A stretch of DNA of 64,000 bases from Ianthella basta (Eukaryota; Porifera; Demospongiae; Verongiida; Ianthellidae), in assembly GCA_964019415.1 (NCBI GenBank), contig OZ025874.1, positions 9,462,409 to 9,526,408 of the forward strand. The letters run 5' to 3'. The notes below the pieces were generated by a model, which did no database searches, had not been told where the DNA came from, and saw nothing but the letters and a program-made list of their open reading frames with translations. Shown here piece after piece: positions 1 to 64,000 of the stretch. The position numbers were made by a program, and so were the translations under genes. Each line of letters starts with the position of its first letter. The stretch's first letter is position 1.

Positions 1-3000
1 AAGGTAAGATTAAGCAAGATTTGGCAAGATTTAAAAAGTAAGATTAGGCAAGATTTGGCAAGATATGACAAGGTAAGATTTGGCAAGATTTAACAAGATA
101 TGACAAGGTAAGGTTAAGCAAGATTTGGAAAGTTATGAAAAAGTTAGATTTGGCAAGAATTGGCAAGATATGTCAAGGTAAGATTCGGCAAGATTTGGCA
201 AGATATGGCAAGGTAAGATTGGGCAAGATTTGGCAAGATAAGACAAGGTAAGATTTGGCAAGATTTGGCAAGATATGAAAAAGTAAGATTAGGCTAGATT
301 TGGCAAGATATGACAAGGTAAGATTTGGCAAGATTAGGCAAGATTTAGCGAGATATGACAAGGTAAGATTTGGCAAGATTTGGCAAGATATAACGAGGTA
401 AGATTAAGCAAGATTAAGCAAGATTTGGCAAGATATGACAAGGTAAGATTTGGCAAGATTTGTTAAGATATGACAAGGTAATATTTGGCAAGATTTCGCA
501 AGATATGACAAGGTAATATTTGGCAAGATATGGCAAGATATGACAAGGTAATATTTGGCAAGATTTGGCAAGATATGACAAGGTAAGATTTGGCAAGATT
601 AAGCAAGATATGACAAGATAAGATTTGGCAAGATTTGGTAAGATTTGGAAAGATATGGCAAGGTAAGATTCGGCAAGATTTGGCAAGATTAGGCAAGATA
701 TGACAAGGTAAGATTTGGCAAGATTTGGGAAGGAATGACAAGGTAATATTTGGCAAGATTAGGCAAGATATGAAAAAGTAAGATTAAGCAAGATTTGGCA
801 AGATATGACAAGGTAAGGTTAAGCAAGATTTGGAAAGATATGAAAAAGTTAGATTAGGCAAGATTTGGCAAGATATGACAAGGTAAGATTTGGCAAGATT
901 TTGCAAGATATGGCAAGGTAAGATTTGGCAAAATTTGGCAAGATATGACAAGGTAAGATTTGGCAAGATTTGGCAAGATATGAAAAGTAAGATTAGGCTA
1001 GATTTGGCAAGATATGAAAAGCTAAGATTTGGCAAGATTAGGCAAGATTTCGTGAGATATGACAAGGTAAGATTTGGCAAGATTTGGCAACTGATATGAC
1101 GAGGTAAGATTAAGCAAGATTAAGCAAGATTTGGCAAGATATGACACGGTAAGATTTGGCAAGATTTGTTAAGATATGACAAGGTAATATTTGGCAAGAT
1201 TTCGCAAGATATGACAAGGTAATATTTGGCAAGATTTGGCAAGATATGACAAGGTAATATTAAGCTAGATTTGGTAAGATATGACAAGGTAAGATTTGGC
1301 AAGATTTGGCAAGATATGACAAGGTAAGATTTGGCAAGATTTGGCAAGATATGACAAGGTAAGATTAAGCAAGATTTGGCAAGATTTAAAAAGTAAGATT
1401 AGGCAAGATTTGGCAAGATATGACAAGGTAAGATTTGGCAAGATTTGGCAAGATATGACAAGGTAAGATTAAGCAAGATTTGGAAAGATATGAAAAAGTT
1501 AGATTTGGCAAGAATTGGCAAGAAATGACAAGTTAAGATTTGGCAAGATTTGGCAAGATATGACAAGGTAAGATTCGGCAAGATTTGGCAAGATATGACA
1601 AGGTAAGATTAGTCAAGATTTGGCAAGATATGAAAAAGTAAGATTAGGTAAGATTTGGCAAGATGTGACAAGGTAAGATTTGGCAAGTCTTGGCAAGATA
1701 TGACAAGGTAAGATTAAGCAAGATTTGGTAAGATATGACAAGGTAAGATTAGTGAAGATTTGGCAAGATATGACAAGGTAAGATTTAACAAGATTAGGCA
1801 ACATGTGACAAGGTAAGATTTGGCAAGATTTGGCAAGATATGAGAAGGTAAGATAAAGTAAGATTTGGCAAAATATGAAAAAGTAAGATTAGGCAAGATT
1901 TGGCAAGATATGACAAGGTAAGATTTGGCAAGATTTGGTTAGATATGACAAGGTAAGATTAAGTAAGATTTAGCAAGATATGAAAAGTAAGATCTGGCAA
2001 GGTTTGGCAAGATATGACAAGGTAAGATTTAGCAAGATTTGGCAAGATATGACAAGGTAAGATTATGCAAGATTAGGCAAGATATGACAACTGAAGGTAA
2101 GATTAGGCAAGATTAGGCAAGATATGGCAAGGTAAGATTTGGCAAGATTTGGCTAGATATGACAAGGTAAGATTTAGCAAGATTTGGCAAGATATGACAA
2201 GGTAAGATTTGGCAAGATTAGGCAAGATATGACAACTGAAGGTAAGATTAGGCAAGATTAGGCAAGATATGGCAAGGTAAGATTTGGCAAGATTTGGCTA
2301 GATATGACAAGGTAAGATTTGGCAAGATTTGGCAAGATATGACAAGGTGAGATTTGGCAAGATTTGGCAAGATATGACAAGGTAAGATTAGCCAAGATTA
2401 GGCAAGATATGACAAGGTAAGATTGGGCAAGATTTGGCAAGATATGACAAGGTAAGAGCAGGCAAGATTTGGTAAGATATGACAAGGTAAGATTCGGCAA
2501 GATTTGGCAAGATATGACAAGGTAAGATTTGGCAAGATTTGGCAATATATGACAATGTAAGATTTAGTAAGATTAAGCAAGATATGACAAGGTAAGATTA
2601 GTCATGATTTGGCAAGATATGACAAGGTAAGATTTGGCAAGATTTGGCAAGATAAGACAAAGTACGATTTGGCAAGATATGACAAGGTATGCTTTGGCAA
2701 GATACGACAAGGTATGATCTGGCCAGATATAGCGAGGTAAGATCTGGCAAGATATGACAAGGTAAGATTTGGTAAGGTTTAGCAAGATATGACAAAGTAA
2801 GATTTGGCAAGATTTGGCAAAATATGACAAAGTAAGATTTGGCAAGATTTGGCTAGATATGACAAAGTTGGATTTGGCAAGATTTAGCAAGATATGACAA
2901 GGTAAGATTTTGCAAGATTAGGCAAGATTTGGCAAGATATGACAAGGTAAGATTTGGCAAGATTTGGAAAGATATGACAAGGTAAGATTTGATAAGGTTT

Positions 3001-6000
3001 GGCAAGATATGACAAGGTAAGATTTGGCAAGATTTGGCAAAATATGACAAAGTAACATTTGGCAAGATTTGGCAAGTTATGACAAAGTTGGATTTGGCAA
3101 GATTTAGCAAGATTTGGCAAGATATGACAAAGTTGGATTTGGCAAGATTTAGCAAGATATGACCACGTAAGATTTAGCAAGATATGACAAGGTAAGATCT
3201 GGCAAGATACGACAAGGTAAGATCTTGCAAGATATGACGAGGTAAGATTTTGCAAGATATTGCAAGATATGGCAAGGTAAGATAAGGCAAGATTTGGCAG
3301 GATATGACAAGGTAATATTTGGCAAGATTTGGCAAGATATGAAAAGGTAAGATTTGGCAAGATTTGGCAAGATATGACAAAGTAAGTTTTGGCAAGATTT
3401 GGCACGATATGACAAAGTAAGATTAGGCATAATTTGGCAAAATATGACAAGGTAAGATTTGGCAAGATTTGGCAAGATATGACAAAGTAAGATTTGGCAA
3501 GATACGACAAGGTAAGATCTGGCAAGATGTGACAAAGTTGGATTTGGCAAGATTTAGCAAGATTTGGCAAGATATGACAAGGTACGATTTGTCAAGATTT
3601 AGAAAGATATGACCACGTAAGATTTGGCAAGATATGACAAGGTAAGATCTGGCAAGATACGACAAGGTAAGATCTGGCAAGATATGACGAGGTAAGATTT
3701 TGCAAGATTTTGCAAGATCTGGCAAGGTAAGATAAGGCAAGCTTTGGCAGGATATGACAGGAAATATTTGGCAAGATTTGGCAATATATGAAAAGGTAAG
3801 ATTTGGCAAGATTTGGCAGGATATGACAAAGTAAGATTTGGCAAGATTTGGCACGATATGACAAAGTAAGATTAGGCATGATTTGGCAAAATATGGCAAG
3901 GTAAGATTTAGCAAGATTTGGCAAGATATGACAAGGTAAGATTTGGCAAGATTTGGCAAGATATGACAAGGTAAGATTTGGAAAGATTTGGCGAGATATG
4001 ACAAGGTAAGATTTGGCAAGATTTGGCAAGATATGACAAGGTAAGATGAAGCAAGATTTGGCAAGATATGAAAAAGTAAGAATAGGCAAGATTTGGCAAG
4101 ATATGACAACTTAAAGGTAAGACTTGGCAAGATTTGGCAAGATAGGATAAGGTAAGATAAAGCAAGATTTGGCAAGATATAACAAGGTAAGATTAAGCAA
4201 GATTAGGCAAGATATGACAAGGTAAGATTTGGCAAGATTTGGCAAGATTTGGTAAGATATGACAAGGTAAGATGCGGCAAGATTTGGCAGGATAGGACAA
4301 GGTAAGTTTTGGCAAGATTAGGCAAGATATTACAAGGTAATATTTGGCAAGATTTGGCAAAATATGACAAGATAAGATTTGGCAAGATTTGGCAAGATAT
4401 GACAAGGAAAAATTAGTCAAGATTTGGCAAGATATGACAAGGTAAGATTTGGAAAGATTAGGCAAGATTTGGCGAGCTATGACAAGGTAAGATTTGGCAA
4501 GATTTTGCAAGATATGACAAGGTAAGATTTGGCAAGATTTGGCAAGATATGACAAGGTAAGATTAGTCAAGATTTGGCAAGATATGACAAGGTAAGATTT
4601 GGCAAGATTAGGCAAGATTTGGCGAGCTATGACAAGGTAAGATTTGGCAAGATTTTGCAAGATATGACAAGGTAAGATTTGGCAAGATTTGGCAAGATAT
4701 GACAAGGTAAGATTAAGCAAGATTTTGTAAGATATGACAAGGTAAGATTTGGCAAGATTTGGCAAGTTATGACAAGGTAATATTTGGTAAGATTTGGCAA
4801 GATATGACAAGGTAAGATTAGACAAGATTAGGCAAGATATGACAAGGTAAGATTTGGCTAGATTAGGCAAGATTTGGCGAGATATGACAAGGTAAGATTT
4901 GGTAAGATTTGGCAAGATTTGACAAGGTAAGATTAAGCAAGATTTGGTAAGATATGAAAAGTAAGATAAGGCAAGATTTGGCAAGATATGACAACTGAAG
5001 GTAAGATTTGGCAAGATTTGGCAAGATATGACATGGTAAGATTAAGCAAAATTTAGCTAGATATGAAAAAGTAAGATTAGGCAAGATTTGGCAAGATATG
5101 ACAAGTTAAGATTTGGAAAGATTAAGCAAGATATGAAGGTAAGATTAGGCAAGATTTGGCAAGATATGACAAGATAAGATTTGGCAAGACTTGGCAAGAT
5201 ATGACAAGGGAATATTTGGCAAGATTTGGCAAGATATAATAAGGTAAGATTCGGCAAGAATTGATAAGATATGACAAGGTAATATTTGGCCAGATTTGGC
5301 AAGATATGACAAGATAAGATTTGGCAAGATTTGGCAAGATATGATAAGGTAATATTTGGCAAGATTTGGCAAGATGTGAGAAGATTAGATTTGGCAAGAT
5401 TTGGCAAGATATGACAAGGTAAATTTAAGCAAGATTTGGCAAGATATGACAAGGTAATGTTTGGCAAAATTTGGCAAGATATGACAAGGTGAGATTAAGC
5501 AAGATTTGGCAAGATATGAAAAAGTAAGATTAGGCAAGATTTGGTAAAATATGACACGATAAGCTTTGGCAAGATATGACAAGGTAAGATTAGTCAAGAT
5601 TTGGCAGGATATGAAATGGTAAGATTTGGCAAGATTTGGCAAAATATGACAATGCAATATTTTGAAGATCTGACAATATATGACAAGGTAAGATTTGGCA
5701 AGATTTGGCAAGATATGATAAGGTAATATTTGGCATGATTAGGCAAGATATGAGAAGATAAGATTTGGCAAGATTAGGCAAGATATGATAAGGTAATATT
5801 TGGCAATATTTGGCAAGATATGAGAAGATGAGATTTAGCAAGATTTGGCAAGATATGACAAGGTAATATTCGGCAAGATCTGGCAATATATGACAAGATA
5901 AGATTTGGCAAGATTTGGCAAGATATGAGAAGATAAGATTTGGCAAGATTTGGCAAGATATGACAAGGTAATATTTGGCAAGATCTGGCAATATATGACA

Positions 6001-7140
6001 AGATAAGATTTGGCAAGATTTGGCAAGATATGATAAGGTAATATTTGGCAAGATTTGGCAAGATATGAGAAGATAAGATTTGGCAAGATAAGGCAAGATA
6101 TGACAAGGTAAGATTGAGCAAGATTTGGCAATATATGAAAAAGTAAGATTAGGCAAGATTTGGCAAGATATGACAAAATAAGATTTGGCAAGATTTGGCT
6201 AGATATGACAGGGTAAGATTTGGCAAGATTTGGCAAGATATGAGAAGATAAGATTTGGCAAGATTTGGCAAGATATGACAAGGTGAGATTAAGCAAGATA
6301 TAAAAAGTAAGATTAGGCAAGATTTGGTAAAATATGACAATGTAAGCTTTGGCAAGATATGACAAGGTAAGATTAGTCAAGATTTGGCAAGATATGACAA
6401 GGTAAGATTTGGCAAGATTTGGCAAGATATGACAAGGTAAGATCAGGCAAGATTTGGCAAGACATCACAAGGTAAGATTTGGCAAGATTAGGCAAGATAT
6501 GACAATGTAAGATCTGGCAAGATTTGGCAAGATTTGGTAAGATATGACAAGGTAAGATTCGGCAAGATTTTGTAAGATATGATAAGGTAAGATTAGGCAA
6601 AATTTGGAAAGATATGATAAGGTAAGATTTGGTAAGATTTGGCAAGATATGACAAGGTAATATTTGGCAAGATTTGGCAAGATATGACAAGATAAGATTT
6701 GGCAAGATTTGGCAAGATATGAAGGTAAGATTAAGCAAGATTTGGGAATTTATGACAAGGTAAGAATTAGAAAGATTTGGCAAGATATGACAAGGTAAGA
6801 TTAAGCAAGATATGATAAGATATGACAAGGTTAGATTTGGCAAGATTTGGCAAGATATGACAAGGTAAGATTTGGCAAGATTTGGCAAGATATGGCAAGG
6901 TAAGATTAGTCAAGATTTGTCAAGATATGACAAGGTAAGATTTAGCAAGATTAGGCAAGATTTGGCGAGTTATGACAAGGTAAGAATTTGTAAGATTTGG
7001 CAAGATATGACAAGGTAAGATTAAGCGAGATTTGGCAAGATATGAAAAGTAAGATAAGGCAAGATTTTTCCAAAATATGACAACTGAAGATAAGATTTGG
7101 CAAGATTTTGCAAGATATGACATGGTAAGATTAAGCAAGA
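1..7140 (+). repeat. Direct segmental repeat, copy A
   Basis: This block is collinear with about 30,630-44,665 in the same orientation. Matching variant strings appear in the same order: 463-756 with 31,090-31,383; 1,120-1,347 with 31,712-31,939; 2,258-2,545 with 38,577-38,864; 3,149-3,550 with 40,023-40,424; 5,057-5,467 with 42,335-42,745; 6,149-6,355 with 43,568-43,774. The offset grows stepwise from about 30.6 to 37.6 kb because the second copy carries the LINE and extra tandem duplications. Copy A lacks the LINE. It is cut by the left edge of the window. Confidence 0.85.
2640..4000 (+). repeat. Divergent satellite sub-block rich in short 25-bp units
   Basis: Within block 1 this stretch is unusual. 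Many units have lost one 10-bp module, leaving about 25 bp (for example AGATCTGGCA, AGATACGACA, AGGTA near 3,190-3,240 and 3,630-3,690). Private variants such as ACAAAGTTGGATTTGG, GACCACGTAAG and GGCAGGATATGACA recur here and at its paralogue near 38,960-41,330, but are scarce elsewhere. It looks like a distinct satellite subfamily or an older, less homogenised part of the array. The boundaries are approximate. Confidence 0.75.
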
Positions 7141-10100
7141 TTTGGCTAGATATGAAAAAGTAAGATTAGGCAAGATTTGGCAAGATATGACAAGTTAAGA
7201 TTTGGCAAGATTAAGCAAGATATGAAGGTAAGATTAGGCAAGATTTGGCAAGATATAACAAGATAAGATTTGGCAAGATTTGGCAAGATATGACAAGGTA
7301 ATATTTGGCAAGATTTGGCAAGATATGACAAGGTAAGATTCGTCAAGAATTGGCAAGATATAACAAGGTAATATTTGGCTAGATTTGGCAAGATATGACA
7401 AGGTAAGATTAGTCAAGATTTGGCAAGATATGACAAGGTAAGATTTGGCAAGATTTGGCAAGATATGATAAGGTAATATTTGACAAGATTTGGCAAGATA
7501 TGAGAAGATAAAATTTTGCAAGATTTGGCAAGATATGATAAGGTAAGATTGAGCAAGATTTGGCAAGATATGACAAGGTAATGTTTGGCAAGTTTTGGCA
7601 AGATATGACAAGGTGAGATTAAGCAAGATTTGGCATGATATGAATAAGTAAGATAAAGGAAGATTTCGTAAGATATGACAAGGTAAGATTTTGCAAGATA
7701 TGAGTCAAGATTTGGCAAGTTATGACAAGATAAGATTTGGCAAGATTTGGCAAGATATGAAGGTAAGATTTGGCAGGATTTGGCAATGTATGACAAGGTG
7801 AGATTAAGCAAGATTTGGCAAGATATGAAAAGTAAGATTAGGCAAGATTTGGCAAGATATGACAAGGTAAGATTAGGCAAGATTTGGCAAGATATGACAA
7901 GGTAAGATTTGGCAAGATTTGGCAAGATATGACAAGGTAAGATTTGGCAAGATTTGGCAAGATATGAGAAGGTAAGATTTGGCAAGATTAGGCAAGATAT
8001 GAAAAGGTAAGATTTGGCAAGATTTGGCAAGATATGACATCTTAAAGGTAAGACTTGGCAAGATTTGGCAAGATATGACAAGGTAAGTTCTGGCAAGATT
8101 TGATTAGATATGAGAAGGTAAGATTTGGCAAGATTAGGCAAGATATGACAAGGTAAGATTTGGCAAGATTTGGCAAGAAATGTCAAGGTAAGAATTGGCA
8201 AGATTTAGCAAGATATGACAAGGTAACCAAATCTTGCCTAATCTTACCTTGTCATATCTTGCCAAATCTTGCCCATTCTTCCTTTTCATATCTTGCCAAA
8301 TCTTGCTTAATCTTACCTTCTCATATCTTGCCAAATCTTGCCAAATCTTACCTTGTCATATCTTGCCAAATCTTGCTTAATCTTACCTTGTCATATCTTG
8401 CCAAATCTTGCCTCATCTTACCTTGTCATATCTTGCCAAATCTTGCCTAATCTTACTTTTTCATATCTTGCCATATCTTGCTTAATCTCACCTTGTCATA
8501 TATTGCCAAATCTTGCCAAATATTACCTTGTCATATCTTGCCAAATCTTGCCAAATTTTACCTTGTCATATCTTGCCAAATCTTGACTAATCTTACCTTG
8601 TCATATCTTGCCAAAACTTACCTTGTCATATCTTACCAAATCTTGCCTAATCTTACCTTGTCATATCTTACAAAATCTTGCTTAATCTTACCTTATCATA
8701 TCTTGCCAAATCTTATCTTGTCATATCTTGCCAAATCTTGCCAAATATTACCTTGTCAAATCTTGCCAAATCTTACCTTGGCAAATCTTACCAAATCTTG
8801 CCTAATCTTACCTTGTCATATCTTGCCTAATCTTGCCAAATCTCACCTTTCATATCTTCCCAAATCTTGCCGAATCTTACCTTCTCATATCTTGCCAAAT
8901 CTTGCCAAATCTTGCCAAATCTTACCTTGTCATATCTTGCCTAATCTTGCCAAATCTTACCTTGTCATATCTTGCCAAATCTTGCCTGATCTTACCTTGT
9001 CATATCTTGCCAAATCTTGCTTATTCTTACTTTTTCATATCTTGCAAAATCTTGACTAATCTTGTCATATCTCGCCAAATCTTGCCAAAGCTTATCTTGT
9101 CATATCTTGCCAAATCTTGCCTAATCTCACCTTGTCATATCTTGCCAAATCTTGCCAAATCTTACCCTGTCATATCTTGCCAAATCTTGCCAAATCTTAC
9201 CATGTCATATCTTGCCAAATCTTACCAAATCTTACCTTGTCATATCTTGCCAAATCTTGCTTAATCTTACCTTGTCATATCTTGCTAAATCTTGCCAATT
9301 CTTACCTTGTCATATCTTGCCAAATCTTGCCAAATCTTACCTTGTCATATCTTGCTTAATCTTGCCAAATCTTACCTTCTCATATCTTGCCAAATCTTGC
9401 CTGATCTTTCCTTGTCATATCTTGCCAAATCTTGCCAAGTCTTACCTTTAGGTTGTCATATCTTGCCAAATCTTGCCTATTCTTCCTTTTCATATCTTGC
9501 CAAATCTTGCTTAATCTTACCTTCTCATATCTTGCCAAATCTTGCCAAATCTTACCTATTCATATCTTGCCTAATCTTGCCAAATCTTATCTTGTCATAT
9601 CTTGCCAAATCTTGCCTAATCTTACCTTGTCATATCTTGCCAAATCTTGCTTATTCTTACTTTTTCATATCTTGCCAAATCTTGCTTGATCTCACCTTGT
9701 CATATATTGCCAAATCTTGCCAAATATTACCTTGTCATATCTTGCCAAATCTTGCCTAATCTCACCTTGTCATATCTTGCCAAATCTTGACTAATCTTAC
9801 CTTGTCATATCTTGCCAAAGCTTACCTTGTCATATCTTACCAAATCTTGCCTAATCTTACCTTGTCATATCTTACCAAATCTTGCTTAATCATACCTTAT
9901 CATATTTTGCCAAATCTTGCCACATCTTATCTTGTCATATCTTGCCAAATCTTGCCAAATATTACCTTGTCATATCTTGCCAAATCTTGCTAAATCTTAC
10001 CTTGTCATATCTTGCCAAATCTTGCCTAATCTTACCTTGTCATATCTTGCCTAATCTTGCCAAATCTTACCTTGTCATATCTTGCCAAATCTTGCCGAAT

Positions 10101-12992
10101 CTTACCTTGTCATATCTTGCCAAATCTGGCCAAATCTTGCCAAATCTTACCTTGTCATATCTTGCCTAATCTTGCCAAATCTTACCTTGTCATATCTTGC
10201 CAAATCTTGCCTGATCTTACCTTGTCATATCTTGCCAAATCTTGCTTATTCTTACTTTTTCATATCTTGCCAAATCTTGACTAATCTTACCTTGACATAT
10301 CTCGCCAAATCTTGCCAAATCTTACCTTGTCATATCTTGCCAAATCTTGCCAAATCTTACCCTGTCATATCTTGCCAAATCTTGCCAAATCTTACCATGT
10401 CATATCTTGCCTAATCTTGCCTAATCTTAAATTTTCATATCTTGCCAAATCTTGCTTAATCTTACCTTGTCATATCTTACCTTGTTATATGTTACCAAAT
10501 CTTGCCAAATCTTACCTTGTCATATCTTGCCTAATCTTGCCAAATCTTACCTTGTCATATCTTGCCTAATATTGCCTGATCTTACCTTATTATATCTTGC
10601 CAAATCTTGTCAACTCTTACCTTTAAGTTGTCATATTTTGCCAAATCTTGCCTATTCTTACTTTTTCATATCTTGCCAAATCTTGACTAATCATACCTTC
10701 TCATATCTTGCCAAATCTTGCCAAATCTTACCATGTCATATCTTGCCAAATCTTGCCTAATCTAACCTTGTCATATCTTACCAAATCATGCTTAATCTTA
10801 CCTTGTCATATCTTGCCAAATCTTGCCAAATCTTATCTTGTCATATCTTGCCAAATCTTGCCAAATATTACCTTGTCATATCTTGCCAAATCTTGCCAAA
10901 TCTTACCTTGGCATATCTTACCAAATCTAGCCTAATCTTACCTTGTCATATCTTGCCAAATCTTGCGAAATCTTACCTTGTCATATCTTTCCAAATCTTG
11001 CCGAATCTTACCTTGTCATATCTTACTAAATTTTGCCAAACCTTGCCAAATCTTACCTTGTCATATCTTGCCTAATCTTGCCAAATCTTATCTTGTCATA
11101 TCTTGCCAAATGTTGCCTGATCTTACCTTGTCATATCTTGCCAAATCTTGCTTATTCTTACTTTTTCATATCTTGCCAAATCTTGACTATTCATACCTAG
11201 TCATATATCGCCAAATCTTGCAAAATCTTACCTTATCATATCTTGCCAAATCTTGCCTAATCTTACATTGTCATATCTTGCCAAATCTTGCCAAATCTTA
11301 CCCTGTCAAATCTTGCCAAATCTTGCTAAATCTTACCATGTCATATCTTGCCAAATCTTGCCTAATCTTACTTTTTCATATCTTGCCAAATCTTACTTAA
11401 TCTTACCTAGTTATATCTTGCCAAATCTTGCCAAATCTTACCTTGTCATATCTTACCAAATCTTTCCAATTCTTACCTTCTCATATCTTACTAAATCTTG
11501 CTTAATTTTACCTTCATATCTTGCCAAATCTTGCCAAATCTTATCCTGTCATATCTTGCCAAATCTTGCCAAATATTACCTTGTCATATCTTGCAAAATC
11601 TTGCCAAATCTTACCTTGTCATATCTTACTAAATTTTGCCAAATCTTGCCAAATCTTACCTTGTCATATCTTGCCAAATGTTGCCTGATCTTACCTTGTC
11701 ATATCTTGCCAAATCATGCTTATTCTTACTTTTTCATATCTTGCCAAATCTTGACTAATCATACCTTGTCATATCTCGCCAAATCTTGCCAAATCTTACC
11801 TTATCATATCTTGCCAAATCTTGCCTGATCTTACCTTGTCATATCTTGCCAAATCTTGCCAAATATTACCTTGTCATATCTTGCCAAATCTTGCCAACTT
11901 TTACCTTGTCATATCTTGCCAAATCTTAACTAATCGTACCTTGTCAAATCTTGCCAAAGCTTACCTTATCTTATCTTACCAAATCTTGCCTAATCTTACC
12001 TTGTCATATCTTACCAAATCTTGCTTAATCTTACCTTATCATATCTTGCCAAATCTTGCCACATCTTATCTTGTCATATCTTGCCAAATCTTGCCAAATC
12101 TTATCTTGTCATATCTTGCCAAATCTTGCCAAATATTACCTTGTCATATCTTGCCAAATCTTGCGGAATCTTACCTTGTCATATCTTTCCAAATCTTGCC
12201 GAATCTTACCTTGTCATATCTTACTAAATTTTGCCAAACCTTGCCAAATCTTACCTTGTCATATCTTGCCTAATCTTGCCAAATCTTACCTTGTCATATT
12301 TTGCCAAATGTTGCCTGATCTTACCTTGTCATATCTTGCCAAATCTTGCATATTCTTACTTTTTCATATCTTGCCAAATCTTGACTAATCATACCTAGTC
12401 ATATATCGCCAAATCTTGCCAAATCTTACCTTATCATATCTTGCCAAATCTTGCCTAATCTTACCTTGTCATATCTTGCCAAATCTTGCCAAATCTTACC
12501 CTGTCAAATCTTGCCAAATCTTGCCAAATCTTACCATGTCATATCTTGCCAAATCTTGCCTAATCTTACTTTTTCATATCTTGCCAAATCTTACTTAATC
12601 TTACCTTGTTATGTCTTGCCAAATCTTGCCAAATCTTACCTTGTCATATCTTGCCAAATCTTTCCAATTCTTACCTTCTCATATCTTACCAAATCTTGCT
12701 TAATTTTACCTTCATATCTTGCCAAATCTTGCCAAATCTTATCCTGTCATATCTTGCCAAATCTTGCCAAATATTACCTTGTCATATCTTGCAAAATCTT
12801 GCCAAATCTTACCTTGTCATATCTTACTAAATTTTGCCAAATCTTGCCAAATCTTACCTTGTCATATTTTGCCTAATCTTAAGCTTGCCAAATCTTACCT
12901 TGTCATATCTTGCCAAATGTTGCCTGATCTTACCTTGTCATATCTTGCCAAATCATGCTTATTCTTACTTTTTCATATCTTGCCAAATCTTG
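3714..12992 (+). repeat. Giant inverted repeat P, left arm (about 9.3 kb)
   Basis: Position x here pairs with 67,715 minus x on the other strand (67,714 beyond a 1-bp indel near 7,070). The relation holds across the whole arm: 8,160-8,450 with 59,265-59,555; 9,432-9,689 with 58,026-58,283; 11,253-11,828 with 55,887-56,462; 12,451-12,876 with 54,839-55,264; 5,057-5,467 with 62,247-62,657. In the stretches compared, the translated arms differ by zero to three residues. The arm includes the orientation switch at 8,226. Its left end is set only by the end of the window on the partner side. Confidence 0.92.
8222..8228. other. Satellite orientation switch 1
   Basis: The top strand changes from the purine-rich unit to its complement through the short string GGTAACC. 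The sequences on either side do not form a long hairpin: read outward, their variants and register differ. This is therefore a junction between two oppositely oriented arrays, not the centre of a recent palindrome. The same junction is present in reverse complement at 59,487-59,493. Confidence 0.9.
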
Positions 12993-15900
12993 CCAAATCA
13001 TACCTTCTCAAACCTTGCCTACTCTTGCCAAATCTTACCTTCATATCTTACCAAATTTTGCCTAAACTTACCTTGTCATATCTTGCCTAAACTTGCTTAA
13101 TCTTAGCTTGTCATATCTTGCCAAATCTTACCAAATATTACCTTGTCATATCTTGCCAAATCTTGCCTAATCTTACCTTGTCATATCTTGCCAAATCTTG
13201 CCAAATCTTACCTTGTCATATCTTGCCAAATCTTGCCTAATCTTACTTTTTCATATCTTGCCAAATCTAGCTTAATCTTACCTTGTCATATCTTGTCAAA
13301 TCTTGCCAAATCTTGCCAAATCTTACCTTGTCATGTCTTGCCAAATCTTGTCAAATCTTACCATGTCATATTTTGCCAAATCTTGCCTAATCTTACTTTT
13401 TCATATCTTGCCAAATCTTGCTTAATCTTACCTTGTCATATCTTGCCAAATCTTGCTAAATCTTACTTTGTCATATCTCGCCAAATCTTGCCAAATCTTG
13501 CCAAATCATACCTTCTCAAATCTTGCCTACTCTTGCCAAATCTTACCTTCATATCTTACCAAATTTTGCCTAAACTTACCTTGTCATATCTTGCCTAAAC
13601 TTGCTTAATCTTACCTTGTCATATCTTGCCAAATCTTACCAAATATTACCTTGTCATATCTTGCCAAATCTTGCCTAATCTTACCTTGTCATATCTTGCC
13701 AAATCTTGCCAAATCTTACCTTGTCATATCTTGCCAAATCTTGCCTAATCTTACTTTTTCATATCTTGCCAAATCTTGCTTAATCTTACCTTGTCATATC
13801 TTGTCAAATCTTGCCAAATCTTACCTTGTCATATCTTGCCTAACCTTGCCAAATCTTACCTTGTCATATCTTACCAAATCTTGCCTGATCTTACCTTGTC
13901 ATATCTTGCCAAGCCTTACCTTTAAGTTGTCATATCTGGCCAAATCTTGCCTATTCTTACTTTTTCATATCTTGCCAAATCTTGACTAATCTTACCTTGT
14001 CATATCTTGCCAAATCTTGCCTAATCTTACCTTGTCATATCTTGCCACATCTTACCTTGTCATATCTCGCCAAATCTTGCCAAATCTTACATTGTCATAT
14101 CTTGCCAAATCTTGCCTAATCTTACCTTGTCGTATCTTGCCAAATCTTGCCAAATCTTACCTTGTCATATCTTGCCAAATCTTGCCAAATCTTTCCATGT
14201 CATATTTTACCAAATCTTGCCTAATCTTACTTTTTCATATCTTGCCAAATCTTGCTTAATTTTACCTTGTCATATCTAGCCAAATCTTGCCAAATCTTAC
14301 CTTGTCATATCTTACCAAATCTTTCCATTTCTTATCTTGTCATATCTTGCCAAATCTTGCCTGATCTTACCTTGTCATATCTTACCTAATCTTGCCAAAT
14401 CTTATCTTGTCATATCTTGCCAGATCTTGCCTGATCTTACCTTATCATATCTTGCCAAATCTTGCCAAGTCTTACCTTTAACTTATCATATCTTGCCAAA
14501 TCTTGCCAAATCTTACTTTTCATATCTTGCCTAATCTTGCTTAATCTTACCTTGTCATATCTTGCCAAATCTTGCCAAATCTTACTTTTTCATATCTCGC
14601 CAAATCTTGCCAAATCTTGCCAAATCTTACCTTGTCATATCTTGCCTACTCTTGCCAAATATTACCTTCATATCTTACCAAATTTTACCTAAACCTACCT
14701 TGTCGTAGCTTGCCTAATCTTGTTTAATCTTACCTTGTCATATCTTGCCAAATCTTACCAAATATTACCTTGTCATATCTTGCCAAATCTTGCCTAATAT
14801 TACCTTGTCATATCTTGCCAAATCTTGCCAAATCTTGCCAAATCTTACCTTGTCATATCTTGCCTAATCTTGCCAAATCTTACCTTCATATCTTGCCAAG
14901 TCATGCCTGATCTTACCTTGTCATAACTTGCCAAATCTTGCCAAGTCTTACCTTTAACTTATCATATCTTACCAAATCTTGCCTAATCTTACTTTTTCAT
15001 ATCTTGCCAAATCTTGCTTAATCTTACCTTGTCATATCTTGCCAAATCTTGCCAAATCTTACTTTGTCATATCTCGCCAAATCTTGCCAAATCTTGCTTA
15101 ATCTTACCTTGTCATATCTTGCCTACTCTTGCCAAATCTTACCTTCACATCTTACCAAATCTTGCCTAAACTTACCTTGTCATATCTTGCCTTATCTAGC
15201 TTAATCGTACCTTGTCATATCTTGCCAAATCTTACCAAATATTACCTTGTCATATCTTGCCAAATCTTGCCTAATCTTACCTTGTCATATCTTGCCAAAT
15301 CTTGCCAAATCTTACCTTGTCATATCTTGCCTAATCTTGCCTAATCTTACTTTTTCATATCTTGCCAAATCTTGCTTAATCTTACCTTGTCATATCTTGC
15401 CTAATCTTGCCAAATCTTACCTTGTCATATCTTACCAAATCTTGCCTGATCTTACCTTGTCAGATTTTGCCAAATCTTGCCAAATCTTGCCAAATCTTAC
15501 CTTGTCATATCTTGCCTAATCTTGCCAAATCTTACCTTCATATCTTGCCAAGTCATGCCTGATCTTACCTTGTCATAACTTGCCAAATCTTGCCAAGTCT
15601 TACCTTTAACTTATCATATCTTGCCAAATCTTGCCTAATCTTACTTTTTCATATCTTGCCAAATCTTGCTTAATCTTACCTTGTCATATCTTGCCAAATC
15701 TTGCCAAATCTTACTTTGTCATATCTCGGCAAATCTTGTCAAATCTTGCTTAATCTTACCTTGTCATATCTTGCCTACTTTTGCCAAATCTTACCTTCAC
15801 ATCTTACCAAATCTTGCCTAAACTTACCTTGTCATATCTTGCCTAATCTAGCTTAATTTTACCTTGTCATATCTTGCCAAATCTTACCAAATGTTACCTT

Positions 15901-18605
15901 GTCATATCTTGCCAAATCTTGCCTAATCTTACCTTGTCATATCTTGCCAAATCTTACCTTGTCATATCTTGCCTAATCTTGCCTAATCTTACTTTTTCAT
16001 ATCTTGCCAAATCTTGCTTAATCTTACCTTGTCATATCTTGCCAAATCTTGCCAAACCTTACCTTGTCATATCTTGCCTAATCTTGCCAAATCTTACATT
16101 GTCATATCTTATCAAATCTTGCCTGATCTTACCTTGTCATATCTTGCCAAATCTTGCCTATTCTTACTTTTTCATATCTTGCCAAATCTTGACTAATCTT
16201 ACCTTATCATATCTTGCCAAATCTTGCCTTATCTTACCTTGTCATATCTTGCCAAATCTTGCCAAATCTTACCTTTTCATATCTCGCCAAATCTTGCCAA
16301 ATCTTACATTGGCATAACTTACCAAATCTTGCCTAATCTTACCTTGTCATATCTTGCCTAATCTTGCCAAATCTTACTATCAATTTGTCATATCTTGCCA
16401 AATCTTGCCGAATCTTACCTTGTCATATCTTGCCAAATCTTGCCAAATCTTACCTTGTCATGTCTTGCCAAATCTTGTCAAATCTTACCATGTTATATTT
16501 TGCCAAATCTTGCCTAATCTTACTTTTTCATATCTTGCCAAATCTTGCTTAATCTTACCTTATCATATCTTGCCAAATCTTGCCAAATCTTACCTTGTCA
16601 TATCTCGCCAAATCTTGCCAAATCTTGCCAAATCTTACCTTCTCATATCTTGCCTACTCTTGCCAAATCTTACCTTCATATCTTACCCAATTCTGCCTAT
16701 ACTTACCTTGTCATATCTTGCCTAAACTTGCTTAATCTTACCTTGTCATATCTTGCCAAATCTTACCAAATATTACCTTGTCATATCTTGCCAAATCTTG
16801 CCTAATCTTACTTTTTTATATCTTGCCAAATCTTGCTTAATCTTACCTTGTCATATCTTACCAAATCTTGCCAAATCTTACCTTGTCATATCTCGCCAAA
16901 TCTTGCCAAATCTGACATTGTCATATCTTGCCAAATCTTGCCTAATCTTACCTTGTCGTATCTTGCCAAATCTTGCCAAATCTTACCTTGTCATATCTTG
17001 CCAAATCTTGCCAAATCTTTCCATGTCATATTTTACCAAATCTTACCTAATCTTACTTTTTCATATCTTGCCAAATCTTGCTTAATCTTACCTTGTCATA
17101 TCTAGCCAAATCTTGCCAAATCTTACCTTGTCATATCTTACCAAATCTTTCCAATTCTTACCTTGTCATATCTTACCAAATCTTACTTATAATCTTACCT
17201 TCATATCTTGCCAAATCTTGCCAATTCTTATCTTGTCATATCTTGCCAAATCTTGCCTGATCTTACCTTGTCATATCTTACCTAATCTTGCCAAATCTTA
17301 CCTTGTAATATCTTGCCAAATCTTGCCTGATCTTACCTTGTCATATCTTGCCAAATCTTGCCAAGTCTTACCTTTAACTTATCATATCTTGCCAAATCTT
17401 GCCAAATCTTACTTTTCATATCTTGCCAAATCTTGCCAAATCTTACCTTGTCATATCTTGCAAAATCTTGCCAAATCTTACTTTGTCATATCTCGCCAAA
17501 TCTTGCCAAATCTTGCCAAATCTTACCTTGTCATATCTTGCCTACTCTTGCCAAATCTTACCTTCATATCTTACCAAATTTTGCCTAAACTTACCTTGTC
17601 ATAGCTTGCCTAATCTTTTTTAATCTTACCTTGTCATATCTTGCCAAATCTTACCAAATATTACCTTGTCATATCTTGCCAAATCTTGCCTAATCTTACC
17701 TTTTCATATCTTGCCAAATCTTCCCAAATCTTATCTTGTCATATCTTGCCAAATCTTGCCAAATCTTACCATGTAATATCTTGCCAAATCTTGCCTAATC
17801 TTACTTTTTCATATCTTGCCAAATCTTGCATAATCTTACCATGTCATATCTTGCCAAATCTTGCCTAATCTTACATTGTCATATCTTACCAAATCTTGCT
17901 TAATTTTACCTTGTCATATCTTGCCAAATCTTGACTAATCTTATCTTCTCATATCTTGCCAAATCTTGCCAAATATTACCTTGTCATATCTTGCCAAATC
18001 TTGCCAAATCTTACCTTGGCATATCTTACCAAATCTTGCCTAATCTTACCTTGTCAAATCTTGCCAAATCTTGCCGAATCTTACCTAGTCATATCTTACC
18101 AAATCTTGCCAAATCTTACCTTGTCATATCTTGCCTAATCTTGTCAAATCTTACCTTGTCATATCTTGCCAAATCTTGCCTGATCTTACCTTGTCATATC
18201 TTGCCAAATCTTGCCAAGCCTTACCTTTAAGTTGTCATATCTTGCCAAATCTTGACTAATCTTACCTTGTCATATCTTGCCAAATTTTGCCAAATCTTAC
18301 CTTGTCATATCTCGCCAAATCTTGCCAAATCTTACATTGTCATATCTTGCCAAATCTTGCCTAATCTTACCTTGTCATATCTTGCCAAATCTTACCAAAT
18401 CTTACCTTGTCATATCTTGCCAAATCTTGCCAAATCTTACCATGTCATACTTTGCCAAATCTTGCCTAATCTTACTTTTTCATATCTTGCCAAATCTTGC
18501 TTAATCTTACCTTGTCATATCTTGCCAAATCTTGCCAAATCTTACTTTGTCATATCTCGCCAAATCTTGAAAAATCTTGCCAAATCTTGCCAAATCTTAC
18601 CTTGT
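8227..18605 (-). repeat. 35-bp satellite array, block 2 (inverted)
   Basis: This is the same satellite as block 1 with the purine-rich strand on the bottom; the top strand reads CCAAATCTTGCC and ACCTTGTCATATCTTG. Units of 35 bp predominate, with 45-bp units that contain an extra CCAAATCTTG module (for example near 13,300 and 17,500). Landmark variants such as CTTTAAGTTGTCATATC or CTTTAACTTATCATATC mark higher-order repeats (about 10,620, 13,920, 14,475, 14,965, 15,605 and 17,370). Long plus-strand ORFs here come from the stop-free repeat. I see nothing else in the block. Confidence 0.97.
12977..17830 (+). repeat. Giant inverted repeat Q, left arm (about 4.85 kb)
   Basis: Position x pairs with 36,825 minus x on the opposite strand, without drift. 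Examples are 13,143-13,598 with 23,227-23,682; 13,651-13,989 with 22,836-23,174; 14,462-14,692 with 22,133-22,363; 16,364-16,552 with 20,273-20,461; 17,399-17,623 with 19,202-19,426. Most paired translations are identical or differ by one residue. Similarity falls off after about 17,830. At the outer end the match starts at 12,977, inside 16 bp shared with the end of repeat P. Confidence 0.92.
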
Positions 18606-18994
18606 GACAAGGTAAGATTAAGCAAGATTTGACAAGATTTGCCGAGATATGACAAAGTAAGATTTGGCAAGATTTGGCAAGATATGACAAGGCAAGATTA
18701 AGCAAGATTTGGCAAGATATGAAAAAGTAAGATTAGGCAAGATTTGGCAAGATATGATAAGTTAAAGGTAAGACTTGGCAAGATTTGGCAAGTTATGACA
18801 AGGTAAGATCAGGCATGACTTGGCAAGATATGAAGGTAAGATTTGGCAAGATTAGGCAAGATATGACAAGGTAAGATTTGGCAAGATTTGGCAAGATTTG
18901 GCAAATTCTGACAAGGTAAGATCAGGCAAGATTTGGTAAGATATGACAAGGTAAGATTTGGCAAGATTAGGCAAGATATGACAGGGTAAGATTA
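17831..18994. repeat. Asymmetric centre of inverted repeat Q
   Basis: About 1.16 kb lies between the two Q arms. The left part, to 18,605, is satellite in inverted orientation; the right part, from 18,607, is in forward orientation. The two parts are of unequal length and do not mirror each other closely. The right part, 18,607 to about 18,970, is a near-identical direct copy of about 21,060-21,425, including the rare strings GATTTGCCGAGATATG and GGCATGACTTGGC. Confidence 0.8.
18596..18616. other. Satellite orientation switch 2, small hairpin
   Basis: The top strand switches back to the purine-rich orientation here. The junction is a perfect small inverted repeat: CTTACCTTGT, one G, then ACAAGGTAAG. 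It lies about 190 bp from the geometric centre of inverted repeat Q (18,412.5), so the orientation change and the palindrome centre are not the same event. Confidence 0.88.
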
Positions 18995-21900
18995 AGCAAG
19001 ATTTGGCAAGATATGAAAAAGTAAGATTAGGCAAGATTTGGCAAGATATTACATGGTAAGATTTGGCAAGATTTGGCAAGATATGACAAGATAAGATTTG
19101 GGAAGATTTGGCAAGATATGAAAAGGTAAGATTAGGCAAGATTTGGCAAGATATGACAAGGTAATATTTGGTAAGATTTGGCAAGATATGACAAGGTAAG
19201 ATTAAAAAAGATTAGGCAAGCTATGACAAGGTAAGTTTAGGCAAAATTTGGTAAGATATGAAGGTAAGATTTGGCAAGAGTAGGCAAGATATGACAAGGT
19301 AAGATTTGGCAAGATTTGGCAAGATTTGGCGAGATATGACAAAGTAAGATTTGGCAAGATTTGGCAAGATATGACAAGGTAAGATTTGGCAAGATTTGGC
19401 AAGATATGAAAAGTAAGATTTGGCAAGATTTGGCAAGATATGATAAGTTAAAGGTAAGACTTGGCAAGATTTGGCAAGATATGACAAGGTAAGATCAGGC
19501 AAGATTTGGCAAGATATTACAAGGTAAGATTTGGCAAGATTAGGTAAGATATGACAAGGTAAGATCAGGCAAGATTTGGCAAGATATGACAAGATAAGAA
19601 TTGGCAAGATTTGGCAAGATATGAAGGTAAGATTATAAGTAAGATTTGGTAAGATATGACAAGGTAAGAATTGGAAAGATTTGGTAAGATATGACAAGGT
19701 AAGATTTGGCAAGATTTGGCTAGATATGACAAGGTAAGATTAAGCAAGATTTGGCAAGATATGAAAAAGTAAGATTAGGTAAGATTTGGTAAAATATGAC
19801 ATGGAAAGATTTGGCAAGATTTGGCAAGATATGACAAGGTAAGATTTGGCAAGATTTGGCAAGATACGACAAGGTAAGATTAGGCAAGATTTGGCAAGAT
19901 ATGACAATGTCAGATTTGGCAAGATTTGGCGAGATATGACAAGGTAAGATTTGGCAAGATTTGGTAAGATATGACAAGGTAAGATTAAGCAAGATTTGGC
20001 AAGATATAAAAAAGTAAGATTAGGCAAGATTTGGCAAGATATGACAAGGTAATATTTGGTAAGATTTGGCAAGATATGACAAGGTAAGATTAAGCAAGTT
20101 TAGGCAAGATATGACAAGGTAAGTATAGGCAGAATTGGGTAAGATATGAAGGTAAGATTTGGCAAGAGTAGGCAAGATATGAGAAGGTAAGATTTGGCAA
20201 GATTTGGCAAGATTTGGCGAGATATGACAAGGTAAGATTTGGCAAGATTTGGCAAGATATGATAAGGTAAGATTAAGCAAGATTTGGCAAGATATGAAAA
20301 AGTAAGATTAGGCAAGATTTGGCAAAATATAACATGGTAAGATTTGACAAGATTTGGCAAGACATGACAAGGTAAGATTTGGCAAGATTTGGCAAGATAT
20401 GACAAGGTAAGATTCGGCAAGATTTGGCAAGATATGACAAATTGATAGTAAGATTTGGCAAGATTAGGCAAGATATGACAAGGTAAGATTAGGCAAGATT
20501 TGGTAAGTTATGCCAATGTAAGATTTGGCAAGATTTGGCGAGATATGAAAAGGTAAGATTTGGCAAGATTTGGCAAGATATGACAAGGTAAGATAAGGCA
20601 AGATTTGGCAAGATATGATAAGGTAAGATTAGTCAAGATTTGGCAAGATATGAAAAAGTAAGAATAGGCAAGATTTGGCAAGATATGACAAGGTAAGATC
20701 AGGCAAGATTTGATAAGATATGACAATGTAAGATTTGGCAAGATTAGGCAAGATATGACAAGGTAAGGTTTGGCAAGATTTGGCAAGATATGACAAGGTA
20801 AGATTAAGCAAGATTTGGCAAGATATGAAAAAGTAAGATTAGGCAAGATTAGGCAAGATATGACAAGGTAAGATTTGGCAAGATATGACAAGGTAAGATT
20901 AGGCAAGATTTGGCAAGATATGACAAGGTAACATTTGGTAAGATTTGGCAAGATATGACAAGGTAAAATTAAGCTAGATTAGGCAAGATATGACAAGGTA
21001 AGTTTAGGCAAGATTTGGTAAGATGTGAAGGTAAGATTTGGCAAAAGTAGGCAAGATATGACAAGGTAAGATTAAGCAAGATTTGACAAGATTTGCCGAG
21101 ATATGACAAAGTAAGATTTGGCAAGATTTGGCAAGATATGACAAGGTAAGATTAAGCAAGATTTGGCAAGATATGAAAAAGTAAGATTAGGCAAGATTTG
21201 GCAAGATATGATAAGTTAAAGGTAAGACTTGGCAAGATTTGGCAAGTTATGACAAGGTAAGATCAGGCATGACTTGGCAAGATATGAAGGTAAGATTTGG
21301 CAAGATTAGGCAAGATATGACAAGGTAAGATTTGGCAAGATTTGGCAAGATTTGGCAAAATCTGACAAGGTAAGATCAGGCAAGATTTGGTAAGATATGA
21401 CAAGGTAAGATTTGGCAAGATTAGGCAAGATATGACAAGGTAAGATTAAGCAAGATTTGGCAAGATATGAAAAAGTAAGATTAGGCAAGATTAGGCAAGA
21501 TATGACAAGGTAAGATTTGGCAAGATTTGGCAAGATATGACAAGGTAAGATTAGGCAAGATTTGGCAAGATATGACAAGGTAATATTTGGTAAGATTTGG
21601 CAAGATATGACAAGGTACGATTAAGCTAGATAAGGCAAGATATGACAAGGTAAGTTTAGGCAAGATTTGGTAAGATGTGAAGGTAAGATTTGGCAAGAGT
21701 AGGCAAGATATGACAAGGTAAGATTAAGCAAGATTTGGCAAGATTTGGCGAGATATGACAAAGTAAGATTTGGCAAGATTTGGCAAGATATGACAAGGTA
21801 AGATTAAGCAAGATTTGGCAAGATATGAAAAAGTAAGATTAGGCAAGATTTGGTAAGATATGATAAGTTAAAGGTAAGACTTGGCAAGATTTGGCAAGTT

Positions 21901-23848
21901 ATGACAAGGTAAGATCAGGCATGACTTGGCAAGATATGAAGGTAAGATTTGGCAAGATTAGGCAAGATATGACAAGGTAAGATTTGGCAAGATTTGGCAA
22001 GATTTGGCAAGATATGACAAGGTAATATTAGGCAAGATTTGGCAAGATATGACAAGGTAATATTTGGTAAGATTTGGCAAGATATGACAAGGTAAGATTA
22101 AACAAGATTAGGCAAGCTACGACAAGGTAGGTTTAGGTAAAATTTGGTAAGATATGAAGGTAATATTTGGCAAGAGTAGGCAAGATATGACAAGGTAAGA
22201 TTTGGCAAGATTTGGCAAGATTTGGCGAGATATGAAAAAGTAAGATTTGGCAAGATTTGGCAAGATATGACAAGGTAAGATTAAGCAAGATTAGGCAAGA
22301 TATGAAAAGTAAGATTTGGCAAGATTTGGCAAGATATGATAAGTTAAAGGTAAGACTTGGCAAGATTTGGCAAGATATGATAAGGTAAGATCAGGCAAGA
22401 TCTGGCAAGATATGACAAGATAAGATTTGGCAAGATTAGGTAAGATATGACAAGGTAAGATCAGGCAAGATTTGGCAAGATATGACAAGATAAGAAATGG
22501 AAAGATTTGGTAAGATATGACAAGGTAAGATTTGGCAAGATTTGGCTAGATATGACAAGGTAAAATTAAGCAAGATTTGGCAAGATATGAAAAAGTAAGA
22601 TTAGGCAAGATTTGGTAAAATATGACATGGAAAGATTTGGCAAGATTTGGCAAGATATGACAAGGTAAGATTTGGCAAGATTTGGCAAGATACGACAAGG
22701 TAAGATTAGGCAAGATTTGGCAAGATATGACAATGTAAGATTTGGCAAGATTTGGCGAGATATGACAAGGTAAGATTTGGCAAGATATGACAAGGTAAGA
22801 TTAGGCAAGATTTGGCAAGATATGACAAGGTAAGATTAGTCAAGATTTGGCAAGATATGAAAAAGTAAGAATAGGCAAGATTTGGCCAGATATGACAACT
22901 TAAAGGTAAGGCTTGGCAAGATATGACAAGGTAAGATCAGGCAAGATTTGGTAAGATATGACAAGGTAAGATTTGGCAAGGTTAGGCAAGATATGACAAG
23001 GTAAGATTTGGCAAGATTTGACAAGATATGACAAGGTAAGATTAAGCAAGATTTGGCAAGATATGAAAAAGTAAGATTAGGCAAGATTTGGCAAGATATG
23101 ACAAGGTAAGATTTGGCAAGATTTGGCAAGATATGACAAGGTAAGATTAGGCAAGATTTGGCAAGATATGACAAGGTAATATTTGGTAAGATTTGGCAAG
23201 ATATGACAAGGTAAGATTAAGCAAGTTTAGGCAAGATATGACAAGGTAAGTTTAGGCAAAATTTGGTAAGATATGAAGGTAAGATTTGGCAAGAGTAGGC
23301 AAGATTTGAGAAGGTATGATTTGGCAAGATTTGGCAAGATTTGGCGAGATATGACAAAGTAAGATTTAGCAAGATTTGGCAAGATATGACAAGGTAAGAT
23401 TAAGCAAGATTTGGCAAGATATGAAAAAGTAAGATTAGGCAAGATTTGGCAAAATATGACATGGTAAGATTTGACAAGATTTGGCAAGACATGACAAGGT
23501 AAGATTTGGCAAGATATGGCAAGATTTGACAAGATATGACAAGGTAAGATTAAGCTAGATTTGGCAAGATATGAAAAAGTAAGATTAGGCAAGATTTGGC
23601 AAGATATGACAAGGTAAGATTTGGCAAGATTTGGCAAGATATGACAAGGTAAGATTAGGCAAGATTTGGCAAGATATGACAAGGTAATATTTGGTAAGAT
23701 TTGGCAAGATATGACAAGCTAAGATTAAGCAAGTTTAGGCAAGATATGACAAGGTAAGTTTAGGCAAAATTTGGTAAGATATGAAGGTAAGATTTGGCAA
23801 GAGTAGGCAAGGTTTGAGAAGGTATGATTTGGCAAGATTTGGCAAGAT
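18995..23848 (-). repeat. Giant inverted repeat Q, right arm
   Basis: This is the reverse-complement partner of 12,977-17,830. The outermost match ends near 23,848; beyond that point the sequence continues as ordinary satellite that is not mirrored by 12,9xx and below. A few differences separate the arms (for example, paired translations 14,017-14,259 and 22,566-22,808 differ at one residue), so they are not exact duplicates of one another. Confidence 0.92.
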
Positions 23849-26800
23849 TTGGCGAGATATGACAAAGTAAGATTTGGCAAGATTTGGCAAGATATGACAA
23901 TGTAAGATTAAGCAAGATTTGGCAAGATATGAAAAAGTAAGATTAGGCAAGATTTGGCAAAATATGACATGGTAAGATTTGGCAAGATTTGGCAAGACAT
24001 GACAAGGTAAGATTTGGCAAGATTTGGCAAGATATGACAAGGTAAGATTCGGCAAGATTTGGCAAGATATGACAAATTGATAGTAAGATTTGGCAAGATT
24101 AGGCAAGATATGACAAGGTAAGATTAGGCAAGATTTGGTAAGATATGCCAAGGTAAGAGTTGGCAAGATTTGGCATGATATGACAAGGTAATATTTGGCA
24201 AGATTCGGCAAGATATGACAAGATTAGATTTGGCAAGATTGAGCAATATATGACAAGGTAAGATTAAGCAAGATTTGGTAAGATATGACAAGGTAAGATT
24301 AGGCAAGATTTGGCAAGATATGACAAGGTAAGATTTGGCAAGATTTGGCAAGATATGACAAGGTAAGATTAAGCAAGATTTGGTAAGATATGAAAAAGTA
24401 TGATTAGGCAAGATTTGGGAAGATATTACATGGTAAGATTTGGCAAGATTTGGCAAGATATGACAAGGTAAGATTTGACAAGATTTGGCAAGATATGACA
24501 TGGTAAGATTAGGCAAGATTTGGCAAGATATGACAAGGTAAGATTAGGCAAGATTTGGCAAGATATGACAAGGTAATATTTGGTAAGATTTGGCAAGATA
24601 TGACAAGGTAAGATTAAGCTAGATTAGGCAAGATATGACAAGGTAAGTTTAGGCAAGATTTGGTAAGATGTGAAGGTAAGATTTGGCAAGAGTAGGCAAG
24701 ATATGACAAGGTAAGATTAAGCAAGATTTGGCAAGATTTGCCGAGATATAACAAAGTAAGATTTGGCAAGATTAGGCAAGATATGACAAGGTAAGATTAA
24801 GCAAGATTTGGCAAGATATGAAAAAGTAAGATTAGGCAAGATTTGGCAAGATATGATAAGTTAAAGGTAAGACTTGGCAATATTTGGCAAGTTATGACAA
24901 GGTAAGATCAGGCATGACTTGGCAAGATATGAAGGTAAGATTTGGCAAGATTAGGCAAGATATGAAAAGGTAAGATTCGGCAAGATTTGGCAAGATTTGG
25001 AAAAATATGGTAAGGTAAGATTCGGCAAGATTTGGCAAGATATGACAAGGTAAGATTTGGCAAGATTAGGCAAGATATGACAAGGTAAGATAAGGCAAGA
25101 TTTGGCAAGATACGACAAGGTATGATTTGGCAAGATTTGGCAAGATATGTCAAGGTAAGATTTGGCAAGATTAGGCAAGCTATGACAAGGTAAGTTTAGG
25201 CAAAATGTGGCAAGATATGACAAGGTAAGAATAAGCAAGATTTGGTAAGATATGACAAGGTAAGATTTGGCAAAATTTGGCAAGATATGACAAGGTAAGA
25301 TTAGGCAAAATTTGGCAAGATATGACAAGGTAAGATTAAGCAAGATTTGGCAAGATATGACAAGGTAAGATTTGGCAAGATTAGGCAAGATTTGGCGAGA
25401 TATGACAAGGTAAGATTTGGCAAGATTTGGCTAGATATGACAAGGTAGGATTTGGCAACATATGAAAAAGTAAGATTAGGTAAGATTTGGCAAGATATGA
25501 CAAGGTAAGATTTGGCAAGATTTGGCAAGATATGATAAGGTAAGATTAAGCAAAATTTGGCAAGATATGAAAAAGTAAGATTAGGCAAGATTTGGCAAAA
25601 TATGACAAGGTAAGGCTTGGCAAGATTTGGCAAGAAATGATAAGCTAAGATTAAGCAAGATTTGGCAAGATATGACAAGTTAATGTTTGGCAAGATTTGG
25701 CAAGATATGACAAGGTGAGATTAAGCAAGATTTGGCAAGATATGAAAAAGTAAGATTTGGCAAGATTTGGCAAGAAATGACAAGGTAAGATTTGGCAAGA
25801 TTTAGCGAGATATGACAAGGTAAGATTTGGCAAGACTTGGCAAGATATGACAAGGTAAGATTAAGCAAGATTCGGCAAGATATGATAAAGTAAGAATAGG
25901 CAAGATTTGCCAAGATAGGACAACTTAAAGGTAAGACTTGGCAAGATATGACAAGGTAAGATCAGGCAAGATTTGGCAAGATATGACAAGGTAAGATTTG
26001 GCTAGATTTGGCAAGATTTGGCAAGATATGACAAGGTAAGATTCGGCAAGATTTGGCAAGATATGACAAGGTAAGTTTTGGCAAGATTAGGCAAGTTATG
26101 ACAAGGTAAAATTAGGCAAGATTTGGCAAGATATGAAAAGGTAAGATTTGGCAAAATTTGGCAAGATATGATAAGGTAATATTTGGCAAGATTTGGCATA
26201 ATATGACAAGATAAGATTTGGCAAGATATGACAAGGTAAGATTAAGCAAGATTTGGTAAGATATGACAAGGTAAGAATTGGAAAGATTTGACAACATATG
26301 ACAAGGTAGGATTCGGCATTATTTGGTAAGATATGACAAGGTAAGATTAGTCAAGATTTGTCAAGATATGACAAAGTAAGATTTGGCAAGATTAGGCAAG
26401 ATTTGGCAAGATATGAAAAGGTAAGACTTTGTTGGATTTGGCAAGATATGACAAGGTAAGATTTGGCAAGATTTGGCAAGATATGACAAGTTAAGTTTAA
26501 GCAAGATTTGGTAAGATATGACAAGGTAAGATTTGGCAAGATTTGGCAAGATATGACAAGGTAAGATTTGGCAAGATTTGGCAAGATATGACAAGGTAAG
26601 ATTAGTCAAGATTTGGCAACATATGACAAGGTAAGATTTGGCAAGATTAGTCATGATTTGGCGAGATATGACAAGTTAAATTTGGTGAGATTTGGCAAGA
26701 TATGACAAGGTAAGATTAAGCAAGATTTGGCAAGATATGAAAAGTAAGATAAGGCAAGATTTGGAAGATATGACAACTGAAGGTAAGATTTGGCAAGATT

Positions 26801-26899
26801 TGACAAGATATGACATGGTAAGATTAAGCAAGATTTGGCTAGATATGAAAAAGCAAGATTAGGCAAGATTTTGCAACATATGACAAGGTAAGTTTTGGC

Positions 26900-27975
26900 A
26901 AGATTTGGCGAGATATGACAAGTTAAGATTTGGCAAGATTAAGCAAGATATGACAAGGTACGATTAGGCAAGATTTGGCAAGATATGACTAGGTAAGATT
27001 CGGCAAGATTTGGCAAGAAATGACAAGGTAAGATTCGGCATGATTTGGCAAGATATGACAAGGTAAGATTAGGCAAGATTTGGCAAGATATGACAAGGCA
27101 AGATTTGGCAAGATTAGGCAAGATATGACAAGGTAAGATTTGGCAAGATTCGGCAAGATATGACAAGTTATATTTAAGCAAGATTTGGCAAGATATGACA
27201 AGGTAAGATTAAGCAAGATTTGGCAAGATATGAAAAAGTAAGATTAGGCAAGATTTGGCAAGATATGACAAGGTAAGATTTGGTAAGATTTGGCAAGAGT
27301 TAAGATTTGGCAAGATTTGGCAAGATATGAAAAAGTAAGATTTGGCAAGATTTGGCAAGATATGACAAGGTAAGATTAGGCAAGATTTGGCAAGATTTGG
27401 CGAGATATGACAAGATAAGATTTGGCAAGATTTGGCAAGATTTGGCGAGATATGACAAGTTAAGATTTGGCAAGATTAAGCAAGATATGACAAGGTAAGA
27501 TTAGGCAAGATTTGGCAAGATATGACTAGGTAAGATTCGGCAAGATTTGGCAAGAAATGACAAGGTAAGATTCGGCAAGATTTGGCAAGATATGACAAGA
27601 TAAGATTCGGCAAGATTTGGCAAGATATGACAAGGCAAGATTTGGCAAGATTAGGCAAGATATGACAAGGTAAGATTTGGCAAGATTAGGCAAGATATGA
27701 CAAGTTATATTTAAGCAAGATTTGGCAAGATATGACAAGGTAAGATTAAGCAAGAATTGGCAAGATATGAAAAAGTAAGATTAGGCAAGATTTGGCAAGA
27801 TATGACAAGGTAAGATTTGGCAAGATTTGGCAAGAGTTAAGATTTGGCAAGATTTGGCAAGATATGAAAAAGTAAGATTTGGCAAGATTTGGCAAGATAT
27901 GACAAGGTAAGATTAGGCAAGATTTGGCAAGATTTGGCGAGATATGACAAGATAAGATTTGGCAAGATTTGGCAA
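26900..27975 (+). repeat. 537-bp tandem segmental duplication
   Basis: The variant string at about 26,909 (GGCGAGATATGACAAGTTAAG) and those after it recur 537 bp later, near 27,446. Examples include ATGACTAGGTAAGATTCGG, the AAATGACAAGG variant, TTATATTTAAGCAAG and the short joint GGCAAGAGTTAAG (27,293 and 27,830). The period is not a multiple of 35 (15 units plus 12 bp), so the duplication joined units out of register. Confidence 0.75.
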
Positions 27976-29319
27976 GATTTGGCGAGATATGACAAGGTAA
28001 GATTTGGCAAGATTTGGCAAGATATGAGAAGGTAAGATTTGGCAAGATTTGGCAAGATTTGGAAACATATGACAAAGTAAGATTCGGCAAGATTTGGCAA
28101 GATATTACAAGGTAGAATTTGGCTAGATTAGGCAAGATATGACAAGGTTAGATTAGGCAAGATTTGGCAAGATATGAGAAGGTAAGATTAAGTAAGATTT
28201 GGTAAGATATGACAAGGTAAGATTTAGCAAGATGTGGCAAGATATGACAAGGTAATATTAGTCAAGATTTGTCAAGATATGACAAGGTAAGATTTGGCAA
28301 GATTAGGCAAGATTTGGCAACATATGACAAGGTAAGATTCGGCAATATTTGGCAAGATATGACAAGGTAAGATTAGTCAAGAATTGTCAAGATATGACAA
28401 GGTAAGATTTGGCAAGATTAGGCAAGATTTTGCGAGATATGACAAGGTAAGACTTTGTTGGATTTGGTAAGATATGACAAGGTAAGATTTGGCAAGATTT
28501 GGCAAGATATGACATGTTAAGTTTAAGCAAGATTTGGTAAGATATGACAAGGTAAGATTTGGCAAGATTTGGCAAGATATGACAAGGTAAGATTTGGCAA
28601 GATTTGGCAAGATATGGCAAGGTAAGATTAGTCAAGATTTGGCAAGATATGACAAGGTAAGATTAAGCAAGATTTGGCAAGATATGAAAAGTAAGATAAG
28701 GCAAGATTTGGCAAGAATTGACAACTGAAGGTAAGATTTGGCAAGATTTGGCAAGATATGACATGGTAAGATTAAGCAAGATTTGGCTAGATATGAAAAA
28801 GTAAGATTAGGCAAGATTTGGCAAGATATGACAAGATAAGATTTGGCAAGATTTGGCAAGATATGACAAGGTAACATTTGGCAAGATTTGGCAAGATATG
28901 ACAAGGTAAGATTAGGCAAGATTTGGCAAGATATGACAAGGTAAGATTTGGCAAGATTTGGCAAGATATGATAAGGTAATATTTGGCAAGATTTGGCAAG
29001 ATATCACAAGATAAGATTTGGCAAGATTTGGCAAGATATGACAAGGTAAGATTAAGCAAGATTTGGTAATATATGTCAATTTATGATTTTGCAAGATGTG
29101 ACAAGGTAAGATTCGGCAAGATTTGGCAAGATATGACAAGGTAAGATTAGTCAAGATTTGGCAAGATATGACAAGGTAAGATTTGGAAAGATTAGGCAAG
29201 ATTTGGCGAGATCTGACAAGGTAAGATTTGGCAAGATTTGGCAAGATATGACAAGGTAAGATTAAGCAGGATTTGGCAAGATATGATAAAGTAAGATTAG
29301 GTAAGATTTGGCAAGATAT

Positions 29320-29530
29320 GACAAGATGAGATTTGGCAAGCTTTGGCAAGATATGACAAGGTAAGATTTGGCAAGATTTGGCAAGATATGAAAGAGTAAG
29401 ATTTGGCAAGATTTGGCAAGATATGACAAGATAAGATTCGGCAAGCTTTGGCAAGATATGACAAGGTAAGATTTGGCAAGATTTGGCAAGATATGAAAGA
29501 GTAAGATTTGGCAAGATTTGGCAAGATATG
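29320..29530 (+). repeat. Short higher-order repeat of about 118 bp
   Basis: The strings GGCAAGCTTTGGCAAG and ATGAAAGAGTAAG occur twice in the same order, about 118 bp apart (near 29,336-29,400 and 29,450-29,515). This is a local two-copy higher-order repeat within the satellite. Confidence 0.65.
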
Positions 29531-30439
29531 ACAAGAAAAGATTCGGCAAGATTTGGCAAGATTTGGCGAGATATGACAAGATAAGATTTGGCAAGTTTTG
29601 GCGAGATATGACAAGGTAAGATTTGGCAAGATTTGGCAAGATATGACAAGGTAAGATTTGGCAAGATTAGGCAAGATTTGGAAACATATGGCAAAGTAAG
29701 ATTCGGAAAGATTTGGCAAGATATGACAAGGTAGAATTTGGCAAGATTAGACAAGATATGACAAGGTAAGATTAGGCAAGATTTGGCAAGATATGAGAAG
29801 GTAAGATTAAGCAAGATTTGGTAAGATATGACAGGGTAAGATTTGGCAAGATTTGGTAAGATATGACAAGGTAAGATTAGTCAAGATTTGTCAAGATATG
29901 ACAAGGTAAGATTTGGCAAGATTAGGCAAGATTTTGCGAGATACGACAAGGTACGATTTGGCAAGATTTGGCAAGATATGACAAGGTAAGACTAAGCAAG
30001 ATTTGGCAAGATATGAAAAAGTAATATTAGGCAAGATTAGGCAAGATATGACATGGTAAGATTTGGCAAGATTCGGCAAGACATGACAAGGTAAGATTAA
30101 GCTAGCTATAGATTTGGTAAGATATGACAAGGTAAGATTTGGCAAGATTTGGCAAGATATGACAAGGTAAGATTTGGCAAGATTTGGCAAGATATGACAA
30201 GGTAAGATTAAGCAAGATTAGGCAAGATTTGAAAAAGTAAGATTAGGCAAGATTTGGCAAGATATGACAAGGTAAGATTTGGCAAGATTTGGCAAGATAT
30301 GACAAGGTAAGGTTAAGCAAGATATGAAAGATATGAAAAAGTTAGATTAGGCAAGATTTGGCAAGATATGACAAGGTAAGATTTGGCAAGATTTCGTGAG
30401 ATATGACAAGGTAAGATTTGTCAAGATTTGGCAAGATAT

Positions 30440-32940
30440 GACGAGGTAAGATTAAGCAAGATTAAGCAAGATTTGGCAAGATATGACACGGTAAGATTTG
30501 GCAAGATTTGTTAAGATATGACAAGGTAATATTTGGCAAGATTTCGCAAGATATGACAAGGTAATATTTGGCAAGATTTGGCAAGATATGACAAGGTAAT
30601 ATTAAGCTAGATTTGGTAAGATATGACAAGGTAAGATTTGGCAAGATTTGGCAAGATATGACAAGGTAAGATTTGGCAAGATTTGGCAAGATATGACAAG
30701 GTAAGATTAAGCAAGATTTGGCAAGATTTAAAAAGTAAGATTAGGCAAGATTTGGCAAGATATGACAAGGTAAGATTTGGCAAGATTTGGCAAGATATGA
30801 CAAGGTGAGGTTAAGCAAGATTTGGAAAGATATGAAAAAGTTAGATTTGGCAAGAATTGGCAAGATAAGACAAGGTAAGATTTGGCAAGATTTGGCAAGA
30901 TATGAAAAAGTAAGATTAGGCTAGATTTGGCAAGATATGACAAGGTAAGATTTGGCAAGATTAGGCAAGATTTAGCGAGATATGACAAGGTAAGATTTGG
31001 CAAGATTTGGCAAGATATAACGAGGTTAGATTAAGCAAGATTAAGCAAGATTTGGCAAGATATGACAAGGTAAGATTTGGCAAGATTTGTTAAGATATGA
31101 CAAGGTAATATTTGGCAAGATTTTGCAAGATATGACAAGGTAATATTTGGCAAGATATGGCAAGATATGACAAGGTAATATTTGGCAAGATTTGGCAAGA
31201 TATGACAAGGTAAGATTTGGCAAGATTAGGCAAGATATGACAAGATAAGATTTGGCAAGATTTGGAAAGATTTGGAAAGATATGGCAAGGTAAGATTCGG
31301 CAAGATTTGGCAAGATTAGGCAAGATATGACAAGGTAAGATTTGGCAAGATTTGGCAAGGAATGACAAGGTAATATTTGGCAAGATTAGGCAAGATATGA
31401 AAAAGTAAGATTAAGCAAGATTTGGCAAGATATGACAAGGTAAGGTTAAGCAAGATTTGGCAAGATATGACAAGGTAAGATTTGGCAAGATTTTGCAAGA
31501 TATGGCAAGGTAAGATTTGGCAAGATTTGGCAAGATATGACAAGGTAAGATTTGGCAAGATTTGGCAAGATATGAAAAGTAAGATTAGGCTAGATTTGGC
31601 AAGATATGAAAAGCTAAGATTTGGCAAGATTAGGCAAGATTTCGTGAGATATGACAAGGTAAGATTTGGCAAGATTTGGCAACTGATATGACGAGGTAAG
31701 ATTAAGCAAGATTAAGCAAGATTTGGCAAGATATGACACGGTAAGATTTGGCAAGATTTGTTAAGATATGACAAGGTAATATTTGGCAAGATTTCGCAAG
31801 ATATGACAAGGTAATATTTGGCAAGATTTGGCAAGATATGACAAGGTAATATTAAGCTAGATTTGGTAAGATATGACAAGGTAAGATTTGGCAAGATTTG
31901 GCAAGATATGACAAGGTAAGATTTGGCAAGATTTGGCAAGATATGACAAGGTAAGATTAAGCAAGATTTGGCAAGATTTAAAAAGTAAGATTAGGCAAGA
32001 TTTGGCAAGATATGACAAGGTAAGAATTGGCAAGATTTGGCAAGATATGACAAGGTAAGGTTAAGCAAGATTTGGAAAGATATGAAAAAGTTAGATTTGG
32101 CAAGAATTGGCAAGGTATGACAAGGTAAGATTTGGCAAGATTTGGCAAGATATGGCAAGGTAAGATTTGGCAAGATTTGGCAAGATAAGACAAGGTAAGA
32201 TTTGGCAAGATTTGGTAAGATATGAAAAAGTAAGATTAGGCTAGATTTGGCAAGATATGACAAGGTAAGATTTGGCAAGATTAGGCAAGTTTTAGCGAGA
32301 TATGACAAGGTAAGATTTGGCAAGATTTGGCAAGATATGACGAGGTAAGATTAAGCAAGATTTGGCAAGATGTGACAAGGTAAGATTTGGCAAGATTTGT
32401 TAAGATATGACAAGGTAATATTTGGCAAGATTTCGCAAGATATGACAAGGTAATATTTGGCAAGATATGGCAAGATATGACAAGGTAATATTTGGCAAGA
32501 TTAGGCAAGATATGACAAGATAAGATTTGACAAGATTAGGCAAGATATGACAAGATAAGATTTGGCAAGATTTGGCAAGATTTGGAAAGATATGACAAGG
32601 TAAGATTTGGCAAGATTTGGCAAGGAATGACAAGGTAATATTTGGCAAGATTAGGCAAGATGTGAAAAAGTAAGATTAAGCAAGATTTGGCAAGATATGA
32701 CAAGGTAAGATTTGGCAAGATTTGGCAAGATATGACAAGGTAAGATTAAGCAAGATTTCGTAAGAAATGACAAGTTAAGATTTGGCAAGATTTGGCAAGA
32801 TATGACAAGGTAAGATTCGGCAAGATTTGGCAAGATATGACAAGGTAAGATTAGTCAAGATTTGGCAAGATATGAAAAAGTAAGATTAGGTAAGATTTGG
32901 CAAGATATGACAAGGTAAGATTTGGCAAGTCTTGGCAAGA
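30440..32940 (+). repeat. 1,250-bp tandem segmental duplication
   Basis: The segment 30,462-30,689 recurs at 31,712-31,939 with identical translation, and matching variants continue (30,728 onward with 31,978 onward). Copy A carries the same string at 1,120-1,347. The period of 1,250 bp is 35 units plus 25 bp. The outer boundaries are approximate. Confidence 0.75.
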
Positions 32941-33974
32941 TATGACAAGGTAAGATTAAGCAAGATTTGGTAAGATATGACAAGGTAAGATTTGGCAAGA
33001 TTTGGCAAGATATGCAAAAGGTAAGATTCGGCAAGAATTGGCAAGATATAACAAGGTAAGATTAGTGAAGATTTGGCAAGATATGACAAGGTAAGATTTA
33101 ACAAGATTAGGCAACATGTGACAAGGTAAGATTTGGCAAGATTTGGCAAGATATGACAAGGTAAGATAAAGTAAGATTTGGCAAAATATGAAAAAGTAAG
33201 ATTAGGCAAGATTTGGCAAGATATGACAAGGTAAGATTTGGCAAGATTTGGTTAGATATGACAAGGTAAGATTAAGTAAGATTTAGCAAGATATGAAAAG
33301 TATGATCTGGCAAGATTTGGCAAGATATGACAAGGTAAGATTTAGCAAGATTTGGCAAGATATGACAAGGTAAGATTATGCAAGATTAGGCAAGATATGA
33401 CAACTGAAGGTAAGATTAGGCAAGATTAGGCAAGATTTGGCAAGATTTGGCTAGATATGACAAGGTAATATTTAGTAAGATTAAGCAAGATATGACAAGG
33501 TAAGATTAGTCATGATTTGGCAAGGTATGACAAGGTAAGATTTGGCAAGAATTGGCAAGATATGACAAAGTACGATTTGGCAAGATATGACAAGGTAAGA
33601 TTTGGCAAGATTAGGCAAGATTTAGCGAGATATGACAAGGTAAGATTTGGCAAGATTTGGCAAGATATGACGAGGTAAGATTAAGCAAGATTAAGCAAGA
33701 TTTGGCAAGATATGACAAGGTAAGATTTGACAAGATTTGTTAAGATATGACAAGGTAATATTTGGCAAGATTTTGCAAGATATGACAAGGTAATATTTGG
33801 CAAGATATGGCAAGATATGACAAGGTAATATTTGGCAAGATTTGGCAAGATATGACAAGATAAGATTTGGCAAGATTTGGAATGATATGGCAAGGTAAGA
33901 TTCGGCAAGATTTGGCAAGATTAGGCAAGATATGACAAGGTAAGATTAAGCAAGATTTGGCAAGATATGACAAG

Positions 33975-33990
33975 GTAAGATTTGGCAAGA
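33975..33990 (+). repeat. Candidate target-site duplication, left copy
   Basis: GTAAGATTTGGCAAGA lies directly before the first base of the LINE and recurs directly after its tail at 37,327-37,342. A 16-bp duplication fits the family. Because the string is also part of the satellite unit, its true length cannot be fixed from this site alone. Confidence 0.6.
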
Positions 33991-34083
33991 GGGGGGGGGT
34001 GGGGCGGAAAAATGGCTGCCCTCCCCAAGTAAGTATCTCCTGAATTTCCCCTGGCTATTGGCGAACCGCGCGGTGCAACCTTG
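33991..34083 (+). promoter_or_regulatory. LINE 5' UTR with G-rich start
   Basis: The element begins with nine Gs, T, GGGG, C, GG and an A-run. A tiny ORF (ATG at 34,012, encoding MAALPK, stop TAA at 34,030-34,032) lies in the same frame as the main ORF and ends before it. In this LINE group the internal promoter would be expected in the 5' UTR, but no promoter motif is recognisable. The G-run could form a G-quadruplex only together with neighbouring G tracts; that is inference. Confidence 0.6.
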
Positions 34084-35640
34084 ATGGCACCAGCTGCGGA
34101 GGCTACGTATAGGCAGCGGAGACACTGTGGCAGAGGGAAGCGCTCGATGGACGCAGTTGTACGAAGAAAGGCCAGTCGGGCAGCCTGGAGGACGGCAGCT
34201 GGTAGCTGGAATAGGCCGCGGTCCTGGAGCGAGAAGCGTGCACACCTTCAAACGTGTACCACAGCGAAGGAGATCCTGGCTCAGGTGGGTGACGTCCCTG
34301 AGCGTCGCGCAATTCCTACAGCGCCGGTCGAGAGTGGTTATGGAAGAAAGCCTAAAGTGTTTTGTCCAAGAATCGTCACCCACATCGCGACTTACAACGT
34401 TCGCACTCTAAAGGCCAAGTGGAGACAGCAAGAGCTAGTTGGATTTCTAGAGAAGAAGAGAATTGATGTGTGTGCTATCCAAGAACACAGGATTTGTCAT
34501 TCTAACAGCAGTAGTCCAAGCTCCTACACTAGAGTTTTGCATTTACCAGACGGATGGAGGTTAGTTACTCACACTGCGGATGATAGTGGTTCAGGAGGTA
34601 TAGGGTTTCTGGTGTCTCTAATAGCCTTCAAATGTCTTGATAGAGTAGAATACAAGTCAGATAGAGTCATGCGACTCCAGTTTTCTGGCCACACTAAAGG
34701 AGCTCCTAGGACTCATCTGGTTTGTGCCTATGCCCCTACCAATGTAGCTGACTCGGCTACTAAAGATCTCTTCTACTCACAGCTACATCAGACCCTAGAT
34801 CCCTTACCTAAGAGAGACCGTCTCTTTGTTCTTGGTGATATGAATGCACGACTAGACTCCCGTTTCTGTAAGTTCCCAATACACTCAAGTGCCTCCGACA
34901 ATGGAGAACGAATGGCTGAGTTTATGGAGTAGCAGGGTCTATTCTCTGCCCAGTGTGCCAAGGATAAACCTCGCAGACAGTGGTACACCCATTGTGGACC
35001 ACAAGGATTTCAATCCAGAATCGACCATTGCCTCACAAGACGTAAGTTTGCTAGCTCTGTACTTGACTGCCAACTATACCGTGTGGTTGCTCCAGCATCA
35101 GACCATCGACTAATGAAAATTAGAGTGACCATGAAGTTAGCTACTCCAAAGAAGACCAACAGGGTGCCCTCCTTAGATTATGCAAGGTTGAAGGAGGCCC
35201 CCATTGCTGAGTTAGTGGAGTCCGATGTTTGTGCTGCCACTGGGGATACACCATCTTATGAGCTATTTGTTGCTGCTGCCAAAACTGCATGTGAAACTCA
35301 TCTTCCAGTCAAACCACAATTTGTACGCTCCAAGCCTTGGTTAGACACTGACATCATCACAGCGCGTGATCTGGTAGCGGAGGCTCAAAGAACATACAAG
35401 GAGGTGAGAAGTGATGACTCAAGGCAAAAGATGGCTGATGCAACAAAATCTCTAGCACAACTGTATGTAGACAAAGAGGAGGTGTTCTACGCAAGTATGG
35501 CCAGTGAGGTGGAGCAGGCTAGCAAGGATGGAAAGCATAGTGCTGCATGGAAAGTGATTGATCGAATGACAGGGAGGAAGTGTAGACAAGACAAGCATTG
35601 CAGCAGACTCTCAGCAGGACAGATTGACTCTGTGGCGTGA
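34084..35640 (+). pseudogene. LINE ORF, N-terminal and endonuclease part (broken)
   Basis: The protein would nick target DNA to prime reverse transcription. After about 100 residues of basic, arginine-rich leader, the APE endonuclease domain runs from about 34,380 to 35,140. Its visible motifs are TYNVRTL (Asn at 34,396), IQEHR (catalytic Glu at 34,483), YAPTN (near 34,729), GDMNAR (34,834) and the terminal SDHR (34,098 plus 1,000, i.e. 35,098). The linker to the RT follows. I chose ATG 34,084; the upstream in-frame TAA is at 34,030. An in-frame TAG at 34,930-34,932 interrupts the endonuclease, because the same frame continues with recognisable domain sequence (QGLFSAQ, then SRIDHCL). The frame ends at TGA 35,638; the homologous reading continues in the next frame from about 35,590, so a frameshift lies near there. 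Confidence 0.88.
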
Positions 35641-37204
35641 CCACTTCATGCAGCTTTTAGCATCTAAACCACCAGATGTTGCTCTGCCAGTGCTGCAAGT
35701 GCATGAGGGTATGCTGCCTATTGATGAGGGTTCCATCTCACTAAATGAAATAGCGACTGCCGCCTCACAGTTGAAGACAGGAAAGGCCTGTGGCATGGAC
35801 TCTATTCCACCTGAGCTGCTTAAGCTCACTGGCATACACGAGATCCTGTTGCCAGTACTGAATCAAGCATTTGAGACTGGAGTGGTGCCTGATGAATGGA
35901 AGGTGTCTGGCATCATTCCCATCTTCAAGAAGGGGGATGCCTCAGTGTGTGCAAACTATCGGGGTATTGCACTCATGTCACTTGCTGCTAAACTGTACAA
36001 CAGGATATTGCTCAACTGTATCCAACCACATGTTGAACCCTTGCTGCGACCCAATCAGAATGGGTTTCGTGTAGGCAGATCTACCGTTCAACATATCCTA
36101 GCCCTACGGCGAATCATTGAAGAGTGTACGGTGAGGCAGGAATGCCAGTGTGTGGTTACATTCATTGACTTTTCAAAAGCACTACAGTACAACTACGGTC
36201 TCCCCACCAAGATAGTAACTGCAGTAATGTCGATGTACTCAGGAACAGCCGCACGAGTGGTGACTGCAGATGGTTGCACTGCAGACTTTCAGGTGGAAGC
36301 AGGTGTCCTACAAGGTGATACACTGGCCCCCTACCTGTTTGTCATTGTTGTGGACTATGTCCTCAGAGCTGCTATTCCAGATGACAGTGTTGGATTCATG
36401 ATCCAAAAGCGCCTATCGCGACGACACCCAGCCAAATATGTGACAGATTTGGACTTCGCAGATGACATCGCCCTCCTGTCTGGCACCATGGCCAACGCAC
36501 AGACCCTACTCACAGCAGTTGAGGAGAATGCGGCTGCTGTTGGCTTGCACATCAACATGAAGAAGACTGAGTACATCAGAATAGGTGACTTTTCTGGCGA
36601 CACTCACCCTACACTGAGAGTGAGTGATGGGGAAATTGCTGAGGTAGCTGATTTCAGGTACCTTGGCAGCTGGATTATGTCATCAAACAAGGACTTTGTG
36701 GTACGCCGTGCATGTGCATACGAAGCAGCAAACAAATTGTGGAGGGTGTGGAAGTCTGGGTGCAGTCGTAACACTAAGATCAGAGTGTTCAAAGCCACAG
36801 TAGAGAGTGTTCTGCTTTATGGAGCAGAAACCTGGACCTTGACTGAGCAGCTGACATCAAGAATCTGTGGCACCTACTCTAACTTGCTGCGCAAAGCCCT
36901 GAATGTGCACTGGAGAGATCACATCACTAATGCAGAGCTGTACGGAGACCTACCACGAGCAGATGACATCATACGAGACCGGCGCCTACATTTTGTTGGG
37001 CATGCTGCTCGCTGCATCAAAGACAGATACCAACCAGTGGCAGACCTAGTATTCTGGCAGGGCTCAGGTCCTATGCGAAGGGGGCAGGGAAACAGAAGGA
37101 CATTCCTCAAATCAATCATTAGTGATCTGGGAGGACATATGACTGCTGCAGAAATCTCAAGATGTGCTGCTGACAGAGACGAATGGAGGAAGCGAATCAA
37201 CTAG
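35624..37204 (+). pseudogene. LINE ORF, reverse transcriptase and C-terminal part (broken)
   Basis: This part continues the LINE protein in the shifted frame; similarity starts slightly upstream, near 35,590. RT landmarks in order are GKACGMDSIPPELL (about 35,780), IPIFKKGD (about 35,917), NYRGIAL (about 35,956), FIDFSKA of motif A (catalytic Asp at 36,167), QGDTLAPYLF (about 36,311) and FADD of motif C (36,455-36,466). Directly after motif A the usual FD-S spacer before YG-P is missing: the text jumps from SKAL to QYNYGLP, an in-frame loss of roughly a dozen or more residues that should disable the enzyme. The C-terminal region carries RYLGSWI, LLYGAETWTL and LHFVGHAARC, as seen in RTE-like elements. 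It ends at TAG 37,202-37,204. There is no RNase H domain. Confidence 0.9.
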
Positions 37205-37326
37205 CTACATAGGCCATGCAACTACCAACTTACTGATATTGCACAACTTTCATTGGACATGTGTACACTATAGCTTCTTGTATGTAGCCCCGGTGCTGTA
37301 ATAGGCCGACGTATGTATGTACGTAT
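37205..37326 (+). other. LINE 3' UTR and tetranucleotide tail
   Basis: About 105 bp of non-coding sequence follows the stop, ending in CCGGTGCTGTAATAGGCC and then GAC. The tail, from 37,311, is GTAT, GTAT, GTAC, GTAT and runs straight into the satellite string GTAAGATTTGG. There is no poly(A) and no clear polyadenylation signal. Short tandem-repeat tails are typical of RTE-like and some other non-LTR elements. The shared GTA between tail and target fits target-primed reverse transcription. Confidence 0.75.
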
Positions 37327-37342
37327 GTAAGATTTGGCAAGA
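37327..37342 (+). repeat. Candidate target-site duplication, right copy
   Basis: GTAAGATTTGGCAAGA follows the LINE tail and matches 33,975-33,990. Unoccupied paralogous sites that read across the same point without the element are visible near 700-745 and 31,330-31,375. Confidence 0.6.
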
Positions 37343-38099
37343 TTTGGCAAGGAATGACAAGGTAATATTTGGCAAGATTAGGCAAGATATGAAAAAGTAA
37401 GATTAAGATAGATTTGGCAAGATATGACAAGGTAAGATTAGTCAAGATTTGGCAAGATATGACAAGGAAAGATTAAGCAAGATTTGGTAAGAAATGACAA
37501 GTTAAGATTTGGCAAGATTAGGCAAGATATGACAAGGTAAGATTCGGCAAGATTTGGCAAGATATGACAAGGTAAGATTTGGCAAGATTTGGCAAGATAT
37601 GAAAAAGTAAGATTAGGTAAGATTAGGCAAGATATGACAAGGTAAGATTTGGCAAGACTTGGCAAGATATGACAAGGTAATATTAAGCAAGATTTGGTAA
37701 GATATGACAAGGTAAGATTTGGCAAGATTTGGCAAGATATGCAAAAGGTAAGATTTGGTAAGATTAGGCAAGATATGACAAGGTAAGATTAGTCAAGATT
37801 TGGCAAGATATGACAAGGTAAAATTTAACAAGATTAGGCAACATATGACAAGGTAAGATTTGGCAAGATATGACAAGGTAAGATAAAGTAAGATTTGGCA
37901 AATTATGAAAAAGTAAGATTAGGCAAGATTTGGCAAGATATGACAAGGTAAGATTTGGCAAGATTTGGTTAGATATGACAAGGTAAGATTAAGCAAGATT
38001 TAGCAAGATATGAAAAGTAAGATCTGGCAAGATTTGGCAAGATTTGGTTAGATATGACAAGGTAAGATTAAGCAAGATTTAGCAAGATATGAAAAGTAA

Positions 38100-39770
38100 G
38101 ATCTGGCAAGATTTGGCAAGATATGACAAGGTAAGATTAGCCAAGATTAGGCAAGATATGACAAGGTAAGATTAGGCAAGATTTGGCAAGATATGACAAG
38201 GTAAGAGCAGGCAAGATTTGGTAAGATATGACAAGGTAAGATTCGGCAAGATTTGGCAAGATATGACAAGGTAAGATTTGGCAAGATTTGGCAATATATG
38301 ACAATGTAAGATTTAGTAAGATTAAGCAAGATATGACAAGGTAAGATTAGTCATGATTTGGCAAGATATGACAAGGTAAGATTTGGCAAGATTTGGCAAG
38401 ATATGACAACTGAAGGTAAGATTAGGCAAGATTAGGCAAGATATGGCAAGGTAAGATTTGGCAAGATTTGGCTAGATATGACAAGGTAAGATTTAGCAAG
38501 ATTTGGCAAGATATGACAAGGTAAGATTTGGCAAGATTAGGCAAGATATGACAACTGAAGGTAAGATTAGGCAAGATTAGGCAAGATATGGCAAGGTAAG
38601 ATTTGGCAAGATTTGGCTAGATATGACAAGGTAAGATTTGGCAAGATTTGGCAAGATATGACAAGGTGAGATTTGGCAAGATTTGGCAAGATATGACAAG
38701 GTAAGATTAGCCAAGATTAGGCAAGATATGACAAGGTAAGATTGGGCAAGATTTGGCAAGATATGACAAGGTAAGAGCAGGCAAGATTTGGTAAGATATG
38801 ACAAGGTAAGATTCGGCAAGATTTGGCAAGATATGACAAGGTAAGATTTGGCAAGATTTGGCAATATATGACAATGTAAGATTTAGTAAGATTAAGCAAG
38901 ATATGACAAGGTAAGATTAGTCATGATTTGGCAAGATATGACAAGGTAAGATTTGGCAAGATTTGGCAAGATATGACAAAGTACGATTTGGCAAGATATG
39001 ACAAGGTATGCTTTGGCAAGATACGACAAGGTATGATCTGGCCAGATATAGCGAGGTAAGATCTGGCAAGATATGACAAGGTAAGATTTGGTAAGGTTTA
39101 GCAAGATATGACAAAGTAAGATTTGGCAAGATTTGGCAAAATATGACAAAGTAAGATTTGGCAAGATTTGGCTAGATATGACAAAGTTGGATTTGGCAAG
39201 ATTTAGCAAGATATGACAAGGTGAGATTTGGCAAGATTTGGCAAGATATGACAAGGTAAGATTAGCCAAGATTAGGCAAGATATGACAAGGTAAGATTGG
39301 GCAAGATTTGGCAAGATATGACAAGGTAAGAGCAGGCAAGATTTGGTAAGATATGACAAGGTAAGATTCGGCAAGATTTGGCAAGATATGACAAGGTAAG
39401 ATTTGGCAAGATTTGGCAATATATGACAATGTAAGATTTAGTAAGATTAAGCAAGATATGACAAGGTAAGATTAGTCATGATTTGGCAAGATATGACAAG
39501 GTAAGATTTGGCAAGATTTGGCAAGATATGACAAAGTACGATTTGGCAAGATATGACAAGGTATGCTTTGGCAAGATACGACAAGGTATGATCTGGCCAG
39601 ATATATCGAGGTAAGATCTGGCAAGATATGACAAGGTAAGATTTGGTAAGGTTTAGCAAGATATGACAAAGTAAGATTTGGCAAGATTTGGCAAAATATG
39701 ACAAAGTAAGATTTGGCAAGATTTGGCTAGATATGACAAAGTTGGATTTGGCAAGATTTAGCAAGATATG
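38100..39770 (+). repeat. Triplicated 555-570 bp satellite segment
   Basis: The same 60-residue shadow translation appears at 38,147-38,329, 38,717-38,899 and 39,272-39,454 (spacing 570 and 555 bp), but only once in copy A, at 2,398-2,580. Private variants such as GGTAAGAGCAGGCAAG and TGACAATGTAAGATTTAG mark each copy. The offset between copies A and B rises by exactly 555 bp across this stretch, which places the expansion in copy B. Confidence 0.85.
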
Positions 39771-40319
39771 ACAAGGTAAGATTTTGCAAGATTAGGCAAG
39801 ATTTGGCAAGATATGACAAGGTAAGATTTGGCAAGATTTGGAAAGATATGACAAGGTAAGATTTGATAAGGTTTGGCAAGATATGACAAGGTAAGATTTG
39901 GCAAGATTTGGCAAAATATGACAAAGTAACATTTGGCAAGATTTGGCAAGTTATGACAAAGTTGGATTTGGCAAGATTTAGCAAGATTTGGCAAGATATG
40001 ACAAAGTAAGATTTGGCAAGATTTAGCAAGATATGACCACGTAAGATTTAGCAAGATATGACAAGGTAAGATCTGGCAAGATACGACAAGGTAAGATCTT
40101 GCAAGATATGACGAGGTAAGATTTTGCAAGATATTGCAAGATATGGCAAGGTAAGATAAGGCAAGATTTGGCAGGATATGACAAGGTAATATTTGGCAAG
40201 ATTTGGCAAGATATGAAAAGGTAAGATTTGGCAAGATTTAGCAAGATATGACAAAGTAAGTTTTGGCAAGATTTGGCACGATATGACAAAGTAAGATTAG
40301 GCATAATTTGGCAAAATAT

Positions 40320-41460
40320 GACAAGGTAAGATTTGGCAAGATTTGGCAAGATATGACAAAGTAAGATTTGGCAAGATACGACAAGGTAAGATCTGGCAAG
40401 ATGTGACAAAGTTGGATTTGGCAAGATTTAGCAAGATTTGGCAAGATATGACAAGGTACGATTTGTCAAGATTTAGAAAGATATGACCACGTAAGATTTG
40501 GCAAGATATGACAAGGTAAGATCTGGCAAGATACGACAAGGTAAGATCTGGCAAGATATGACGAGGTAAGATTTTGCAAGATTTTGCAAGATCTGGCAAG
40601 GTAAGATAAGGCAAGCTTTGGCAGGATATGACAGGAAATATTTGGCAAGATTTGGCAATATATGAAAAGGTAAGATTTGGCAAGATTTGGCAGGATATGA
40701 CAAAGTAAGATTTGGCAAGATTTGGCACGATATGACAAAGTAAGATTAGGCATGATTTGGCAAAATATGGCAAGGTAAGATTTAGCAAGATTTGGCAAGA
40801 TATGACAAGGTAAGATTTGGCAAGATTTGGCAAGATATGACAAGGTAAGATTTGGAAAGATTTGGCGAGATATGACAAGGTAAGATTTGGCAAGATTTGG
40901 CAAGATATGACAAAGTAAGATTTGGCAAGATACGACAAGGTAAGATCTGGCAAGATGTGACAAAGTTGGATTTGGCAAGATTTAGCAAGATTTGGCAAGA
41001 TATGACAAGGTACGATTTGTCAAGATTTAGAAAGATATGACCACGTAAGATTTGGCAAGATATGACAAGGTAAGATCTGGCAAGATACGACAAGGTAAGA
41101 TCTGGCAAGATATGACGAGGTAAGATTTTGCAAGATTTTGCAAGATCTGGCAAGGTAAGATAAGGCAAGCTTTGGCAGGATATGACAGGAAATATTTGGC
41201 AAGATTTGGCAATATATGAAAAGGTAAGATTTGGCAAGATTTGGCAGGATATGACAAAGTAAGATTTGGCAAGATTTGGCACGATATGACAAAGTAAGAT
41301 TAGGCATGATTTGGCAAAATATGGCAAGGTAAGATTTAGCAAGATTTGGCAAGATATGACAAGGTAAGATTTGGCAAGATTTGGCAAGATATGACAAGGT
41401 AAGATTTGGAAAGATTTGGCGAGATATGACAAGGTAAGATTTGGCAAGATTTGGCAAGAT
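40320..41460 (+). repeat. 554-bp tandem segmental duplication
   Basis: Segments 40,473-40,718 and 41,027-41,272 give identical shadow translations and lie 554 bp apart. Copy A has one version (3,599-3,844), and the A-to-B offset steps from 36,874 to 37,428. The duplicated piece includes the 25-bp short-unit variants and the odd string GACAGGAAATATTTGG. Confidence 0.87.
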
Positions 41461-44400
41461 ATGACAAGGTAAGATTAAGCAAGATTTGGCAAGATATGAA
41501 AAAGTAAGAATAGGCAAGATTTGGCAAGATATGACAACTTAAAGGTAAGACTTGGCAAGATTTGGCAAGATAGGATAAGGTAAGATAAAGCAAGATTTGG
41601 CAAGATATGACAAGGTAAGATTAAGCAAGATTAGGCAAGATATGACAAGGTAAGATTTGGCAAGATTTGGCAAGATTTGGTAAGATATGACAAGGTAAGA
41701 TGCGGCAAGATTTGGCAGGATAGGACAAGGTAAGTTTTGGCAAGATTAGGCAAGATATTACAAGGTAATATTTGGCAAGATTTGGCAAAATATGACAAGA
41801 TAAGATTTGGCAAGATTTGGCAAGATATGACAAGGTAAGATTAAGCAAGATTTGGTAAGACATGACAAGGTAAGAATTGGCAAGATATGGCAAGATATGA
41901 CAAGGTAAGATTCGGCAAGATTTGGCAAGATATGACAAGGTAAGATTAGTCAAGATTTGGCAAGATATGACAAAGTAAGATTTGGCAAGATTAGGCAAGA
42001 TTTGGCGAGCTATGACAAGGTAAGATTTGGCAAGATTTTGCAAGATATGACAAGGTAAGATTTGGCAAGATTTGGCAAGATATGACAAGGTAAGATTAGT
42101 CAAGATTAGGCAAGATATGACAAGGTAAGATTTGGCAAGATTAGGCAAGATTTGGCGAGATATGACAAGGTAAGATTTGGTAAGATTTGGCAAGATTTGA
42201 CAAGGTAAAATTAAGCAAGATTTGGCAAGATGTGAAAAGGAAGGTAAGGCAAGATTTGGCAAGATATGACAACTGAAGGTAAGATTTGGCAAGATTTGGC
42301 AAGATATGACATGGTAAGATTAAGCAAAATTTAGCTAGATATGAAAAAGTAAGATTAGGCAAGATTTGGCAAGATATGACAAGTTAAGATTTGGCAAGAT
42401 TAAGCAAGATATGAAGGTAAGATTAGGCAAGATTTGGCAAGATATGACAAGATAAGATTTGGCAAGACTTGGCAAGATATGACAAGGGAATATTAGGAAA
42501 GATTTGGCAAGATATGATAAGGTAAGATTCGGCAAGAATTGATAAGATATGACAAGGTAATATTTGGCCAGATTTGGCAAGATATGACAAGATAAGATTT
42601 GGCAAGATTTGGCAAGATATGATAAGGTAATATTTGGCAAGATTTGGAAAGATATGAGAAGATTAGATTTGGCAAGATTTGGCAAGATATGACAAGGTAA
42701 AATTAAGCAAGATTTGGCAAGATATGACAAGGTAATGTTTGGCAAAATTTGGCAAGATATGACAAGGTGAGATTAAGCAAGATTTGGCAAGATATGAAAA
42801 AGTAAGATTAGGCAAGATTTGGTAAAATATGACAAGGTAAGCTTTGGCAAGATATGACAAAGTAAGATTAGTCAAGATTTGGCAAGATATGACAAGGTAA
42901 GATTTGGCAAGATTTGGCAAAATATGACAATGCAATATTTGGCAAGATCTGACAATATATGACAAGGTAAGATTTGGCAAGATTTGGCAAGATATGATAA
43001 GGTAATATTTGGCATGATTTGGCAAGATATGAGAAGATAAGATTTGGCAAGATTAGGCAAGATATGACAAGGTAATATTTGGCAAGATCTGGCAAGATAT
43101 GACAAAGTAATATTTGGCAAGATCTGGCAATATATGACAAGGTAAGATTTGGCAAGATTTGGCAAGATATGATAAGGTAATATTTGGCAAGATTTGGCAA
43201 GATATGAGAAGATGAGATTTGGCAAGATTTGGCAAGATATGACAAGGTAATATTTGGCAAGATCTGGCAATATATGACAAGATAAGATTTGGCAAGATTT
43301 GGCAAGATATGATAAGGTAATATTTGGCAAGATTTGGCAAGATATGAGAAGATAAGATTTGGCAAGATTTGGCAAGATATGACAAGGTAATATTTGGCAA
43401 GATCTGGCAATATATGACAAGATAAGATTTGGCAAGATTTGGCAAGATATGATAAGGTAATATTTGGCAAGATTTGGCAAGATATGAGAAGATAAGATTT
43501 GGCAAGATATGGCAAGATATGACAAGGTAAGATTAAGCAAGATTTGGCAATATATGAAAAAGTAAGATTAGGCAAGATTTGGCAAGATATGACAAGGTAA
43601 GATTGAGCAAGATTTGGCAAGATATGATAAGGTAAGATTTGGCAAGATTTGGCAAGATATGAGAAGATAAGATTTGGCAAGATTTGGCAAGATATGACAA
43701 GGTGAGATTAAGCAAGATATAAAAAGTAAGATTAGGCAAGATTTGGTAAAATATGACATTGTAAGCTTTGGCAAGATATGACAAGGTAAGATTAGTCAAG
43801 ATTTGGCAAGATATGACAAGGTAAGATTTGGCAAGATTTTGCAAGATATGACAAGGTCATATTTGGCAAGATCTGGCAATATATGACAAGGTAAGATTTG
43901 GCAAGAATTGGCAAGATATGAGAAGGTAAGATTAAGCAAGACTTGGCAAGATACGAAAAAAAAAATACGCAAAATTTGGCAAGAAATGACAACTTAAAGG
44001 TAAGACTTGACAAGATTTGGCAAGATTTGACAAGGTAAGATCAGGCAAGATTTGGCAAGACATCACAAGGTAAGATTTGGCAAGATTAGGCAAGATATGA
44101 CAATGTAAGATCTGGCAAGATTTGGCAAGATTTGGTAAGATATGACAAGGTAAGATTCGGCAAGATTTTGTAAGATATGATAAGGTAAGATTAGGCAAGA
44201 TTTGGAAAGATATGATAAGGTAAGATTTGGTAAGATTTGGCAAGATATGACAAGGTTATATTTGGCAAGATTTGGCAAGATATGACAAGATAAGATTTGG
44301 CAAGATTTGGCAAGATATGAAGGTAAGATTAAGCAAGATTTGGTAATTTATGACAAGGTAAGAATTAGAAAGATTTGGCAAGATATGACAAGGTAAGATT

Positions 44401-46279
44401 AAGCAAGATATGATAAGATATGACAAGGTAAGATTTGGCAAGATTTGGCAAGATATGACAAGGTAAGATTTGGCAAGATTTGGCAAGATATGACAAGGTA
44501 AGATTTAGCAAGATTAGGCAAGATTTGGCGAGTTATGACAAGGTAAGAATTTGTAAGATTTGGCAAGATATGACAAGGTAAGATTAAGCAAGATTTGGCA
44601 AGATATGAAAAGTAAGATAAGGCAAGATTTTGCAAAATATGACAACTGAAGATAAGATTTGGCAAGATTTAGCAAGATATGACATGGTAAGATTAAGCAA
44701 GATTTGGCTAGATATGAAAAAGTAAGATTAGGCAAGATTTGGCAAGATATGGCAAGTTAAGATTCGGCAAGATTTGGCAAGATATGACAAGATAAGATTT
44801 GGCAAGATTTGGCAAGATATGAAGGTAAGATTAAGCAAGATTTGGTAACATATGACAAAGTAAGAATTGGAAAGATTTGGCAAGATATGACAAGGTAAGA
44901 TTTGTCAAGATTTGGCAAGATATGAGAAGGCAAGATTAAGCAAGATTTGGCAAGATATGAAAAAGTAAGATTAGGCAAGATTATGTAAGATATGACATGG
45001 TAAGATTTGGCAAGATATGACAGGGTAAGATTTGACAAGATTTGGCAAGATATGACAAGGTAAGATTAGGCAAGATTTGGCAAGATATGACAAGGTAAGA
45101 TTTGGCAAGATTTGGCGAGATGTGACAAGGTAAGATTAGTCAAGATTTGGCAAGATATGAAAAAGTAAGAATAAGCAAGATTTGGCAAGATAAGACAACG
45201 TAAGATCAGGCAAGATTTGGCGAGATATGACAAGGTAAGATTTGGCAAGATTAGGCAAGATATGACAAGGTAAGATTTGGCAAGATTTGGCCTGATTTGG
45301 CAAGATATGACAAGGTAAGATTCGGCAAAATTAGGCAAGAAATGACGAGGTAAGATTTGGCAAGATTAGGCAAGATATGACAAGGTAAGATTAGGCAAGA
45401 TTTGGTAAGATATGCCAATGTAAGATTAGTCAAGATTTGGAAAGATATGACAAGGTAATATTTGGCAAGATTTGGCAAGATATGACAAGATAAGATGTGG
45501 CAAGATTTGGCAAGATATGATAAGGTAAGATTAAGCAAGATTTGGTAAGATATGACAAGGTAAGATTAGGCAAGATTTGGTAAGATAAGATAAGGTAAGC
45601 TTTGGCAAGATTTGACAAGGTAAGATTAGTTAAGATTTGGCAAGATATGACAAGGTAAATGTTGGCAAGATTTGGCAAGATATGACAAGGTAATATTTGG
45701 CAAGATTAGGCAATATATGACAAGGTGAGATTAAGCAAGATATTGCAAGATATGAAAAAGTAAGATTAGGCAAGATTTGGCAAGATATGACAAGGTAAGA
45801 TTAGGCAAGATTTGGCAAGATATGACAAGGTAAGATTTGGCAAGATTTGGCAAGATATGACAAGGTAAGATTTGGCAAGATTTGGCAAGTTATGAGAAGG
45901 TAGGATTAAGCAAGATTTGTCAAGATATGAAAAGGAAGAATAGGCAAGATTTGGCAAGATATGACAACTAAAAGGTAAGACTTGGCAAGATTTGGCAAGA
46001 TATGACAAGGTAAGATCTGGCAAGATTTGGCAAGATTAGAGAAGGTAAGATATGGCAAGATTAGGCAAGATATGACAAGGTAAGATTTGGCAAGATTTGG
46101 CAAGATTTGGTAAGATATGACAAGGTAAGATTCGGCAAGATTTGGCAAGATATGACAAGGTAAGATTAGGCAAGATTTAGCAACATATGACAAGGTAAGA
46201 TTTGGCAAGATTTGGCAAGATATGACAAGGTAATATTTGGCAAGATTTGGCAAGATATGACAGGATAAGAATTGGCAAG

Positions 46280-49200
46280 ATTTGGCAAGATATGAAGGTT
46301 AAATTAAGCAAGATTTGGTAAGATATGAGAAGGTAAGAATTGGAAAGATTTGTTAAGATATGACAAGGTAAGATTTAAAAAGATTTGGCAAGATATAAAA
46401 AGGTAAGATTAGGCAAGATTGGGCAAGATATGACATGGTAAGATTTGGCAAGGTTTGGCAAGATTTGGCAGGATAAGATTTGGCAAGATTTGGCAAGATA
46501 TGATAAGGTAAGATTAGGCAAGATTTGGCAAGATATGATAAGGTAAGATTTGGCAAGCTTTGGCAAGATATGACAAGGTATGATTAGTCAAGATTTGGCA
46601 AGATATGAAAAAGTAAGAATAGGCAACATTTGGCAAGATTATACAAGGTAAGATTTGGCAAGATTTGGCAAAACTTTAGTAAGATATGACAAGGTAAGAT
46701 TTGGCAAGCTTTTGCATGATATGACAAGGTAATATTTGGCAAGATTTGGCAAGATATGACAGGATAGGATTTGGCAAGATTTGGCAAGATATGAAGGTAA
46801 AATTAAGCAAGATTTGGTAAGATATTAGAAGGTAAGAATTGGAAAGACTAGGCAAGATATGACAAGGTAAGATTTGTCAAGATTTGGCAAGATATAACAA
46901 GGTAAGATTTAGTAAGATTTGGCAAGATATGAAAAAGTAAGATTAGGCAAGATTTGGCAAGATATGACATGGTAAGATTTGGCAAGATTTGGCAAGATTT
47001 GACAGGGTAAGATTTGGCAAGATATGACAAGGTAAGATTAGGCAAGATTTGGCAAGATATGATAAGGTAAGATTTGGCAAGATTTGGCGAGATATGACAA
47101 GGTATGATTCGTCAAGATTTGGCAAGATATGAAAAAGTAAGAATAAGCAAGATTTGGCAAGATATGACAAGGTAAGATCAGGCAACATTTGGCAAAATAT
47201 GACAAGGTGAGATTAAGCAAGATTTGGCAAGATATGAATAAGTCAGATAAAGGAAGATAAAGTAAGATATGACAAGGTAAGCTTTTGCAAGATATGAGTC
47301 AAGATTTGGCAAGTTATGACAAGAGAAGATTTGGCAAGATTTGGCAAGATATGAAGGTAAGATTTGGCAGGATTTGGCAATATATGACAAGGTGAGATTA
47401 AGCAAGATTTGGCAAGATATGAAAAAGTAAGATTAGGCAAGATTTGGCAAGATATGACAAGGTAAGATTAGGCAAGATTTGGCAAGATATGACAAGGTAA
47501 GATTAGGCAAGATTTGGCAAGATATGACAAGGTAAGATTTGGCAAGATTTGGCAAGATATGAGAAGGTAAGATTAAGCAAGATTTGGCTAAATATGAAAA
47601 GGAAGAATAGGCAAGATTTGGCAAGATATGACAACTTAAAGGTAAGACTTGGCTAGATTTGGCAAGATATGACAAGGTAAGATCAGGCAAGATTAGGCAA
47701 GATATGACAAGGTAAGATTTGGCAAGATTAGGCAAGATATGACAAGGTAAGATTTGGCAAGATTTGGCAAGATTTGGTAAGATATGACAAGGTAAGATTC
47801 GGCAAGATTTGGCAAGATATGTCAAGGTAAGATTAGGCAAGATTTGGAAAGATATGAGAAGGTAAGATTTGGCAAGATTTGGCAAGATATGACAAGGTAA
47901 TATTTGGCAAGATTTGGAAAGATATGACAAGATAAGATTTGGCAAGATTTGGCAAGATATGAAGGTAAGATTAAGCAAGATTTGGTAACATATGACAAAG
48001 TAAGAATTGGAAAGATTTGGCAAGATATGACAAGGTAAGATTTATCAAGATTTGGCAAGATATGAGAAGGCAAGATTAAGCAAGATTTGGCAAGATATGA
48101 AAAAGTAAGATTAGGCAAGATTTTGCAAGATATGACATGGTAAGATTTGGCAAGATATGACAGGGTAAGATTTGACAAGATTTGGCAAGATATGACAAGG
48201 TAAGATTAGGCAAGATTTGGCAAGATATGACAAGGTAAGATTTGGCAAGATTTGGCGAGATGTGACAAGGTAAGATTAGTCAAGATTTGGCAAGATATGA
48301 AAAAGTAAGAATAAGCAAGATTTGGCAAGATAAGACAACGTAAGATCAGGCAAGATTTGGCAAGATATGACAAAGTAAGATTTGGCAAGATTAGGCAAGA
48401 TATGACAAGGTAAGATTTGGCAAGATTTGGCCAGATTTGGCAAGATATGACAAGGTAAGATTTGGCAAGATTTGGCAAGATTTGTTAAGATATGACAAGG
48501 TAAGATTCGGCAAGATTTGGCAAGATATGTCAAGGTAAGATTAGGCAAGATTTGGAAAGAAATGACAAGGTAAGATTTGGCAAGATTTGGCAAGATATGA
48601 CAAGGTAATATTTGGCAAGATTTGGAAAGATATGACAAGATAAGATTTGGCAAGATTTGGCAAGATATGAAGGTAAGATTAAGCAAGATTTGGTAACATA
48701 TGACAAAGTAAGAATTGGAAAGATTTGGCAAGATATGGCAAGGTAAGATTTATCAAGATTTGGCAAGATATGAGAAGGCAAGATTAAGCAAGATTTGGCA
48801 AGATATGAAAAAGTAAGATTGGGCAAGATTTTGCAAGATATGACATGGTAAGATTTGGCAAGATATGACAGGGTAAGATTTGACAAGATTTGGTAAGATA
48901 TGACAAGGTAAGATTAGGCAAGATTTGGCAAGATATGACAAGGTAAGATTTGGCAAGATTTGGCGAGATGTGACAAGGTAAGATTAGTCAAGATTTGGCA
49001 AGATATGAAAAAGTAAGAATAAGCAAGATTTGACAAGATAAGACAACGTAAGATCCGGCAAGATTTGGCAAGATATGACAAGGTAAGATTTGGCAAGATT
49101 AGGCAAGATATGACAAGGTAAGATTTGGCAAGATTTGGCCAGATTTGGCAAGATATGACAAGGTAAGATTCGGCAAAATTAGGCATGAAATGACAAGGTA

Positions 49201-52200
49201 AGATGTGGCAAGATTAGGCAAGATATGACAAGGTAAGATTAGGCAAGATTTGGTAAGATATGCCAATGTAAGATTAGTCAAGATTTGGCAAGATATGACA
49301 AGGTAATATTTGGCAAGATTTGGCAAGATATGACAAGATAAGATTTGGCAAGATTTGGCAAGATATGATAAGGTAAGATTAAGCAAGATTTGGTTAGATA
49401 TGACAGGGTAAGATTCGGCAAAATTAGGCAAGAAATGACAAGGTAAGATTTGGCAAGATTAGGCAAGATATGACAAGGCAAGATTAAGCAAGATTTGGCA
49501 AGATATGAAAAAGTAAGATTAGGCAAGATTTTGCAAGATATGACATGGTAAGATTTGGCAAGATATGACAGGGTAAGATTTGGCCAGATTTGGCAAGATA
49601 TGACAAGGTAAGATTCGGCAAAATTAGGCAAGAAATGACAAGGTAAGATTTGGCAAGATTAGGCAAGATATGACAAGGAAAGATTAAGCAAGATTTGGCA
49701 AGATATGAAAAAGTAAGATTAGGCAAGATTTTGCAAGATATGACATGGTAAGATTTGGCAAGATATGACAGGGTAAGATTTGACAAGATTTGGCGAGATG
49801 TGACAAGGTAAGATTAGTCAAGATTTGGCAAGATATGAAAAAGTAAGAATAAGCAAGATTTGGCAAGATAAGACAACGTAAGATCAGGCAAGATTTGGCA
49901 AGATATGACAAGGTAAGATTTGGCAAGATTAGGCAAGATATGACAAGGTAAGATTTGGCAAGATTTGGCCAGATTTGGCAAGATATGACAAGGTAAGATT
50001 CGGCAAAATTAGGCAAGAAATGACAAGGTAAGATTTGGCAAGATTAGGCAAGATATGACAAGGTAAGATTAGGCAAGATTTGGTAAGATATGCCAATGTA
50101 AGATTAGTCAGGATTTGGAAAGATATGACAAGGTAATATTCGGCAAGATTTGGCAAGATATGACAAGGTATGATTAGGCAAGATTTAGCAAGATATGACA
50201 AGGTAAGATTTGGCAAGATTTGGCAAGATATGACAAGGTAATATTTGGCAAGATTTGGCAAGATATGACAGGATAAGATTTGGCAAGATTTGGCAAGATA
50301 TGAAGGTAAAATTAAGCAAGATTTGGTAAGATATGAGAAGGTAAGAATTTGAAAGATTTGGCAAGATTTGACAAGGTAAGATTTGGCAAGATTTGGCAAG
50401 ATATAACAAGGTAAGATTAAGTAAGATTTGGCAAGATATGAAAAAGTAAGATTAGACAAGATTTGGCAAGATATGACATGGTAAGATTGGGCAAAGTTTG
50501 GCAAGATTTGACAGGGTAAGATTTGGCAAGATTTGGCAAGATATGACAATGTAAGATTAGGCAAGATTTGGCAAGATATGATAAGGTAAGATTTGGCAAG
50601 ATTTGGTGAGATATGACAAGGTATGATTAGTCAAGATTTGGCAAGATATGAAAAAGTAAGAATAAGCATGATTTGGCAAGATATGACAAGGTAAGATTAA
50701 GCATGATTTGGTAAGATATGACAATGTAAGATTAGGCAAGATTTGGCAAGATATGACAAGGTAAGATTTGGCAACATTTGGCAAGATATGACAAGATAAG
50801 ATTTGGCAAGATTTAGTAAGATATGACAAGGTAAGATTCGGCAAGATTTGGAAAGATATGACAAGGTAAGATTTCGCAAGATTTGGCAAGATATGACAAG
50901 GTAAGATTAGGCTAGATTTGGTAAGATATGACAAGATAAGATTTGGCAAGATTTGGCAAGATATGACAAGGTAAGATTAAGCATGATTTGGTAAGATATG
51001 ACAAGGTTAGATTAGGCAAGATATGGCAAGATATGACATGGTAAGATTTGGCAAGATTTGGCACGATATGACAAGGTAAGATTTGGCAAGCTTAAGATTA
51101 GGCAAAATATGACAAGGTAAGATTTGGCAAGATTTGGCAAAATTTAGTAAGATTTGACAAGGTAAGATTTGGCAAGATTTTGCAAGATATGACAAGGTAA
51201 TATTTGGCAAGATTTGGCAAGATATGACAGGATAAGATTTGGCAAGATTTGGCAAGATATGAAGGTAAAATTAAGCAAGATTTGGTAAGATATGAGACGG
51301 TAAGAATTGGAAAGATTTGGCAAGATATGACAAGGTAAGATTTGGCAAGATTTTGCAAGATATAACAAGGTAAGATTAAGTAAGATTTGGTAAGATATGA
51401 AAAAGTAAGATTAGGCAAGATTTGGCAAGATATGACATGGTAAGATTTGGCAAGATTTGGCAAGATTTGACAGGGTAAGATTTGGCAAGATTTGGCAAGA
51501 TATGACAATGTAAGATTAGGCATGATTTGGCAAGATATGATAAGGTAAGATTTGGCAAGATTTGGCGATATATGACTAGGTATGATTAGTCAAGATTTGG
51601 CAAGATATGAAAAAGTAAGAATATGCAAGATTTGGCAAGATATGACAAGGTAAGATCAGGCAACATTTGGCAAAATATGACAAGGTAAGATTTGGCAAGA
51701 TTAGGCAAGATATGACAAGGTAAGATTTGGCAAGGTTTGGCAAAATTTAGTAAGATATGACAAGGTAAGATTCGGCAAGATTTGGAAAGATATGACAAGG
51801 TAAGATTCCGCAAGATTTGGCAAGATATGACAAGGTAATAATTGGCAAGATTTGGCAAGATATGACAAGATAAGATTTGGCAAGATTTGGCAAGATATGA
51901 CAAGATAAGATGTGGCAAGATTTGGCAAGATATGATAAGGTAAGATTAAGCAAGATTTGGTAAGATATGACAAGGTAAGATTAGGCAAGATTTGGTAAGA
52001 TAAGATAAGGTAAGCTTTGGCAAGATTTGACAAGGTACGATTAGTTAAGATTTGGCAAGATATGACAAGGTAAAAGTTGGCAAGATTTGGCAAGATATGA
52101 CAAGGTAATATTTGGCAAGATTTGGCAAGATATGACAAGGTAAGATTAGGCAAGATTTGGCAAGATATGATAAGGTAAGATTTGGCAAGATTTGGCGAGA

Positions 52201-55200
52201 TATGACAAGGTATGATTAGTCAAGATTTGGCAAGATATGAAAAAGTAAGAATAAGCATGATTTGGCAAGATAAGACAAGGTAAGATCAGGCAACATTTGG
52301 CAAGATATGACAAGGTAAGATTTGGCATGCTTAAGATTAGGCAAGATATGACAAGGTAAGATTTGGCAAGATTTGGCAAAATTTAGTAAGATATGACAAG
52401 GTAAGATTTGGCAAGATTTTGCAAGATATGACAAGGTAATATTTGGCAAGATTTGGCAAGATATGACAGGATAAGATTTGGCAAGATTTGGCAAGATATG
52501 AAGGTAAAATTAAGCAAGATTTGGTAAGATATGAGAAGGTAAGAATTGGAAAGATTTAGCAAGATTTGACAAGGTAAGATTTGGCAAGATTTGGCAAGAT
52601 ATAACAAGGTAAGATTAAGTAAGATTTGGCAAGATATGAAAAAGTAAGATTAGACAAGATTTGGCAAGATATGACATGGTAAGATTGGGCAAGGTTTGGC
52701 AAGATTTGACAGGTTAAGATTTGGCAAGATTTGGCAAGATATGACAAGGTAAGATTAGGCAAGATTTGGCAAGATATGACAAGGTAAGATCAGGCAACAT
52801 TTAGCAAGATATGACAAGGTAAGATTTGGCAAGCTTAAGATTAGGCAAATTATGACAAGGTAAGATTTGGCAAGATTTGGCAAAATTTAGTAAGATATGA
52901 CAAGGTAAGATTTGGCAAGATTTTGCAAGATATGACAAGGTAATATTTGGCAAGATTTGGCAAGATATGACAGGACAGGATTTGGCAAGATTTGGCAAGA
53001 TATGAAGGTAAAATTAAGCAAGATTTGGTAAGATATGAGAAGGTAAGAATTGGAAAGATTTGGCAAGATATGACAAGGTAAGATTTGGCAAGATTTGGCA
53101 AGATATAACAAGGTAAGATTAAGTAAGATTTGGCAAGATATGAAAAAGTAAGATTAGGCAAGATTTGGCAAGATATGACATGGTAAGATTTGGCAACATT
53201 TGGCAAGATTTGACAGGGTAAGATTTGGCAAGATTTGGCAAGATATGACAATGTAAGATTAGGCAAGATTTGGCAAGATATGATAAGGTAAGATTTGGCA
53301 AGATTTGGCGATATATGACTAGGTATGATTAGTCAAGATTTGGCAAGATATGAAAAAGTAAGAATATGCAAGATTAGGCAAGATATGACAAGGTAAGATC
53401 AGGCAACATTTGGCAAAATATGACAAGGTAAGATTTGGCAAGATTAGGCAAGATATGACAAGGTAAGATTTGGCGAGGTTTGGCAAAATTTAGTAAGATA
53501 TGACAAGGTAAGATTCGGCAAGATTTGGAAAGATATGACAAGGTAATATTTGGCAAGATTTGGCAAGATATGACAAGATAAGATTTGGCAAGATTTGGCA
53601 AGATATGACAAGATAAGATGTGGCAAGATTTGGCAAGATATGATAAGGTAAGATTAAGCAATATTTGGTAAGATATGACAAGGTAAGATTAGGCAAGATT
53701 TGGCAAGATATGACAAGGTAATATTTGGCAAGATTTGGCAAGATATGACAAGGTAAGTTTAGGCAAGATTTGGCAAGATATGATAAGGTAAGATTTGGCA
53801 AGATTTGGCGAGATATGACAAGGTAAGATTTGGCAAGCTTAAGATTAGGCAAAATATGACAAGGTAAGATTTGGCAAGATTTGGCAAAATTTAGTAAGAT
53901 ATGACAAGGTAAGATTTGGCAAGATTTTGCAAGATATGACAAGGTAATATTTGGCAAGATTTGGCAAGATATGACAGGATAAGATTTGGCAAGATTTGGC
54001 AAGATATGAAGGTAAAATTAAGCAAGATTTGGTAAGATATGAGAAGGTAAGAATTGGAAAGATTTGGCAAGATATGACAAGGTAAGATTTGGCAAGATTT
54101 GGCAAGATATAACTAGGTAAGATTAAGTAAGATTTGGCAAGATATGAAAAAGTAAGATTAGGCAAGATTTGGCAAGATATGACATGGTAAGATTTGGCAA
54201 GATTTGGCAAGATTTGACAGGGTAAGATTTGGCAAGATTTGGCAAGATATGACAAGGTAAGATTAGGCAAGCTTTGGCAAGATATGATAAGGTAAGATTT
54301 GGCAAGATTTGGCGATATATGACTAAGTATGATTAGTCAAGATTTGGCAAGATATAAAAAAGTAAGAATAAGCAAGATTTGGCAAGATATGACAAGGTAA
54401 GATCAGACAACATTTGGCAACATATGACAAGGTAAGATTTGGCAAGATTAGGCAAGATATGACAAGGTAAGATTTGGCAAGATTTAGCAAGATATAACAA
54501 GGTAAGATTAAGTAAGATTTGGCAAGATATGAAAAAGTAAGATTAGACAAGATTTGGCAAGATATGACATGGTAAGATTGGGCAAGGTTTGGCAAGATTT
54601 GACAGGGTAAGATTTGGCAAGATTTGGCAAGATATGACAAGGTAAGATTAGGCAAGATTTGGCAAGATATGATAAGGTAAGATTTGGCAAGATTTGGCGA
54701 GATATGACAAGGTATGATTAGTCAAGATTTGGCAAGATATGAAAAAGTAAGAATAAGCATGATTTGGCAAGATATGACAAGGTAAGATCAGGCAACATTT
54801 GGCAAGATATGACAAGGTAAGATTTGGCAAGCTTAAGATTAGGCAAAATATGACAAGGTAAGATTTGGCAAGATTTGGCAAAATTTAGTAAGATATGACA
54901 AGGTAAGATTTGGCAAGATTTTGCAAGATATGACAAGGTAATATTTGGCAAGATTTGGCAAGATATGACAGGATAAGATTTGGCAAGATTTGGCAAGATA
55001 TGAAGGTAAAATTAAGCAAGATTTGGTAAGATATGAGAAGGTAAGAATTGGAAAGATTTGGCAAGATATGACAAGGTAAGATTTGGCAAGATTTGGCAAG
55101 ATATAACAAGGTAAGATTAAGTAAGATTTGGCAAGATATGAAAAAGTAAGATTAGGCAAGATTTGGCAAGATATGACATGGTAAGATTTGGCAAGATTTG

Positions 55201-56900
55201 GCAAGATTTGACAGGGTAAGATTTGGCAAGATTTGGCAAGATATGACAAGGTAAGATTAGGCAAGATTTGGCAAGATATGATAAGGTAAGATTTGGCAAG
55301 ATTTGGCGATATATGACTAGGTATGATTAGTCAAGATTTGGCAAGATATGAAAAAGTAAGAATATGCAAGATTTGGCAAGATATGACAAGGTAAGATCAG
55401 GCAACATTTGGCAAAATATGACAAGGTAAGATTTGGCAAGATTAGGCAAGATATGACAAGGTAAGATTTGGCAAGGTTTGGCAAAATTTAGTAAGATATG
55501 ACAAGGTAAGATTCGGCAAGATTTGGAAAGATATGACAAGGTAAGATTCCGCAAGATTTGGCAAGATATGACAAGGTAATATTTGGCAAGATTTGGCAAG
55601 ATATGACAAGATAAGATTTGGCAAGATTTGGCAAGATATGACAAGATAAGATGTGGCAAGATTTGGCAAGATATGATAAGGTAAGATTAAGCAAGATTTG
55701 GTAAGATATGACAAGGTAAGATTAGGCAAGATTTGGTAAGATAAGATAAGGTAAGCTTTGGCAAGATTTGACAAGGTACGATTAGTTAAGATTTGGCAAG
55801 ATATGACAAGGTAAAAGTTGGCAAGATTTGGCAAGATATGACAAGGTAATATTTGGCAAGATTTGGCAAGATATGACAAGGTAAGATCAGGCAAGATTTG
55901 GCAAGATATGATAAGGTAAGATTTGGCAAGATTTGGCGAGATATGACAAGGTATGATTAGTCAAGATTTGGCAAGATATGAAAAAGTAAGAATAAGCATG
56001 ATTTGGCAAGATATGACAAGGTAAGATCAGGCAACATTTGGCAAGATATGACAAGGTAAGATTTGGCAAGATTTGGCAAAATTTAGTAAGATATGACAAG
56101 GTAAGATTTGGCAAGATTTTGCAAGATATGACAAGGTAATATTTGGCAAGATTTGGCAAGATATGACAGGATAAGATTTGGCAAGATTTGGCAAGATATG
56201 AAGGTAAAATTAAGCAAGATTTAGTAAGATATGAGAAGGTAAGAATTGGAAAGATTTGGTAAGATATGACAAGGTAAGATTTGGCAAGATTTGGCAAGAT
56301 ATAACTAGGTAAGATTAAGTAAGATTTGGCAAGATATGAAAAAGTAAGATTAGGCAAGATTTGGCAAGATATGACATGGTAAGATTTAGCAAGATTTGGC
56401 AAGATTTGACAGGGTAAGATTTGGCAAGATTTGGCAAGATATGACAATGTAAGATTAGGCAAGATTTGGCAAGATATGATAAGGTAAGATTTGGCAAGAT
56501 TTGGCGATATATGACTAGGTATGAATAGTCAAGATTTGGCAAGATATGAAAAAGTAAGAATAAGCAAGATTTGGCAAGATATGACAAGGTAAGATCAGGC
56601 AACATTTGGCAAGATATGACAAGATAAGATTTGGCAAGATTAGGCAAGATATGACAAGGTAAGATTTGGCAAGGTTTGGCAAAATTTAGTAAGATATGAC
56701 AAGGTAAGATTCGGCAAGATTTGGAAAGATATGACAAGGTAAGATTTCGCAAGATTTGGCAAGATATGACAAGGTAAGATTAGGCTAGATTTGGTAAGAT
56801 ATGCCAAGGTAAGATTTGGCAAGATTTGGCAAGATATGACAAGGTAATATTTGGCAAGATTTGGCAAGATATGACAAGATAAGATTTGGCAAGATTTGGC
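46280..56900 (+). repeat. Irregular 0.5-1.2 kb higher-order repeat series
   Basis: A diagnostic string, GAAGGTAAAATTAAGC followed by GAGAAGGTAAGAATTGG, recurs near 46,791, 50,300, 51,260, 52,497, 53,001, 54,005, 55,002 and 56,198 (a close variant near 46,296). Spacings are roughly 0.5, 1.0 and 1.2 kb, so the higher-order unit gained and lost internal pieces as it spread. Other markers in the same order are GGCAAGCTTAAGATTAGGC and GATATATGACTAGGTATG. The mirrored form is found on the other strand at about 11,250-12,980. Confidence 0.8.
47755..49186 (+). repeat. 708-bp tandem higher-order repeat, two copies
   Basis: The segment 47,822-48,178 recurs at 48,530-48,886, and 48,206-48,478 recurs at 48,914-49,186, each 708 bp apart (20 units plus 8 bp). 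Markers include ATATGTCAAGGTAAG, GAGAAGGCAAGATTAAGC and AAGACAACGTAAGATC. A related but more divergent copy lies at about 44,757-45,338, and rearranged parts recur at 49,484-50,016. Confidence 0.82.
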
Positions 56901-59486
56901 AAGATATGACAAGGTAAGATTAAGCATGATTTGGTAAGATATGACAAGGTTAGATTAGGCAAGATTTGGCAAGATATGACATGGTAAGATTTGGCTAGAT
57001 TTGGCAAGATATGAGAAGGTATGATTAGTCAAGATTTGGCAAGATATGAAAAAGTAAGAATAGGCAAGATTTGGCAAAATATGACAACTTAAAGGTAAGA
57101 GTTGACAAGATTTGGCAAGATATAATAAGGTAAGATCAGGCAATATTAGGCAAGATATGACAAGGTAAGATTTGGCAAGATTAGGCAAGATATGACAAGG
57201 TAAGATTTGGCAAGATTTGGTAACATATAACAAGGTAAGATATGACAAGGTAAGATTAAGCAAGATTTGGCAAGATATGAAAATTTAAGATTAGGCAAGA
57301 TTAGGCAAGATATGACATGGTAAGATTTGGCAAGATTTGGCAAGATATGACAGGGTAAGATTTGGCAAGATTTGGCAAGATATGACAAGGTAAGATTTGG
57401 CAAGATTTGGCGAGATATGTCAAGGTAAGATTAGTCAAGATTTGGCAAGATATGAAAAAGTAAGAATAAGCAAGATTTGGCAAGATATGACAAGGTAAGA
57501 TCAGGCAAGATTTGGCAAGATATGACAAGGTAAGATTTGGCAAGATTAGGCAAGATATGACAAGGTAAGATTTGGCAAGATTTGGCCAGATTTGGCAAGA
57601 TATGACAAGGTAAGATTCGGCAAGATTTGGCAAGATATGACAAGGTAATATTTGGCAAGATTAGGCAAGATATGACAAGGTAAGATTAGGCAAGATTTGG
57701 CAAGATATGACAAGGTAAGATTTGGCAAGATTTGGCAAGATATGACAAGGTAATATTTGGCAAGATTTGGCAAGATATGACAAGATAAGATGTGGCAAGA
57801 TTTGGCAAAATATGATAAGGTATGATTAAGCAAGATTTGGTAAGATATGACAAGGTAAGATTAGGCAAGATTTGGTAAGATATGACAAGGTAAGCTTTGG
57901 CAAGATATGACAAGGTAAGATTAGTCAAGATTTGGCAAGATATGACAAGGTGAGATTAGGCAAGATTTGGCAAGATATGACAAGGTAATATTTGGCAAGA
58001 TTTGGCAATATATGACAAGGTGAGATCAAGCAAGATTTGGCAAGATATGAAAAAGTAAGAATAAGCAAGATTTGGCAAGATATGACAAGGTAAGATTAGG
58101 CAAGATTTGGCAAGATATGACAAGATAAGATTTGGCAAGATTAGGCAAGATATGAATAGGTAAGATTTGGCAAGATTTGGCAATATATGAGAAGGTAAGA
58201 TTAAGCAAGATTTGGCAAGATATGAAAAGGAAGAATAGGCAAGATTTGGCAAGATATGACAACTTAAAGGTAAGTCTTGGCAAGATTTGGCAAGATATGA
58301 CAAGGAAAGATCAGGCAAGATTTGGCAAGATATGAGAAGGTAAGATTTGGCAAGATTAAGCAAGATATGACAAGGTAAGATTTGGCAAGATTTGGCAAGA
58401 TATGACAAGGTAAGAATTGGCAAGATTTAGCAAGATATGACAAGGTAAGATTAAGCAAGATTTGGCAAGATATGACAAGGTAAGATTTGGTAAGATTTGG
58501 CAAGATATGACATGGTAAGATTTGGCAAGATTTGGCAAGATATGACAGGGTAAGATTTGGCAAGATTTGGCAAGATATGACAAGGTGAGATTAGGCAAGA
58601 TTTGGCAAGATATGACAAGATAAGCTTTGGCAAGATTTGGCGAGATATGACAAGATTAGTCAAGATTTTGCAAGATATGAAAAAGTAAGAATAAGCAAGA
58701 TTTGGCAAGATATGACAAGGTAAGATCAGGCAAGATTTGGCAAGATATGACAAGGTAAGATTTGGCAAGATTAGGCAAGATATGACAAGGTAAGATTTGG
58801 CAAGATTTGGCAAGATTTGGCAAGATATGAGAAGGTAAGATTCGGCAAGATTTGGGAAGATATGAAAGGTGAGATTTGGCAAGATTAGGCAAGATATGAC
58901 AAGGTAAGATTAGGCAAGATTTGGTAAGATTTGCCAAGGTAAGATTTGGCAAGATTTGACAAGGTAATATTTGGCAAGATTTGGCAAGATATGACAAGAT
59001 AAGATTTGGCAAGATATGATAAGGTAAGATTAAGCAAGATTTTGTAAGATATGACAAGGTAAGATTAGGCAAGATTTGGTAAGATATGACAAGGTAAGTT
59101 TTGGCAAGATATGACAAGGTAAGATTAGTCAAGATTTGGCAAGATATGACAAGGTAAAATTTGGCAAGATTTGGCAAGATATGACAAGGTAATATTTGGC
59201 AAGATTTGGCAATATATGACAAGGTGAGATTAAGCAAGATTTGGCAAGATCTGAAAAAGTAAGATTAGGCAAGATTTGGCAAGATATGACAAGGTAAGAT
59301 GAGGCAAGATTTGGCAAGATATGACAAGGTAAGATTAAGCAAGATTTGGCAAGATATGACAAGGTAAGATTTGGCAAGATTTGGCAAGATATGAGAAGGT
59401 AAGATTAAGCAAGATTTGGCAAGATATGAAAAGGAAGAATGGGCAAGATTTGGCAAGATATGACAAGGTAAGATTAGGCAAGATTT

Positions 59487-59493
59487 GGTTACC
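59487..59493. other. Satellite orientation switch 3
   Basis: The top strand changes back to the inverted orientation through GGTTACC. This is the exact reverse complement of switch 1 at 8,222-8,228, with the same flanking variants. The two junctions are therefore copies of one ancestral event carried in repeat P. Confidence 0.92.
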
Positions 59494-62400
59494 TTGTCAT
59501 ATCTTGCTAAATCTTGCCAATTCTTACCTTGACATTTCTTGCCAAATCTTGCCAAATCTTACCTTGTCATATCTTGCCTAATCTTGCCAAATCTTACCTT
59601 CTCATATCTAATCAAATCTTGCCAGAACTTACCTTGTCATATCTTGCCAAATCTTGCCAAGTCTTACCTTTAAGATGTCATATCTTGCCAAATCTTGCCA
59701 AATCTTACCTTTTCATATCTTGCCTAATCTTGCCAAATCTTACCTTCTCATATCTTGCCAAATCTTGCCAAATCTTACCTTGTCATATCTTGCCAAATCT
59801 TGCCAAATCTTACCTTGTCATATCTTGCCAAATCTTGCCTAATCTTACCTTGTCATATCTTGCCAAATCTTGCCTAATCTTACTTTTCATATCTTGCCAA
59901 ATCTTGCTTAATCTCACCTTGTCATATATTGCCAAATCCTGCCAAATCTTACCTTCATATCTTGCCAAATCTTGCCAAATCTTATCTTGTCATAACTTGC
60001 CAAATCTTGACTCATATCTTGCAAAATCTTACCTTGTCATATCTTACGAAATCTTCCTTTATCTTACTTATTCATATCATGCCAAATCTTGCTTAATCTC
60101 ACCTTGTCATATCTTGCCAAAACTTGCCAAACATTACCTTGTCATATCTTGCCAAATCTTGCTCAATCTTACCTTATCATATCTTGCCAAATCTTGCCAA
60201 ATTTCATCTTCTCATATCTTGCCAAATCTTGTCAAATATTACCTTATCATATCTTGCCAAATCTTGCCAAATCTTACCTTGTCATATCTTGCCAAATCTT
60301 GACTAATCTTACCTTGTCATATCTTGCCAAATCTAGCCAAATATTACCTTGTTATATCTTGCCAATTCTTGACGAATCTTACCTTGTCATATCTTGCCAA
60401 ATCTTGCCAAATATTACCTTGTCATATCTTGCCAAATCTTGCCAAATCTTATCTTGTTATATCTTGCCAAATCTTGCCTAATCTTACCTTCATATCTTGC
60501 TTAATCTTGCCAAATCTTAACTTGTCATATCTTGCCAAATCTTGCCTAATCTTACTTTTTCATATCTAGCCAAATCTTGCTTAATCTTACCATGTCATAT
60601 CTTGCAATATCTTGCCAAATCTTATCTTCAGTTGTCATATTTTGCAAAATCTTGCCTTATCTTACTTTTCATATCTTGCCAAATCTCGCTTAATCTTACC
60701 TTGTCATATCTTGCCAAATCTTACAAATTCTTACCTTGTCATAACTCGCCAAATCTTGCCTAATCTTGCTAAATCTTACCTTGTCATATCTTGACAAATC
60801 TTGACTAATCTTACCTTGCCATATCTTGCCAAATCTTGCCAAATCTTACCTTGTCATATCTTGCCAAATCTTGCCAAATCTAACCTTGTCATATCTTATC
60901 ATATCTTGCTTAATCTTACCTTGTCATATCTTGCCAAATCTTTCTAATTCTTACCTTGTCATAAATTCCCAAATCTTGCTTAATCTTACCTTCATATCTT
61001 GCCAAATCTTGCCAAATCTTATCTTGTCATATCTTGCCAAATCTTGCCAAATATTACCTTGTCATATCTTGCCAAATCTTACCAAATCTTACCTTATCAT
61101 ATCTTTCCAAATTTTGCCTAATCTTACCTTATCATATCTTACAAAATCTTGCCGAATCTTACCTTGTCATATCTTACCAAATCTTGCCAAATCTTGCCAG
61201 ATCTTACATTGTCATATCTTGCCTAATCTTGCCAAATCTTACCTTGTGATGTCTTGCCAAATCTTGCCTGATCTTACCTTGTCATATCTTGCCAAATCTT
61301 GCCAAATCTTACCTTGTCATATCTTGCCAAATCTTGACTAATCTTACCTTGTCATATCTTGCCAAAGCTTACATTGTCATATTTTACCAAATCTTGCCTA
61401 ATCTTACTTTTTATATCTTGCTTAATCTCACCTTGTCATATCTTGCCAAATCTTGCCAAATCTTATCTTCTCATATCTTGCCAAATCTTGCCAAATCTTA
61501 CCCTGTCATATCTAGCCAAATCTTGCCAAATCTTATTTTGTCATATCTTGCCAAATCTTGCCTAATCTTACTTTTTCATATATTGCCAAATCTTGCTCAA
61601 TCTTACCTTGTCATATCTTGCCTTATCTTGCCAAATCTTATTTTCTCATATCTTGCCAAATCTTGCCAAATATTACCTTATCATATCTTGCCAAATCTTG
61701 CCAAATCTTATCTTGTCATATATTGCCAGATCTTGCCAAATATTACCTTGTCATATCTTGCCAAATCTTGCCAAATCTTATCTTCTCATATCTTGCCAAA
61801 TCTTGCCAAATCTTATCTTGTCATATATTGCCAGATCTTGCCGAATATTACCTTGTCATATCTTGCCAAATCTTGCTAAATCTCATCTTCTCATATCTTG
61901 CCAAATATTGCCAAATATTACCTTATCATATCTTGCCTAATCTTGCCAAATCTTATCTTCTCATATCTTGCCTAATCATGCCAAATATTACCTTATCATA
62001 TCTTGCCAAATCTTGCCAAATCTTACCTTGTCATATATTGTCAGATCTTCCAAATATTGCATTGTCATATTTTGCCAAATCTTGCCAAATCTTACCATTT
62101 CATATCTTGCCAAATCTTGACTAATCTTACCTTGTCATATCTTGCCAAAGCTTATCGTGTCATATTTTACCAAATCTTGCCTAATCTTACTTTTTCATAT
62201 CTTGCCAAATCTTGCTTAATCTCACCTTGTCATATCTTGCCAAATTTTGCCAAACATTACCTTGTCATATCTTGCCAAATCTTGCTTAAATTTACCTTGT
62301 CATATCTTGCCAAATCTTGCCAAATCTAATCTTCTCACATCTTGCCAAATCTTGCCAAATATTACCTTATCATATCTTGCCAAATCTTGCCAAATCTTAT

Positions 62401-64000
62401 CTTGTCATATCTTGCCAAATCTGGCCAAATATTACCTTGTCATATCTTATCAATTCTTGCCGAATCTTACCTTATCATATCTTGCCAAATCTTGCCAAAT
62501 ATTCCCTTGTCATATCTTGCCAAGTCTTGCCAAATCTTATCTTGTCATATCTTGCCAAATCTTGCCTAATCTTACCTTCATATCTTGCTTAATCTTGCCA
62601 AATCTTAACTTGTCATATCTTGCCAAATCTTGCCTAATCTTACTTTTTCATATCTAGCTAAATTTTGCTTAATCTTACCATGTCATATCTTGCCAAATCT
62701 TGCCAAATCTTACCTTCAGTTGTCATATCTTGCCAAATCTTGCCTTATCTTACTTTTCATATCTTACCAAATCTTGCTTAATCTTACCTTGTCAAATCTT
62801 GCCAAATCTTACCAAATCTTACCTTGTCATATCTCGCCAAATCTTGCCTAATCTAGCCAAATCTTACCTTGTCATATCTTGCCTAATCTTGTCTAATCTT
62901 ACCTTGTCATATCTTGCCAAATCTTACCAAATATTACCTTGTCATAACTTGCCAAATCTTGCCAAATCTTACCTTGTCATATCTTACAAAATCTTGCTTA
63001 ATCTTACCTTGTAATATCTTGCCAAATCTTGCCAAATCTTACCTTGTCATATCTTGCAAAATCTTGCCAAATCTTACCTTGTCATAGCTCGCCAAATCTT
63101 GCCTAATCTTGCCAAATCTTACCTAGTCATATCTTGCCAAATCTTGACTAATCTTACCTTGTCATATCTTGCCAAATCTTGCCAAATCTTACCTTGTCAT
63201 ATCTTGCAAAATCTTGCCAAATCTTACCTTGTCATAGCTCGCCAAATCTTGCCTAATCTTTCCAAATCTTACCTTGTCATATCTTGCCTAATCTTGACTA
63301 ATTTTTCCTTGTCATATCTTGCCAAATCTTGCCAAATCTTATCTTGTCATATTTTGCCAAATCTTGCCAAATATTACCTTGTAATATCTTGCCTAATCTT
63401 GCCAAAACTTACCTTGTCCTATCCTGCCAAATCTTGCCGCATCTTACCTTGTCAAATCTTACCAAATCTTGCCAAATCTTGCCAAATCTTACCTTGTCAT
63501 ATCTTGCCTAATCTTGCTTAATCTTACCTTGTCATATCTTGCCAAATCTTGCTTTATCTTACCTTATCCTATCTTGCCAAATCTTGCCAAGTCTTACCTT
63601 TAAGTTGTCATATCTTGCCAAATCTTGCCTATTCTTACTTTTTCATATCTTGCCAAATCTTGCTTAATCTTACCTTGTCATATCTTGCCAAATCTTGCCA
63701 AATCTTACCTTGTCATATCTCGCCAAATCTTTCCAAATCTTACCTTGTCATATCTTGCCAAATCTTGCCAAATCTTACCTTGTCATATCTTGCCAAATCT
63801 TGCTAAATCTTACCTTGCCATATTTTGCCAAATCATGCCTAATCTTACTTTGTCATATCGTGCCAAATCTTGCCAAATCTTACTTTGTCATATCCTGCCA
63901 AATCTTGCCAAATCTTACCTTTTCATATATTGCCAAATCTTGCCAAATATTTCCTGTCATATCCTGCCAAAGCTTGCCTTATCTTACCTTGCCAGATCTT
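59491..64000 (-). repeat. 35-bp satellite array, block 5 (inverted)
   Basis: This is satellite in inverted orientation to the window end. It lies wholly inside the right arm of repeat P and mirrors 3,714-8,224. The last 200 bp carry the short-unit variants of the 2.6-4.0 kb sub-block. Nothing else is seen. Confidence 0.96.

Follow-up and report, generated by a model that had tools for sequence, protein, structure and literature searches.

Introduction

Satellites of Tribolium madens, T. freemani and T. castaneum form macro-dyad symmetries, described in the available part of a 2026 paper as arrays that switch orientation and contain inverted subarrays from several kb up to tens of kb in size. 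Its authors call inverted satellite arms at such scale documented only in that genus, and they describe conserved inversion sites, whose sequence recurs at many places in the genome, and a putative (peri)centromeric location (PMC13081366). For human centromeric satellites, the accessible text of a review reports few inversions within higher-order units (PMC9859433). Inverted duplications formed by fold-back are also known in humans, where 21 sequenced spacers measured 766-70,466 bp, with a median of 3,428 bp, in the available part of that study (PMC3907307).

Here we analyse a stretch of 64,000 nucleotides from the sponge Ianthella basta (the window). Almost all of the window is made up of repeats of a 35-bp satellite unit, and an earlier note on this DNA had pointed out two long inverted satellite arms in it.

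Results

The outer left arm (A) extends from 3714 to 12992 on the plus strand, and the outer right arm (A') from 54723 to 64000 on the minus strand. The earlier note had described them as reverse complements with sparse differences and one 1-bp indel, in a match that runs off the window. This was exact: global alignment of A with the reverse complement of A' gave 9,252 matches, 26 mismatches and one 1-bp indel in 9,279 columns (99.7% identity), and the match extends to base 64,000, the last of the window. Any partner of the sequence to the left of 3714 would thus fall outside the window. Past the inner end of the arms, identity falls to 87% over 300 bp.

A second inverted pair, overlooked in the earlier note, adjoins the outer pair at the left. 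The inner left arm (B, 12977-17829, plus strand) is the reverse complement of the inner right arm (B', 18996-23848, minus strand) with only 3 mismatches in 4,853 bp (99.9% identity). The inner arms are separated by a hinge of 1,166 bp (17830-18995), so that B, hinge and B' together span 10.9 kb. At the hinge edges the exact match stops at 17829/18996 with 0 further bases, and the following 300 bp are 88% identical, which is no excess over background; the oppositely oriented satellite supplies homology throughout. Within the window the hinge is a short single-copy spacer: a 700-bp tile of it (17851-18550) found its best match elsewhere in the window at 91.0% identity.

The left-side ends of the two inverted pairs coincide within 16 bp, which counts for a single palindrome. 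As read from these alignments, both arm pairs belong to one asymmetric palindrome in the 35-bp satellite array. Its hinge lies near 18,412, and its left arm (3,714-17,829) repeats the right arm (18,996-64,000) in reverse, with a gap. The inner ends of the outer arms do lie 41.7 kb apart, close to the 42 kb given before, but this distance alone does not describe the layout, because both pairs share one hinge and the left arm has a gap of 30,890 bp.

The segment that only the right arm has lies at 23833-54722 on the plus strand (equivalently 23849-54738), its 30,890 bp being derived from the arm coordinates. The gap junction is the overlap of A and B at 12977-12992, which comprises 16 bp and lies in the 35-bp phase (phase counted by eye). 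A common run of at least 16 bp was found in 62.7% of 20,000 random in-phase pairs; because each pair was anchored at a common 13-base motif, the figure is biased upward, and it shows just that 16 bp is unremarkable. We therefore rejected the junction as a pathway signature, since 16 bp is no more than in-phase pairs give.

Within the missing segment we found a LINE-type retrotransposon copy with interrupted frames (33991-37326, plus strand), flanked by a 16-bp target site duplication (33975-33990 and 37327-37342). It carries an RVT_1 domain (2.4e-23) and a match to Exo_endo_phos (4.3e-5) that, with 23.8 bits, falls below the cut-off of 24.5; its best PDB match is LINE-1 ORF2 (1.8e-15). The joined flanks matched other satellite of the window at 92.0% or less, so that no close empty site was found within the window. 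Its position near the outer-arm midpoint of 33,857 was judged a coincidence, as the hinge lies near 18,412. Among viral and genome contig collections no relative of the reverse-transcriptase frame was confirmed in a search that reaches close relatives only; 14 + 1 stretches matched one of six short peptide patterns.

The satellite runs in plus orientation at 1-8226, minus at 8227-18605, plus at 18607-59488, where the LINE interrupts it, and minus at 59489-64000. The first switch (J1, 8226/8227, plus to minus) lies in the outer left arm. The second (J2, 18605-18607, minus to plus) lies within the hinge and, read directly from the sequence, consists of a 13-bp inverted repeat with a single base (18606) at its centre. 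The third (J3, 59488/59489) is the A' copy of J1, and its reverse complement is identical to J1. Judged by the arm alignment, which has 0 differences between 7789 and 8463 around these switches, J1 and J3 are one junction with one copy per arm.

We also read the spacer as a palindrome about J2 that is older and has diverged. The alignment looked convincing, but the reading was dropped, as among 559 control segments 32 scored at least as well and 28 reached its identity. An exact match of a 30-base satellite pattern was not found in the viral and genome contig collections. When two 11-base pieces of the unit were sought as text in papers, no title among the matches listed was on satellites, and no Rfam family reached its gathering score in the window.

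In total the arms differ at 30 positions, with 29 substitutions and 1 indel. The inner arms are 0.06% diverged (3/4,853) and the outer arms 0.28% (26/9,278; Fisher p=0.005, odds ratio 4.5); with differences within 15 bp merged, 3 inner events stand against 23 outer ones (p=0.013). With distance from the spacer the divergence increases, from about 0.06% over the inner 4.8 kb to about 0.38% between 9.6 and 14.1 kb; this trend was tested only after being seen and is not significant within the outer arm alone (p=0.17). Comparing the inner part of the outer arm with arm B gave p=0.055. Transitions and transversions among the arm differences (9:20) do not differ from those in six older repeat pairs (68:88, p=0.23). 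The divergence data suggest that the inner arms were homogenised after the duplication, or that they are younger than the outer arms. Conversion, which the earlier note had named among its options as ongoing, would agree with the smaller divergence close to the hinge, an agreement that falls short of proof.

A third copy of the sequence polarises the 16 outermost of the 29 substitutions. The derived base is on the left in 9, on the right in 6 and on neither side in 1, with weak assignments at sites 4701, 7510 and 7517, where the third-copy match is out of order. Derived bases occur on both outer arms, and therefore one arm is not merely a re-read of the other.

We also considered that arm differences were imported from other repeat units. 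In 31-base contexts, one allele had no exact match elsewhere in the window for 25 of the 29 substitutions; in 61-base contexts, neither allele recurs for 20, whereas one does for 9. These counts do not show imported tracts, which for the 9 are conceivable.

Discussion

The account that we consider somewhat more likely than not starts from a place where the satellite already changed orientation. Fold-back or template switching there would have given an inverted duplication, one arm would have lost 31 kb in phase with the repeat, and conversion may have acted near the hinge. A recent inverted duplication, already suggested in the earlier note, is thus retained as the best reading with another geometry, namely a spacer of 1.17 kb, with 30.9 kb missing from the left arm, in place of a 42-kb spacer. 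The change of orientation at J2 would have been present beforehand. Either a broken or stalled end would have paired by fold-back with the inverted repeats beside J2, or a replicating strand would have moved to them as its new template; inverted homology for such folding is available because satellite of opposite orientation flanks the hinge. Outward copying of the array would then have yielded inverted arms that match almost perfectly, each with its copy of an older switch, J1 in one and J3 in the other. In one arm, 31 kb would later have been deleted at a stretch of shared satellite, or would have been left uncopied there, and the inner arms may have been homogenised afterwards or be of younger age.

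Some observations run against this proposal. Around J2 the two halves of the spacer do not clearly exceed other satellite in their palindromic match, which leaves J2 no more than a candidate for an older hinge, and homology at the spacer edge is at background. If one duplication had occurred with no conversion afterwards, inner and outer arms should be equally diverged, and they are not. The 16-bp shared sequence at the gap junction, moreover, singles out no pathway.

That the arms match by chance or by general homogenisation of an array similar everywhere has practically no probability left. One 35-bp unit does run nearly throughout, and 300 random inverted 1-kb pairs, each begun at a shared 13-base motif and hence in phase, had a median identity of 89.2%. 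Because of that median, ordinary satellite similarity is no explanation for arms of 99.7% (A) and 99.9% (B) identity. In repeat sampling, moreover, the 6 of 300 pairs with at least 97% identity were all confined to three axes (18,338, 33,728-33,858 and 52,548-52,571), and the best of the other 294 reached 96.3%, which refutes the idea.

Of the assembly fold-back raised in the earlier note, the form that draws on a single read population is disfavoured by the derived bases on both outer arms and by the single indel among the 30 differences. Unlikely, but to be taken seriously, is a fold-back between haplotypes, with the arms as alleles, one carrying a 31-kb deletion, joined head to head at the inverted site near J2. 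A divergence of 0.06-0.29% and derived bases on both sides are also expected of two alleles, and the arm match continues off the window. Length differences of about 31 kb are ordinary between satellite alleles. However, B, hinge and B' are short enough to be crossed by ordinary long reads, an asymmetric hinge of 1.2 kb is not what a missed adapter or a duplex read would leave behind, and alleles have no obvious reason for a change in divergence between inner and outer arms; none of these points is decisive. We hold it improbable that two successive events occurred, in which the outer arms stem from an older inverted duplication and a later template switch from within the left outer arm led to reverse copying of the inner right arm, placing B beside that outer arm and replacing the prior sequence. 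The outer arms being about 4.5 times more diverged than the inner ones speaks for such a history, and the 16-bp junction fits a template switch. However, it requires two switch points and more steps, conversion could also give the divergence difference, and the contrast of the inner part of the outer arm with arm B reaches only p=0.055.

Beyond the favoured single duplication with loss, it is conceivable, and in our view rather doubtful, that the hinge steers satellite homogenisation: the arms would pair as a giant hairpin or loop with conversion strongest near the hinge, and the array could shed tens of kb from one arm. If true, orientation switches would be local centres of concerted evolution in satellites. 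In contrast to a plain orientation switch, the palindrome has base differences that allow an order of events to be proposed, from the hinge and the older junction in both arms to the 31-kb gap and the unequal divergence. Provided that the assembly is right, the locus is an informative, not revolutionary, example of repeat arrays flipping, copying and shrinking, and the palindrome, if real, would be a testable system for sequence exchange between satellite arms.

Like the human fold-backs, the palindrome is an inverted duplication about a short single-copy spacer, and its 1,166 bp falls within their range of 766-70,466 bp (PMC3907307). As described in the available part of that study, the human cases are large, nonrecurrent and found in patients, many beside terminal deletions and with inverted homology at the spacer edge (PMC3907307), whereas here the duplication lies inside satellite with such homology everywhere and one arm is internally gapped. 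Among sex-chromosome palindromes, those of the willow W chromosome share arms of more than 99% identity, a spacer of a few kb and a multi-kb deletion in one arm; in the accessible text they are gene-bearing and conversion was tested against another species (PMC7023750), whereas here the arms are satellite and come from one species. The nearest described kind is the macro-dyad symmetry of Tribolium. The unit here has 35 bp and those of T. madens derive from an element of about 110 bp, three switches occur in 64 kb, two being copies of each other, and the arms are unequal by 31 kb and nearly identical base for base, while the available part of the Tribolium paper gives no arm-to-arm identity figure. 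In both, a tandem satellite switches orientation and forms multi-kb inverted subarrays, and the palindrome would add a case of inverted arms in a 35-bp satellite, beyond Tribolium.

Architecture of the inverted satellite arms

Almost all of the window (64,000 bases, 36% G+C by base counts) consists of a 35-bp satellite, for which a consensus was derived, and one LINE breaks into it. Judged from the sign of the GC skew and the strand of the repeat, the satellite changes orientation at 8,226/8,227 (J1), 18,606 (J2) and 59,488/59,489 (J3). Inverted arms were found by chaining exact matches of at least 50 bases. The two largest inverted chains were an outer pair, A (3,714-12,992 with 64,000-54,723), and an inner pair, B (12,977-17,829 with 23,848-18,996). 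An earlier note had described the outer arms as a near-identical inverted pair, and this was exactly confirmed, with 26 mismatches and one 1-bp indel in 9,279 columns. The inner pair, which that note had missed, shows 3 differing bases among 4,853 and contains an exact stretch of 3,413 bases. Between the inner arms lies a hinge of 1,166 bp (17,830-18,995), into which the exact arm match extends by 0 bases.

Left of the hinge, A's inner end overlaps B's outer end by 16 bases; right of it, 31 kb separates their partners. Taking A and B jointly, the left side reads as the right side reverse-complemented, minus 30,890 bases. The right arm is at least 45 kb long, 14.1 kb of it paired inside the window, and the left arm is at least 14.1 kb long. 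When 500-bp tiles were scanned for inverted identity of at least 97.5%, the main axes were unchanged (18 tiles at ~18,400 and 36 tiles at ~33,850). Twelve minor axes had 1 or 2 tiles each, or at most three if adjoining bins around 52,500 were manually pooled as four tiles. Random in-phase inverted 1-kb pairs had a median identity of 89.2% (n=300). In a repeat sampling, 6 of 300 such pairs reached 97%, on axes 18,338, 33,728-33,858 and 52,548-52,571, and the remaining 294 had identities of at most 96.3%.

The reverse-complemented surroundings of J3 equal those of J1 (240 bases compared), and the alignment of A with its right partner shows zero differences at 7,789-8,463, around J1. Given this identity, J1 and J3 are a single switch present once per arm as a consequence of the palindrome, not independent switches, which supports taking A and B as a single structure.

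Differences between the arms

A third copy, sought at 38.0-46.5 kb, polarised 16 substitutions in the outermost zone, with the derived base on the left arm at 9, on the right arm at 6 and undecided at 1. Sites 4701, 7510 and 7517 matched this copy out of order, and their exclusion gave 8 on the left and 5 on the right. Long-read error is usually rich in indels; among the arm differences, 1 of 30 is an indel. Because of this count and the derived bases on both arms, the arms most probably represent two genuine sequences, either two loci or two alleles.

From the hinge outward, and with the indel counted, the zones contained 3 differences in 4,837 bases, 10 in 4,766 and 17 in 4,513. In tests run post hoc, when the pattern had already been seen, substitutions differed between the inner and outer arms (3/4,853 vs 26/9,278, Fisher p=0.005; p=0.013 with differences at most 15 bases apart merged), and the Kolmogorov-Smirnov test against even spacing gave p=0.0009 for all differences and 0.007 when merged. 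Adjacent zones compared singly showed no significant difference (p=0.055 and p=0.18), and neither did the trend inside the outer arm (p=0.17). Thus, the pattern is compatible with a step at the gap and with a gradient alike, and the two cannot be told apart. A step, if true, would suit two events or conversion of the inner arms only; a gradient would suit conversion declining with distance.

The gap and other repeats

The transition from A to B sequence at the left arm's gap junction runs through 16 common bases and keeps the 35-base repeat spacing (phase counted by eye). Shared runs of at least 16 bases occurred in 62.7% of 20,000 random in-phase pairs, a figure biased upward by anchoring the pairs on a common 13-base motif. 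Since such runs are frequent, the junction is unremarkable for an in-phase repeat join and points to no particular pathway. The extra right-arm tiles at 23.5-25.2 kb have their best matches in the inner arms (91.8-95.8%), and those at 50.8-54.9 kb match 54.5-57.1 kb at 91.6-99.4%. Because this extra sequence resembles its neighbours, we lean towards a loss from the left arm; a copying event that passed over the 30,890 bases is equally possible.

A 16-base target site duplication (33,975-33,990 and 37,327-37,342) brackets the LINE (33,991-37,326), which occurs once in the window and lies entirely inside the segment missing from the left arm. The LINE encodes a reverse transcriptase domain (RVT_1, 2.4e-23), an endonuclease-like region scores just below the curated cut-off, and the reading frames are interrupted.

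Further repeat relations were observed. The left end of the window, ~1-7.2 kb, is related in direct orientation to ~30.6-44.9 kb as a duplication minus the LINE, with patchy tile identities of 89.5-99.9% (89.5-97.9% for tiles in 3,851-7,350). Within it, 2,076-4,407 matches 38,395-41,835 as three mutually offset pieces (1/828, 5/1395 and 2/966 differences). Local copies ~555 bp apart at 38,100-41,835 (offsets 36,319, 36,874 and 37,428) are apparently more numerous than in the matching left stretch. Long-period copies occur at 50,200-57,000, with spacings of ~1.0, 1.2, 2.0, 2.7, 3.2 and 3.7 kb and 97.6-99.4% identity in 500-bp tiles. A third inverted relation, between 41,142-44,751 and 60,526-64,000 (axis ~52,570), has patchy identity that peaks at 100% in a single 500-bp tile, and is perhaps an older inverted copy behind J1 and J3.

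Proposed origin and comparison with known systems

The most economical account would be a fold-back or template switch at a pre-existing J2. A satellite array with this orientation switch, which lies inside the hinge, would already have been in place; an end would then fold back, or a replicating strand switch template, onto inverted satellite across J2, and copying would proceed outward. We infer the fold-back or template switch, and likewise the later homogenisation. No homology above background was found at the hinge edges. The hinge was also considered as an older palindrome; this failed its control, with 32 of 559 control segments as good.

For human fold-back duplications, the 21 sequenced spacers are reported as 766-70,466 bp with a median of 3,428 (PMC3907307), a range that takes in the 1,166-bp hinge. 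Among described kinds, the closest is macro-dyad symmetry in Tribolium satellites, stated by its authors to be documented in that genus only (PMC13081366); kilobase-scale orientation switching of a satellite is common to both. Sex-chromosome palindromes, for example in willow, are described in which the arms exceed 99% identity, spacers are of kilobase size and one arm has a deletion (PMC7023750), and the palindrome here resembles these in its near-identical arms, its spacer and the gap in one arm.
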